Shown piece by piece: positions 1-64,000 of a stretch of 64,000 nt of DNA. Below the pieces are notes generated by a model. That model did no database searches. It was not told the origin of the DNA and was given only the letters and a program-made list of their open reading frames with translations. Positions within the stretch are counted from its first letter, which is position 1. Every line of letters starts with the position of its first letter. Origin of the DNA: Diplonema papillatum (lineage: Eukaryota > Euglenozoa > Diplonemea > Diplonemida > Diplonemidae); assembly GCA_030068145.1 (NCBI GenBank), contig JAPJBO010000457.1, forward strand, positions 1 through 64,000, written 5' to 3'. The position numbers were made by a program, and so were the translations under genes.

Positions 1-178
1 ACCTGGTTTAGCCTGTGTTTCCTCCAAAAGGGAAGATCAAGACAGAAATCCAGTTTGACCTGTGTTGGCAAGTGCCTCAAGACAGAAACCTGGTTTAGCC
101 TGTGTCTCTTCCCAAAAAGGAAGATCAAGACAGAAATCCAGTTTGACCTGTGTTGGCACCACACTCAACCCCCGACCC
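1..178. repeat. Two-copy tandem repeat, about 89-bp period
   Basis: The block starting ACCTGGTTTAGCCTGTG at position 1 recurs at about position 89, followed in both by AAGATCAAGACAGAAATCCA and GTTTGACCTGTGTTGGCA. The window starts inside the array, so the true copy number is unknown. No coding function is apparent. Confidence 0.7.
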
Positions 179-510
179 TCACACCAACCCACCAACTTCA
201 ACCCCACCACCAACTCCCACCACCTACCCACACCAACTCACCACTCACCACACCAACCCACTCAACTAACCCATCACTCACACACACACCCCCACCACCC
301 ACCGCCACTCACCAACCTGCCCAAACCAAAGCCACCCACCACACCAACACTCACCACTCACCACACCAACCCACTCAACTGCACTCACCAACCTGCCCAC
401 TCAACCAAACCCATTGCTCACACACCACACACACCCCCACCCACCCACCCCACTCACCAACCTGCCCACACCAAACCACTCACCACTCACCACTCAACCA
501 ACCCATTACT
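165..510. repeat. CA/CCA-rich low-complexity tract
   Basis: This stretch is almost only C and A on the plus strand, built from irregular CACTCACCAACCCA-like motifs. Open frames across it encode only Pro/Thr/His runs in two frames at once, which is a composition effect and not evidence of a gene. Confidence 0.8.
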
Positions 511-514
511 ATAA

Positions 515-780
515 TGACGTCTAAGTTCCGCTGAACTGCTTTTTTTTGGGTTCGGCGGAACTTAGACGTCTAAGTTCCGCTGAACCGCTTTTTTTTGGGT
601 TCGGCGGAACTTAGAGGGTATTGACGTCTAAGTTCCGCTGAACCACTTTTTTTTGGGTTCGGCGGAACTTAGACGTCTAAGTTCCGCTGAACCGCTTTTT
701 TTTGGGTTTCAGCGGAACTTAGAGGGTATTGACGTCTAAGTTCCGCTGAACCACTTTTTTTTGGGTTCAGCGGAACTAGA
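515..780. repeat. Tandem array of five short hairpins
   Basis: Each unit of about 50-60 bp has inverted arms, TCTAAGTTCCGCTGAAC and GTTCGGCGGAACTTAGA, around a T-rich loop. Units are joined either directly through GACGTC or through GAGGGTATT. Five units can be counted, and an isolated arm fragment (CTAAGTTCCA) follows near 792. The structure suggests a very small foldback transposon or a satellite able to form cruciforms. Confidence 0.75.
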
Positions 781-808
781 GTATGGCTACGGCTAAGTTC
801 CACATGCC

Positions 809-1037
809 ATATAGGGTCATATAGGGGTCATATAGGGGTCATATGGGTCATATGGGGTCATATGGGTCATATAGGGTCATGATAGGTCATATAGGTCATA
901 TAGGGGTCATATGGGGGTCATATAGGGGTCATATAGGGGTCATATAGGGGTCATATAGGGGTCATATGGGGGTCATATAGGGGTCATATGGGGGTCATAT
1001 GGGTCATAGGGGGTCATATAGGGGTCATATAGGGGTC
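809..1037. repeat. GGGGTCATATA minisatellite, block 1
   Basis: Roughly 11-bp units (GGGGTCATATA with one to five G, and ATATA or ATAT variants) run in tandem up to the first MITE copy and resume for about 40 bp after it (1245-1284). The same satellite makes up most of 6.09-7.69 kb. Confidence 0.85.
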
Positions 1038-1244
1038 ATATCATGCAGGGTCAAAACCTTGTGTCTTTTGGAAATGGCCAAAAAATAATTTCTGGAAAAA
1101 AAATGGGTTTTTTGAATTTTAAAAGTTTGGAACAGTAATTTTTGAGGAAGTTGAGCAATTTTTTTTTTTTCCAAAAAATTTTTTAGGGCTCCATCAGCCC
1201 CGCGGGAGCGTTTTAAAAAGACACAAGGTTTTGACCCTGCATGA
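1038..1244. mobile_element. MITE copy 1 (about 210 bp, 32-bp terminal inverted repeats)
   Basis: The left end TATCATGCAGGGTCAAAACC continuing TTGTGTCTTTT is matched by its reverse complement at the right end (AAAAGACACAAGG, then TTTTGACCCTGCATGATA). The interior is A/T-homopolymer rich with a CCCGCGGGAGCG motif near the right end. There is no coding capacity. It lies inside the GTCATATA minisatellite. Related copies are at 6163-6379 and 6922-7138, with interrupted copies at 20926-22755 and 26977-28373. Confidence 0.85.
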
Positions 1245-1284
1245 TATAGGGGTCATATAGGGGTCATATAGGGGTCATATGGGG

Positions 1285-1682
1285 GGAATTGTTGCTGGCT
1301 TCTTCTGGCATCATCGCACTCGTTCTGAGGCGGGGTCTGCAGCCGTTGTTCGGCTGGCGTTCCTCTGGCAGCGCTCTCTCTCTCTCTCAAATGACAGTGA
1401 GAATGTGGGGTAGGCCCTGCTTATTGATTCACGGTTGGACGAAGCTAGCGCACAAGGTTTGCCTGTTCTCGCACCTACTTTCCACAGATGCTCTACAAAC
1501 TTCGGCCTGAGCTCCTTCCTGCGTTCGTCTGTTGGTGGGTTCTCCCACTTGACGGGTTCCGCCGTGGCCACTCCAGTTGAAAGAGAACGGTAAAAGGTCA
1601 CCAGTCAGGATACTCACAAAACAAACGAAGGGGAACACCGACCATGAGGCAAGCTATGATCGCCGCCGGGACGACGTCACGC
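1285..1682 (-). repeat. Retroelement 3'-end repeat B2 (398 bp)
   Basis: This 398-bp block is apparently identical to 1873-2270 and close to 7693-8093. Relative to the minus-strand retroelement it is the outer copy of the region downstream of the RT/RNase H ORF. Its distal end (GGAATTGTTGCTGG on the plus strand) abuts the GTCATATA minisatellite directly. Confidence 0.85.
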
Positions 1683-1872
1683 GGGGGATGGAGGGTGGGA
1701 AAAAGAAAGAGGAAGGTGAGACTGACATTCTTTGCTCCTGCTGGGTTTGGGCTTTTGTTGCTGCCAGAGTGACTAGTAGTAACCCCCGCCTCCTCCCAAA
1801 CTCTTCTGGTGTTGGTTTGGGTAGGTGCTCCTCCTGCCATGCGCTTTGCTCCAATTCCCACGGTAAACCATA
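1683..1872 (-). repeat. Spacer between B repeats containing a 39-bp copy of the element's 5' end (A2)
   Basis: Positions 1700-1738 match 5435-5473 over 39 bp (core GAAAGAGGAAGGTGAGACTG), which is the leader region upstream of the RT ORF. On the minus strand the order is A1 (5473-5435), ORF, B1 (2270-1873), 134 bp, A2 (1738-1700), 17 bp, B2 (1682-1285). This resembles the split direct repeats of DIRS-type PAT/Ngaro/VIPER elements, though an internally deleted second copy in tandem would look similar. Confidence 0.55.
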
Positions 1873-2270
1873 GGAATTGTTGCTGGCTTCTTCTGGCATC
1901 ATCGCACTCGTTCTGAGGCGGGGTCTGCAGCCGTTGTTCGGCTGGCGTTCCTCTGGCAGCGCTCTCTCTCTCTCTCAAATGACAGTGAGAATGTGGGGTA
2001 GGCCCTGCTTATTGATTCACGGTTGGACGAAGCTAGCGCACAAGGTTTGCCTGTTCTCGCACCTACTTTCCACAGATGCTCTACAAACTTCGGCCTGAGC
2101 TCCTTCCTGCGTTCGTCTGTTGGTGGGTTCTCCCACTTGACGGGTTCCGCCGTGGCCACTCCAGTTGAAAGAGAACGGTAAAAGGTCACCAGTCAGGATA
2201 CTCACAAAACAAACGAAGGGGAACACCGACCATGAGGCAAGCTATGATCGCCGCCGGGACGACGTCACGC
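1873..2270 (-). repeat. Retroelement 3'-end repeat B1 (398 bp)
   Basis: This is the inner copy of the 398-bp repeat. The last codons of the RT ORF (ending at 2242) run into it. The matching length and sequence of B1 and B2 suggest a recent origin or a copying mechanism that homogenises them. Confidence 0.85.
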
Positions 2271-5181
2271 CACCTGCCCCCTCGCGAGTAAAGAATGCCC
2301 TCACCGCAAGTAAAAGTCGCTGTCGATCCTCTTCCGAGGCGTCAGCGGCAAGGGCAACTCTTGAAGGGACATCGGCCGGGTTTTCCTTCGTGCTGATCCA
2401 CGAGATGGACCAGGAACATTTCAAATCCCGTAGTCGGGTCAACGCGTGCACAACTGCGTCATTCAATGACTTGTTCAACATGCAGTTTTTCTTTCGCGCC
2501 ACCCCGACCACGGTCGTGTTGTCGACATGGACGTCGACCACGCTCCCTGATACTGACGGGGGTAGCGCATCCACCGCTCTCTTCAGAGCCAGTGCTTCGA
2601 GTGTGTTGATGTGGTGCCAAGCTTCCTGCTCGGTCCATGTACCACCCAACACAGTCAATTCTGCTGTCTGCCGGTCGACCAGGACAGCACCCCACCCCTG
2701 CAGTGACGCGTCTACGTAGACCGCGTACGGGCGATTCGTGGACGGGCGCGTGAACTTTCTGCTCACATCGACCGAATCGATCCACGATCGCAGATCTCTC
2801 CGTACGGAGGCCGGCACAGGCACAGTCTCTGATTGTGTGCGAGTTCCCTTGTTGAGGCTGTTCGTTATCCGTCGCAAGAACTTGACGGCGAACCAGAACG
2901 AGCCGGGGAACGTATTCACGACTGCGCTCGCATGGAGCAGACGACCGCCGAGCGATTCTAAATCGCCGGCGGTGGGGCTAGACAGATCGACGGCCCGGAT
3001 CTTTTCGATCAGGCGAGCCGCCGGAGAGACGGTCTTCCGACCGTGGTCAAAAGTGACCCCTATAAAATCATAACCCGAGGAAGCGTCGTTACTATCCTCG
3101 GGCTTCCAAGAAGCATGTGCCCGTGCGGCCAGCCGATCGAGTTTCTCGGTCTGGCAGAGCACTGCGGCACGGGATCCACAAAAACGAATATTGTCCACCC
3201 AGACATGGACTGTCACACCGTCGGCCGTGAATTCAGGCCCAACGAAGTCTGGGTGACTTGCTAACACAGCTGTTAGCGTGTGCATCAGCTCTGGTGCACA
3301 CGAGTGTCCCATTGGCAGCCTATTTAGGACGTAGGCATTGCCTTGTTCATCGAGGAATCCGAAGTTCTCTCGAGCCTCCTCCGGGACCTCTACTTGATAA
3401 AAGCCACAACGCAAATCACGCGTTGTGGCGCACTCCGACTCGACTACGTCAAGATACTCCGAGACATGACCCAATGGTACCTGGGCCACGTAGCCCTGGC
3501 GGCTCAGCAAGTCGTTGGCCTCCTGCGTCCACAAAATAAACCGCTGGCGCAGGCGGCCCGCCTTGTCCTCCACGACCGTGAAAGGCACGTTGCGGAAAGT
3601 GCCCGGCGTGTCGGAGGGTGACGCAATGCCTAGCCGCACGAGCTCGGAAGCGTGGGAGTGCATGAGGTGACTCCTCCTCTGCTGGCCCTCGGACGCGTTT
3701 TCTCCTTGAACATCCCGGACGGGGAAAAACGTGGCTTTCCAGACTGAGTCGAATCTGGCGCGAACGTCGGGTCGCATCCTGTGCCGGAGCGCTGCGGTGT
3801 CCATGGCCGGCACCGCCGCCACGTGGAGAGGTGCCTCCTTTTCCGCCTGCGACTGTGGAATGCGCGTGTTGTGCGCGCGTCTGGTAAAGCCGTGGACCCG
3901 ACGGCCCACCACGTCGCTCAGCGGAGCTAGACAATCCCCCTTCACGTGCGGCGGCAAAGCTGTAAACCCAGCGCCGGGCATGGCTGGCGGAGCGGGCAAC
4001 TCCTCGACGGGCAGCAGATCAGCAACCCTGAACTCCGGGACGCTCTGAAGTGCGGAGGCCAAGGGGAAAAAACCCTCCGGAGAAGGCGCTCCCTCTGCAA
4101 AGGCTAGCTCAGAAGAAGGAAAAGGAGCGCCGACCTCCCATATGTCAAAAACAGAAGGAGCGAACCCCGTGACACCTAGCTGAGTTACTCCTGGTTGCAC
4201 AGGGATTGGCGGCAAAAGCGGGCCTAGCCCATCTACCACCCCGGGTGCCATCCCGAGGGCAGGACTCCATCCGCCCACTGCGAGACGTCTCGCCCCCAAA
4301 AGGTCCTCCTCCGGGCCGGGTCGCAGCGCATTGCTTGAGCACGCCACGTGTCCCCCTGACGGGAAACTACCAACCGGACCGGGTCGCAGCACATCGGGGC
4401 ATGGGTTGTCACACCCGACACGACCGCTGTGGCCGACGTCTTGCGCTGCGTAACCGCAGGTCGTTGCGCCTGCGGGGCCTCGCGCTGCGTCGCTCTGCGG
4501 ACCTGGGTCCAGGCTGAGTCGCTGCGCTGGGGGTTCCCCTTCGTTCGGGGAAGCTCGGGTAGTTGAACGGATCCCACGGGAGTCAGACGATGCGGCGTTG
4601 CGTTGCCGGTGCTCGTCATTGACCAATCCCGTGGGGGTGGTTGGGTTGTTGTTGATTGTTCGGGGAGGGAGGAGGGGAGCCCCCGATGGGTTCGGCTGCT
4701 GCGGAGGCGCCCCTGCCTCGCACTGGTCGCGCTTGCGCCGGCGCCGTATCGCCGGGGGGATGCGCTTCCTCCTCCTGGGCCGCCTCTCCTCGGACGGCGG
4801 TGCGCTGCCCATCTTCCGACGATCCAACCAGAGCTCAGCCACGGCCCTGTCCAGCGCATCCTCGCTCTCCAGCTGCAACCGCATCCGGAACTCCTTCCGC
4901 GAGAACCCGTCGCGGGCGCACACGAACTCGATGCGCAGTTCCCGCAGCAACAGCTCTCCCAACGACACGAACTGACGCCGACCACGCCACCCCTCGAGCG
5001 ACTCCGCGACATAGAGCCACTCCCTCAAGGGCTCGAACCGGCTCTCCAACACGCACACACAGTCGGACCCGAACGCGTGCCCCGGAACAACATACTCGAG
5101 CTGGAGCTCGAGAATCACGTCCTCGGCGCGCTGACCGCATCCGAGGTCCCGCCACACATCGCTCGTTCTCCGGTCTCTCAT
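2242..5181 (-). CDS. Retroelement reverse transcriptase-RNase H polyprotein (979 aa)
   Basis: This ORF encodes a retrotransposon replication protein. Residues 1 to about 430 are a low-complexity Arg/Pro/Gly-rich N-terminus with a basic patch near 130-150. The reverse transcriptase follows, with motif A (DLRCGFYQVEV, Asp589), an LPMGHSCAPELMHTL block, and motif C written VDN (Asp663-Asn664) where most RTs have a second Asp. RNase H is complete in its acidic residues: Asp824 (YVDAS), Glu862 (TLEALAL), Asp887 (VHVDN) and Asp937 (ENPADVPS). The ORF stops about 40 residues after RNase H. I see no integrase, protease, APE endonuclease or tyrosine recombinase. The RNase H signature and the repeat layout point to a DIRS/Ngaro/VIPER-like element; the class is inference. 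The second copy at 7.7-9.1 kb also has VDN, so the Asn is a family trait. Confidence 0.85.
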   Translation of the reverse strand: MRDRRTSDVWRDLGCGQRAEDVILELQLEYVVPGHAFGSDCVCVLESRFEPLREWLYVAESLEGWRGRRQFVSLGELLLRELRIEFVCARDGFSRKEFRMRLQLESEDALDRAVAELWLDRRKMGSAPPSEERRPRRRKRIPPAIRRRRKRDQCEAGAPPQQPNPSGAPLLPPRTINNNPTTPTGLVNDEHRQRNAASSDSRGIRSTTRASPNEGEPPAQRLSLDPGPQSDAARGPAGATTCGYAAQDVGHSGRVGCDNPCPDVLRPGPVGSFPSGGHVACSSNALRPGPEEDLLGARRLAVGGWSPALGMAPGVVDGLGPLLPPIPVQPGVTQLGVTGFAPSVFDIWEVGAPFPSSELAFAEGAPSPEGFFPLASALQSVPEFRVADLLPVEELPAPPAMPGAGFTALPPHVKGDCLAPLSDVVGRRVHGFTRRAHNTRIPQSQAEKEAPLHVAAVPAMDTAALRHRMRPDVRARFDSVWKATFFPVRDVQGENASEGQQRRSHLMHSHASELVRLGIASPSDTPGTFRNVPFTVVEDKAGRLRQRFILWTQEANDLLSRQGYVAQVPLGHVSEYLDVVESECATTRDLRCGFYQVEVPEEARENFGFLDEQGNAYVLNRLPMGHSCAPELMHTLTAVLASHPDFVGPEFTADGVTVHVWVDNIRFCGSRAAVLCQTEKLDRLAARAHASWKPEDSNDASSGYDFIGVTFDHGRKTVSPAARLIEKIRAVDLSSPTAGDLESLGGRLLHASAVVNTFPGSFWFAVKFLRRITNSLNKGTRTQSETVPVPASVRRDLRSWIDSVDVSRKFTRPSTNRPYAVYVDASLQGWGAVLVDRQTAELTVLGGTWTEQEAWHHINTLEALALKRAVDALPPSVSGSVVDVHVDNTTVVGVARKKNCMLNKSLNDAVVHALTRLRDLKCSWSISWISTKENPADVPSRVALAADASEEDRQRLLLAVRAFFTREGAGGVTSSRRRS

Positions 5182-5473
5182 CCCGACATCACCAGAAAAG
5201 GAGGAAATGGAAGCGCGTCACGGGTTTTTTCGTGTCGAGGGTGTTTGTGTGCTTTACCAAAGAAGGAGGTGCGTAAGGCGCTTTGCGGGTCTCCTCGGGT
5301 GGCCGTTTGCTTTACCGGAAAGAAGAGGTTGTGCTTTACCGAAAAAAGAGGTTCGCAAGGCTCTCTTCGGGCGGCCGCGTGCTTGACCGAAAAAAGAGGT
5401 TGTGCTTTACCGAAAAAAGCGGTCCGAAAACCGAAAAAAGAAAGAGGAAGGTGAGACTGACATTCTTTGCTCC
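5182..5473 (-). other. Retroelement leader with short tandem motifs, ending in A1
   Basis: Upstream of the RT ORF (minus strand) the leader contains about five imperfect repeats of GTGCTTTACCGAAAAAAGAG (plus-strand sense), between about 5250 and 5425. It terminates at the 39-bp A1 block, 5435-5473, shared with 1700-1738. I take 5473 as the approximate 5' end of the element. Confidence 0.5.
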
Positions 5474-6091
5474 AATAAACTCTCGGGTTGCTGGCTGGCT
5501 TCTGTTGGTCCTGGACCTTCTTCTGCTGCTCGGGCTTGCGTTGTCTTGTTTGTTTGTTTGGCGGGTTTGTGGGGACACAATGTCCTTTTTTGGTGTTGCG
5601 GTCCATTCTGACCGTCTGCTTATTCGGCCTTCTTGGTCACGGCCTTGAGCACAAAAGGAAAAGTCAATTCAATAATCATCGGCGGAAGATGAGTTCTCCA
5701 GGCCGGAACTCTGCTAAGAAAGGAATCGTAAAAAACAAAAGGAGAATCAAATAAAAGTAGAATTGCGGGAGGCGAATTCTTTTTGTATCCTGTGGATTGA
5801 TACAATGCACTGTTGTGAAACAAGACGAATACACGTGAAATAAGACTAACTCACGCTAAATGCTAATAAAAAAAACAAGACGAATTCACGAGGATAGGAC
5901 CCGCAAGCCAAGACCCTTCAACACACAAGATCGCGCCCTGAGCAAGCAGGCAGCCAGCCCTGTTTCTTCACCTCCGCACGCCCAGCAAGCGGTCCGCAGC
6001 CTGCCCGTATATTCTTCTTAAATTTCCCTTCTCGACTACGTCTCGTAGCGGGAAATTAAGACCAGAAACTGTAGCTTTTAAATCGTTGGTA
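5474..6091. other. Intergenic, no recognisable feature
   Basis: This stretch lies between the retroelement 5' end and the next minisatellite block. It is mixed sequence with A-rich patches, and the short frames in it have no recognisable product. Confidence 0.5.
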
Positions 6092-6162
6092 GGTCATGTA
6101 GGGGTCATATAGGGGTCATATAGGGGTCATATAGGGGTCATATAGGGGTCATATAGGGGTCA

Positions 6163-6379
6163 TATCATGCAGGGTCATAACCTTGTGTCTTTTTGAAAAT
6201 GACAAAAAAAAAATTTCCGGAAAAAAATTGGGTTTTTTGAATTTTAAAAGTTTGGAACAAACTCTGCAGTAATTTTTGAGGAAGTTGAGCAAATTTTTTT
6301 TTTTCCAAAATTTTTTTAGGGCTCCATCGGCCCCGCGGGAGCGTTTTAAAAAGACACAAGGTTTTGACCCTGCATGATA
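6163..6379. mobile_element. MITE copy 2 (217 bp)
   Basis: Same terminal inverted repeats as copy 1 (TATCATGCAGGGTCA outward to the reverse complement at 6379). The interior differs from copy 3 at only a few positions, for example GGCCCCGCGGGAG here against GGCCCTGCGGGAG in copy 3. Confidence 0.85.
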
Positions 6380-6921
6380 TGGGGGTCATATAGGGGTCAT
6401 ATGGGGGTCATATGGGTATAGGGGTCATATAGGGGTCATATGGGGGTCATATAGGGGTCATATAGGGGTCATATAGGGGTCATATGGGTCATATAGGGGT
6501 CATATAGGGGTCATATGGGGGTCATGTAGGGGTCATATAGGGGTCATATAGGGGTCATATAGGGGTCATATAGGGGTCATATGGGGGTCATATAGGGGTC
6601 ATATTGGGGTCATATTGGGGTCATATGGGTATAGGGGTCATATAGGGGTCATATAGGGGTCATATAGGGGTCATATGGGGGTCATATAGGGGTCATATAG
6701 GGGTCATATAGGGGTCATATAGGGGTCATATGGGGGTCATATAGGGGCCATATTGGGGTCATATTGGGGTCATATGGGTATAGGGGTCATATAGGGGTCA
6801 TATGGGGGTCATGCAGGGGTCATATAGGGGTCATATAGGGGTCATATGGGGGTCATATAGGGGTCATATAGGGGTCATATAGGGGTCATATGGGGGTCAT
6901 ATAGGGGTCATATAGGGGTCA

Positions 6922-7138
6922 TATCATGCAGGGTCATAACCTTGTGTCTTTTTGAAAATGACAAAAAAAAAATTTCCGGAAAAAAATTGGGTTTTTTGAA
7001 TTTTAAAAGTTTGGAACAAACTCTGCAGTAATTTTTGAGGAAGTTGAGCAAATTTTTTTTTTTCCAAAATTTTTTTAGGGCTCCATCGGCCCTGCGGGAG
7101 CGTTTTAAAAAGACACAAGGTTTTGACCCTGCATGATA
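6922..7138. mobile_element. MITE copy 3 (217 bp)
   Basis: Nearly identical to copy 2, same length and same flanking GTCATATA satellite. It is more likely a product of satellite-level duplication than an independent insertion. Confidence 0.85.
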
Positions 7139-7692
7139 TGGGGGTCATATAGGGGTCATATTGGGGTCATATGGGTATAGGGGTCATATAGGGGTCATAT
7201 GGGGTCATATAGGGGTCATATAGGGGTCATATAGGGGTCATATGGGTCATATAGGGGTCATATAGGGGTCATATGGGGTCATATAGGGGTCATATAGGGG
7301 TCATATAGGGGTCATATAGGGGTCATATGGGGGTCATATAGGGGTCATATTGGGGTCATATTGGGGTCATATGGGTATAGGGGTCATATAGGGGTCATAT
7401 AGGGGTCATATAGGGGTCATATGGGGTCATATAGGGGTCATATAGGGGTCATATAGGGGTCATATAGGGGTCATATGGGGGTCATATAGGGGCCATATTG
7501 GGGTCATATTGGGGTCATATGGGTATAGGGGTCATATAGGGGTCATATGGGGGTCATATAGGGGTCATATAGGGGTCATATAGGGGTCATATGGGGGTCA
7601 TATAGGGGTCATATAGGGGTCATATAGGGGTCATATAGGGGTCATATGGGGGTCATATAGGGGTCATATAGGGGTCATATAGGGGTCATATA

Positions 7693-9133
7693 GGAATTGT
7701 TGCTGGCTTCTTCTGGCATCATCGCACTCGTTCTGAGGCGGGGTCTGCAGCCGTTGTTCGGCTGGCGTTCCTCTGGCAGCGCTCTCTCTCTCTCAAATGA
7801 CAGTGAGAATGTGGGGTAGGCCCTGCTTATTGATTCACGGTTGAACGAAGCTAGCGCACAAGGTTTGCCTGTTCTCGCACCTACTTTCCGATTTCACACA
7901 GATGCTCTACAAACTTCGGCCTGAGCTCCTTCCTCCGTTCGTCGGTTGGTGGGTTCTCCCACTTGACGGGTTCCGCCGTGGCCACTCCAGTTGAAAGAGA
8001 ACGGTAAAAGACCAGTCAGGATACTCACAAAACAAACGAAGGGGAACACCGACCATGAGGCAAGCTATGATCGCCGCCGGGACGACGTCACGCCACCTGC
8101 CCCCTCGCGAGTAAAGAATGCCCTCACCGCAAGTAAAAGTCGCTGTCGATCCTCTTCCGAGGCGTCAGCGGCAAGGGCAACTCTTGAAGGGACATCGGCC
8201 GGGTTTTCCTTCGTGCTGATCCACGAGATGGACCAGGAACATTTCAAATCCCGTAGTCGGGTCAACGCGTGCACAACTGCGTCATTCAATGACTTGTTCA
8301 ACATGCAGTTTTTCTTTCGCGCCACCCCGACCACGGTCGTGTTGTCGACATGGACGTCGACCACGCTCCCTGATACTGACGGGGGTAGCGCATCCACCGC
8401 TCTCTTCAGAGCCAGTGCTTCGAGTGTGTTGATGTGGTGCCGAGCTTCCTGCTCGGTCCATGTACCACCCAACACAGTCAATTCTGCTGTCTGCCGGTCG
8501 ACCAGGACAGCACCCCACCCCTGCAGTGACGCGTCTACGTAGACCGCGTACGGGCGATTCGTGGACGGGCGCGTGAACTTTCTGCTCACATCGACCGAAT
8601 CGATCCACGATCGCAAATCTCTCCGTACGGAGGCCGGCACAGGCACAGTCTCTGATTGTGTGCGAGTTCCCTTGTTGAGGCTGTTCGTTATCCGTCGTAA
8701 GAACTTGACGGCGAACCAGAACGAGCCGGGGAACGCGTTCGCGACTGCACTCGCATGGAGCAGGCGGCCGCCGAGCGATTCCAAGTCGCCGGCCGTGGGC
8801 TAGACAAATCGACGGCCCGGATCTTTTCGATCAGGCGAGCCGCAGGAGTGACGGTCTTCCGACCGTGGTCAAAAGTAACCCCTATAAAATCATAGCCCGC
8901 GGAAGCATCGTTGCTATCCTCGGGCTTCCAAGAAGCGTGGACCCTTGCGGCCAGCCGATCAACCTTCTCGGTCTGGCAGAGCACTGCGGCACGGGACCCA
9001 CAAAAACGAATATTGTCCACCCAGGCATGGACTGTTACCCCGTCGGCCGTGAAGTCCGAGCCAACGAAGTCCGGGTGGCTAGCCAGTACGGCTGTTAACG
9101 TATGCATCAGCTCTGGCGCACACGAGTGTCCCA
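7693..9133 (-). pseudogene. Truncated, frameshifted second copy of the RT-RNase H retroelement
   Basis: On the minus strand this copy runs from within the RT domain (just before the LPMGHS block) through RNase H and the full 398-400-bp 3' region. A one-base deletion near 8797, relative to the copy at 2242-5181, splits the frame into 9107-8688 and 8784-8065. The RT motif C is again VDN (HAWVDNIRF), and the RNase H residues are retained. Homology stops abruptly at about 9133, so everything 5' (N-terminus, RT motif A, leader) is missing. The 3' end (GGAATTGTTGC at 7693) abuts the GTCATATA minisatellite, as at 1285. It cannot make a working enzyme. Confidence 0.85.
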
Positions 9134-9754
9134 GGCAAGGCTTCCCGGTGTTACAGTATCTCGTAGATGCGGCTTTTGTGTTTTCTGGAGGTTAGCCATA
9201 AATTTTGGACAATGCGCATGTTTCTTTTGGGTAAACGAGGGTAACAGATGGGGTTTTGTGGGGTAAACATGGGTTTTACTAGGGTAGACGTGGATTTCCC
9301 TGGGGTAGACGTGGATTTCCCTGGGGTAGACGTGGATTTCCTTGGGGTAGACGTGGGTTCTCCTTGGGTAGACGCGACCTGTTCTAAGGCGATGTGTTCT
9401 AAGGCGGATGAAGAAGTGACAGGTCACAGATCAATGTGCCTGGTTGTTCTGCTGCAACTGGGGGAGTCCCGGCAGGTTGACGTTGTAGTTCACAACATAC
9501 GATGCTGCTTGCATGGGCGCTTGCATGAAGGAATGCACAACTTGGCGTTCTTCAGAATGTCATCTGCCTCGCGCTGGCGCTTCGACGGCATCGGGATTTT
9601 GATTTCTTCCTCTGTCCTTGGGCTGTTTTCACAGTTGGCAGGATCAGAAAGGATGAATTAGACTCAAAACGAGCTCAAAACACGCGATTTCACTCACCAC
9701 AGGGAGAAAAAAAATTTTGCGAGGGGTCTCCCCCACAGATTTCTGCCTACGACC
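9134..9754. other. Intergenic with a 21-bp tandem repeat
   Basis: From about 9258 to 9375 the unit GGGGTAGACGTGGATTTCCC repeats about five times with mismatches. An open frame across it reads as a Val-Asp-Val-Asp-Phe repeat, which is a by-product of the repeat. The rest shows no recognisable gene. Confidence 0.6.
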
Positions 9755-9867
9755 TTATTTTGCGCCGCCAGCTATTTTCAGTCGGAAAAATAAACGAATT
9801 TATTTCCCTAGGGACAATAAATTTCATTTATTTGTTTCGACTGAAAATAGCAGGCGGCGCAAAATAA
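9755..9867. mobile_element. Foldback element, about 113 bp
   Basis: Outer arms TTATTTTGCGCCGCC and GGCGGCGCAAAATAA, extended inward by CTATTTTCAGTCG and CGACTGAAAATAG, form a long near-perfect hairpin around an A/T-rich core with several AAATAAAC-like motifs. There is no coding capacity. It is a likely MITE relic unrelated to the TATCATGCAGGG family. Confidence 0.65.
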
Positions 9868-10980
9868 ATTCCGAGATCGGAACAAATAAATTCGTTTATT
9901 TGTCCGGCCTGTGCAAACACAACGGAATCCTGTCAAAAAAATAAACGAAATTTATCGTCACGCTCCGCAAGCCATTTCCACCGGGGAGGGAATTTATTTT
10001 TCCCAATAAAAGAAAAGGGCCGACCCTGGTCCAGGAACGTGACGGTGTAGCCAAGAACACCCGTTGTACCTGGCATCCTGCTCCTTCTCTAAGTCAGTTC
10101 CGGAAAGCGACAGTCGCGAGGCTCCAAAACAAAATCGAAGGATAATGTTAGGTAGGTTTCGCTTCTGCCGACGCTTGCACGAAATTAGCTGACAGTAAAC
10201 CTCCATTAAAACCCCCGCTAATTAAGAGCGCGCGAATAAAGAGCCTATATATTAAGAGCGGGACGGTAAGCTACCTTAAAAAGGATTTGTCGTAGGATGC
10301 GATTAGCCACGTGCTCACGGCCAACGACGAGCTCCACGTACGGAGTTACGTTCGAAGCAGACCTGGCGAGAATCTACAGGCGACGCAACGTGACGCTCTG
10401 GATCCTAGCCCCGCCCACCTACCAATGTAGCCGAACCTCACAAAACAAACAAAAGGTCGAAAGACACCATTCTGTACGTCCCACTGGATTGTCGGAAACA
10501 AAACTCTAGGCTATCCGGCGCTCAATCTCCACTATTCCCTCTTCAGCCTCTTCGCACTGGTTGCTTGTTGGACTCAGAAGTGTTATATTTAGTCGAAATA
10601 GGCAGAACCCGAGCTGTGCAGACGCTGCATCTACAGAATGGAGACACATCTAATCTCATCCATGCTTGCTGCTGGGAATAGACTTGCCACGAAACCTTTC
10701 CAACCAGCCCCAGGTTTCCCGTAGTGGAGTCTTGGGCGCGATCCACAGCTGGACAACCTCCATTCCCCTGTTACCTCCCTTTTCTAAAAAGACCAAAATA
10801 TTGACAGCTTCTGACGACCTCCATCTGACCCCCCCCCCCCCAGGCCCCCCCCCTCTCCCGAGCCGGGCTGTGGGTACTAAAAGGGAAAAAGCTGAGTGTT
10901 GACAGAGTGTCGCTCGTGTCGGCACATAGCATTTTGGCAGCTGACTTCTCACAGGTCGTTGGCGCGAAATATTCGCGGCG
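9868..10980. other. Intergenic upstream of the SET-domain gene
   Basis: Contains A/T-rich sequence continuing from the foldback element, a poly-C run near 10831-10855, and no convincing ORF. The promoter of the gene starting at 10981 presumably lies here; I see no clear TATA box close to the start. Confidence 0.4.
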
Positions 10981-12469
10981 ATGTTGCGTCCTGGGAGAAG
11001 GCTATTGCGGTATTACCAAGAGATCTTCCAGCCGCGACAGGAGGTCTTTTTAATGCAGGTTATGCGCGGCCTGAAGATAGAGAAGCGGTGGGAGCCAGGC
11101 ATGGGGTCCGGCATTTTCGCCCGTGAAGGTTTGGCTCGTGGAGAGCTAGTCATGTTCGATCTGCCGTTTCTAACAACCGACTTCAACGAGCTGCCGGTGA
11201 AAATACGCGATGCCATGGCAGAGTTCAAGGCCGACGAAAAAATTCGTCAGGTAATCCAGCATGTCGTCCACGATGTCGCATTTGAGAGCAAGCAGACACC
11301 GGAGAAGGTGCAGGCCTGGATTCAGAATCATGGCCTCGATGCTGACATCGTGTGGATGACTCTCATAGCCTGCTGGGCAGTCTGCTGGTGCCACAATTCG
11401 TCTCCCAACAGCGCGATCCCGTTCAATTACTTCTCTTATACCGACGACCCACACGCGGACCAGCCGGTTAATCAAATGATCATGGAAATTGCGCACCAGC
11501 GCATTCTCGACGCCACCGGATTGAACCCTCAATTCTGGTCCCTCGAAGACTTCTGGGTTTCGCTCTTCAAGTACAAGTCCAACGTTATGAATGGCGCACT
11601 GTACCCTGTTGCTCCGACGCTCATCAACCACTCGTGCTGGCCGAACGCGAGTTTCGCAGAAGATGGGGCGCTCGTTGCACTTCGGGACATTCCTCCAAAT
11701 GAGCAGGTATGGCAGTAGCCAGCTTGGTGTTTTCTTGCTTTCCATCAAAGCTACGCATTTGTCGACCTATGAGAACAGCGCGCTTGTCACTAATTTCAGT
11801 GCAACATCGAAAATATTGTTGTAATGTTTCCCGGCAAGGGAAACAGGTGCGCGTACGAACAAAGGGGAGTCTAAAGTGACCGTCGGAAGCGCTTTGGTAC
11901 ACCCGTTATACACTTCGCACTATCCACATTTACGAGTTTCGGTAAGAACACCGTACCAGCTTGCCAGCTCTCGCAGCATGCCAGCTCTCGCAGCATGGTT
12001 TATCACAATACAGGTAATGGTCGCACTGTACGGTAGAACATGTGCCGAGGTTGAACAAAAGGGCCTGGCAGGCAAGAAATTCAAGTGCTTTACGCCTGGC
12101 TGCCAGTGGTCGAAAAGGGTGCCCCTACCGGAGCCGGAGGAGGAAAAGGAAGAAGAGGAGAGGCTCTACTTGACACCATGGCACGCGATGACGGTCAAAA
12201 TGCCTCGCCCTGGGCACGACGTCCCCTACGGCAAGGAGTGGAAGACACCCGCTGGGAAGAAGTACCAAGCCATGTGGGAGACAGAAGTTTCCCGTGCCGG
12301 CCGTGACCTGGGAGGGACACCTCAACTTCCAGGCACCTCCCCGAAACGGCATCTCATTAGTAGAAATGGCGTTGATGCCGATGGGTTCTACCTTACCCCG
12401 CGCACCGCGAAGGGCCGAGAACTTATCCCAAACAAATACCTCCCGGGTAGCAAGAGCGATCACCTGTAG
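10981..12469 (+). CDS. SET-domain protein, probable lysine methyltransferase (two exons, 393 aa)
   Basis: The proposed gene joins 10981-11706 to 12014-12469. The intron (307 bp) begins GTATGG and ends CAG, and both exons are in phase 0. Without splicing the frame stops shortly after 11706. SET landmarks are an N-terminal GSGIFAREGL strand (about residues 42-51) and the catalytic-core signature NHSCWPNAS (residues 216-224), typical of SMYD-like SET proteins. The AdoMet-binding Asn and His are present. After the splice the sequence reads VMVALYG, a plausible end of the SET core, then a short segment with two Cys (KCFTPGCQW) and a Glu-rich linker. No MYND zinc finger or TPR tail is visible. The last 100 residues, rich in Pro and Lys, are unfamiliar. 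Substrate unknown; confidence in SET is high, in the exact gene model moderate. Confidence 0.8.
11707..12013 (+). other. Spliceosomal intron of the SET-domain gene
   Basis: Donor CAG|GTATGG and acceptor ATACAG|GTAATG. Removing it restores one frame of 393 codons. Several in-frame stops occur inside. A cDNA read across 11706/12014 would settle it. Confidence 0.65.
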
Positions 12470-13239
12470 GCACCGTCCCCAGCTACGACGGTCCTGCGTG
12501 AGACACAGCTGCATTCGAGCTTCGTATCGGCCAGAAGCCAGCATCAGCCCAACCTGATTGCCACATGACTGCGATAAAATGCCCCCGTCGGGCTCTGACT
12601 GAAGGCGTTCCCTCGCTTTGTCGGGGAGCTGTAATCTTGCCTGAGTCTGGTAGCGACGATTGAAAGCCGTACACGGAAATGCTGTCAGCTTGCCTCGGGT
12701 AATCAGCAATCAACGACGTGCTCTTGCTTCACATGTATAGTTGTTATTGCCTGCTTCGGTAGCTCGCGGAATAGATGCCTGCTTGTCGCACGGTGCCGCA
12801 CTCGGTGTGTTCGTCCTGACAAGGCACGCGTGTTCCCGACAAAAGGTTTCTCAAGCGAACTTTAACTCTATAAAGGCAGAATGCTGCTGATGTCGTTGAG
12901 CGTTCGCCAGAAGGTTGTTGACTGCCTCAGTTTATTAGCTGGGGATCGACGAAAGGTCGCCTCGAACCTACGCTCAGTTGTCAACCAGTTGTTTCTTCTT
13001 GAGGCCCTAGGCTATTTTCCATTTCCATTCTGCACACGAATCACCTGCTCGATCATTTCTGGCGCCACGGAAATTGCACGGAAACAAGATCCCTTATCGG
13101 CGATGAGCAAGGATTACCCAGTGACATCCAATATGATTATGTAGCTCTTCTTTTTCACGTACCGCTACACGCAAGGGAGGAGCTTCTTGTGGAGGTGGGG
13201 GAGTGGGCCTGGGGCTGCAAAGGCGGGCGGTGCGCTTAA
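12470..13239. other. Intergenic between the SET and SCAI genes
   Basis: About 770 bp. A TATAAAGG motif occurs near 12869, about 370 bp upstream of the next start codon; its role is uncertain. I see no additional gene. Confidence 0.4.
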
Positions 13240-14898
13240 ATGAATACCGAAGAGGAGCCAGGAGACGCAGAGGTAGTCAAGAGGTTCGTCTCGTTGAAGG
13301 AGAAAGGTAAGCGTGCGATCGACATTCTCGTTGGGCTGCCGACGTATGCAGCCCGGTGTCCATCAGTTGATCCATTCGTTGCTTCAGCGTTCGATGCCTT
13401 CAACGAGCTATTCCATCTCCAGTTCACCCAGCGCACCGCGCTCGCGCGTGCCTACAACATCAAACGGTGGGAAATCGGTGAAATAGCTGCCTCCCTCGGG
13501 CAGCTGCACTATTATGCATACCTCAGAAGGGGCGAGGCAGAAAACCTGAAGCAGGCTTTGTCCTTCTACAATACGGTCCAGGACCGGAAATACATGGAGC
13601 TCCCCAAGGAACCAGCTGCGAGGCACCAGAAGTACGTGAAGAAGAAGCTGCGGGTGCTGGCGCGGCACTGCTTGGTGTGTATTCACATGTCGAAGTCGGA
13701 CGAGGTTGACGAGTTGCTTGCAGACGTTTCGTCGCTTCTGGAGGTCTACAAGCAAATTTCGATGCCTGTGGTGAAGGCGGACGAGGACCCGGTGATCAGC
13801 CCTGCCGTCGAGGTGGAGGTTAACAATTTTAACCTTCTCATCGGCGAGGGAAGGCGAGTCGTGACCGTGCTGAAGAGGCAGAAAGGAATGTCGGACGTTG
13901 CTCTCCCTTTGAACTTCGGAGAGGGAATCGTATCCGATGCCTCAACTGAGGACTTGAAGCCAATCTGTCTGACCGATGCTCTTCTCGTAGTCAACCAGGA
14001 GGACACCGTCAAGTTCTCAGAGCTCGCTCTCTGCACCCTCCGTGTCTCGCAAGCCCTGGAGTACGACACCCGGGCTGAGAAAAAGCCGCGGGCCCCCAAC
14101 GCTCTGTCACCCCCAAAGATTCAAAAAACTGTCCTGTATCGCGCCACTTCAGCCGAGCTGGTGTCTCACATCGCATCGTCCCTCGAAAACATGGTCTGCC
14201 CCCCGCCGTCGTCGTTGTCACGCGCCGGCGCCGACGGGAGCAGCTTCTCGCTGGGCTCGCCTTTGACCTGCCAACTGTCTGGTCTCGCGGATGCCGACCA
14301 GTCCGCAACCCCAGCGCTGTTCTTGTACATCAACGCGAACGCGGATGAGAAAAAGAGGTGTCTGATTTTAGGCGACGCGCCGAGTGATACATCCGGGCTT
14401 TCGACTTTGGACTTGTCAATTGCGACGAAGCAGCCGCTGTTGTTGGTTTTGGAAGGGGACGGCGTCGTCAACTGGCTTGAAACGGGGGTGCTGAGGGAGA
14501 GGAGTGCCGCGGCTCCGTTGTTGGTGATGGCTGCAGGTGGGGTCGACGATAAGCTGTCGTTGTATTTGACGAACCCGACAGCTGCAGTTTTGGCGGGGTC
14601 TGACGGGCGTTGCCCGGATGGTGCTTCCGTTATGCTGCGGAAGTGCCAGGAAGAGGTCCTACGAGCGCTCCTGTCGCCGCCTGGCGAAAAAGCGAAGCAA
14701 CCGCTGGCCCGAGCCATCCGCGCGTTCTTGACGTCTCCTTTTGCCGCGCGGTTCATCGCGAACTTCTGCATCTTCCACGCGGCCGAAAGCCCTGCCGAAG
14801 GCGACGTCTTCTTTTACCCGCAGCTGCCGTCGGCAGTCCTCAACCACCCGTGCCTCAAGCAGTACATTGAGCAACTTCGCGGTGGTTGTGTTGCCTGA
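13240..14898 (+). CDS. SCAI / UPF0682 family protein (552 aa)
   Basis: A single-exon gene for a homologue of SCAI (suppressor of cancer cell invasion; DUF3550/UPF0682), a conserved eukaryotic family. In animals SCAI acts in the nucleus as a transcriptional cofactor and in DNA-repair complexes; plant and algal members are uncharacterised. The family's strongest block is clear at about residues 75-115 (RWEIGEIAASLGQLHYYAYL, then QALSFYNTV). It is followed by a KKLRVLARHCLVC segment, ADEDPV near 180, and a C-terminal segment with FLTSPFAARFIANFCIF and PQLPSAVLNHP. Length is close to that of animal SCAI (about 600 aa). The start is the first ATG of the frame. Residues about 310-350 are Ser/Gly-rich and probably disordered. 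It lies downstream of the SET gene on the same strand, with no sign of functional linkage. Confidence 0.82.
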   Translation: MNTEEEPGDAEVVKRFVSLKEKGKRAIDILVGLPTYAARCPSVDPFVASAFDAFNELFHLQFTQRTALARAYNIKRWEIGEIAASLGQLHYYAYLRRGEAENLKQALSFYNTVQDRKYMELPKEPAARHQKYVKKKLRVLARHCLVCIHMSKSDEVDELLADVSSLLEVYKQISMPVVKADEDPVISPAVEVEVNNFNLLIGEGRRVVTVLKRQKGMSDVALPLNFGEGIVSDASTEDLKPICLTDALLVVNQEDTVKFSELALCTLRVSQALEYDTRAEKKPRAPNALSPPKIQKTVLYRATSAELVSHIASSLENMVCPPPSSLSRAGADGSSFSLGSPLTCQLSGLADADQSATPALFLYINANADEKKRCLILGDAPSDTSGLSTLDLSIATKQPLLLVLEGDGVVNWLETGVLRERSAAAPLLVMAAGGVDDKLSLYLTNPTAAVLAGSDGRCPDGASVMLRKCQEEVLRALLSPPGEKAKQPLARAIRAFLTSPFAARFIANFCIFHAAESPAEGDVFFYPQLPSAVLNHPCLKQYIEQLRGGCVA

Positions 14899-17800
14899 GT
14901 AGTCTTCCGCACCCGCGCGCAAGCTCTGCATACAGCAACATTGCGCAGTGAAGTCAAGTGACCCACCACTTGTTGTAGGAAGATTGTCGCAGTAGTTTCT
15001 CGTCAACCACGCCCGAAGCAGTCCCTCTGAGACGACATTGGCACCTGCGTGACCCCATACTATCCGGCGGTTATGTTCCCTCTGTCATTTCGCTCTCATC
15101 AAGCGCGCCAAGCGCCCTGCTGGAAATGAGGTGGCCGACCAAGCCGCATGGGTCTGATCTACTTGACGCGTGAAGTACGTGACCAACGACATCCATAAAA
15201 GGCGCTGCGCGTGGGTTGCCGACTTATCATCGTGTCTTGTGCCAAGACCGGTTATTGGTGCAGTGAAAGCAGAGTTTGCCTGCCCACGCCGACCACCTTA
15301 TCCACTCCCTTGCTCGGCTCTTTTTCCAAGATAGAACTTATAAAGATCTGAACACAACCTTTTAGCTGTTAGTGCGGTTGTACAAAATGGAGCACTCGTG
15401 ATGTGCCTCCAGCTTCCGACCTGGCACTCTCGTCTCTTGTTCGTCGACATTCTGTGAAAGTACAGCTACGTTACACGGATGTTGTATGTTGCGAATCTCG
15501 TCAAAAAAGTCTTAGGGCGAGTTGCAAACCAAAGTGAGCAAGTTTCTTTCATATTTGTATCTCAAGGCTATGTTTACTCCAGCAGTTCAGGTGTAGGCAA
15601 ACTTGCAGCTGTCTTCGGACCACTCTGTAATGAGTTTTATCTGGTCGGAACGCTCTCCTTTCCCTTTGAGCCTCAGGAGGTCCACATAGCAGGAGCAGGC
15701 TCACGTCACATCGGTACTGTGAGACAGAACGATCTTTGCTTACATAGCGGTGATGTCAGACGCCGGCCTTCGCATTGGCTGTGATAAGGCTCCAGAAAAA
15801 CCGAAACCAGTCTCGCAAACGGTGTTGTTCGTTGTTCTTTTTCAGAATATAACTGGTTGGGTGTCCGGCGGCTGCTCGGGGGGCATCAGTGGAGATGAAC
15901 CCACAGAGCGAGAACCAACACGATTCTCCTGAACTCGAGTTCTCTTTGACTCGCCGAGGCTCCCATACGTCTCCAGCTATATATCATGTGTTTCTAAAGA
16001 ACGAAAAATCGAAACTTCCCGCAAGGGCCCTTTACAACACGAATGACTGGCGGTGTCTGACGTGTGAACCGCTTTACTTGCACCAGCCATGGTCAGCCCT
16101 GAGTCACCTACCGTTATAGACCAGCTACGGACTGGTGGATGCTTCGGGACGGTTAAGTCACCAAGCACTCGTCGTCCTCCGTTGCCTTTGTTTGGGACAA
16201 AAAGATACCACCGAGTTGCCGAAAACCTTTACCCTTACGGAGCCCAAACACATTACTTCTTTTCTTTTTGTGTGCGTCTGCGCGACCGTGAATGGACAGT
16301 CGGGATTGCCTGGGGGCGGGTCTCCATGAAGAAGAGAAAAGTAAAGCAAGACCTGCCCGCGCCTGCTGTCTCCGGCTGCTTTGGCAGACGACACGTACTA
16401 CTATTGTGCAGTCTATCGTCACAGATTGTTGCTGCATATCAAGTTCAAACTACTACTACAACTACTTGTGTGCGTCTGCGTGTGCTTTTGACCTGGTAGG
16501 GTGAACGGAGCGGAGAAGAAATTGAAGAGGTTTGAACAGACTGGCAAGGTACGAAGGAGGAGACTTCTGGTTGAACTGGTATTTTGGTCGTTTACCGCAC
16601 CGCGAGACCAGAATCTGAAGCAAATGTCTCGAAGGAGTTCGTGTTTATTCGTGTTGCAGGCTCCCCCGGGTCTAGTTTCACACGAATTTGAGCTGCTGGG
16701 CGTCGCGGACATCTAGCAAACTAACAAATTGTCTATTACTGATTCACAACGTTTTGTTGACCGTCGTGCGACGCTTCTGCAATAAAAGAAAGCAGAACCC
16801 TGAGGGATCATAAACCCGTGTCCGCGGTGTGTCTACGTGTGCTCGCTCGGGGAGGTGATGTGGATCACCTGTCTTCCAGCAGAGTGCCAAACCGGCGGCT
16901 ACTGTTCCTTGCGCATGGGAAGTCAGCGAAGCGTCACGTTCGGCAGTTCGTGCAGAGGCGAGATACTATCAAAACGGGGCAATCAATAGGGTCAACGTTT
17001 GCACTGGGTGGCAAGACAGGGGCACACTGGCACGCCGCGGCTGACCGAAAGCCTTTCCCCGCTTCGTCTGCTTCTTCTCATATTCTGCTTTTTATCTTCG
17101 ACGGAACTAAAGAACGCAGAAGCATGGACATTCGACTCAAATCTGTTCTCTCCTCTCCATTGCCATTGGTGTACCTTCCGAAGTCGCGGTCGTAGCTCCA
17201 TGAGGGAAGGCTTCTGCCCGCAAGACAAAACTTGACGAGTCTTTGTTCTCGACGACACGTCCGCGATGGGTAAGTACGCCGAGCCACTCCGAGAAGGTCT
17301 GTATCTTGTCCGCTCCTCCGAAGCTGAGGAATCCAGGGCTTCGTCCCGAGATGTTTCCCCACCTGGAAGCTTTTCTCGTTGCGGGATGTACTAGAGAGTT
17401 CTTCCACGAAGAAGTTCCGAGGAAGAACTGCTGCACTGTATACCACAATCTGCTTAAGTGAACCGCTTGTCAAAAGGGGTTCCTGTTCGTCAGCTGCACT
17501 TAGTTGCAGCTTCAGCGGCCTATCCCATGGCTAGGGCAGAACTCAAGAAGATTCATCTGTGGGGCGTTCCCTAGTGGGCCAATCATAGGCATCGCCGGCC
17601 CGCACCCTGGCTTGTGCACACCAGGTTGGCCTCTCCATGTGAGTCCATGGGTGATTCCCGCTCCTTTAACAACGAATCCTGAGTTAAGGGTTTTTGGTCC
17701 CCCGCCCTCTCAAGGTGTCTGCGTACCCCGCCTCCAGAGCATGCTGAGGGGGAAGAGAGGTGCACAGGATGAGCTTGTGGGAGTAGAGCAGCCGGGCTCA

Positions 17801-18204
17801 AGCAACCGCGAAGCAATGAGCTCAGTTGTACTCGAAGGTGCCGCTGTGTACGGTCTGCCCCGTCAAAGACAGCCTCGCTTGGCCATCACAGCGCTAGAGT
17901 TGCGCCGCGAAGTGTATAAGTGTATGCTGCGCGGGAGGCCCACACAGCGACATCACCCCCGCACTCTTCGCCGAGAGGAAGAGGGAAGCTGCGTTGAGAA
18001 GACGCTGCCGCAGGTGAACACTGGCTTGTTGGCTGCAGGCAACCAACCGAAGTCCATGCTCCCCTACCCGCTGTGGTTGGTAGTACTCACGTGCAGGCTC
18101 CTTCATCAAAAACGTCGCCGCGGCGTCAATCTAGCACATCACCGCAGGAAAAAAACAACAAAAAAGAGCGAAAGCAACCCACCAAGAAAAAAAGAAGAAG
18201 AAGG
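14899..18204. other. Long intergenic region (3.3 kb)
   Basis: No gene recognised. The longest frame (17504-18220) overlaps the next gene's leader and has no recognisable domain. Positions about 16408-16470 carry a copy of the CACAGATTGTTGCTGCATAT leader repeat seen repeatedly around the coiled-coil gene at 24-34 kb. The last 90 bp (18110-18204) are A-rich and look like a 5' leader. Confidence 0.5.
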
Positions 18205-18972
18205 ATGTCGGCCGAAATGATCACGCTGAATCTGCGGTACACTGTTAAGGAAGACAAGCTTGAGGAGTTCAAGCAGCTCGCGGCTGAGCGGGTGAAGGGC
18301 TTCAAGGGGAAGACGATGCGGTTCTGCCAGGGGAAGCTGACCGCCGGGAAGACGCTGCAGGTGTACACAAACGGCAAGCAGATGATCGACGACCTGGCCG
18401 CCGTCTCGGAGGAGCTGACGAAGAAGTTTTCAGACCTGGCCAAGCCCACCGGGCTCGACATCCACGCGCCCGAATCCTTCGTAAGAGAAAGCGAAGACGA
18501 GGTGAACGAAAAGCTGGGCTTCAAAACGAGGGGGCTCCTCGTCCGCGGGGCCTGCTACAGTCTGGCCGACGAGCTTGAGTTCAAGCCCCGCTGGTTCATC
18601 ACTCGTCCAGGCGTCTACAACGGGTTCCAAGACGACGAGGCCATCGGCATTTCCGTGTACTTCAAGGTGCTGGACGCACCTAAAATGGTCACAGCCATGG
18701 ACGCTTGCATCGCCAACACCAAGCCCGAGAAAGGCGTCCTTCACTACGACTTCGGCCAGTGCAAGGACGAAGAAGACGTCGTTGCCGCGCGGGAGGCCTT
18801 CAAGGACCCGGAAGCGGTTGAGGCGCACCTGAAGAGCATCGACGCGACCCTCAAGGAGTACGCCGATGCGATGCAGATCGTCAGCTTCGAAACGCATGGC
18901 CCCACCGAGGGGCTCAACAAGCTGCGCAACCTGCTCGACGGCGTCGGCGCCATCTACTTCTCGACCGACTGA
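18205..18972 (+). CDS. Tandem ABM-like (dimeric alpha/beta barrel) domain protein (255 aa)
   Basis: The protein has two ferredoxin-like modules of the kind found in antibiotic biosynthesis monooxygenase (ABM) and related barrel proteins. Module 1 spans about residues 4-95: a strand (ITLNLRYTVKEDKLEEF), helix, then a GKTLQVYTNGKQMIDD segment. Module 2 spans about 145-235: IGISVYFKVLDAPKMVTA, GVLHYDFGQCKDE, then a helix and FETHG. Such domains act as small-molecule oxygenases, heme or quinone binders, or simple scaffolds; the reaction here cannot be told. I chose ATG 18205 because the domain begins at once and the preceding in-frame extension from 18073 is a Lys/Arg/Asn-rich, UTR-like stretch. 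There is no signal peptide or membrane segment. Codon use is GC-rich and orderly, typical of a well-expressed gene. Confidence 0.65.
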   Translation: MSAEMITLNLRYTVKEDKLEEFKQLAAERVKGFKGKTMRFCQGKLTAGKTLQVYTNGKQMIDDLAAVSEELTKKFSDLAKPTGLDIHAPESFVRESEDEVNEKLGFKTRGLLVRGACYSLADELEFKPRWFITRPGVYNGFQDDEAIGISVYFKVLDAPKMVTAMDACIANTKPEKGVLHYDFGQCKDEEDVVAAREAFKDPEAVEAHLKSIDATLKEYADAMQIVSFETHGPTEGLNKLRNLLDGVGAIYFSTD

Positions 18973-20925
18973 GCCGACCCGCGCGTGCCATACACGGTGC
19001 AGTAGTAAAGGCTTTCACTAGCAAATTAACCAGTGTTTTACTAGTGAAAATGGTGTACGAGTGCCGCTAGTAATTTTACCGAGTGCACTTCCCCGTGGGG
19101 CCATTTTTCTCGTAAAAACGGTTACTCGTCAATTTCCAAATTTCGTAAAAAGGGCATTTTACTGGGGGCAGGAGGGGAAAGGAGGCGCCGGCCCGCCTCT
19201 CTTTTTTTGTGTTAACAATGCATTGTTGGTACTAAAAATTAGTAGTTGGCAAGTGTACTACATGAAACTTACCAAAGCAGGTGAGTTCCGCTAGTGCGCA
19301 CAAACAGAAATGTACTTGGTGTCGGTCACAAACGGTCCCGGACATGGCTAACCATAACCCACAACGAAAACGTGCACCAAAAATACAACCCGTAACCATG
19401 TAGCCCTTTCTTGCTCTAAGAGAACCCATTCAGCAACGGTCACACGGAGCCCCCGGAATTTCAAGCGAACTCTAACTCCAAAACCACGTCCCACAAACCC
19501 GACCAGTACCAGGGCACTAAGACTTTTGTAGTTTGGCAGCGTACTACTTGATGAGAGAGGTGCGCGTGTAGTCCTATTCCCCTCGAACCTCCCACCCCCC
19601 CTCCCCGCAGATCCCAATCGAAAAGGCTTTCACCGCTTTCGTCTCCCGCTTCAACCGGCCAGTGAGTGTCCTGCGGCTGGAAAACTGTAAGAGGAAAATA
19701 TATTCGTCCACCAGGAACTCACTGGCATCGTCGCACCCGGAAACTTGAACCGCAAGTCTTCTCCCGGCGGCACGTGCATTTCAAGCTTCCAACGTTCCCC
19801 TAGCCTTCTAACAGCAGCGCGAATAATAGATTCGCCTTTTCAGGTTTGGTGCGCCGAGTTCCCGGAGGAAGTGGCAGCCCGCCGATCGCTGCTGTCGGCG
19901 ACCAGCGTAGGTGTTGCTCTCACGCGACCACCCCAGCCACGGCAGACATGCGGGTATCTTGCGCCACCAAATCGCCGTTCTTTTTGGTCCTCTTCAAAAC
20001 AGTGATTCTCTCGCAGCTCTCTTTCTTTTCGGGCCAGGCGCAGCTGAATTGCCAACGTGCACCCGGCGGCGTAGTTACCTCGCACAACCACCGCCCTCAG
20101 CACTCTGAGTGGGGGAAATTGGTGAAAGCTCACTGGGTGTGAGTTTTTGTTTACGGTGTCAAGGGGGCCTTGTTGAGGTCCCGAGGGGGTGGGAAATGTC
20201 TCGAGGGTGGAAAAAATGCTGTCCCGAGGGAGTCCGGAGCGGCGCGGGAGCACCGCGGAGGACTACCCGAGGGACCAGTGCAGCCGATCGTCCAGTCACG
20301 TTGGGCGTACCATCCACGCAGCGCGATTCAGCTGGCCTTGCCTTTCTCCCGTCCAGCGAGGGTATTCATCACTGCTTTTCTCCTTCCCCGCCCTCCTCGC
20401 CTGCAGCCTTTGGCCGCTGTAAACCGCAGAACCAACGTAAGCTGCTTCCTTTTCTCTTTCTTCTTTGGTTTGTGTACTGAGGAACTCTTCTGAGCGCGTC
20501 CGCACACACACGGCGTATTGTTCACCGTCGGAATGATCTTTCACGTCTTTAGTAGTTGCTGGTCTGGTGACGCTTCTTTTTTGGCTGCGCGCGACGCTGT
20601 CCCAGAAGTGTTCCGAACACGAACACGTGTTTCTGCCCTCTGGCTACGAATATTTCCTGTTCTCAGAGGTCGACCAGTGCTCTGGGTCTTAATAAAAGAC
20701 CGGAGCCAACTGGGTGGAAGCCGCTTTTTGGCGTGTTCTTCGAGTACCTTTTCGCTCCGCTGGGCATGGCCGTCGATTTCTTCGTTTGCTGAATTCGCGT
20801 GATATGGCGGTGCCACCAGCACTTACAAGCACTACACCGTACCTCCATAGTTAGTGGGTGGGAGATACCACCACCTCCTCAGGGCACCGTAGCCCTAGGT
20901 GGTACTGGTAATATGACCAAGTGTG
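18973..20925. other. Intergenic with dispersed repeats
   Basis: No gene seen. About 19203-19312 (core AATGCATTGTTGGTACTAAA, then TTAGTAGTTGGCA and CCGCTAGTGCGCACAAACA) recurs at 58917-59010. Between 19015 and 19165 there are short repeats of ACTAGTGAAAA and CGTAAAAA type. The rest is unremarkable. Confidence 0.5.
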
Positions 20926-22755
20926 TATCATGCAGGGTCAAAACCTTGTGTCTTTTTGGAAATGGCAAAAAAAAAATTTCCGGAAAAAAATTGGGTTTTT
21001 TGAATTTTAAAATTTTGGAACAACCTCTGCAGTAATTTTTGAAGACGTTGATGGTGTGATCCACCCTGGAGTTTTTCCGGGTTTGTGCCGGGTTTGTACC
21101 GGGGGGGGTCCGGGTTTTTTATTTTTCTCTCCCCAGCACCCGCTAGCACCCTTGGTCGTGGAGATTTCAGGCTTCGCGGTGGATTTTGCCACGTTTCATG
21201 ATCGTCTGGTGCTCGTGGGGGTTTGTCCCGCACTTTGCGGTCCCTCGCCCTTCTGTCATAATCAGCCTACGGGCTTCGGTATCGTGTATATTTTGTCGGT
21301 TTGAGGCCCCTTCCGTAGCTTGGAAAACGGAAAGAGAAGCAAGCATCTCCATCGATTCAGAACGAGGGACAGAAGTTCCCACGCTCAACCCGCTCGGCTG
21401 TGCCATCGGAACAGAAGTCGGCAACAAGCGGTTCGGACGGGCGGGTTCCCCGCCCATCAAGTACAACCGGTTTTCCCTCTCGCCTAGAAGGTGCTGTCGG
21501 ATGGCTAAAGATGGCCTGAGCAGACTGCTACCTTTGGTTCCGCATCCTTTCAAACTGTGGCTGACCAAGCCGCTGTTTGAGCTCTGCAGGGGTTTCGATG
21601 CACTCCAAAATGCGGGTACCAACAGCCCCGGCAGCTGGGAGGAATGGCTACCGAGCATGGGTGCGTGGCGTTCGTGGACGCGCAACTGCATGCAAACAAG
21701 CGTCACGCAATTAGCAGAGACAGGTCACCACTCGTTCTGCAGTGGAGTTAGCATTAGCTCAATGTGTCGGGAGCAGTAGTTGTCGACCGAAAAGTACCGC
21801 GGAGGGGGGATGCAGAACATCGATGCAGACGATGATGCCGCAAATGCAGCTTTCTGCGAGCAGGCAAGATGGCAAGCGAGAGAGCGTGCCGTACCCCAGG
21901 CAGGTCGCTCGAAAACGGCGACCCGAAATGGAAAATTCACCCCCAGGAACAATACCCAGCGGACTGGAAGCGCAGGCAGGCCCGGATGGAAGCATGAGGT
22001 GAAGCAGGAGCGGAAAAACGGGGCCGCACCAGTGGCAGACCCGGACGTTGGGGTTAAACAATCGAAGAAGAAGTGTAAAGACGAGGAAACACCGACTCGG
22101 GCACACCGGCCGAGAACAGCCAATCATGGAACCCAGGGCACAAGGGAGGCTACGGCGCGGTGGTGAAGTAACGAAGCTCGCTCGCTAGCATCCGGCAAGA
22201 GCCAGCATGACACATGAATTTGGAATTGATGCTTCATTTGGAAACAGCGAGGGCAGAGGGTTAATCTGCTTGTACTAGGCTCCTCGGTTCCCGTAGTATC
22301 GGGGGAGTTTGAGGCAATTGCTGGCTGGTGGTCGGTTGTAGTCCGTTGCGTCAAGCACAACCGGGCTTGCCCTCTGGAGGCTTTGGAAAATAGTGGTTCC
22401 TGTCTGTCAGAGATGTGCATTCAGCGCTGCAATGCAAAGCATTCCAGGTACCTTCTGCGGTGGACCTACATATCAAATGGTGTTGGTTTTTACTCGACAG
22501 GACCCTGGTGCCGTCGGTTTAGCTTGATTGCAGCGATCACCTGCCATAACCTGAAGGGGTAGTGCAAAATAAAAAATCGGGCCCCCCTTGAGTTTTTCCG
22601 GGTTTGTGCCGGGTTTGTGCCGTGTTTGCACCGGGCATATGGATCACACCAGTTGAGCAATTTTTTTTTTCCAACTTTTTTTTTGGGGTCCATCGGCCAT
22701 CGGCCCCGCGGGAGCGTTTTAAAAAGACACAAGGTTCTGACCCTGCATGGTATGG
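20926..22755. mobile_element. MITE copy 4, split by a nested element
   Basis: The left half (20926-21051) begins TATCATGCAGGGTCA. The right half (22652-22755) ends AAAAAGACACAAGG, TTCTGACCCTGCATGGTA. Excising 21052-22651 plus one target copy rebuilds a MITE of ordinary layout. Confidence 0.75.
21052..22651. mobile_element. Nested 1.6-kb non-autonomous DNA transposon
   Basis: It is bounded by inverted TGGTGTGATCCA / TGGATCACACCA and flanked on both sides by GTTGA (21047-21051 and 22652-22656), a 5-bp target duplication. Just inside each end is the same motif in direct orientation, GAGTTTTTCCGGGTTTGTGC followed by further GGGTTTGTGCC units (21069-21105 and 22590-22632). No transposase-like ORF was found inside; the frame at 21780-22166 is basic and unrecognised. 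Confidence 0.7.
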
Positions 22756-22756
22756 G

Positions 22757-23975
22757 TCCAGGGATCCTTAGCCATTATGCCATTCTCCACTAGCCACTGA
22801 GGGGTACCAAACCCCTGTGAGCAGTTAATGTGAAGACCACGCTGGGTAACCAGTAGCGAGTGAAAACGCAGCGCGCCGGGGGTAACACCGCCAACACCAG
22901 TGCCCCTGTCCAGCTGCCCGGGAACCCGTGACCGTCTGTGCCGAAACCTTCGGGCTAGGTCGACGACGCCACGCCGGAAACGACGATGGTGCGCCAAAGC
23001 TACGGCGGGGGCTGAAATGATGGCAATGTGCGATTTTATTTTCTCTCTGGCAGCATCGTGATTTGGCGTCGCCCCTGCTGGGTCACGACAGGTGAGTGGG
23101 GTCACCATAAGCGAGCAAGGCGAGACGCGACGGGAGACACCACCCCACCGCCTGATCAACGGGGGGAATCCGTAGCGCGACTGAAGATGCTGGTTAGCGG
23201 ATTATAGAGTATCGTGACCCGGCGACACTCAGGTGCTCCCGTCGTGTCACCACCGAAGGGGCAGCAGTCGCAAGGAACTTAGCTAAACGACAGGTTGGGT
23301 GACGCCGCCTCCCCAAGCCAGTTAGGGGGAAGGACGTGATGCGGCTGCTTCGGCAGTGACCCTGATCCGAACCCCCCCCCCCCCGAAGCGAGGCAGCGTT
23401 CTGCCTAAACGTTAAACTAAGTTTTCCCCCCCCCGAAGGTAGTAGTTGAGGAAGGTGCAAACATGGAGTCTGCTACAGTAGTCCTGCACGAGACTTGGGC
23501 ACGTGCCTCGCGTAGGGCAGGTGGGCAGGCGCGCGCGTAGGCCGCTTTGAGAACCCTAGAGTCCGTGTGTGCCGTTTACGGGATACATGTCGGCTTCCTA
23601 CTCATGGGGGACCAATGTAGGCACTCTCGCACCTCAAAACCGGACCAACCACTAACCACTAAGGGGTACTCGACCCGGCGAAACTCAGGTGCTCCCGTCG
23701 TGTCACCGCCGAAGGGGCAGCAGTCATAAGGAACTTATAGGGATGTGAGTGTACCATACCTCCATATTTAGTGATCTGGAACTGTGGAGATAATCGATAC
23801 GCGTCCACCCCGCACGCGGAAGGTAGGTGTTCTCGGGTTTGTCCATAGCGAAGTGCGCGATGCGTCTACCATCCCGGGAGCTCGTGTTGCAAGTGAGTCA
23901 ACCTTCAGCGTGCCCCTCGCTATTTGGAAAGTAAGGCCCCGTCACCCACCGGTACCTCTCTCGTGGAACAGCCTC
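22757..23975. other. Intergenic with a duplicated segment
   Basis: The segment at 23214-23285 (core CTCAGGTGCTCCCGTCGTGT, CACC, CCGAAGGGGCAGCAGTC) recurs at about 23671-23740, and CCACTAAGGGGTAC-like sequence occurs near 22790 and 23655. Long C runs occur near 23376 and 23430. No gene or RNA gene recognised. Confidence 0.45.
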
Positions 23976-24225
23976 TTAGGCATTCCACCAAGGCGACCAC
24001 CGACGCGCGGACGAGCTGGGTGTGGGTATCCCACCTGCACAGCATCGTACTCTGCCAGAATATCTGCCCAACTCCCCGCCCCTATTGGGAAGAAGACTGG
24101 ATGCCAGCATCAAGCATGCGTCTAAACCTTACACCAGTGTCTTCCTGACCGAAGAGATAGCATGCGTCTAAACCTTACACCAATGTCTTCCTGTCCGAAG
24201 AGATAACCGCGCCGCCGGCGATGCA
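23976..24225 (+). pseudogene. Decayed remnant of coiled-coil exon-1 cassette (copy a)
   Basis: Sequence from GGCGACCACCGACGCGCGGA (about 23990) to the CCAGCATCAAGCATGCG downstream motif parallels the end of the exon-1 cassette seen in the later copies, but the upstream coding part is absent. A short tandem duplication (GCATGCGTCTAAACCTTACA) follows. Confidence 0.45.
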
Positions 24226-24850
24226 GATTATCGCCACAGATTCTTTGCTTCTAACCCAAACTTCCCGTCCTCATATCAAGCTCAAAACTACCAAACCTTG
24301 CTACGACTGCATGAAGTACTGCCTCCCAGGCAGGCTTCAAACCCAAACAAAGCTTGCAGAAGGACATCCGCAATGGACAAGGACGACGAGCCTGCGCGCC
24401 CGAAGAATGCGCCGACCGACCGAACTTGAGCCACTTGCGCCGCGGCGCTCCGGCACCGGCAGCGCGTCGTCGCCGCTGCTCGGGGCCGCACGGGTCGGCT
24501 CGGCGCATCCCGCATCCTGCGCCGGGGACCCGTCGCACGGCGTTTTCGCGGCGCTGCAGCACCACGTCGTCGGGAAGGACGACGTCGTGGTCCAGCTGAA
24601 GCGGCAGCTCGCCGCCCGCGACCGGCAGCTGGCGGAGGCGACCACCGACGCACGGACGAGCCGGCTGCGTTGCATGCTCACGTGCACAGCACGTACTCAG
24701 CCAGAATCTGTCTGCCCTCCCCCTGTTGGGGAAAGAAGACTTGATGCTAACATCATACATGCATGAAATGTCTAAACATTACAAAGTTTACTATGATTTC
24801 ATCTCCCTTTTGGCATCGGCTCATGTCAAGTTCGAAGTAGTACTCGAAGA
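24226..24850 (+). pseudogene. Exon-1 cassette copy b of the coiled-coil gene (frameshifted)
   Basis: The leader (CACAGATT, CAAAGCTTGCAGAAGGACAT) leads to an ATG at 24373. The frame is broken about 50 bp after the start, where one base is missing relative to 28671 and a TGA follows. Homology to the functional exon resumes in shifted frame and stops at GAGCCGGCTGCG (about 24670). It is followed by the TTGCATGCTCACGTGCACAG block that also precedes the intact gene (28380). Confidence 0.7.
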
Positions 24851-25480
24851 AAGGCGTTGCCTTGAAGCTCAAGACCCCGTTCCTGTCGATCCGCCATGTC
24901 TTCGGCGGCTCTCACGTGCATGGCCCTGTCGTCGCTTGGAACCTTTTTTGGCATCGTTCCAAACTCGGCCCCGGAAAGCCTCTTCGACATATGGGACATG
25001 GCCCGTTCTACGGGGTTGTATGCGCTGTGTCCCGTAGCGTACGTCACGCATACAACCGCATCGAGCAAAAAGTCTCGAAACAGGCCACACAGAAAAAGCC
25101 GTTGCGAGCGAGCTTGGTGCGTAATCGCACGCGTTGTCGGTTTTCACAACCAACGCCGGAGGGAGCTGCTTCCGCGTCTCTATCTTTTCCAGCAATAACG
25201 CCCTGGTGTCTTGCACGTTGGTCTGGCTGGTGGACGGCGAGTACTTCAAGGGCACTGCTGCCTTTGCATCCGCGCCGCGACACATGTTTTCCTGCTGTTC
25301 GGCAAGTTCGTTTGCGCGTGTTGCAGCTTCCATCACCATTCTCACCTGGGCCTTTGCGTGGTGATTGTCTATGTGGTCGTCGCGGTGGATGTCTTTGTGG
25401 CCCTGCAGTCGGTTATCGAAGATACCCTTGTAGTGACGGGCTGCCTTGTGCCCAACGTTAGGGGCCTTGAACAGGCGTCG
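24830..25480 (-). pseudogene. Degraded DDE-transposase-like relic
   Basis: On the minus strand, one frame contains LLLEKIETRKQLPPALVVKT then DNACDY (about 25200-25110). A second frame, after a shift near 25080, continues with VTYATGHSAYNPVERAMSHM (about 25045-24985). An Asp-bearing strand followed by SAYNPVER fits the D...E half of a DDE/RNase H-fold transposase of the type found in many algal and invertebrate repeats; that is family-level recollection. The interrupted frame makes it non-functional. It sits between exon-1 cassettes b and c, so it probably inserted into the array. Confidence 0.45.
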
Positions 25481-26014
25481 CAGTCCGCTGCCACTCGCAC
25501 GACGACCAAGCACGTTGCAACCGGGACGTCGGAGATCGTGGCGGCGAAGGTTCCGACAGGCGCGTCGCACCGGCTGGCGTCGTAGTCGCCGCCGTCGGGT
25601 GGTGTTGTGCACAGGTTGGTGATCTCATGAGCCGACGTGATGGTTGTTGGCCTCGTCAGCGGAACTTCGAAGCCTTGAGCGGCCAGCTCTTCGCCAACTT
25701 CTCTGGCGGAGCATCCTCTTCAGGGTCGTTTCCCTCCTCCTTGCGTGCTGGCTACTCGCGGAGTATCGGTTCAGGATCACCCGGACGTGGTCGACAAGGC
25801 AGGGTACCTTTTCAGGAGGGACAACGTTGGTGATGTTCTGTATAGAGCTCTTTGCACAGCGCGTCGCTTTTTTCGATGCTTGCTTTGTGCTTGGCAGTGT
25901 TCATGGGGATGTTGTCTACTTTTTGGTACAACTTCATCAGCTCGCTGTACACGCCTTTTTGATCTTCCTTTCTTTTCGCGTGTCTGCAGTCTCCTCTTGA
26001 AACTGGGCCGTCAA

Positions 26015-26630
26015 TCTTCACAGATTGTTGCTGCATATCAAATTCATAGTACCTACTACTACTGCATACCATACTCATGAAGGTACCACCCTCCGGGGGG
26101 CAGACTTGAGTCTCAACAAAGCTTGCAGAAAAACATCCGCAATGGATGACGACGACGGGCCCGCGCGCCCGAAGAAGGCGCCCGACCGACCCAACTTGAG
26201 CCACTTGTCGCCGCGGCGCTCCAGCACCGGCAGCGCGTCGCCGCTGCTCGGGGCCGCACGGGTCGGCTCAGCGTCGCATCCCGCATCCTGCGCCGGGGAC
26301 CCGTCGCTCGGCGTTTTCGCGGCGCTGCAGCACCACGTCGTCGGGAAGGACGACGCCGTGGTCCAGCTGAAGCGGCAGTTCGCCGCCGCGACCGGCAGCT
26401 GGCGGAGGCGACCACCGACGCGCGGACGAGCCGGCTGCGGGCGTACGTTGCATGCACACGTGCACAGCACGTACTCAGCCGGAATTTGACTGCCCTCCTC
26501 TTTTTGGGAAGAAGACTTGATGCCAGCATCATGCATGCATGAGAGGCGTTGTTCTGTCTAAACATTACAAGTTTACCTATGATTCCATCCCCCTTTTGGC
26601 ATCGTCTCATGTCGAGTTTAAAGTAGTACT
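26015..26630 (+). pseudogene. Exon-1 cassette copy c of the coiled-coil gene (truncated)
   Basis: The leader repeat (CACAGATTGTTGCTGCATAT at about 26018) leads to an ATG at 26142. The coding part follows the functional exon (MDDDDGPARPKKAPDRPN) for about 85 codons, then a one-base loss within GCCGCCGCGACC shifts the frame, and homology ends at GAGCCGGCTGCG (about 26440). The downstream block resembles that after copy b. If transcribed it could encode only a short N-terminal fragment. Confidence 0.7.
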
Positions 26631-26976
26631 GCTACTGCAGTCGTCACAGATTTTGCTGCATACCAAACTACTACTACTACTACTGCATACCATACACATG
26701 AAGGTACGTGCCACCCTTCGGGGGGCAGACTTTGAGCCGACCCGTGCCGGGCGCGCGGGCCGTCGTCGTCGTCCATTGTTGCGGATGTCTTTCAGCAAGG
26801 TTTCTTGAGCCTCAAGTAAGCGTCGCATCCTGCGCCGGGGGCCCGTCGCACGGCGTTTTCGCGGCGCTGCAGCACCACGTCGCCGGGAAGGACGACGTCG
26901 TGGTCCAGCTGAAGCGGCAGCTCGCCGCCCGGGACCGGCAGCGACCACCGACGCGCGCACGAGCCGGCTGCGGGCA
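26631..26976 (+). pseudogene. Exon-1 cassette copy d (internally deleted)
   Basis: The leader repeat (about 26640-26705) is present, but the ATG and the first about 40 codons are missing. Coding homology resumes at GCGTCGCATCCTGCGCCGGG (about 26820) and ends at GAGCCGGCTGCG (26972), where a MITE begins. Confidence 0.65.
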
Positions 26977-28373
26977 TACCATGCAGGGTCAAAACCTTGT
27001 GTCTTTTTGGTAACAGGGGTTTAGACAGTGCTCGCGCTAAGAAAAAAACCGGTCATTTATGACTAAAAAAAATCCATCGCTGAAAACTGATCGGTCATTT
27101 ATGACCGGTCATTTTTGGGGCAAAAAAGACCGGCTGACCAGTCATATTTGGGTCAAAAGTGACCAGCAGTGTTGTCGTGCCAGAGCAGCCGGGCAGGCCC
27201 TGCCTGCCTCCCACCTGGCTGTGTTTTCTTCCTGGTGTCACAGTGGTGTACCCAATCACTGCACATGTGCCCTCATTACCGTCCGGAGCCGAAACCCAGC
27301 GACGACAGAGCCGGCTAACATGCTGCAGATCCAGCTGGCACAACGGCCAGTACTAACGTGTGATGAAGTGGACAACGACCAGCCGCACCTTTTTCCTGGG
27401 TCACTTTGATGCTTTGATTCATAGAAAGGGCTGTGCCAGCTGGTGCTTGACCAATAAATCCAGTGAAAACCTGAACAAAAACTCAACATGGGGAGTGAAC
27501 CGCCCTGACCAGGGGAAGGAAAACCGCCGAAAATACTGAAGCAGGCCACTTGGTTGGCATGAACCACGCCCAGTAGCCTCCGTGGACGGTGCGAGCCTTC
27601 AGCTCAGCCGAGCTCGATGAACTCAATGCCAACGTTCACGCACGACATACAGTTGGAGTGTCGACCTCGCACGAGGGCGCTGCACAGCGGCGGGTGAAAT
27701 TGTCCAGAAATGTCGCGATGTCCAGAAGGAAAGCCAGCAGCTATCATATAATGATAGCTAACGACTGGAGCAAATCTTTTTGTTCGGGGAAGGATCCTGC
27801 AGTCAGAAGCAACCCAGCCACCACAGATAGAGCACAAATGCCTCAGCCAGCCGAAGGATAACCGAATAGCTATCGACGGCATTTTGCACGAACCTTGGTC
27901 CAGTTAACCCAGATGGGTCATGCCTAGAACTCTTTCCTTACGCCATTCTGACGAAGCTGACTCAGCGACTGGGGAGGGGGCTCGCGACTCGGCCGTATCC
28001 AGGCTGCAGGTAAGCTCCATTGTGTACGTGGCTGCCTGCACTGAAACCCCTGGAAGACGAACACTAGTAAAAAAAGCCACACGCCTGAGATGCTTCGAAA
28101 TAAAAAACTGCCCAGAGGCAGTTTTGAAAAGTGACTGGGCCACCGGTCTTAAAGCGAAGACTGGTTTAGACCCCCAAAAAAAAAAATGGCCACCCAGTTT
28201 TTCTGGAAAAAAATTGGGATTTTTTTTAAAAAAAAATTTTTTGGAACAAATACTGCGGTGATTTTTGATGAAGTTGAGCAACCTTTTTTTTTCCCAAATT
28301 TTTTTCGTGGGGGCCGTCGGCCCCGCGGCAGCGTTTACCAAAAAGACACAAGGTTTTGACCCGTGCATGATAC
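26977..28373. mobile_element. MITE copy 5, interrupted
   Basis: The left end, from TACCATGCAGGGTCA (26977), reaches about 27011. The remainder, from about 28176 (AATGGCC, then CTGGAAAAAAATTGGG) to the right end at 28373 (AAAAAGACACAAGG, TTTTGACCC), lies on the other side of a 1.16-kb insertion. The right TIR has one extra base (CCCGTGCATGATA). Confidence 0.65.
27016..28175. mobile_element. Nested element inside MITE copy 5 (about 1.16 kb)
   Basis: Ends show imperfect terminal inverted repeats: GGGGTTTAGACAGTGCTCGC at the left and the complement of GCGAAGACTGGTTTAGACCC at the right. The left interior contains repeated GGTCATTTATGACC palindromes (27048-27110). I could not define a target duplication. 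No transposase frame recognised. Confidence 0.45.
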
Positions 28374-28670
28374 CTGCGTTGCATGCTCACGTGCACAGCA
28401 TGTACTCAGCCAGAGTTTGTCTGCCCTCCCCTTGAAGGAGACTTGATGCCAGCATCGAGAGCACTTATTCCATTACTATGATCTTATCCCCCTTTTGGCA
28501 TCGGCTCATGTCAAGTTCGAAGTCGTACCACTACTGTGCAGTCGTCACAGATTGTTGCTGCATATCAAGTTCAAAGTGCGACTACTACTGCATACCATAC
28601 ACATGAAGGTACCACCCTCCGGGGGGCAGACTTGAGGCCCGACAAAGCTTGCAGAAGGGCATCCGCAACA
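28374..28670 (+). promoter_or_regulatory. Leader region of the coiled-coil gene, repeated upstream
   Basis: Includes TTGCATGCTCACGTGCACAG (28380), the CCCCTTTTGGCATCGGCTCA block, and CACAGATTGTTGCTGCATAT followed by TACTACTGCATACCATACAC, then CAAAGCTTGCAGAAGGGCAT just before the ATG. All blocks recur in the same order in cassettes b-d. The region was therefore duplicated together with exon 1 and plausibly carries the promoter and 5' UTR. Confidence 0.45.
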
Positions 28671-31600
28671 ATGGACGACGGCGACGGGCCCGCGTGCCCG
28701 AAGAAGGCGCCCGATCGACCCAACTTGAGCCACTTGTCGCCGCGGCGCTCCGCGTCGCCGCTGCTCGGGGCCGCACGGGTCGGCTCGGCGTCGCATCCCG
28801 CATCCTGCGCCGGGGACCCGTCGCTCGGCGTTTTCGCGGCGCTGCAGCACCACGTCGTCGGGAAGGACGACGTCGTGGTCCAGCTGAAGCGGCAGCTCGC
28901 CGCCCGCGACCGGCAGCTGGCGGAGGCGACCACCGACGCGCGGACGAGCCGGCTGCGGCACGAGCGTGCGCTGGAGGAGTTGGGCATCGTGACCACTGAG
29001 ATGCAGCGGCTGCAAGGCGCGGTCCGGGAGCTCAACACGCGGCTGCACGAGGGCGAAGTCGAGAAGGCGGCGGCGGGCGTCAGGGTCGCAGCGGACGCCG
29101 ACAGCCGGATCCAAGCCCTGCACGCCCAGCTGCAGAGGGCGGCGGCCCAGCGGCAGCAGCTGACCGGCGAGTACCTCGCGCTCAAGGACGAAAAACGCGT
29201 GGCCGACGGCAGGGCGGCGGGGCTCGCGGCCGCCCTGGCGGACGCGCGCGCGCAGACGGCAGACCTGCAGCAGCGCCACCGCGCCCTCGAGCTGCAGGGA
29301 GCCACGACGACAGCGCGCCTCGCCGGCGTCGAACCGCTTCTTGAAGCCAAAGCTGCCGAGGCGAAGGCGCTGCAGCGCGAAGTGGCCCGGCTGGAGGGTG
29401 CTAGCGTGCAGAGCGCGGGTATGTCGAATAGTTTCATAAATGACTAGTTTCATAGTCCGGCTAGAATGACTGACTAGTTTCATGACTGACTAGTTTTCAT
29501 AGTCCGGCTTATATGACTGACTAGTTTCATCATCCGGCTTATATGACTGACTAGTTTCATGACTGACTATTTTCATAGTCCGGCTCATATGACTGACTAG
29601 TTTCATGACTGACTAGTTTCATAATCCGGCTTATATGACTGACTAGTTTCATGACTGACTAGTTTCATAGTCCGGCTTATATGACTGACTAGTTTCATGA
29701 CTGGCTAATTTCATAGTCCGGCCCACACGACCGACTAGTTTCAGGTCCCGGCTGTTATGACTGACTAGTTTCATGACTGACTAGTTTCATGACTGACTAG
29801 TTTCATAATCCGGCTCATATGACTGACTATATTCAGGGCCCGGCTTATGCTTACATGACTAACTAGTTTCTGTTTCGTTTCAGAGCTCGGCTTATATGAC
29901 GGACGAGTTTCAGGTCCCGCGACTAGTTTCTAGTTGCACTTTTCTGATTGCGGCTAATATGACCGACTAGTTTCAGATTCCGGCTAGTATGACTGGCTAG
30001 TTTCAGGGTCCGGCTTATACGACGCGCATGCATACGCAGCAAAAACACCCCAGACATAGACCGTCCACCCCAGACATCCACCGTCCACCACACAATATCA
30101 CACATACACCACCCAAGACACACAACACCCACCCCCCACACACAACAAGACAAATCTATCCTCTCACGCAGACGCCCGCACAGTCTACCGAGGTAGTTCG
30201 GGAGGTATGGAGGCAGCTTTGAAGAAGGGGCAAGCGGACTTCGAGGCCCTTCGCCGCGAGGCAGACAGATTCGAACAGCTGAGCGAGGACTTGCAGGAGC
30301 AGGTGGACAGCCTGCAGCGGCAGCTGCACGAGCAGAAGCGGCCGTCCCGTTCCGGGACTCCGACAGCAGAGGGGGCGAGGCACCGCAATCACGACCGGTC
30401 GGCAGGTGAGCCTGGCGAAGCCGCGCAGCTTCGGGCCAAAGTATGCGCCGAGGGGACTTTCTTTTTACATAAGCGCCAGCTGGAAATTGACTGGGAAGGG
30501 GTATGTCTAGACTCTGTCCTTGACTGGGAGAGAGCCTGTTTGGACTCTGTCCTTGACTGGGAAGGAGCATGTCTAGACTCTGTCCTTGACTGGGAGAGAG
30601 CCTGTTTGGACTCTGTCCTTGACTTCACACAGCCTTCAGGGTGTGGTTGATTCAAAGAAAAAATCAAGTTTCAACATTCCCTTGCGCTAGTGCTGTCAGT
30701 TACAAAGACGTGTTCTTACTTCTCCCCCCTCACGTGACACCACTTTATCTTTAGCCATACTTCAAACTCCCTTTCTTCTAGGCAGTTCTCGTCAGACAAT
30801 ACGAAGAGCAGAAACTCCTTGACTGGGAAGGAGCATGTCTAGACTCTGTCCTTGGCTGGACAGGAACCTGTCTGGGGCGCCTTGGCTGGATGATAATGAT
30901 TCAGCACTTAAAGAAAGGGGATCTTGTTCTTCGCGTACACAGTGCGTAAAACTGTCGAAGGGGGATTTTTTTTCCCGGTTCGTTTGTGTTTCGTTCTCAG
31001 TACTCATGGGCAGACGATTTGTTCTTCGCTTACACCCACCGTGTGTTGTTTTCTCACTCAGGACTTTGACCTGTTGTGTTTGTGTGTCTTGTCGTGTAGG
31101 GGTAGACCCGCATGACCTCACGTCCGTTCAACACGTGGTTCGGTAGTTACAGCAGTTGGGATCCCTTCCTGTCCGGCCAAGGGGCCGCGACGGAATCGAC
31201 AAGGGTTCGTCGCCCCAAGGGGTCGCGACGCTACCACACCCGCCCAACCACAGGTAACCGCGCTTGAGAAGAAGCTGCAGGCGCAGGCCCACCAGAAGCC
31301 AGCGGGGCCCGGCGCGAGGAGACCGGGCCGCCCGGGATCCGCGGCCGAGCACGAAAGAGACCGCGAAACGGCGGCGGCGGCGGCGGCGGCGGCGCGGGAG
31401 GACGAGCTGCGGGACACCCGCAAGCGCCTGCGCGAGGCCGAGGCGGCGAGGGCCGACTGCGACCACGCGGCGAAGGAGTGGAAGGCGAAGTACGACGCCC
31501 TGCGGGGGTCCCGGCCGCTGGCCAAGCCGCGGGCGGACCCCGGCGCGAAGGCAGCCGCCGCCGGCACGCAATCGCTGCGCCGCGCGCTGGAGCAGGCGAC

Positions 31601-34600
31601 CGCCGAGCTCAGCGCGAAAGACGCGGAAGCGAGGTATCTTTTTAGTACTAACAATCTTGCGGGTTGCACTTCGATGTGTTGTGCAAGGCTAAAAAGACGT
31701 AGGCAAGCGTGTTTTGGTGGTCAATCAGAATTCCTTGCCTGAATATACACAGGGTTAATACAAGTGGGAAAACGATCACCCGGCACGCACAAACAAAATA
31801 TAAGATCGAAGATCTTAGCAGATTAATACCTATTCCGACGAGAACTAGCACTTGTACAAAGCTTATTATCTCGCCGCTCCCGAGAAAAACACCGTAATTT
31901 TACCCCTCGCTTGAAACGTTGGAGGAGATGAGAAGCTCGTCACCGGCAAACCGTGGCGTTTGCACTTGCGTCCTGGATCCAGTTTTAGGTAATCATCATC
32001 ATCATTAGTTTTGCATGAGCTGCGGTTGTGCGAGTGACGAGATCTTACTTTTAAAGCAAAATAATAAACCAAAACTACGCATTTCTTTCTGTCAGCCTGC
32101 TTCGTAGGAAATTCTTGAGGACGAGACTAGTTGCGAAATTTCAAGGGTCTCCCCACTATCGCAACAACATTCCAATCTCAAAGGAGGCAAATGTGTTGTA
32201 GCCCACACGAAACACAGGTAAATTCTGGGTTCAGCGCTCCCCCTCCAGCCTCAGTCGAAATGAGCACAAGGCAGTCCCTCGAGTATTTTTTCCAAACATG
32301 AAAGGTTGGAGGAATGAGAAGCTCGTCGCCGCAAACCATGGCGTTTTAACAATATTCCAATCTCAAAGAAGGAAAAAAATGTGCTGTAACCCACACAGTA
32401 TACGGTTCTCGATCACCTGCTTTGTGTTTTGTATGAGCACCTGCTTTGTGTTTTGTATGAGCACCTGCTTTGTGTTTTGTATGAGCACCTGCTTTGTGTT
32501 TTGTATGAGCACCTGCTTTGTGTTTTGTATGAGCACCTGCTTTGTGTTTTGTATGAGCACCTGCTTTGTGTTTTGTATGAGCACCTGCTTTGTAGAAAAT
32601 TCCCTTCCTGAGAATAATGCGAACCCCCCCTTTTACAAAGAAGACTCGATGTTGGCCTGCAACGAGAACGGTGGTCTTCTTGCCAGCAGGTGCGTGAGAC
32701 AAATAATGGAGGGGAAGCCACTCTACGAACTCGCGCAAACCAAGTTCCAACACGCCATAGGCGACACGAGCAGACTCACCGCGACGAAAGAACGCGCCTC
32801 GAAGCGCGTCTGCGTGAGCTGGAGGGCGAGCGCCACAAGATGCAACAACAGGTACTGCCTCTTTTGTGTGTTCGGCAGCTCGACTGACCAGATTTTGTGT
32901 GGCAGTTTGACTGACCAGATCTTGTACGACAGTTTGACTTAATAGATTTTGTTCGGCTTGACTGACCACTTCTGACCAGATGTACAGCAGTTTGACTCAA
33001 CAGATTTTGTACGGCAGCCTGAGCTCCAGAAAAAATGTATGACTAAGTGGGTTTGACCAACACTGTAAGGTCAAAACCGAAAAAAACCAGAATTCTAGAA
33101 TAAACTTGCAAACGCAAAAAATACTAGACGTAAATGCTTCGACTCCGAATGGAAGGGAGGAAATATAGAGGTACCTACCCTCCCCCGTGCATAAGATGGA
33201 TGAAAAACTCGGGTTTTGGCAGTATCCATCTTAAACACGGGGCACTGTAGACTACAGTGTAGTCACTTTGCACAGGGGTACCTCATCCCCGTGTTTAAGA
33301 TGGATTGGCATTCTCGCCCGTTATCCATCTTAATCAAGGGGCTTTGGCTATCCATCTTATGCACAGGTGGGGGTAGGTAAGGGGCAAATACAAAACAAAC
33401 ACAATCTGATTTGTCGTAAAACGCTACTCTTTCTATAACGTACATATAAAACGTGGGCGGCCCTGAGATTACCCTCAGGTGACACCACTTTATCTTTAGC
33501 CACACTTCAACGTTCTTCGCTTACACCACCGTGCGTTGCTTTCTCACTCAGGACTTTGACCTGTTGTGTTTGTGTGATTTGTCGTGTAGGGGTAGACCCG
33601 CATGACCTCACGTCCGTTCAACACGTGGTTCGGTAGTTACCGCACTTGGGATCCCTTCTGTTCTTTTTCGGGCAGCATCGTAGAGCATTTCCTTTCAAGC
33701 TGGCGCTTTGTAAATAACAAACGAACCCCAGGAGCGCCTCGTGCCGCCAGCGCGCGGCAAGGCGACGTCGCCCCGCGGGGGCACCCGGGTGCACTTGGAC
33801 CTGCGGTCGCTCGCGATGGGCCTCGACTTGCACAGCCCGCCGCACCTGCGGCGCCGCGCGCCGCCCCGACGCCGCCCCGGTCGGCCTCGAGCGCCAACAA
33901 CAACAACGTGTGCTTCACGCCGCGGCGCGACGTCACACTGCCGACGAGCCGGCGGCGGGTGTTTGTTCGGTCACGCGGCGCGGGGTCCTGTCCGCTTTTT
34001 ACGGCACCTGGAGGTGACACTGGCTGTGGAAGGCGCTCCGGAGGAGGAGCTGGACTTCGCCTGACACTGCAGGAAAGTAGGACAAAGTGAGGTTGACAAA
34101 AGTATTTCCGGCTCAGTGAACAGAGCCGGACCCCTCAAAACCGAAAATCCAGAATCCTGGAATAACCCTTGAATTTGGCAAACGCCGAAAAAAAAACTAC
34201 TACCACGACTATAATTTGTGCAGTCGATCGTCACAGATTGTTTGCTGCATATCAGGTTCAAACTACTACTACGACCATAAAACCCCGGGTCTCTAAGTCA
34301 ACTTGCCCTCTAAAAAACAAACAAACCACCAGGAGCGCCTCGTGCCACCAGCGCGCGGCAAAGCGACGTCGCCCCGCGGGGGCACCCGGGTGCACTTGGA
34401 CCTGCGGTCGCTCGCGATGGGCCTCGACTCGCACAGCCCGCCGCACCTGCGGCGCCGCGCGCCGCCGCCGTCGCTGGTGTCGACGCCGCCCCGGTCGGCC
34501 TCGGGCGCCAACAACAACAACGTGTGCTTCACGCCGCGGCGCGACGTCACCCCGCCGACGAACCGGCGGCGGGCGCTCGGCCGGCGGGAGCGGACGGCAT

Positions 34601-35538
34601 CGGCGCTTTGCTCGGCCACGCGGCGCGGGGTCCTGTCCGCGTTTTACGGCACCTGGAGGTGGCACTGGCTGTGGAAGGCGCTCCGGAGGAGGCGGAGCGA
34701 AAAAGCAGAGCTCGACGTGTCGCGGCGGCTGGTCCGCCAGGTGCGCAGCGAGGCGCGCTGCCTCGGCCACCTCCGCGGCTTGATGCTCGTCGACGGCTGC
34801 TTCTCCCGCCTGCGGCGGTTCCGCGCCCGCAGCAGGCACCGGCGGGCGAATTTGGCCCTGCTCTCGTGGCTATGCCACAGGTCCGCGCTCGACCGGGCGT
34901 GGGTCAACCTACGGGTAAACCGGTGGCGGGCGCGCTGCGCCCGTGGGGGGTATCCAGGGGATTTGAGGCCTGCCGCCACTGCGGAGCTTCCGGGTGAGTT
35001 GTACCGGCAGCTGCGGTTGCAGCTCGCAGAGTCCGCGTCGCTCCGGCGCGAGACGCAGAGCGACTTCGCCCGGCAGACCCTGCTGATGCAGGATGCCGTC
35101 ACCAGCCTGACCGGGGAGCTTGTCACGCAGACCAGGGCCCGCCGGGACATGCTCAATGCCGTGCGCAACCTGGCTTCGTCCCTCCAGACCGCGCAAGCCA
35201 GCCTGCGTTCCGGGCACCCGGATGCCGTCGCAAGGGCCTCGTTTGCCGTCGGGAGCGCTCGCGAGCTTGCTGTCTGGATCACGTCCACGTTCCCGGCGCC
35301 GACGGAGGCCGCAGGCGACTCGAGGCCGGCGAGTCCACCGACGACGTCGCCGCCGCTGTCGCACCTGCCCGCGCCGATGCTGGCGCCGGCGGAGCAGGGG
35401 ACGCCGCCGCCGTCGCGTGCGCTGCTGGCCGCCCGGCACTTTCCCGCGCATCGGCTGCGGAGCGGTTCTCCTGTCGACTTCTGCTCTGTTGTGACGCCGA
35501 AGGAGGCGTTCTTCTACGACGGTGGGATGCTCGGCTAG
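28671..35538 (+). CDS. Five-exon gene for a long coiled-coil protein (893 aa, predicted)
   Basis: Proposed exons are 28671-29418, 30184-30440, 31254-31633, 32761-32851 and 34333-35538. All have GT donors and AG acceptors, and the phases match (1, 0, 2, 0), giving 894 codons including the stop. Exon 1 opens with a Pro/Ser-rich head, then heptad-like helix from about residue 65 (VVQLKRQLAARDRQLAEA) to the exon end. Exons 2-4 continue it: FEQLSEDLQEQVDSLQRQL, VTALEKKLQAQAHQ, RLEARLRELEGERHKMQQQ. Exon 5 encodes a disordered Pro/Arg segment, an Arg/Trp-rich region (FYGTWRWHWLWKALRRRR), another helical stretch, and a tail ending AFFYDGGMLG. It resembles a cytoskeletal or centrosomal scaffold by composition only; I recognise no family. 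Exon 2's acceptor is ambiguous by 9 or 21 bp, all in phase. Exon 1 and exon 5 have tandem copies around the gene. Confidence 0.65.
29419..30183 (+). repeat. Intron 1, filled by a TGACTGACTAGTTTCAT minisatellite
   Basis: From about 29430 to 30010, units of ATGACTGACTAGTTTCAT alternate with AGTCCGGCTTAT in roughly 30-50-bp periods, decaying towards the 3' side. A C/A-rich stretch (CACACAACACCCACC) precedes the acceptor. The repeat lies entirely inside the predicted intron. Confidence 0.7.
30441..31253 (+). repeat. Intron 2 with a 68-bp tandem repeat
   Basis: TCCTTGACTGGGAAGGAGCA, TGTCTAGACTCTG and TCCTTGACTGGGAGAGAGCC, TGTTTGGACTCTG alternate between about 30492 and 30630 and reappear at 30815-30880. 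The segment 31015-31172 (GACTTTGACCTGTTGTGTTT, then CCGTTCAACACGTGGTTCGG) is duplicated in intron 4 at 33518-33661. Confidence 0.7.
31634..32760 (+). repeat. Intron 3 with a dispersed element and a 24-bp tandem repeat
   Basis: The donor GTATC is followed at once by a dispersed repeat (31639-31800, TTTTTAGTACTAACAATC) whose second copy is at 60948-61110. Positions 32413-32595 hold about eight tandem copies of the 24-bp unit GAGCACCTGCTTTGTGTTTT + GTAT. The segment AGAAGCTCGTC with nearby GGCGTTT occurs twice (31930, 32320), and a related CCAATCTCAAAG block occurs at 32170 and 32360. The open frame over the 24-mer array encodes an 8-residue repeat only because 24 is divisible by three. Confidence 0.7.
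33172..33379. mobile_element. MITE-like inverted-repeat element (208 bp) in intron 4
   Basis: Outer ends TACCTACCCTCCCCCGTGCA + TAAGATGGAT and the complement of ATCCATCTTA + TGCACAGGTGGGGGTAGGTA form about 30-bp terminal inverted repeats with three mismatches. The ATCCATCTTA motif also occurs inverted twice inside, next to ACACGGGG. There are no coding frames. Confidence 0.7.
33732..34070 (+). pseudogene. Upstream frameshifted copy of exon 5 start
   Basis: Begins after CCCCAG exactly like exon 5 (ERLVPPARGKATSPRGGTRV). A 13-bp deletion at the CCGCCGTCGCTGG position shifts the frame, so splicing of exon 4 to this copy would give a shorter protein ending at about 34064 (EELDFA). It could be a dead duplicate or an alternative terminal exon. 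Confidence 0.65.
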
Positions 35539-37493
35539 AGACTCCTGTGGTTGACGCACCTTTTGCCGGGTGCCCAAGACACTTTGCACGGTGCCGGTTG
35601 CACCGGTTTTCGTCCAAAACAGCCGCCAGCTCCCCGTCTGGATCGCATCCAGCCTTTTTCTCCCCCACCCGACGAGTCCTCCGACGACGTCGCCATTTTC
35701 CCGTGCATCGGCTGCGGAGCGGTTCACCTGTCGACCTCTGCTCCGTCGCTACGCCGAAGGAGGCGTTCTTCTACGACGGTGGGATGCTCGGCTAGAGACT
35801 CCTGTGGTTGACGCACCTTTTGCCGGGTGCCCAAGACACTTTGCACCATCTGAATCGCATGCAGCTTCCCTCCACCTTCGGACTCCGACGGGCGAATCCT
35901 CTGGCGATGTCGCCGCCTTTGTCGCACCTCGAGGCTGATGCCGGCGGAGCAGGGGACGCCCGTCGCGTGCGCTGCTGGCCGCCCGGCACTTTTTCTCGCG
36001 CATAGGCTGCGGAGTGGTTCTTCTGTCCACCTTTGCTCTGTTGTGACGCCGAAGGAGGCGTTCTTCACGACGGTGGGATGCTCGGCTAGCGTCCCCCTTC
36101 GCTGTGGCTGGCAAGCTTCTTGTGGTTGACGCACATTCTGCGGGTGCCCAAGACACTTTGCACGGTGCCGGTTGCACCGGTTTTCGTCCAAAACAGCCGC
36201 CAGCTCCCCATCTGGATCGCATCCAGCCTTTTTCTCCCCCACCCGACGAGTCCTCCGACGACGTCGCCATTTTCCCGTGCATCGGCTGCGGAGCGGTTCA
36301 CCTGTCGACCTCTGCTCCGTCGCTACGCCGAAGGCGGCGTTCTTCTACGACGGTGGGATGCTCGGCTAGAGTCTCTTGTGGTTGACGCGCCTTCTGCCGG
36401 GTGCCCAAGACACTTTGCACCATCTGAATCGCATGCAGCTTCCCTCCACCTTCGGACTCCGACGGGCGAATCCTCTGGCGATGTCGCCGCCTTTGTCGCA
36501 CCTCGATGCTGATGCCGGCGGAGCAGGGGACGCCGCCGCCGTCGCGTGCGCTGCTGGCCGCCCGGCACTTTTTCTCGCGCATAGGCTGCGGAGTGGTTCT
36601 TCTGTCCACCTTTCCTCTGTTGTGACGCCGAAGGAGGCGTTCTTCACGACGGTGGGATGCTCGGCTAGCGTCCCCCTTCGCTGTGGCTGGCAAGCTTCTT
36701 GTGGTTGACGCACATTCTGCGGGTGCCCAAGACACTTTGCACGGTGCCGGTTGCACCGGTTTTCGTCCAAAACAGCCGCCAGCTCCCCGTCTGGATCGCA
36801 TCCAGCCTTTTTCTCCCCCACCCGACGAGTCCTCCGACGACGTCGCCATTTTCCCGTGCATCGGCTGCGGAGCGGTTCACCTGTCAACCTCTGCTCCGTC
36901 GCTACGCCGAAGGAGGCGTTCTTCTACGACGGCGGGATGCTCGGCTAGAGTCTCTTGTGGTTGACGCGCCTTCTGCCGGGTGCCCAAGGCACTTTGCACC
37001 GTCTGAATCGCATGCAGCTTCCCTCCACCTTCGGACTCCGACGGGCGAATCCTCTGGCGATGTCGCCGCCTTTGTCGCACCTCGATGCTGATGCCGGCGG
37101 AGCAGGGGACGCCGCCGCCGTCGCGTGCGCTGCTGGCCGCCCGGCACTTTTTCTCGCGCATACGCTGCGGAGTGGTTCTCCTGTCGACCTTTGCTCTCTT
37201 GTGACGCTGAAGGAGGCGTTCTTCTACGACGGTGGGATGCTCAGCTAGCGTCTCCCTTTGCTGTGGCTGGCAAGCTTCTTGTGGTTAATGCACATGCCCA
37301 AGACACTTTGCACAGTGCCGGTTGCACCGATTTTCGTCCAAAATAGCCGCCAGCTCCCATCTGGATCGCATCCAGCCTTTTTCTCCCCCAGCGGACTCCG
37401 ACGAGTCCTCCGACGACGTCGCCATTTTCCTGCGCATCGGCTGCGGAGCGGTTCACCTGTCGACCTCTGCTCCGTCGTTACGCCGAAGGAGTG
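35539..37493 (+). repeat. Tandem array derived from the 3' end of exon 5 (579-bp higher-order repeat)
   Basis: The segment ending GGTGGGATGCTCGGCTAG (stop of exon 5, 35538) recurs with ends at 35795, 36090, 36369, 36669, 36948 and 37248, and a partial unit follows. Two unit types alternate, one with GTTTTCGTCCAAAACAGCCG (about 279 bp) and one with CATCTGAATCGCATGCAGCT (about 300 bp), making a 579-bp higher-order period. Several units keep the frame ending TPKEAFFYDGGMLG and the same stop. Confidence 0.8.
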
Positions 37494-38386
37494 AAGGCCG
37501 GACTGACCAAGAAAAGAAGCGCGATTGTAGCCGAAAGCTGGCGTTCCGCAACTTCAATCAAACCGAGGGGCTCCCTATCTCGTGAAATGCTTTCAGGATC
37601 CTGACTTGCATTCACACACAGTCTGCAACGGCTTGCAGGCGAGCCAACGTACACACACATGTATCGTAGAAACGCGTTGCATTTGAGCGAGCCTATGCCG
37701 GCTAGTTCTTGTGGACGGCGTGTTTAGATGTTGTTAGATGACCGAAAATAAAAAGAAATCGCGGAAGCGACCGATTCAAACAAATGCAAGCCTGACCCGA
37801 TGCGCCTGCTTTCGCCTTTCGACTCTTCATTTGCGCGTCTATGTAAGATTCCGCGTGCAACGTAGAATCTACGACAGTGAGATGCACCTCAGACCTACCA
37901 TTCACCGCTCCGCGCGTTGTAAGTCAAGCGAGGTCTCCTTATCCCCATCCATCACCTACCAGTGACCACCACAGGGGTCGTTCAAGACCAGTTCTTGAAA
38001 TGTACTGCAGTTCGAGAGCGGGAATGAAATCTTGCGGCAAAACCTTTCAGTTGGAGTCTCGAAGGCTTGGAGACTCCGTTCTCCCTCCTCCCGGACAAAG
38101 CTACTAGCTACTTGTCTACGGACGAAGGTGCGCAGTGCGAAGGTTTGCATGATTGCACATTGCTAGTGCGCACTACCAACCTCGAACTTCTTTCCCCAGA
38201 CCTGTGCGTGCACCTCTTTGAATGAGGCTACTTTGCATACTCCGCTCTTCAGTTCGTGCCAACGAAGTGCACTGTTGCCAGTCTCTATACGATATGGGGC
38301 TTCATGGCGGCGCCCTCTTATCGCTAACACACACCAACCCAAGCAAGCTGCTCAGGTGTACTTTTCGAACAATCCCGCACCGAACC
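37494..38386. other. Intergenic, upstream of giant gene 1
   Basis: Unique sequence, no gene recognised. The last 60 bp resemble the leader of giant gene 2: ACACACACCAACCCAAGCAA here against CACACAGCACCCCAAGCAAG there, each ending in an ACCATGGCTGGCCAGGC start context. Confidence 0.45.
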
Positions 38387-41300
38387 ATGGCTGGCCAGGC
38401 TGCAGGCGACGCTGCATTGGTACTCACCAATGAGCTCCGGGTCGCGCCCCCCGATTTTCAGTTTAGAGATGCGGTCAACCTTCTCAAGCGTTTCTGCCAA
38501 TCGAAGCAGACACAAACAGCGACGAGCTTCAGCTTGGTATCCGCGAGCATGCATCAACCCCTACGAGTCTCTCTCTCAGCGGAGTGTCTACAGCGTGTGG
38601 TCCTGTGGGTGGACCGCGTATTCGAGGTTCTCCCTCGGTTTGCGTGCGCGCTGGTGCGGTCGCCGTCCACATCTGATGAAGTTGACGACGTGGTGAACGT
38701 GGGGGTTTTAGCGCTCGAAGCGTGGACGCATCAAGTACGTTCTTACTTCAACTTGCATGGAACGGAGCGAGCTACTGGCGCCGAGTGCACAAGTTCGATC
38801 ATCCTATCGTGCGGTTCTGTGTCCTCGGAGTTGTTCATAGAGTTCTGCAACGAGTTCCATACTCTTGCAACAGCGACTGAGAACAATGTCATGAAGTTGT
38901 CATTCACACCCGGTGTCGTTGCAGGTCTCGTCGAGCAAGCCATAGAAGTCGTTACGGCGCAAGCAACAGGCAATCCGAAGGTTACCGACGCTTTGAGCCA
39001 AACCAGAACCGGCTTCACCGACGCAAAACATCTCGCCGCCCAGGGGGGAGCCATGGCGTGGGCTTTCGCGCGCGAAGCTGCGCGTCACGCGCTTACCGAA
39101 GAACCTGGCGACTACTTGGTCGCCCAGTCCCGGTCCGATTTGGAGACGGTCCTCTTGCAGGTGGAGATGTGCGCGTGGGTGCTGGAGCGCCATGTGACTG
39201 CGATCGAACTTCAGAAACACTTGGATGTAGCAGATCTAGACGTCGCCGCAGGTCTTCTAAGACGGATAGCTGCAGATTGCAGCGGCCTCTCTTCTCAGGG
39301 CCTCTCCGTCGAGGGCGTGGACGCATGCTGCTTGGGCATAAAAGAGCGCCTCGACAGTCTGCAGTGCCTTCATTGGGATGCGGAGGCTAACGAGTACCAG
39401 CTCCCCGAACTCGTCTCAGTTGCACAGTCGCCCGAGGACCACGTGCGACCTCCAGTCATCCAATTGGCACCACTCGCTGCAGACCGTCCTGCCGTATCGG
39501 TTCGGGACGCGGCAATCGTTGCGCAGCGTTGCAAAAATGTCATGCTCAGTGACGCTACCGATTTTGCAACGCTCAACACATGGAAATCCCGAGTCAGTTT
39601 GTCGCAAGACTCTGAGTTGCTCATCCTTGCCACTGCGGAGCGGGTTTTCTGGTCGAAGTGCACTTCGTGCCTGGAAGCTCGTGGCGCCCTGCCGCTATCT
39701 GAAATAGACGAAATGTCCAGAGCGCAGACGTGGTACCGGAGCGTCTCGCACGGTGTCCTAAGCTGTGAGTCTACCTTCAGCTCCCAGGGCTTGTCCATCG
39801 GTGTGGCATACCTACGCAGCAAGGAGATGCTGGTGGTGTGGGCAGCTGCGTGCCTCACACATTGGGCGTGCGAAACAAACGAAGGACCCTGGAACGGCGG
39901 ACTGGAGCTGTGTCGCCTTCCGATCGCCGCAGAGGAGCTGCAGCACCTTGTGCTGAGGTCAGCAGCTGAGGTCAACGCCATGAAGATGGTGGCGTCATAC
40001 ATCGAAGGGTGTTCACGCCGCACCGGTGGTGGCATCTTTGACAGCCGCACGATTAAGACACTCGCAAACTACGTGGTCAACCGTGACAACGACCTGCGCC
40101 AGTTACGCGAGGCGATCCTTTCCGCCGACCAAACGCGTGTGCAGAGACACTGGGACACGATCAAAGGACGGAAGATGCAGCTTGAAACACTTCGGGCTGA
40201 GCTCGCCGAAGAGGAGTCCAAATCAGACATCTATGACTTCACCCGGTGCACTACTGTAAACAGTCTGCGGCGGCGTATCGCACATCTCGACCGACCTCCG
40301 GCACCAATCTGCATGTGTCTTCCTTCAGAGACATCAGAGGCCAACGTTGTGGTCTTCTTCCTATCGTGTCCCGCCCCGCTGGCACAGTCGTTCTCCCTAC
40401 TATTTGAAGCTCAAGACATGTTATTGCCACGCAAACCAGAGAGTCTGACGACAAGTGGCTTCACTTTGAGTCTGTTCCAGGCTCCCTGCAAAAACAACGG
40501 ATTGCCATGGTCGGATTACGTAAACACCCAAAGAAGTGGGGGGTCCACCGCGACGCGTGATGACGTCTTTCTCTCGTGGTCACGTTCAGACGAACGACCA
40601 CGAAGCTGGGGCCCGTCAACAGTCAGCTTGTACAGCTCCCCGAATGACGGAGTCTGGTGGCCTGATAATTGCTCGAAGAGACTCTGCTGGGTTGAAGGAC
40701 GGGACCCTTTTTTCGGCAGCGCAAAACAACGGATGACAGCAGAAGTATACACGGAAGCTCTTCCAGAAGGGATCTTCAAGCCCCTGCAATGGGCAATGTA
40801 CGTTTCGTCTGGAGATGACAAGGCCAAGGACCTGACGAGATCCAATAAGTGGATCGCTGATCAGACTCGACTACGCCAAGCAAGTGGGTTTGACAAGAAG
40901 GCATTACAGGCGTTCACATGCCTGAGAGCTGGCCCCCGACAGCAGCACCGGCGCGTGTGCGCTCTTCTTCGCGAAGACTCGCTGTGTCTCACGAACAAAG
41001 CTGTCCGCACACTCCTCCGACAGGCGATGCACGCTGTCGGACCATTGACGAGCGACTTGAATCTCGTCTGGCACCTCGATTCGGAGGTGCATGGCCTCCG
41101 CGATGTGCTCATGCGGGTCGTTGCAGAAAAAGTGGATACCTTGCGGGATCTCATGCGGGAAGCAGATGCCGCGTTGATCATTTCGGACCTCTGCTCTTAC
41201 ATAACCGAGTGGGAAGCCGGGCCAGACGCACACAAACTTGCAGAGAGTGCAGAAGAAATGTGCTGGAGCTGGGCTGTTTCTGCACGGAACGACCGAGAAG

Positions 41301-44300
41301 CGATGGAGTCAGCATCTGCAGTTGACAACCGCCAGCTCCATTCGATGCGTTGCAGGGAGGGAGTTTTTGCAGGATACGCAGCGTTGTGCTGTCGCAAGAC
41401 GAAAGACATCACAGCAGAGGAAGCAGGGAGGCTCATTCGGTATCTTGTTCGCCTGAGGCTATCGGCATCATTCGCGGATGGCGATGCTTCGAAGTTGGCC
41501 TCCGTGGATGCGGAGTGTCTTCACAACATGGCTCAGGCAATCCCGCATGTCACACACATCCTTGGGAATCGGCATCTTACAAAGGCACTGAAAGAAGCGT
41601 ACCCAAAAGCCCCGAGTGACCTGACGTGGAAGCATCACGGGACTGTGTTCGTCGCACAGAATCCAGACTCGGGCATTTTGTATGCCATCAACGTCCACAG
41701 CGGTCACGTTCTTGTTGACGGGTTCCCGTTGCACTCGCTGCCGGCTGAGGTACTCCAGTCGATTCTTTACACGCGGACGTTTGGAAACAAAGACTTTGAG
41801 GTCGTGCGCGAGGGAAACTGCTGGCGTACCCCCCGTCCTTACGAAGGGTTCTCGTACGCATTTTCGTTGATGGAAGGGGGAGTGAGCATCGTCGAGACTG
41901 ACGAGAATCTTCAAACGGACCTCGAGCTTGCCGATCCCAACTCGCCGGGATTCGTAGAGATTCCAATACGCTTCCGCGAGATGTGTTCCTTCTGGGTGGC
42001 GCGTGAGGTCCACACAGTCGTCGTTAGAGGAAAATACTACCGGGACAGAGCCATCTGCCTTATAATGACTGGAGTCACCTCTGCCACCGCAACTGTGAAC
42101 ACGGTCCCAAGAGAACGAAGCCTGCAGAGCTGGATTGAGCTCTCCGCAATGAAGCGTGAACTCGGCCGGCTAGTGCTACCACAGTCTGATGTCGTCAGGA
42201 GTCTCGGGAGCCATTTCCTCGGCAGAATCGACGACCCGGCCTTTGTGTACCTTGAGATTGTATACGGGATGAAATCGGAAACGCCCGTACTAAGGTGGTC
42301 TTTGCGACGGCTCGAGATGCAGTTCGAGTTGCGAGAAGACGGATGTATTGTATCATTAGATCGAACAGGTTACAAACTTGCTTCGTGTCAGCAGCTACCA
42401 GAAGTGATCAGTCGCTTCACGAACTACATTGTTCTTGAGCGAAGTGATCCCAGTGCAGAACGAGAGACTGTGCTAATCGTGCCGGATGGCGATGTGAAGC
42501 GAACTCCTTCGGGAACTGCGCACTTGAATCTTCCTCCTGAGGCAACCGCACCGTTGCAATCATTTGCGTACAGTCTACACCCACGCCTCCACGTGCTGCG
42601 AGCGGAGTCCACCAGGAGTAGATTGCACCTGGCCGCGATTCTCGCAGCCAGGGGCACATTGCTTCCAGATGACATCAACGGGAAGTCAGGAGCTCTCGTT
42701 GCACTCGACCTTGTCCGGCAGTGCCTCAGATGGAGTCCGCTGTCTGATCCAGAGCGTGACAAACTGGCCGAAGTGTCGACCTATACAGCGGGGTTCCCCG
42801 TTCTGGGAGTCTCGTGCTCTATCTTGGCGAGAGAGTCGGCGAGACTCAGTGTTCTCTACACTGATGGAGGCCCTACCATCCCCATTCATGACCATTGCGT
42901 GGACGAGTACAAGTTTCAGCTTGCCCGAGGGCTTCAGCGCTGCGGGGTGTCTCGTCTCGAGGAAGAGGAACATTTCATCGGCGCCCGCTTCAAGCTACCC
43001 GTAGTGCATTCAATTTGCAGGGAAGCGGTTATCAATTCTGACGCCGAACAGGCAACTTTTCACTCGGTCAGGGATGCTCTTGAAGACGCCGTCACCATCG
43101 GCAGCTGCAAAAAACGTCGGCAGAAATTTCCTCTGAAAACCTGCTTTGGGGCAGGCGACATCCTGGCCCAACAAGTGCTAAACGAGCTGCAAGATAGCTG
43201 GAAGGCGAATCAGCAAGCCGAATCTGCCAGTCTGACCAAGTCTGTCGCGAGTACTACCGAGCAGCTCTTGCAACTGCAGGAAAAGACAAGCGGCGCCTCT
43301 GCAAAGCTCTTGTGTCACCTGGTCGAAGTATTTGAGTCACAGTTCCTGGCTGTCGACCATCCCTACGAGCAAACCCCTGGCAGCGGCGCGGAGCTGCGCT
43401 TGAAACGCCGAAGCCTGACCGCCCAGTACGCTGCCAACCAGCGTAGCAAGATCTCGCCATCGGAGTTCATTGAACTGCTGTGGAGTGACGCTGTCCTCGA
43501 CGACCTGCTGCCGCTCTTCACGGAACCCGTGAAGAAGGCTTTCCGGAGGGCGGCATTCTTACTTGTGCAGTTGTGGGTCATGGAAGACAAAATCAACCAC
43601 CTCGAGAACTTGTTGTCTGATCCGGACCAAGTTCAGAAGCCGGAAGATCTCTCGTGGAGCATCGTGCAGGAGTTCGCCCGCCGATCGTGGGATGTGAAGA
43701 AGTACCCACGGTGGCTTGGATTTGAAGCTGTGAGCAGGATCCGAATCAGACCGGAACAGGCAAGTCTAGCAGAGACCTTGATTCACGGCAGCCCGGGGGG
43801 CATCATGCAATTAAACATGGGTCTCGGTAAGACTAGAGTTGTCTTGCCTATTGTACTGCTGCATTTGACGCAGGAAAAGGCACAGATGGTGCGTGTCTTT
43901 TTCCTGACACCGCTTCTGCGGGAAGGGCTTGATTTCATGCGTCGCACGCTCACTGCGAGCCTCTTTCGGATCCCAGTTCTCGAGCTGCCATTCGAGAGGA
44001 CCACCCAGGTGAATGCAACGATGTTGCGATCTTACCGCCTGGCCCTCGAAAGGTGTAGAGACCTTCACGGTTTCGTGGCCGTCACGCCGGAGTTTGTGCT
44101 GTCGCTTGCCCTCAAGAAGCGTGAGGCGCAGCTGCAAGGCGGCGATTTGTACAAGGTGTTCAAAAAGAACACTACCATTGACTACCTTTCAATCTTGGAT
44201 GAAAGCGACGCGCTGCTTCACCCGAAGTACGAACTCGTCTACGCGATGGGGGATGCTGCACCGCTTTCATCTGGGCAGAGCAGGTGGGAGGCAGCTCATG

Positions 44301-46924
44301 CCCTTCTCAGAGTTCTCGCATGCCCGTGCGAAGTGCTTCGTGAGGTATTCACCTCACCGGAGGTTGTCAGTGTTGCAACAAGCTTCCCGTCGGCTGCCTT
44401 CCAGCCCATACGGTTTCTGCGAGGAGAGGCTTTCCAGAAGAACAAAACCCGGATTCGCCTTTCCATGGCGGGACAGCTGTGCTCAGAGCCGCCTCACGAA
44501 CTGAGATGGATGGGAAGTCTGCAGAAGAAGCAAAGGGATCAGCTGCTGGAGGCTATTACCGACGGAAACTGCTCCGTCGATAGCAGTTTACTCGAGGGCT
44601 TGTCAGCAGACCCGGTTCACCAGGAGCATGTGTTAGCGTTACGAGGGCTTCTGGCATACGATGTCCTCTTCAGTGCGTTGGAGAAGAGACATCGTGTCGA
44701 CTATGGGGTCGACAAGTCTCGAAAGCCACCCAGGCAGCTGGCCGTGCCGTTTCGAGGAAGTGACATGCCAGCTGCACGCGCAGAGTTTAACCATGCCGAT
44801 TCCGTAGTTGTTCTGACAACATTAAGCTTCTACTATTCGGGCATCACATGGAACCAGCTTGTGAAGGCTATCACCGCACTCCTTGAACTGTCGCTCACGG
44901 CAGCCGAGCTTTACTACCATCGGTGGCTGAAGACAATGAACCAGCAACTCGACGAAGACGAGGTGAAGCGGATCGACAATGTGAGCAAGCTGGATGTTAC
45001 ATCGAACGTGCAGCAAGCGATCCTGGAGAAGGCGTTCTGCTTTTCACCAGAAGCGATCAATTTCTGGCTGGGGGTGTGCGTGTTTCCATCCGAAATATCA
45101 GAGTTTCCCAACCGCTTGAAGCAATCAGCTTGGGACCTCGCAAGTGGGCCCACCATCGGGTTTTCCGGCACGAATGACTTCCACCGAATGCTCCCGCTGA
45201 CGGTCAGGCAGGTGCTTGACAATAAGATGCGTACCTTTGCGACGAATGGACACATGCTTGATGTCATCCTCAAGTCGTCGGAAGTCGTGCTGCTTCCACC
45301 GCCGGGCAAGATGCCACTGTGGGAGAAGGTTCTTGAATGTGCAGTTGCTCAGAGCGAAGGTGGCGTCCGTGCTCTGGTGGACACCGGTGCGTTGCTCTCA
45401 GGGGTATCGAACGAGAACGCGGCGAAGTATCTTAACAAGCACCTGAACGCATCCTTCCTCGCTGTTCTGTACAGCGACTCGCACTGTTGGCAGGTGTTGG
45501 AAAGGAATGGTCGGTGCCTTCCGCTCGGGTCGTCGCCTGTTCACGAGCGTGATTCGTTCGTCATTTTCGACGAGGCACACTGCCGTGGCGCTGACATGCG
45601 GATGCAGCGAACGGCAGTAGGTCTCATCACACTGGGACCGCAACTGTGCAAAGACAAGTTCATGCAAGGTGCCGGCCGCATGCGAGCCCTTGGGGCCGGT
45701 CAGCGTCTTGAGATCCTCGTTGTTGAGGAAATTTCCCACGGCATCAAAGGAAAGAGGAACGCCCTCGCCAGCTCCTCGATGCAGAGCTCGGCAACTTCTG
45801 TCGCACGGGACATCACAGTCAACGACATCCTTCTGTGGCTTGTCCTCAACACGCTTGAAGGCAACCGACTACTACTTCCACATTGGACGGGAAACGGCGC
45901 CCATTTCATTCTCGGCCGTGAAGACGGTGGTGCGCCACTTGAGGATGACGGTCCTCCTCTCGAAACGCTGTACTGCGGAAGATGCTCCGACAAGAAGCTG
46001 ATCGCAGCGGATCAAGAAGCGCGTCTTGCAAAGTTGGAACTGGGAAAGGATCTTTTGAAGAGAGTGGCCATTTGTACCGGGACGGGGACCAACCTCCTCA
46101 CGCAACAGTTGCATGACGAGGAGTGCGAGAGAGAGACAGAACACGAGAGAGAAATAGAGGAAGAGAAGGAAGAGGAGGTGCCTGAGTTGACACCGAACGC
46201 AGAGAAGTGGTGGGATGCATCCCCCCTTCGCTGTGCTCAAGACGTCGACGGTGTGAAGCGGGCCATACTTCCCGGCGTCTATTCACTCGTGGGCATAGTA
46301 TCGACGGCGTTTTCCAGCTCCAAGTTCCTGACCCAGTACATCAACATGTCCACGTCACAGGTGTGGGTCACGAGCAACTTTTTGCATGCTGTGAATGGCA
46401 CGCACATCGATCAGTACCTTCGGCTGGCAGACGCAATACTCGTCGTTCCGACCTACAAAAGCAGCCCCGAATCCGCACTCTTTGTGCTTTCAGACTTTGA
46501 AGCTGAGCGTGTTCTGCAGCTTCTCCATGCACACCCAGGTGCGGCATGCGCGGTCACGTTGGTGAACTGGTGTTTCCTACGCACATCTGAAGGAACGAAA
46601 GCGATTGAACTGGCGACTCAACCTGCACCGGCGCCTCGCACGCACGCGCAGCTAGCCGCCCTGCAGCTGTTTGTAGGGGAGACGAAGTATTGCTGGCGCA
46701 AGCAGGAAACCGGCAGAATGTCTTCCCTCGGGAAGCTTCTTCGTCCGAACTGCACGAAGGCAGTACTCGAGCTTCTGCGCATGCGCCAAACGCAGGCGCA
46801 GTATGATATGTCGGATCTTCAGTCTGTGATCGAGCAGTTGAACATTGCACACGCAAGAGACAATTCGGAAGAAGCTTCGCAGTCGCATACCGCCAGGCAA
46901 CGTGTCTCGATGCCGGTACCCTAG
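38387..46924 (+). CDS. Giant DUF3638/DUF3645 protein, copy 1 (2845 aa)
   Basis: Intronless gene for a very large P-loop protein. I start it at the Kozak-like ACCATGG (38387); the frame is open 55 codons further up, but the paralogue aligns from this Met. The first about 1750 residues are unfamiliar, with a helical Lys/Glu/Arg segment near 565-610. The DUF3638 region follows: MQLNMGLGKTRVVLPIV with Walker A GLGKT (1812-1816), VAVTPEFVLSL near 1896, and ILDESDALLHPKYELVYAMG (Asp1938-Asp1941). Further on comes the DUF3645 core, FDEAHCRGADMRMQRTAVGL (Asp2395-His2398), TLGPQLCKDKFMQGAGRMRA. An acidic Glu/Arg stretch lies near 2580-2600. These modules occur together in huge fungal, oomycete and protist proteins of unknown role that databases group loosely with ubiquitin thioesterases; I see no OTU-type catalytic Cys motif. 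No signal peptide or obvious membrane anchors. The final about 15 residues differ wholly from copy 2. Confidence 0.85.
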   Translation: MAGQAAGDAALVLTNELRVAPPDFQFRDAVNLLKRFCQSKQTQTATSFSLVSASMHQPLRVSLSAECLQRVVLWVDRVFEVLPRFACALVRSPSTSDEVDDVVNVGVLALEAWTHQVRSYFNLHGTERATGAECTSSIILSCGSVSSELFIEFCNEFHTLATATENNVMKLSFTPGVVAGLVEQAIEVVTAQATGNPKVTDALSQTRTGFTDAKHLAAQGGAMAWAFAREAARHALTEEPGDYLVAQSRSDLETVLLQVEMCAWVLERHVTAIELQKHLDVADLDVAAGLLRRIAADCSGLSSQGLSVEGVDACCLGIKERLDSLQCLHWDAEANEYQLPELVSVAQSPEDHVRPPVIQLAPLAADRPAVSVRDAAIVAQRCKNVMLSDATDFATLNTWKSRVSLSQDSELLILATAERVFWSKCTSCLEARGALPLSEIDEMSRAQTWYRSVSHGVLSCESTFSSQGLSIGVAYLRSKEMLVVWAAACLTHWACETNEGPWNGGLELCRLPIAAEELQHLVLRSAAEVNAMKMVASYIEGCSRRTGGGIFDSRTIKTLANYVVNRDNDLRQLREAILSADQTRVQRHWDTIKGRKMQLETLRAELAEEESKSDIYDFTRCTTVNSLRRRIAHLDRPPAPICMCLPSETSEANVVVFFLSCPAPLAQSFSLLFEAQDMLLPRKPESLTTSGFTLSLFQAPCKNNGLPWSDYVNTQRSGGSTATRDDVFLSWSRSDERPRSWGPSTVSLYSSPNDGVWWPDNCSKRLCWVEGRDPFFGSAKQRMTAEVYTEALPEGIFKPLQWAMYVSSGDDKAKDLTRSNKWIADQTRLRQASGFDKKALQAFTCLRAGPRQQHRRVCALLREDSLCLTNKAVRTLLRQAMHAVGPLTSDLNLVWHLDSEVHGLRDVLMRVVAEKVDTLRDLMREADAALIISDLCSYITEWEAGPDAHKLAESAEEMCWSWAVSARNDREAMESASAVDNRQLHSMRCREGVFAGYAALCCRKTKDITAEEAGRLIRYLVRLRLSASFADGDASKLASVDAECLHNMAQAIPHVTHILGNRHLTKALKEAYPKAPSDLTWKHHGTVFVAQNPDSGILYAINVHSGHVLVDGFPLHSLPAEVLQSILYTRTFGNKDFEVVREGNCWRTPRPYEGFSYAFSLMEGGVSIVETDENLQTDLELADPNSPGFVEIPIRFREMCSFWVAREVHTVVVRGKYYRDRAICLIMTGVTSATATVNTVPRERSLQSWIELSAMKRELGRLVLPQSDVVRSLGSHFLGRIDDPAFVYLEIVYGMKSETPVLRWSLRRLEMQFELREDGCIVSLDRTGYKLASCQQLPEVISRFTNYIVLERSDPSAERETVLIVPDGDVKRTPSGTAHLNLPPEATAPLQSFAYSLHPRLHVLRAESTRSRLHLAAILAARGTLLPDDINGKSGALVALDLVRQCLRWSPLSDPERDKLAEVSTYTAGFPVLGVSCSILARESARLSVLYTDGGPTIPIHDHCVDEYKFQLARGLQRCGVSRLEEEEHFIGARFKLPVVHSICREAVINSDAEQATFHSVRDALEDAVTIGSCKKRRQKFPLKTCFGAGDILAQQVLNELQDSWKANQQAESASLTKSVASTTEQLLQLQEKTSGASAKLLCHLVEVFESQFLAVDHPYEQTPGSGAELRLKRRSLTAQYAANQRSKISPSEFIELLWSDAVLDDLLPLFTEPVKKAFRRAAFLLVQLWVMEDKINHLENLLSDPDQVQKPEDLSWSIVQEFARRSWDVKKYPRWLGFEAVSRIRIRPEQASLAETLIHGSPGGIMQLNMGLGKTRVVLPIVLLHLTQEKAQMVRVFFLTPLLREGLDFMRRTLTASLFRIPVLELPFERTTQVNATMLRSYRLALERCRDLHGFVAVTPEFVLSLALKKREAQLQGGDLYKVFKKNTTIDYLSILDESDALLHPKYELVYAMGDAAPLSSGQSRWEAAHALLRVLACPCEVLREVFTSPEVVSVATSFPSAAFQPIRFLRGEAFQKNKTRIRLSMAGQLCSEPPHELRWMGSLQKKQRDQLLEAITDGNCSVDSSLLEGLSADPVHQEHVLALRGLLAYDVLFSALEKRHRVDYGVDKSRKPPRQLAVPFRGSDMPAARAEFNHADSVVVLTTLSFYYSGITWNQLVKAITALLELSLTAAELYYHRWLKTMNQQLDEDEVKRIDNVSKLDVTSNVQQAILEKAFCFSPEAINFWLGVCVFPSEISEFPNRLKQSAWDLASGPTIGFSGTNDFHRMLPLTVRQVLDNKMRTFATNGHMLDVILKSSEVVLLPPPGKMPLWEKVLECAVAQSEGGVRALVDTGALLSGVSNENAAKYLNKHLNASFLAVLYSDSHCWQVLERNGRCLPLGSSPVHERDSFVIFDEAHCRGADMRMQRTAVGLITLGPQLCKDKFMQGAGRMRALGAGQRLEILVVEEISHGIKGKRNALASSSMQSSATSVARDITVNDILLWLVLNTLEGNRLLLPHWTGNGAHFILGREDGGAPLEDDGPPLETLYCGRCSDKKLIAADQEARLAKLELGKDLLKRVAICTGTGTNLLTQQLHDEECERETEHEREIEEEKEEEVPELTPNAEKWWDASPLRCAQDVDGVKRAILPGVYSLVGIVSTAFSSSKFLTQYINMSTSQVWVTSNFLHAVNGTHIDQYLRLADAILVVPTYKSSPESALFVLSDFEAERVLQLLHAHPGAACAVTLVNWCFLRTSEGTKAIELATQPAPAPRTHAQLAALQLFVGETKYCWRKQETGRMSSLGKLLRPNCTKAVLELLRMRQTQAQYDMSDLQSVIEQLNIAHARDNSEEASQSHTARQRVSMPVP

Positions 46925-47040
46925 CAGTATTCTGGTTGACATCAGTCCCAATACTTGCAGTACCACCATGCGGTTACGTAATCGACATGCCAAGAAGCAC
47001 CACTCATTTTACCAACCCCGGGTAGTTATTGGTTGTGCAA
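46880..47040. repeat. Dispersed repeat forming the end of giant gene 1
   Basis: From about CAACGTGTCTCGATGCCGGT (46898) through CCACCATGCGGTT (about 46964), the sequence resembles the inverse of 59345-59475 (CACCGGCACCGAGACACGCT, CAACCGTATGGTGG). The homology starts where copy 1 departs from copy 2, which suggests the last codons and 3' flank of copy 1 came from this repeat. Confidence 0.45.
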
Positions 47041-49780
47041 GCCCTTGTGCTTGTTCTATTCAGAGCGCATGAGACTGCATATCCAAACCCATGCACTGAT
47101 TGACTCGAATGTTCTTCCTACCTCCGCTCTTCGGCAGCTCACAGATCCAGCAGTTGACGCCTCCTGCGCTTTAGGTTTCACCATTCTACCCGACTTGAAT
47201 TTGTTTTAAAGCTACTTAGCACGGTTCCAGAAGTGCTGGTACGCAGAAAGAAGAAGAGATTGATACACGCCAGAAGAGAACCCGCCTTATTGAGGGCGGA
47301 AGAAGAAACGTAGCCCTTCTCAAGTTCTTCGTAGGCATGGCGGCCTGCCCTTCTTGAGATGGACACACCTAGCCCGTGAGAAAGTCTAATCTAAGTGTGG
47401 TTCATGTCCTCAATGGATCTCAATTCTCTACGGGACTTCGCTCGAGTGTATGCCGATCGATGATTGTAGGCGTCCGCCAAATAAACCCAACGCATAGCGA
47501 TCTCTGGGTACGCCTGCACCGAGTCATCAGAATGTGGAATACGGAACCGCGTGTTCAGAAGTGCTACGAAGCTGAAAGAAGAACGAAAGTAGCTCGAAAC
47601 ATCGTACAAAACCCCCGGAAACGGATAAACTACGGATCCGAAGACCGTAACCCCACGAAGGAGCTGCCGTCTTCCCATCATCGGACAAGCAAAGCGACAA
47701 CAAGAGTAGTGGTATTTCGTTGTTGCGGCCTCTGTCAAGTCCGTTCCCTTGACTGCTGTTTCGCCAGATGTAGTAGGTAGGGACAGAAGGAATATCATTG
47801 GTCCATTCACGCGTCTTTAATTAGAAGACGAGGCATGCGACTACCTTGAGAGAGTCACAGTTACTCCCGTGATCCACGTCGCGACAAACACGAATCTACT
47901 ACCGGGGCTACGTGGACTGGCTTAAACTCGACCCTCCGTAGCGGCTCCTCGTCGAATCCGCTCGATGGGAACGCGGAAAGGATGGTTCTGGTTAGACTCG
48001 TTCCCAGCTCTCGCAGCCGCCGCGGGTCACCCCGCGGCGAAAGTCGGTTCGTTGGCGTGCCAATGAATTTTCCAACAATAACCCGAAGCAACACGTCTAG
48101 TGCTCCAGAAAAAATTCTGCCAGGCCGAGGGCGGAAGTAACCGTAGTTTTACCCACCTCGAAATCGTAGTCTTATCGATTCCGTGCCCTGCTTCGAAATG
48201 GACCATGCCGAAGGTTTCCGGCTCTGATGGAGGGTTGTGTGGTATGAGCCACAGTCTACACATGAGTGCTCCATCGTAACCTCATGATTATCCACAGTAT
48301 CAGTCGATACCGTAGTAGCGAGACGACCCCATCCGGCAAACCATCAGAAGTGCCGGCGTTTTGCTGCCTGGGGGCACGCTGCATCCTTGTGAGTGGGTTC
48401 AGCTTCCCCTTCCGGCATCAGTCAATACTTCGCACCGTGCCCTTTTGGAAGGAACGACAGCTGGCGGTGTGAGCGACAACCGTATCCGGCAAAGCATCGC
48501 AAGTGTTGGTGCTCACCTGTGCTTAACTCAACGCAGCTGGTGCCAGGCCACACTGTGCCTGTGCTGTCCCTCGCTGCTGCACCTCTTTGCGAATGAGCGT
48601 CAGCAAGTATTCAGCAAGTTTTCCTTCCCTCCGGTAGTTCAACGTTGTTGTGCCTAACCTTGGTTAAGACGCACGAAACCTGAGACAATGTATACCGGTT
48701 CTTACCGGTGTTGTTCCTGGTTCTTGCCGGGTTCAGTTTGATTTGTGCCGAGTTCTTAATTTAGTGAAAGGGTACAGGTCACCCCTAGACAAGATCCGGT
48801 TGCACATTTCTTCACACGCCGCTCACCCCCTTCACCAACCCCCATAATCTTCCGCCCTCTCGTTCATTACACTGCCTCTCTATTTTCGGTGCCCAGCCCG
48901 AATACAAATTGAAACGTTTTGCCACCTCGCCCTTTCTCCGCTCCTTCGCATGGTGCAACAAAGAGTATCGCGTGGAACGCAGGAGAGATGGACCATTCCA
49001 TGGGGGCCGAACACAGCGCGGTAGGAGTTTTTCAGCGCCGCGTTGGAATGCCTTCAACGAGCAGTAAGAGACGGCTATCGAGCGGACAGAACCAGTTGCA
49101 CCGGTCACAGCGGCGGCAAAAGTTCGAAATCCCGGAACTGGCCAAAATACAGCTGCCGGGAGGCTTCGCTGGTCAGAGCTATCAAGCGGAACCCCCATCG
49201 CACTCTCACACACACACACACGGGGGTAGCAGTCGTCAGCATTGCAGAATGCTCGGCGACAAGTGATTCGCGCCACTTCCTCGTGCGAGCGAGTCTCGGA
49301 ACAGGACTCAAAACTGTGACCCAGGTGACGACTGCCGACCATGACGGGCACCAGGAGTTTGGAACAGCTAGTCAGGCCAAGCTCATTGCACAGAGAGAGC
49401 TTGCCACATCCTCGGGTGAGATGTGCCGCCTGTGTAAAGACATTCAGCTGTTGCACGGGGCCGAAAACCCGTGCAGCTAGCACCGCAAGATGAAAACAGA
49501 AGCCTTGAGCCGAGTGCCGGATGGAGAAGCTGGCAGCCTCCCACGCTCTATCCGTCCCCCGAGGGATCCCGCCCCACCCACCCTTCGGAGAGGAGTCACA
49601 GGACCCAAAACAGCGTGTCGGAAACTCAAAGCCGACTGGCGAAAGTGGCAAGTGGGGTATACTTCGCTTCAGACGTTACCCACTCAAAGCCCTGAACTTA
49701 AACACACACCCACACACACAGCACCCCAAGCAAGCCGCTCGTCAGGTAAAACTTATGAACAAAAAATCCGTGCTTCCACC
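46925..49780. other. Intergenic between the giant genes (2.86 kb)
   Basis: No gene recognised on either strand. The 279-codon minus frame at 48812-49651 has no recognisable domain and overlaps the leader of copy 2. About 48150-48240 (AGGTTTCCGGCTCTGATGGA) resembles 59670-59730 (AGGTTTCCGGCTCCGACGGA), and 48840-48960 resembles 60490-60580 (CCTTTCTCC, TTCGCATGGTG), so at least two dispersed repeats are shared with the region after copy 2. Confidence 0.5.
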
Positions 49781-52700
49781 ATGGCTGGCCAGGCTGCAGG
49801 CGACGCCGCATTGCTACTCGCCAATGAGCTCCGGGCCGCGCCTCCCGAATTCGAGTTTGAAGATGCGGTCAACCTTCTGAAGCGTTTCTGCCAGGCGAAG
49901 CAGGCGCAAGCCGCCAGGAGCTTCAGTTTGGTATCCGCGAGCGCGCATCAACCCCTACGAATCTCTCTCTCATCAGAGTGTCTGCAGCGTGTGGTCCTGT
50001 GGGCGGACCGCGTGTTCGAGGTTCTCCCTCGCTTTGCGTGCGCGCTGGTGCGGTCGCCCGTGTCCCCATTTGATGGAGCCGACGACGTGGTGACCGTAGA
50101 GGTTTTGGCGCTCGAAGCATGGACGCATCAAGTGCGCTCTTACTTCGTCGAGGATGGAACGGAGCGGGTTACTGGCGCCGAGTGCACGGGTTCGATCGTC
50201 CTATCGTGCGGTTCTATGGCCTCGGAGGTGTTCGCGGAGTTCTGCACCGAGTTTCATAAGCTTCTTGCAGCGGCGACTACGAAGATGAAGTTGCCTTTCA
50301 CCCCTGGTGTCGTTGCAGGGGTCGTCAAGCAAGCCGTACGAGTCGTTACAGAGCGGGCGGCAGGCGACCCCGAGGCCTCCGAACCCGCTTTTATCCACGC
50401 CCGAACCGGCTTCACCGACGCGAAGCACCTGGCCGCCCAGGAGGGCGCCATGGCGCGGGCTTTCCTGCGCGAGGTTGCGCGCCACGCGCTTACCGAAGAG
50501 CCCGGCGACTTCTCGGTCGCCCAGTCCCGGTCCGATTTGGGGACGGGGCTCTTGCAGGTGGAGATGTGCGCGTGGGTGCTGGAGCGCCACGTCGCTGAAA
50601 TCGAACTCGAGGAGCAAGTTGATGTCGCAGATCTCGACGTCGCCGCAGGTCTTCTAAGACGGATAGCTGCAGATTGCAGCGGCCTCTCTTCTCAGGGCCT
50701 CTCCGTCGAGGGCGTGGACGCATGCTGCTTGAGCATAAAAGAGCGTCTCGACAGTCTGCAGCGCCTTCATTGGGATGAGGAGGCTAACGAGTACCAGCTC
50801 CCCGAGCTCGTCTCAGTTGCACAGTCACCCGAGGACCACGTGCGACCTCCAGCCGTTCAACTGACACCACTGTCCGAAGAGTGTCCCGCGGTATCTGTTC
50901 GGAACACGGCAATCGTTGCGCAGCGTTGCGATAACGTCCCCTTGCTCAGCGACGCTGCCGATTTTGCAACGCTCAACGCGTTCAAGTCCCTATTCCCTCT
51001 GTCGAAAGACTCCGAGTTGCTCATCCTTGCCGCTGTGGAGCGGGTCTTCTGGTCGAAGTGCACTTCGTGCCTCGAAGCTCGCGGCGCCCTGCCGCTATCT
51101 GAGATAGATGAAATGTCCAGAGCGCAGACGTGGTACCGCAGCGTCTTGCACGGTGTCCTAAGCTGCGAGTCAACCTTCAGCTCCCGAGCGTTGTCCATCG
51201 GTGTGGCATACCTACGCAGCAAGGAGATGCTGGTGGTGTGGGCAGCTGCGTGCCTGACGCATCGGGCGTGCGAGGCAAACACCGGACCCTGGAACGGCGG
51301 GCTGGAGCTGTTTCGCCTTCCGATCGCCGCAAAGGAGCTCCAGTACCTTGTGCTGAGGTCAGCAGCTGAGGTCGACGCCATGAAGACGGTGGCGTCGTAC
51401 CTCGAACGGTGTTCATGCCGCACCGGCGGTGCTATCTTTGACAGCAGCGCACTTAAGACACTCGCAACCGGCGTGGTCAAGCGTCATGCCGGACTGCGCC
51501 AGTTATGCCAGGCGATCCGTGCCGCTGACGACTCGCGTGTGCAGAGACGCTGGGACGCTGTCCAGGAACAGAAGAGGCAACTTGAACTGCTTCGAGCCGA
51601 GCTCGCCGAAAAGGAGTGCGAAGCAAACTCCTTCCACAAGTTCCAAAAAGCTGCTCGCCGCCTGGAGAAAAGCATCGCAGAAACGAGGAGGCGCATCGCA
51701 GACCAAGACGTACCCCCGGCACCCGTCTACATGAGTCTTCCTTCAAAGGACGCGGAGGCCAACGTTGTGGTCCTATTCCTATCGTGTCCCGCCCCGCTGG
51801 CACAGTTGTTTTCGCTGCTCTTTGAAGCTCAAGACATGTTGCTGCCGCGCGAGCCGAAGAGTCCGACGACAAACGCGTTCTCTTTGGGTGTGTTCGAGGC
51901 ACCCTGCGGAAACAACGGCACGACGTGGGTGGATTACGTGAACTCCCACAGAGCGAGGTCAGCGCACACCGGCCACGTTTATCTCTCGTGGTCACGTTCG
52001 GACCAGCGACCACGAAGATGGGGCCCGTCAACCGTCAGTTGGTACACCTCAAAGGATGACGGTGTGTGGTGGCCGGACGAGTGCTCGAAGAGACTCTGCT
52101 GGGTTCAAGGACGGGACCCTTTTTTCGGCAGCGCAAAAGAGCGGATGACAGCAGAAGTATACACGGAAGCTCTTCCGCAAGGGATCTTCAAGCCCCTGCA
52201 ATGGGCAATGTACGTTTCGACCAGTGATGAGCTGGACCTGACGAGATCCAATAAGTGGATCGCTGACCAGGCTAGACTACGCCAAGTAAGTGGGTTTGAC
52301 AAGAAGGCATTGCAGGCGTTCACATGCCTGAGAGCTGGCCCCCGACAGCAGCACCGGCGCGTGTGCTCTCTTCTTCGCGAAGACCTGCTGTGTCTCACGA
52401 ACAAAGCTGTCCGCACACTCCTCCGACAGGCGATGCACAACGTCGGACCAGTGACGAGAAAATATCAAGATCTCGTCTGGCACTTCGATTCGGAGTTGCA
52501 CGGCCTCCGCGATGTGCTCATGCGGGTCGTTGCAGAAAAAGTGGATACCTTGCGGGATCTCATGCGGGAAGCAGATTCCGCGTTGATCATTTCGGACCTC
52601 TGCTCTTACATAACCGAGTGGGAAGCCGGGGACGACGCGCAAGAGCTTGCAGAGAGCGCGGAAGAAATGTGCTGGAGCTGGGCTGTTTCCGCACGGAACG

Positions 52701-55700
52701 ACCGAGAAGCGATGGAGTCAGCATCTGCAGTTGACAACCGCCAGCATCGATCCATGCGTTGCAGGGAGGGAGTTTTTGCAGGATACGCGGTGTTATGCTG
52801 TCGTAAGACGAAAGACATCACAGCAGAGGAAGCAGGGCGGCTTCTTCGATATCTCGTTCGCCTGAGGCTATCGGCATCATTCGCGGATGGCGATGCTTCG
52901 AAGTTGGCCTCCGTGGATGCGGAGTGTCTTCACAACATGGCTCAGGCAATCCCGCATGTCACACACATCCTTGGGAATCAGCATCTTACAGAGGCACTAC
53001 AAGAAGCGTACCCAAAAGTCCCGAGTGACCTGACGTGGAAGCGTCACGGTACTGTGTTCATCGCGCAAAATCCAGACTCGGGCGTTTTGTATGCCATCAA
53101 CGTCCACAACGGGCACGTTCTTGTTGACGGGTTCCCGTTGCACTCGCTGCCGGCTGAGGTACTCCAGTCGAGTCTTTACGAGTGGACGTTTGGAAACAAA
53201 GACTTTGAGGTCGTGCGCGAGGGAAACTGCTGGCGTACACCCCGTCCTCACGAAGGGTTCTCGTACGCATTTTCGTTGAAGGAAGAGGGGGGAGTGAGCA
53301 TCGTCGAGACTGACGAGAATCTTCAAACGGATCTCGAGCTTGCCGATCCCAACTCGTCTGCATTTTCAGAGATTCCAATACGCTTCCGCGAGATGTGTTC
53401 CTTCTGGGTGGCGCGTGAGGCCGAGACAGTCGTCGTTAGAGGAAAATACTACCGGGACAGAGCCATCTGCCTTATAATGACTGGAGTCACCTCTGCCACC
53501 GCAACTGTGAACACGGTCCCAAGAGAACGAAGCCTGCAGAGCTGGATTGAACTCTCCGCAATGAAGCGTGATCTCGGCCGACTGATGCTACCACAGTCTG
53601 ATGTCGTCAGAAGTATTGGGAGCCATTTCTTCGGCAGAATTGACGACCCGGCCTTTGTGTACCTTGAGATTTTACCTGGGACGAAATCGAACACGCCTGT
53701 ACTGAGGTGGTCGTTGCAACGACTCGAGATGCAGTTCGAGTTGCGAGAAGACGGATGTATCGTCTCATTAGATCGAACAGGTTACAAACTTGCTTCGTGT
53801 CAGCAGCTACCAGAGGTGATTAGTCGCTTCACGAACTACATTGTTCTTGAGCGAAGTGATCCCAGTGCAGAACGAGAGACTGTGCTAATCGTACCGGATT
53901 GTGATGTTGAGCGCACTCCTTCAGGAACCGCGCACTTAAATCTTCCTCTTGAGGCAACTGCACCGCTGAAATCATTTGCGTACAGTCTACACCCACGCCT
54001 CCACGTGCTGCGAGCGGAGTCAACCAAGAGTAGATTGCACCTGGCCGCGATTCTCGCAGCCAGGGGCACATTGCTTCCAGATGACATCAACGGGAAGTCA
54101 GGAGCTCTCGTTGCACTCGACCTTGTCCGGCAGTGCCTCAGATGGAGTCCGCTGTCTGACCCGGAGCTTGATAAGCTGGCCGACGTGGCGCTCTACACAG
54201 CCGGGTTCCCCGTTCTGGGAGTCTCGTGTTCTATCTTGGCGAGAGAGTCAGCGAGACTCAGTGTTCTCTACCCTGATGAGGACGCCACCAACCTCATGCT
54301 CGACGATTGCGTGGACGAGTACAAAATACAGCTCGCCCGAGGGCTTCAGCGCTGCGGGGTGTCTCGTCTTGAGGAAGAGGAACATTTTGTCGGCGCCCGG
54401 TTCAAGCTGCCAATGGTCCATTTAGTTCGCAGGGATGCCGTCATCGATTTTGACGCCGAACAGGAAATCTTTCACTCGGTCACGGATGCTCTCGAAAAAG
54501 CCGTCACCATCCGTAAAGGTAGCGCCGACGGGGTCGTCGGCGACAGCCTTCCTCTGCATAATGCAGGAAAGTTCTTTCGGAAGAGCGATTCGTTAGCCCA
54601 GCAAGTGCTAGGCGAGCTGCAAGACAGCTGGAAGGCGAATCTGCAAGCCGAAGCTGCCAGTCTGACCAAGTCTGTCGCGAGTACCACCGAGCAGCTCTTG
54701 AAACTGCAGGAAAAGACAAGCGCCGCCTCTGCAAAGCTCTTGTGTCACCTGGTCGAAGTCTTCGAGTCACAGTTCCTGGCCGTCGACCATCCCGACGAGC
54801 AAGCCCCTGGCAGCGGCGCGGAGCTGCGCTTGACGCGCCGAAGCCTGACCGCCCAGTACGCCGCCAACCAGCGTAGCAAGATCTCGCCATCGGAGTTCAT
54901 CGAACTGCTGTGGAGTGACGCTGTCCTCGACGACCTGCTGCCGCTCTTCACGGAACCCGTGAAGAAGGCTTTCCGGAGGGCGGCATTCTTACTCGTGCAG
55001 TTGTGGGTCATGGAAGACAAAATCAACTACCTCGAGAACTTGTTGTCCGACCCGGAACAAGTTCAAAACCCGGAAGATCTCTCGTGGAGCATCGCGCAGG
55101 AGTTCGCCCGCCGATCGTGGGATGTGGAGATATACCCACGGTGGCTTGGATTTGAAGCTGTGAGCAGGATTCGGATCAGACCGGAACAGGCAAGGTTAGC
55201 GAAGACCTTGATTCACGGCAGCCCGGGGGGCATCATGCAGTTGAACATGGGTCTTGGGAAGACTAGAGTTGTCTTGCCTATTGTACTGCTGCATTTGACA
55301 CAGGAAAAGGTACGGATGGTGCGTGTCTTTTTCCTGACACCGCTTCTGCGGGAAGGGCTTGATTTCATGCGTCGCACGCTCACTGCGAGCCTCTTTCGGA
55401 TCCCAGTTCTCGAGCTGCCATTCGAGAGGACCACCCAGGTGGATGCAACGATGTTGCGATCTTACCGCCTGGCCCTCGAAAGGTGTAGAGACCTTCACGG
55501 TTTCGTGGCCGTCACGCCGGAGTTTGTGCTGTCGCTCGCCCTCAAGAAGCGTGAAGCGCAGCTGCAAGGCGGCGATTTGTACAGGGCGTTCGAAAAACAT
55601 ACGACCATTGACTACCTTTCAATCCTGGATGAAAGTGACGCGCTGCTTCACCCGAAGTACGAACTCGTCTACGCGATGGGGGATGCTGCACCGCTTTCAT

Positions 55701-58387
55701 CTGGGCAGAGCAGGTGGGAGGCAGCTCATGCGCTTCTCAGAGTTCTCGCATGCCCGTGCGAAGTGCTTCGTGAGGTCTTTGCCTCACCGGAAGTTGTCAG
55801 TCTGACAACAAGCTTCCCGTCGGCTTCCTTCCAGCCCATACGGTTTCTGCGAGGAGAGGCTTTCCAGAAGAACAAAGCTCGTATTCGCCTTTCCATGGCG
55901 GAACAGCTGTGCTCAGAGCCGCCTCACGAACTGAGATGGATGGGAAGTCTGCAGAAGAAGCAAAGGGATCAGCTGCTGAAGGCTATTACCGACGGAAACT
56001 GCACCGTCGATAGTAGTTTACTCGAGGGCTTGTCAGCAGACCCGGTTCACCAGGAGCACGTGTTATCGTTACGAGGGCTTCTGGCATACGATGTCCTCTT
56101 CAGTGCGTTGGAGAAGAGACATCGTGTCGACTATGGGGTCGACAAGTCTCGAAAGCCACCCAGGCAGCTGGCCGTGCCGTTTCGAGGAAGTGACATGCCA
56201 GCTGCACGCGCAGAGTTTAGCCATGCTGACTCCGTAGTTGTTCTGACAACATTAAGCTTCTACTATTCGGGCATCACATGGAACCAGCTTGTGCAGGCTA
56301 TCACCGCACTCCTTGAGCTTTCACTTACGTCAGCCGAGCTTTACTACCATCGGTGGCTGGTGACAATGAACCAGCAACTCGACGAAGACGAGGTGACGCG
56401 GATTGACAATGTGAGCAAGCTGGATGTTACATCGAACGTGCAGCAAGCGATCCTGGAGAAGGCGTTCTGCTTTTCACCAGAAGCCATCAACTTCTGGCTG
56501 GGGGTGTGCGTGTTTCCATCCGAAATATCAGAGTTTCCGAACCGCTTGAAGCAATCAGCTTGGGACCTCGCAAGTGGGCCCACAATCGGGTTTTCTGGCA
56601 CGAATGACTTCCACCGAATGCTCCCGCTGACGGTCAGGCAGGTGCTTGACGATAAGATTCGCACCTTTGCGACGAATGGACACATGCTTGATGTCATCCT
56701 CAAGTCGTCGGAAGTCGTGCTGCTTCCACCGCCGGGCAAGATGCCACTGTGGGAGAAGGTTCTTGAATGTGCTGTCGCTCAGAGCGAAGGTGGCGTTCGC
56801 GCTCTGGTGGACACCGGTGCGTTGCTCTCAGGGGTATCGAACGAGAACGCGGCGAAGTATCTTAACAAGCACCTGAACGCATCCTTCCTCGCTGTTCTGT
56901 ACAGCGACTCGCACTGTTGGCAGGTGTTGGAAAGGAATGGTCGGTGCCTTCCGCTCGGGTCGTCGCCTGTTCACGAGCGTGATTCGTTCGTCATTTTCGA
57001 CGAGGCACACTGCCGTGGCGCTGACATGCGGATGCAGCGAACGGCAGTAGGTCTCATCACACTCGGACCACAACTGTGCAAAGACAAGTTCATGCAAGGT
57101 GCCGGCCGCATGCGAGCCCTTGGGGCCGGTCAGCGTCTTGAGATCCTCGTTGTTGAGGAAATTGCCCACGGTATCAACGGAAAGAGGAACGCCCTCACCA
57201 CAACCTCCTGGATGCAGAGCTCGGCAACTTCTGTCGCACAGGACATCACAGTCAACGACATCCTCCTATGGCTTGTCCTCAACACGCTTGAAGGCAACCG
57301 ACTACTACTTCCACATTGGACGGGAAACGGCGCCCATTTCGTTCTCGGCCGTGAAGACGGTGGTGCGCCGCTTGAGGATGACGGTCCTCCTCTCGATACG
57401 CTGTACTGCGGAAGATGCTCCGACAAGAAGCTACTCGAAGCGGATCAAGAAGCGCGCCTTGCAAAGTTGGAGCTGGGTGAGGATCTTTTGAAGAGAGTAG
57501 CCATTTGTGAGACCGGGAGCAACTTCCTCGTGCAGTCGCATGACGAGGAGTGCGAAAGAGAGACGGAGCACGAGAGGGAAACTGAGGAAGAGAAGGAAGA
57601 GGAGGTGCCTAAGTTGACACCGAGCGCCGAGAAGTGGTGGGATGCGTCTCCCCTTGTCTCTGCTCAAGACGTTGACGATGTCAAGCGGGCCATACTTCCC
57701 GGCGTCTATTCACTCGCGGACGTTGTATCAGACATGTTTTCCAGCTCCAAGGTCCTTTCCCAGTACATCAACATGCCCACGTCACAGGTGTGGGTCACGA
57801 GCAACTTTTTGCATGCTGTGGATGGAACGCACATCGATCAGTACCTTCGGCTGGCAGACGCAATACTCGTCGTTCCGACCTGCAAGGACAGCCCCGACTC
57901 TGCGCTCTTTGTGCTTTCAGAGTTTGAAGCTGAGCGTGTTCTGCAGCTTCTTCACGCACACCCAGGTGCGGCATGCGCGGTCACGTTGGTGAACTGGTGT
58001 TTCCTACGCACATCTGAAGGAACGAAAGCGATTGAACTGGCGACTCAACCTGCACCGGCGCCTCGCACGCACGCGCAGCTAGCCGCCCTGCAGCTTTTTG
58101 GAGGGGAGACGAAGTATTGCTGGCGCAAGCAGGAAGCCGACAGAATGTCTTCCCTTGGACAGCTTCTTCGACCGGACTCCAAGAGGGCCGTACTCGAGCT
58201 TCTGCGCATGCGCCAGACGCAGGCGCAGTATGATATGTCGGATCTTCAGTCTGTGATCGAGCAGTTGAACATCACGCATGCAAGAGACAACCCGGAAGAA
58301 GTTGCACCGCCCGCCGAGAATTGGCACGGTATCACCTTGTCTGCTGCCCGCTCCGTCTGGAGTTCTTTATACAGATCATCACGCTGA
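49781..58387 (+). CDS. Giant DUF3638/DUF3645 protein, copy 2 (2868 aa)
   Basis: Tandem paralogue of copy 1, same strand, intronless, starting at ACCATGGCTGGCCAGGC (49781). Same architecture: unfamiliar N-terminal about 1760 residues; Walker A GLGKT at 1824-1828; DESD at 1950-1953; DEAH at 2407-2410; TLGPQLCKDKFMQGAGRMRA; acidic Glu-rich stretch before the C-terminal about 250 residues. Most residues match copy 1, but divergence is uneven. It is strong in the linker near residues 600-640 (an inserted KFQKAARRLEKS helix) and near 1500-1620, and very low, including at silent sites, around the DUF3645 core. The C-terminus (PPAENWHGITLSAARSVWSS) is probably the ancestral tail, since copy 1's tail coincides with a repeat. 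A helicase-like or ATP-driven remodelling role is inference; no function is established. Confidence 0.85.
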   Translation: MAGQAAGDAALLLANELRAAPPEFEFEDAVNLLKRFCQAKQAQAARSFSLVSASAHQPLRISLSSECLQRVVLWADRVFEVLPRFACALVRSPVSPFDGADDVVTVEVLALEAWTHQVRSYFVEDGTERVTGAECTGSIVLSCGSMASEVFAEFCTEFHKLLAAATTKMKLPFTPGVVAGVVKQAVRVVTERAAGDPEASEPAFIHARTGFTDAKHLAAQEGAMARAFLREVARHALTEEPGDFSVAQSRSDLGTGLLQVEMCAWVLERHVAEIELEEQVDVADLDVAAGLLRRIAADCSGLSSQGLSVEGVDACCLSIKERLDSLQRLHWDEEANEYQLPELVSVAQSPEDHVRPPAVQLTPLSEECPAVSVRNTAIVAQRCDNVPLLSDAADFATLNAFKSLFPLSKDSELLILAAVERVFWSKCTSCLEARGALPLSEIDEMSRAQTWYRSVLHGVLSCESTFSSRALSIGVAYLRSKEMLVVWAAACLTHRACEANTGPWNGGLELFRLPIAAKELQYLVLRSAAEVDAMKTVASYLERCSCRTGGAIFDSSALKTLATGVVKRHAGLRQLCQAIRAADDSRVQRRWDAVQEQKRQLELLRAELAEKECEANSFHKFQKAARRLEKSIAETRRRIADQDVPPAPVYMSLPSKDAEANVVVLFLSCPAPLAQLFSLLFEAQDMLLPREPKSPTTNAFSLGVFEAPCGNNGTTWVDYVNSHRARSAHTGHVYLSWSRSDQRPRRWGPSTVSWYTSKDDGVWWPDECSKRLCWVQGRDPFFGSAKERMTAEVYTEALPQGIFKPLQWAMYVSTSDELDLTRSNKWIADQARLRQVSGFDKKALQAFTCLRAGPRQQHRRVCSLLREDLLCLTNKAVRTLLRQAMHNVGPVTRKYQDLVWHFDSELHGLRDVLMRVVAEKVDTLRDLMREADSALIISDLCSYITEWEAGDDAQELAESAEEMCWSWAVSARNDREAMESASAVDNRQHRSMRCREGVFAGYAVLCCRKTKDITAEEAGRLLRYLVRLRLSASFADGDASKLASVDAECLHNMAQAIPHVTHILGNQHLTEALQEAYPKVPSDLTWKRHGTVFIAQNPDSGVLYAINVHNGHVLVDGFPLHSLPAEVLQSSLYEWTFGNKDFEVVREGNCWRTPRPHEGFSYAFSLKEEGGVSIVETDENLQTDLELADPNSSAFSEIPIRFREMCSFWVAREAETVVVRGKYYRDRAICLIMTGVTSATATVNTVPRERSLQSWIELSAMKRDLGRLMLPQSDVVRSIGSHFFGRIDDPAFVYLEILPGTKSNTPVLRWSLQRLEMQFELREDGCIVSLDRTGYKLASCQQLPEVISRFTNYIVLERSDPSAERETVLIVPDCDVERTPSGTAHLNLPLEATAPLKSFAYSLHPRLHVLRAESTKSRLHLAAILAARGTLLPDDINGKSGALVALDLVRQCLRWSPLSDPELDKLADVALYTAGFPVLGVSCSILARESARLSVLYPDEDATNLMLDDCVDEYKIQLARGLQRCGVSRLEEEEHFVGARFKLPMVHLVRRDAVIDFDAEQEIFHSVTDALEKAVTIRKGSADGVVGDSLPLHNAGKFFRKSDSLAQQVLGELQDSWKANLQAEAASLTKSVASTTEQLLKLQEKTSAASAKLLCHLVEVFESQFLAVDHPDEQAPGSGAELRLTRRSLTAQYAANQRSKISPSEFIELLWSDAVLDDLLPLFTEPVKKAFRRAAFLLVQLWVMEDKINYLENLLSDPEQVQNPEDLSWSIAQEFARRSWDVEIYPRWLGFEAVSRIRIRPEQARLAKTLIHGSPGGIMQLNMGLGKTRVVLPIVLLHLTQEKVRMVRVFFLTPLLREGLDFMRRTLTASLFRIPVLELPFERTTQVDATMLRSYRLALERCRDLHGFVAVTPEFVLSLALKKREAQLQGGDLYRAFEKHTTIDYLSILDESDALLHPKYELVYAMGDAAPLSSGQSRWEAAHALLRVLACPCEVLREVFASPEVVSLTTSFPSASFQPIRFLRGEAFQKNKARIRLSMAEQLCSEPPHELRWMGSLQKKQRDQLLKAITDGNCTVDSSLLEGLSADPVHQEHVLSLRGLLAYDVLFSALEKRHRVDYGVDKSRKPPRQLAVPFRGSDMPAARAEFSHADSVVVLTTLSFYYSGITWNQLVQAITALLELSLTSAELYYHRWLVTMNQQLDEDEVTRIDNVSKLDVTSNVQQAILEKAFCFSPEAINFWLGVCVFPSEISEFPNRLKQSAWDLASGPTIGFSGTNDFHRMLPLTVRQVLDDKIRTFATNGHMLDVILKSSEVVLLPPPGKMPLWEKVLECAVAQSEGGVRALVDTGALLSGVSNENAAKYLNKHLNASFLAVLYSDSHCWQVLERNGRCLPLGSSPVHERDSFVIFDEAHCRGADMRMQRTAVGLITLGPQLCKDKFMQGAGRMRALGAGQRLEILVVEEIAHGINGKRNALTTTSWMQSSATSVAQDITVNDILLWLVLNTLEGNRLLLPHWTGNGAHFVLGREDGGAPLEDDGPPLDTLYCGRCSDKKLLEADQEARLAKLELGEDLLKRVAICETGSNFLVQSHDEECERETEHERETEEEKEEEVPKLTPSAEKWWDASPLVSAQDVDDVKRAILPGVYSLADVVSDMFSSSKVLSQYINMPTSQVWVTSNFLHAVDGTHIDQYLRLADAILVVPTCKDSPDSALFVLSEFEAERVLQLLHAHPGAACAVTLVNWCFLRTSEGTKAIELATQPAPAPRTHAQLAALQLFGGETKYCWRKQEADRMSSLGQLLRPDSKRAVLELLRMRQTQAQYDMSDLQSVIEQLNITHARDNPEEVAPPAENWHGITLSAARSVWSSLYRSSR

Positions 58388-60792
58388 ACAACCCAACCTT
58401 ATCAACCCTATTCACTGGCGCGCTTTCCTAGAGACACGTCAAACAGAAGCCAGGAACCGGGATCTTCCTGACGAGCACGCAACCCGGTGAACATATTCAA
58501 GAGTCGAAGATAAGCGTCGAAACTTCCTGGCTTTTCACGCCGTAGCAGAACGACCACACCCTACCCAATCCCAAGCACCCTCTAAACGCGTTAAGGGACT
58601 TCACAAGGTTTCACAACGGAGTGACACAACACCGAAACGAGCTGCACCCTCTTACTTTCCTCAACCCCCCTCCATACTCAAGCCTCTACGGTCAACCGGA
58701 GACTTTATAATACCGACCTTCTAATCCACAAATAACGCTAGAAGCAACACCATTTCAACCTAGCTACTGACTGACTTGTGCACGGGATGAAAGGAATGGT
58801 CTGGACGTACCTATGCCCGCCACAACGAGATACATGAGCCAGTCTGTGTTTTTCGCGGGGGGCCTCGTTGCCTCGGTTCCCGCCGCTTTCCGCTTCGCGT
58901 GCCACACCCTTTGACTTGTTTTGTGTAAACAATGCATTGTTGTACTAAGAATTAGTAGTTGGCAGCGTACTACCAAAGCAGGAGAGTTCCGCTAGTGCGT
59001 ACAAACAAAAGAAAGCGCCACACTAATTTTTTATTGTGTTCTCGGAATAGTCAGCGCGGTAGCGATGGCAGCGAGAACACATATAGGTGGGCGGGGAGAG
59101 GCCCTGAGACTGCTAAGGCGTGACAACCCCGCCCCTGTCCCAGGGAGCCACTAGCCTGGCCCACCTGACGGTGGAGACCCACACCCTTTGCGCAGTTATC
59201 CATGGTTAAGAAGACGACTGAAAGCATAGACACAAAGATAGCTCAAAGCATCTGCAGAATAACACGAAAAGCCTCCAGGCAAAAACCCGTTTTCATATTT
59301 CTTCGATATTCACTGCGGCCCCGGCTTTCCCGGGTGTGGGCTTCTTGTTGCGGTATTGTCGGCAGGACAAAGAGATTGGTGCCTTGCGACAGCAACCGTA
59401 TGGTGGCCCCGCACTTCGGCGCCAATACCAGGACACAGCTACGGCACCGGCACCGAGACACGCTTCCTGAAGTTTGCTGAGGGAATTGGCACATCGAATT
59501 GTCATTGCTGCTCGTTAACCAATCCGGTGTCCAGAAAATACCGTCACCCAAAGGCACGACAGTATGTTGAAAATAGTTAAAGGTGTCGACAGCGAAAAGC
59601 AAAAGAAGAAAGCAAACCTACGCAATTTTTTTCTTGGTAGTGTTGCCGACTTCGAAGCCGTAGTCTTTGTGCCCTGCTTTGCAACGGCCTGAGGTTTCCG
59701 GCTCCGACGGAGGATTCATGACAGTACCACCGTGTGCTCATGAGTATCCATGCACATCCCCAATGGTCTGTATCGATACTTAGTGTGAAGGCTGCACTTC
59801 CTTCGCATACGTTTCGGGGTCCAGTCCACAGCACCCTTTCTCCGGCACCGATACACAACCTGCGCACGAAGGCTTGAACCTGGTCGCACAACATCGTGCC
59901 GATATGTTCACAGGCATCCCTTGCCCTGCTGTCGCCGATGGAGATACCGACCGGGTCCATTCATCCATCTTGCATTCAACTCCGCCAAAAAACAAGTGCT
60001 GGGGAGCCATCCTCGAGATGGCGTAGCCTTGTGCCCAGCTAGCGAAGCTTGGAAACGTAGGCACTTCTCTGATGCTGTACCCATCGGGGGTTGGATGTCA
60101 GCTGAAGGACCTTGCACGTATTGAAGAGGGCGATTCACTGAATTTTTTAATCCACCAGACACTTCTTCCGAACCACCGCGCACAGACCACTGATCTCTGA
60201 CACCATGGCCTCCTTGTGGTGGTCGCCCCATCTCGGGGGATGCGCTGCAGGCGTTGCGAGGTCAGAGATTGGGCTGCTGGTGAGTACGATTCCCGGTCCA
60301 GTTTTCATGTGTAGTGTGGTCGGCAACAAGAACGGATGGACTCTTTTAATTTTGAGCAGATCACATTACCTTCTCATCAATACGGCGTTCGCACACTTCG
60401 CTCCTGGGGTCAGCGAGGCAAGATGCTGCAGCACTCCTAGAAAGCGTTTTCGTCTTCAACGCTGATTCCGTTCGTTCGTTCCCATCATACCCCGCCGCCC
60501 CCGTTCGATATGCTGCCTCTCGACCCAATCCAACGTGAAACATTCCCCTCGTCCTTTCTCCACTTCTTTGCATGGTGGATGGCATGTGATCTCGCCTGGT
60601 TGGCCCATTGACATGGTCAACCGGCACCTCTATCCCATTCGCTAGCGAGCAAGTTATCAGGGTTCTGTCTGTCTCTCTTTCCTTCCCTTTCCGATGATGG
60701 ATAATTACTTCGGATGGCGTGGCGAACTCGATTACCCAAAACGTAAGCCTGATGAGGCCAAGCTCACGCCAACGACTTCGCAACTGACTCTG
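58388..60792. other. Intergenic, repeat-rich
   Basis: No gene recognised. Contains the dispersed repeat at 58917-59010 (partner 19203-19312), the inverse partner of the gene-1 tail repeat (59345-59475), and segments related to 48150-48240 and 48840-48960. The 176-codon minus frame at 60361-60891 has no recognisable domain. Confidence 0.5.
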
Positions 60793-63700
60793 ACATTTGA
60801 CACCCTGATGTGTACCAGTTCCCTGTACTACCCCCGTATTTCCTATGTAGTATGTACCGGTCCTGCTAGTTGAGAGTGCACACGACACCAAAACCTAAGG
60901 TCCCGGTGGCAGCAGGGAGCTGAAGGGAGCCATGCATAGAGGGCCACCTTTTTAGTACTAACAATCTTGCGGGTTGCCCTTCAATGTATTGTGCAGGCTA
61001 AAAAGACGTAGGCAGCGTGTTTTGGTGGTCGATCAGAATTCCTTACCTGAATATACACAGGGTAAATACAAGTGGGAAAACGATCACCGGCACGCACAAA
61101 CAAAACGAAGCGCCTGTCTTTTTTGAGGCGATGGCCGGTCTTCGTCGTGCACCTGGAACAGTGCCGACGTGGCGGCGGTTTCGCCTTTGGCGCCGTGGCT
61201 TACCCGTCGCGAAGAAATATATTGCAAGTGCCGAGAGTCTACCGGTGACATTCTTCCGGAGACATCACACCGGATCGATCTCAAGCGATCTAGCTGGCTC
61301 TAGAAATTGACGCCTCGATGTGTGTCAGTTCCCCGTACTACCCCTAAATAATAGTGCCGATCCTACTAGTTGAGAGAGCACACGACACGACACTCAAACT
61401 CAAGGTCACGGGTAGCAGCAGGGGGGTGCGGGTGGTTGGCCACACATAACCTGGCACCACCTTCTTTTGAGGCGATGACCGACGACGTCGCGGTCTCCGT
61501 GAGCCTGGCGTCTTGCAACTGGAACAGTGCCGACGTGGCGGCGGTTTCGCCTTTGGCGCCGTGGCGTACCCGTCGCGAAGAAATATATTGCAAGTGCCGA
61601 GAGTCTATCGGTGACATTCTTCCGGAGACATCACACCGGATCGATCTCAAGCGATCTAGCTGGCTCTAGAAATTGACGCCTCGATGTGTGTCAGTTCCCC
61701 GTACTACCCCTAAATAATATGTGCCGATCCTACTAGTTGAGAGAGCACACGACACGACACTCAAACTCAAGGTCACGGGTAGCAGCAGGGGGGTGCGGGT
61801 GGTTGGCCGGTTGGCCACACATAACCTGGCACCACCTTCTTTTGAGGCGATGGCCGACGACGTCGCAGTCTCCGTGAGCCCGGCGTCTTGCAACTGGAAC
61901 AGTGCCGACGTGGCGGCGGTTTCGCCTTTGGCGCCGTGGCGTACCCGTCGCGAAGAAATATATTGCAAGTGCCGAGAGTCTACCGGTGACATTCTTCCGG
62001 AGACATCACACCGGATCGATCTCAAGCGATCTAAGCTGGCTCTAGAAATTGACGCCTCGATGTGTGTCAGTTCCCCGTACTACCCCTAATTAATATGTGC
62101 CGATCCTACTAGTTGAGAGAGCACACGACACGACACCCAAACTCAAGGTCACGGGTGGCAGCAGGGGTGCGGGTGGTTGGCCACACATAACCTGGCACCA
62201 CCTTCTTTTGAGGCGATGGCCGACGACGTCGCGGTCTCCGTGAGCCCGGCGTCTTGCAACTGGAACAGTGCCGACGTGGCGGTCTCGCCGCTGGGCGCCG
62301 TGGCCCCAAATGTATCCCAAATGCCGAGTTTACAAGAGACTCCGGAGGCTGCTCTAAACAATTGAAACCCCTCTATCCCGATTCATCGAGGGAATCCTTG
62401 AGGCACCTAAACGTACAGGGTACTTGGGTTGTTTGGGCAAATCAATTTGCTTTCAATGAGCTTCCCGTACCTCCCCAGTAGTGACTTTACAAAACCCGTG
62501 TCCTCATGCGATGTAACTACTCTGAAAATTGACACCCCGATGTAGGCCAGTTTCCTGTACTACCTTCCTATATTTGTACCCATCCTACTAGTTGAGAGCA
62601 CACGACACCCAAACTCAAGGTCACGGGTGGCAGCGGGGGGGTGCGGGTGGGTAGCCACGCATAACCTGGGACCACCTTCTTTTGAGGCGATGGCCGACGA
62701 TGTTGCGGTCTCGAGCCCTGCGTCGTGCAACTGGAACCGTGCCGACGTGGCGGCGGTCTGGCAGGTTCCGCAGGGCGGCGCCGCCCTGCAGGTCGCGACG
62801 CGCCGGCCGCTCGTCCTCCCGATTTTTACCGATCCTAGTAGTTAAAAGAGCACCCGACATCCAAACCCAGGTCCCGGGTGGTGCGCAGGTGGGAGCCACG
62901 CATAGGGGACCACCTTATTCTGACGACGACGTTGCGGTCTCCGTGAGCCCGGCGTCGTGCAGCTGGAACATGGCGGCGGTCTCGCCGCTGGGTGCCGTGG
63001 CGTACGCGTCGCGGTGCAGGTCGCGCCGCGCCGGCCGCTCGTCCTCCCCGCGCACGTGAAGTGCCTCACGCTGTTCTCCGGCGCGGGGACAAGCGACCAC
63101 ATAGTCGGCGTGACGTGGCGGCGGGCTCTCCTTTGGGCGCCGTGGCGTACGCGTCGCGAAGAGAATATGGTCCACGTGCCGAGAGTCGATCGGCGATTCC
63201 AGAGACTTTACAAAACCCGTCATCCTCATGCGATCTAGCTGGCTCTAAAAATTGACGCCTCGATGTGTGCCAGTTCCCTGTACTACCTTCCTATATATTA
63301 TGTACTGATCCTAGTAGTTAAAAGAGCACACGACAACCGAACCCAGGTCCCGGGTGGTGCGCGGGTGGGAGCCACGCATAGGGGACCACCTTATTCTGAG
63401 GCGATGGCCGACGACGTTGCGGTCTCCGTGAGCCCGGCGTCGTGCAGCTGGAACAGTGCCGACGTGGCGGCGGTCTCGCCGCTGGGTGCCGTGGCGTACG
63501 CGTCGCGGCACACCATGCCTGCAGGTCGCGCCGCGCCGGCCGCTCGTCCTCCCCGCGCACGTGAAGTGCCTCACGCTGTTCTCTCCGGCGCGGGGACAGG
63601 TGACTACATAGTCGGCATGGCGTGGCGGCGGGCTCGCCTTTGGGCGCCGTGGCGTACGCGTCACGGAGAAAATATGTTCCACGTGCCGGGAGTCGATCGG

Positions 63701-64000
63701 CGATTCCAGAGACCCGTCATCCTCATGCGATCTAGTTGGCTCTAAAAATTGACGCCTCGATGGGTGCCAGTTCCCTGTACTACCTTCCTATATATTATTT
63801 ACCGATCCTAGTAGTTAAAAGAGCACCCGACATCCAAACCCAGGTCCCGGGTGGTGCGCGGGTGGGAGCCACGCATAGGGAACCACCTTATTCTGAGGCG
63901 ATGGCCGACGACGTTGCGGTCTCCGTGAGCCCGGCGTCGTGCAGCTGGAACAGTGCCGACGTGGCGGCGGTCTCGCCGCTGGGTGCCGTGGCGTACGCGT
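60793..64000 (+). repeat. Tandem first-exon cassettes, possibly of a WD40 (Elp2-like) gene
   Basis: Units of about 345-500 bp begin near 60793, 61305, 61670, 62047, 62527, 63248 and 63746. Each has a leader (TTGACGCCTCGATGTGTG, TAGTTGAGAGAGCACACGAC, GGTCCCGGGTGG-like) and then a coding start. ATGs are at 61131, 61475, 61850, 62216, 62690, 63404 and 63901; a copy near 62921 has lost its ATG. The frame reads MADDVAVSVSPASCSWNSAD, then VAAVSPLGAVAYAS. Downstream another frame continues QVAPRRPLVLPAHVKCLTLF in the 3' units. That order of strands recalls the first WD40 blade of Elongator subunit Elp2, but the match is weak. Most units are truncated or frameshifted. The window ends inside a unit, so the full gene may lie beyond. 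Confidence 0.5.
60948..61112. mobile_element. Dispersed short element inserted in cassette 1
   Basis: TTTTTAGTACTAACAATCTT through GGGAAAACGATCACC and CACGCACAAACAAAA matches 31639-31800 closely over about 160 bp. It separates the leader of cassette 1 (ending AGAGGGCCACC) from its coding part (TTTTTTGAGGCGATGGCC), so it is an insertion. No coding capacity; target duplication not resolved. Confidence 0.6.

Follow-up and report, generated by a model that had tools for sequence, protein, structure and literature searches.

A tandem pair of giant DUF3638/DUF3645 genes in Diplonema papillatum with a putative SF2-type motor and uneven divergence

What do two giant genes lying side by side in the genome of Diplonema papillatum encode, and why have they diverged so unevenly? 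The window, i.e., the whole stretch of DNA analysed here, comprises 64,000 nt (contig JAPJBO010000457.1 of assembly GCA_030068145.1, positions 1 to 64,000). It carries two giant open reading frames head to tail on the forward strand, A (38222-46924, 2900 aa) and B (49490-58387, 2965 aa), which align with 90.2% nucleotide identity across 8614 positions (38327-46874 against 49714-58301). The homology begins about 60 nt 5' of a MAGQAAG methionine common to both, and hence the start codons are likely those at 38387 and 49778. From these positions both frames were uninterrupted up to their stop codons, while each of the other two forward frames contained 73 to 99 stops; the codon use of A and B was correlated at 0.97. 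Our results thus agree with a preliminary description of this DNA that had proposed two head-to-tail intronless giant genes: A and B align over 8.6 kb, and they are intronless as far as the sequence alone shows. The two genes are as follows.

38387-46924, forward strand: gene A, DUF3638/DUF3645 giant (ORF, homology limits and Pfam; frame open from 38222).
49778-58387, forward strand: gene B, tandem paralogue of A (ORF, homology limits and Pfam; frame open from 49490).

The pair would have arisen when a single giant gene of the DUF3638/DUF3645 type was duplicated in tandem. The 3' flanks of A and B were weakly similar and collinear (48143-48274 with 59637-59751, and 48898-48955 with 60524-60577), which makes a repeat unit of roughly 11.4 kb likely. 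The first of these matches scored 42, whereas none of 30 shuffles exceeded 19; four control stretches scored 15.5 to 19, and the shuffle of one control reached 24.5.

48143-48274, forward strand: 3' flank piece of A, like 59637-59751 (flank comparison, shuffles).
59637-59751, forward strand: 3' flank piece of B, like 48143-48274 (flank comparison, shuffles).

The flank element may be partly dispersed, because a 20 nt match to it was also seen at 35289. Upstream of the genes, more than about 60 nt before the ATG, only short matches of at most 27 nt were found between A and B, and for this reason their promoters probably differ. A haplotype or assembly artefact was considered as the source of the pair and judged unlikely, since both copies are on one contig and their upstream DNA differs. 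Two further observations concern the same flanks. An inverted short similarity of 82 bp (69.5%) links 46894-46975, at the 3' end of A, with 59394-59469 in the 3' flank of B. Between the two genes, a eukaryotic 28S rRNA fragment was found on the reverse strand at 47813-47868 (RF02543, 50.1 and 43.7 bits); by eye, the similarity seems to continue toward about 47715. This fragment covers a conserved stretch that is the target of R2 retroelements.

The family assignment in the preliminary description proved correct. Both domains exceeded their curated Pfam cut-offs in both proteins, namely DUF3638 (PF12340; cut-off 31) with E 1.2e-49 and 169.1 bits in A and E 8.7e-49 and 166.3 bits in B, and DUF3645 (PF12359; cut-off 25) with E 7.4e-10 and 38.4 bits in A and E 2.6e-11 and 43.1 bits in B.

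43682-44323, forward strand: DUF3638 of A, putative first RecA lobe (Pfam, residues 1821-2034).
55112-55753, forward strand: DUF3638 of B, putative first RecA lobe (Pfam, residues 1875-2088).
44711-44818, forward strand: DUF3645 of A, in the insert between DESD and SGTND (Pfam, residues 2164-2199).
56141-56248, forward strand: DUF3645 of B, in the insert between DESD and SGTND (Pfam, residues 2218-2253).

However, the stretch 45480-45700, which had been called DUF3645, is not that domain; it is the region of the DEAH, RGAD and QGAGRMR motifs and starts about 660 nt past DUF3645. A and B share with the known family the order DUF3638 then DUF3645, and no departure from the family was found; what they present within it is two copies in tandem, unevenly diverged. 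They are new members of an already known family. In the portions available of earlier reports, a lineage-specific gene with both domains was described in Aspergillus oryzae (PMC6237848), nine DUF3638 genes were among the expanded families of Hypomyces perniciosus (PMC6627653), and microsporidia were credited with a large gene family (PMC5423893). In Tetrahymena, two newly found genes of this kind were reported, and the excerpt available states that the authors regard the mechanism as undefined (PMC12615304). A literature search on DUF3638/DUF3645, PF12340 and helicase or SecA terms returned no function paper among the matches listed, as judged from the partial texts. The tandem pair fits a recurrent lineage-specific expansion of the family.

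Searches for relatives used strict patterns and thresholds. Among viral contigs no relatives of A and B were found, and tblastn of an 805-residue motor stretch against plasmids and phages gave no match. A pattern scan of genome contigs gave two loci, and translation showed both to be chance matches, one in a GyrB-like frame and the other in a short frame without any relation. NCBIfam and PADLOC profiles did not match A or B, whereas the PHROGs profiles matched each protein once and weakly (E 0.092 and 0.035). With such strict settings, an absence of relatives from the scanned contigs, plasmids and phages is not shown.

The reported Walker A (GLGKT), the DESD box and the DEAH-like box about 450 residues further on were all present in A and B. 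Each occurred once per protein at matching places, with 457 residues from DESD to DEAH in both. GLGKT and DESD belong to a longer chain, GLGKT-DESD-SGTND-RGAD-QGAGRMR, whose gaps are 126, 322, 140 and 27 residues in A and B.

43820-43834 (A) and 55250-55264 (B), forward strand: Walker A GLGKT (sole G.GK[ST] in each protein).
44198-44209 (A) and 55628-55639 (B), forward strand: DESD box (motif search).
45161-45178 (A) and 56591-56608 (B), forward strand: FSGTND, candidate SF2 motif III (motif order only).
45569-45595 (A) and 56999-57025 (B), forward strand: DEAHCRGAD, candidate SF2 motif V (motif order only).
45665-45685 (A) and 57095-57115 (B), forward strand: QGAGRMR, candidate SF2 motif VI (motif order only).

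The chain was absent from all 5000 shuffles each of A and B. Of the 20 E. coli proteins that served as controls, SecA and RhlE alone carried it, with 0 of 12 non-SF2 proteins matching and 6 of 8 SF2 proteins missed, the pattern having been picked after the sequences were seen and the SF2 status of the eight being our own classification; because of this outcome the pattern is specific but insensitive. In RhlE, the last chain element is presumably not a true motif VI.

In profile comparisons, the DUF3638 fragments gave sub-threshold Pfam matches to ResIII (E 0.020 and 0.033; best 15.3 bits, cut-off 22.5) and DEAD (E 0.040 and 0.053; best 14.1 bits, cut-off 26), the DEAD matches spanning Walker A to DESD. 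Furthermore, the first-lobe segment aligned in register with the Walker A of SecA, and none of 200 column shuffles scored as high. Less favourably, its score against the DEAD profile was reached by 1 of 100 shuffles. Fragments of the second-lobe region of A and B gave no Pfam match. When the A/B motor was compared with SecA and DEAD profiles by hhalign, the probability was 5.03 at most; the SecA part of the comparison used 10 of 11 sequences, one that has no Walker A being left out, and an hhalign comparison of the A/B core with 20 single E. coli proteins was uninformative. Because the profiles back the Walker A stretch only, an SF2-type motor is likely, a SecA-like class is a lead, and A and B were not placed within SecA itself. 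Hence A and B likely contain a putative SF2-type ATPase motor with one ATP site, and the motifs suggest a candidate second RecA lobe.

The DEAH box bears directly on the number of ATP sites. It stands where it had been described, about 450 residues past DESD, but a role as a second Walker B is less favoured than membership of motif V. Each protein has a sole G.GK[ST], and on this ground the box is probably part of SF2 motif V (FVIFDEAHC-RGAD) rather than of a second ATP site, though the question is not closed. In the opposite reading, the DEAH at 45569/56999 is a separate second acidic, Walker B-like box, and the second half of the motor would not form a RecA2 lobe containing motifs V and VI. 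Local hhalign matches did place FVIFDEAH on the Walker B of HrpA, RecG, UvrB, DeaD and SecA, but these matches were short and weak, with scores equalled by 2 of 200 and by 3 and 5 of 100 shuffles. When the DEAH residues were masked, 95 of 200 shuffles reached the SecA alignment score of the second-lobe segment. No second Walker A was present in A or B, RGAD directly adjoins DEAH and QGAGR follows 27 residues later, all of which make a separate acidic box unlikely.

Which known motor do A and B resemble most in layout? SecA has the same motif classes in the same order (GxGKT, DExD, [ST]GT.D, RG[TA]D, Q..GR). In the available part of one account its preprotein domain is flanked on either side by a part of NBD1 (PMC7137807), and the anatomy and SF2 homology of SecA are likewise described in the accessible text of another (PMC10465204). 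DUF3645 of A and B occupies the place corresponding to the preprotein domain. However, the insert between the second and third motifs has 322 residues in A and B, 182 in E. coli SecA and 31 in RhlE; the fourth and fifth motifs are 61 residues apart in SecA and 27 in A and B; and the last motif is Q..GR.R in A and B but Q..GR.GR in SecA. A and B gave no significant profile match to SecA beyond the Walker A stretch, and Pfam scans found no SecA family at E up to 0.5 with the whole proteins or up to 10 with fragments. From helicases of the DEAD-box/ResIII type, which the first lobe matches below threshold, A and B differ by the long insert after motif II. One could go further and propose that the DUF3638/DUF3645 giants are a eukaryotic SecA-type branch in which the DUF3645 insert grips a polypeptide or nucleic acid and tandem pairs combine a conversion-uniform motor with a diversifying recognition part. 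We consider this quite unlikely; if it were true, the motor would be held uniform while recognition diversifies in the manner of an arms race or of specialisation for clients.

Some databases label DUF3638 proteins as ubiquitinyl hydrolase. On this label A and B could be read as deubiquitinases. However, Pfam found no peptidase family in either the full-length proteins or nine fragments of them, and the OTU deubiquitinase cysteine peptidase domain was likewise not found in either set. Furthermore, none of the matches listed in the literature search ties the label to DUF3638, and we regard a deubiquitinase as very improbable.

Structural databases gave no convincing PDB relative of A and B by sequence. 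With the B protein at E up to 1, only five chains were returned, all of them prolyl 4-hydroxylase alpha (about 55 residues, best E 0.063). A two-sequence motor profile ranked the same five prolyl 4-hydroxylase alpha chains first (best E 0.0053), and the next entries were three chains of retron PtuA with E about 0.96. Another three stretches of B, when compared with the PDB, had no match. The prolyl 4-hydroxylase alpha match corresponds to 56318-56476, within the insert of gene B. The matched domain binds peptides. We read the match as probable chance among helical repeats.

The second question is that of uneven divergence, which was computed on 2818 aligned codons of A and B and gave dS 0.183 and dN 0.075 overall. 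By residues of A, the regions were as follows.

Residues 56-850: dS 0.300 (0.250-0.351), dN/dS 0.48.
Residues 851-1600: dS 0.152, dN/dS 0.36.
Residues 1601-1820: dS 0.211, dN/dS 0.49.
Residues 1821-2040 (DUF3638): dS 0.113, dN/dS 0.21.
Residues 2041-2270 (DUF3645 insert): dS 0.095, dN/dS 0.31.
Residues 2271-2500 (putative second lobe): dS 0.075, dN/dS 0.05.
Residues 2501-2880: dS 0.168, dN/dS 0.38.

The putative motor region was the least diverged part of A and B (residues 1821-2500 pooled: dS 0.094, dN/dS 0.20). Uneven silent divergence had been claimed earlier, and every test rejected uniformity: 75-codon blocks of silent-capable codons (chi2 79.5, df 30, 0 of 2000 permutations), a five-region test (p 3e-7), and fourfold sites in blocks of 20, 30, 50 and 100 (3, 0, 1 and 5 of 2000 permutations, respectively). 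A scan placed the best low tract at residues 1711-2586 of A, a 2.6 kb stretch reached in 0 of 1000 permutations, with silent differences at 52 of 800 eligible codons against 204 of 1552 elsewhere (256 of 2352 overall).

43352-45979 (A) and about 54782-57412 (B), forward strand: low silent-divergence tract over the putative motor, candidate conversion tract (permutations).

The patch singled out previously, 45480-45700 against 56910-57130, is indeed nearly identical at silent sites (220 of 222 nt identical, silent changes in 2 of 69 eligible codons, zero amino-acid changes). However, it is not statistically special, since a fourfold window as low (2 of 41) was present in 1000 of 1000 permutations; the significant tract is far longer. 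The longest silent-identical run had 84 codons (residues 2384-2470 of A; reached by 64 of 5000 permutations), and the longest fourfold-identical run had 67 sites (residues 850-1000 of A; reached by 79 of 5000).

Gene conversion had been offered as the explanation of the silent-site pattern. The uneven silent sites and the long low tract speak for it, but the named patch alone is not unusual, and judged from two sequences conversion over the motor tract of about 2.6 kb is favoured but unproven. Silent and amino-acid divergence covaried (Spearman 0.59, 37 windows), which is the pattern expected from gene conversion. Silent changes were also more frequent in codons at most two positions away from an amino-acid change (137 of 743) than in the other codons (119 of 1609). 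A two-state fit gave a likelihood ratio of 44, whereas 100 simulations did not exceed 7, and it switched about every 8 codons. These last two results indicate that long conversion tracts alone are an insufficient explanation. It is possible, though we doubt it, that there was no conversion and that a duplication of a single age has slow silent sites in the motor, under codon, RNA or translational constraint, and fast ones in the N-terminal part. The low tract does coincide with the most constrained region of the protein (dN/dS 0.05-0.31), and silent changes near amino-acid changes could come from multi-base changes or common local rates. However, the regional silent difference persisted when codons near amino-acid changes were removed (p 2.5e-5), and fourfold divergence was not correlated with GC4 (Spearman -0.14, p 0.42). 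An unlikely alternative takes the dS of 0.300 at residues 56-850 as the odd value, against 0.152, 0.211, 0.094 and 0.168 in the other regions, which would then date the duplication. In this reading, a third and more divergent copy would have recombined with the N-terminal part of one of the two genes or taken its place. No third copy was found within the window, and the low tract is significant by itself. From two sequences, conversion, slow silent sites and N-terminal replacement are indistinguishable.

Taken together, we favour a tandem-duplicated pair of single-site SF2-type motors, kept alike in the motor partly by conversion, as the whole explanation, with a probability of roughly 0.55. 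The first RecA lobe would be DUF3638, with GLGKT and DESD; the insert, some 320 residues long and including DUF3645, may grip the substrate, like the preprotein domain of SecA; the second lobe would bear SGTND, RGAD and QGAGRMR; and the N-terminal residues, about 1800 in number, would select a substrate or partner. Binding and hydrolysis of ATP would close and open the two lobes, so that a bound polymer or complex is moved or remodelled. Purifying selection, probably together with gene conversion over about 2.6 kb, would keep the motor alike in A and B, and meanwhile their N-terminal parts and upstream DNA differ. The likeliest outcome would be two motors of the same chemistry with diverging clients or expression. 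Fungi, microsporidia and ciliates all have members of the family, whose length may extend to some 2900 residues, as A and B show; a motor model that specifies particular residues makes the family testable. With a uniform motor joined to a drifting N-terminal part, the pair would provide a natural system in which chemistry can be distinguished from client recognition.

The rest of the window showed further features. By its content the window looks eukaryotic, with the LSU rRNA fragment described above, RNase H domains of retroelements, a SCAI gene and a SET-domain frame. The SET-domain frame lies at 10945-11715 and by eye runs on across a GT...AG intron at about 11707-11799; introns are thus probably present in this genome, even if A and B seem to lack them. 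An inverted repeat at 9755-9867 (about 113 bp, 89.7% self-complementary) drew matches to plant microRNA precursors, which were sub-threshold and probably due to the hairpin alone. Tandem arrays flank the gene pair, one immediately before gene A at 35328-37491 (period about 560-580 bp), and two mutually related ones downstream of gene B at 61143-62282 (366 bp units) and 62825-64000 (497 bp units). Two retroelement copies with RNase H domains (1870-3311 and 7690-9133) were 95.7% alike, and long arrays of an 11-bp unit (CATATAGGGGT) at 808-1041 and 6377-7694 adjoin them.
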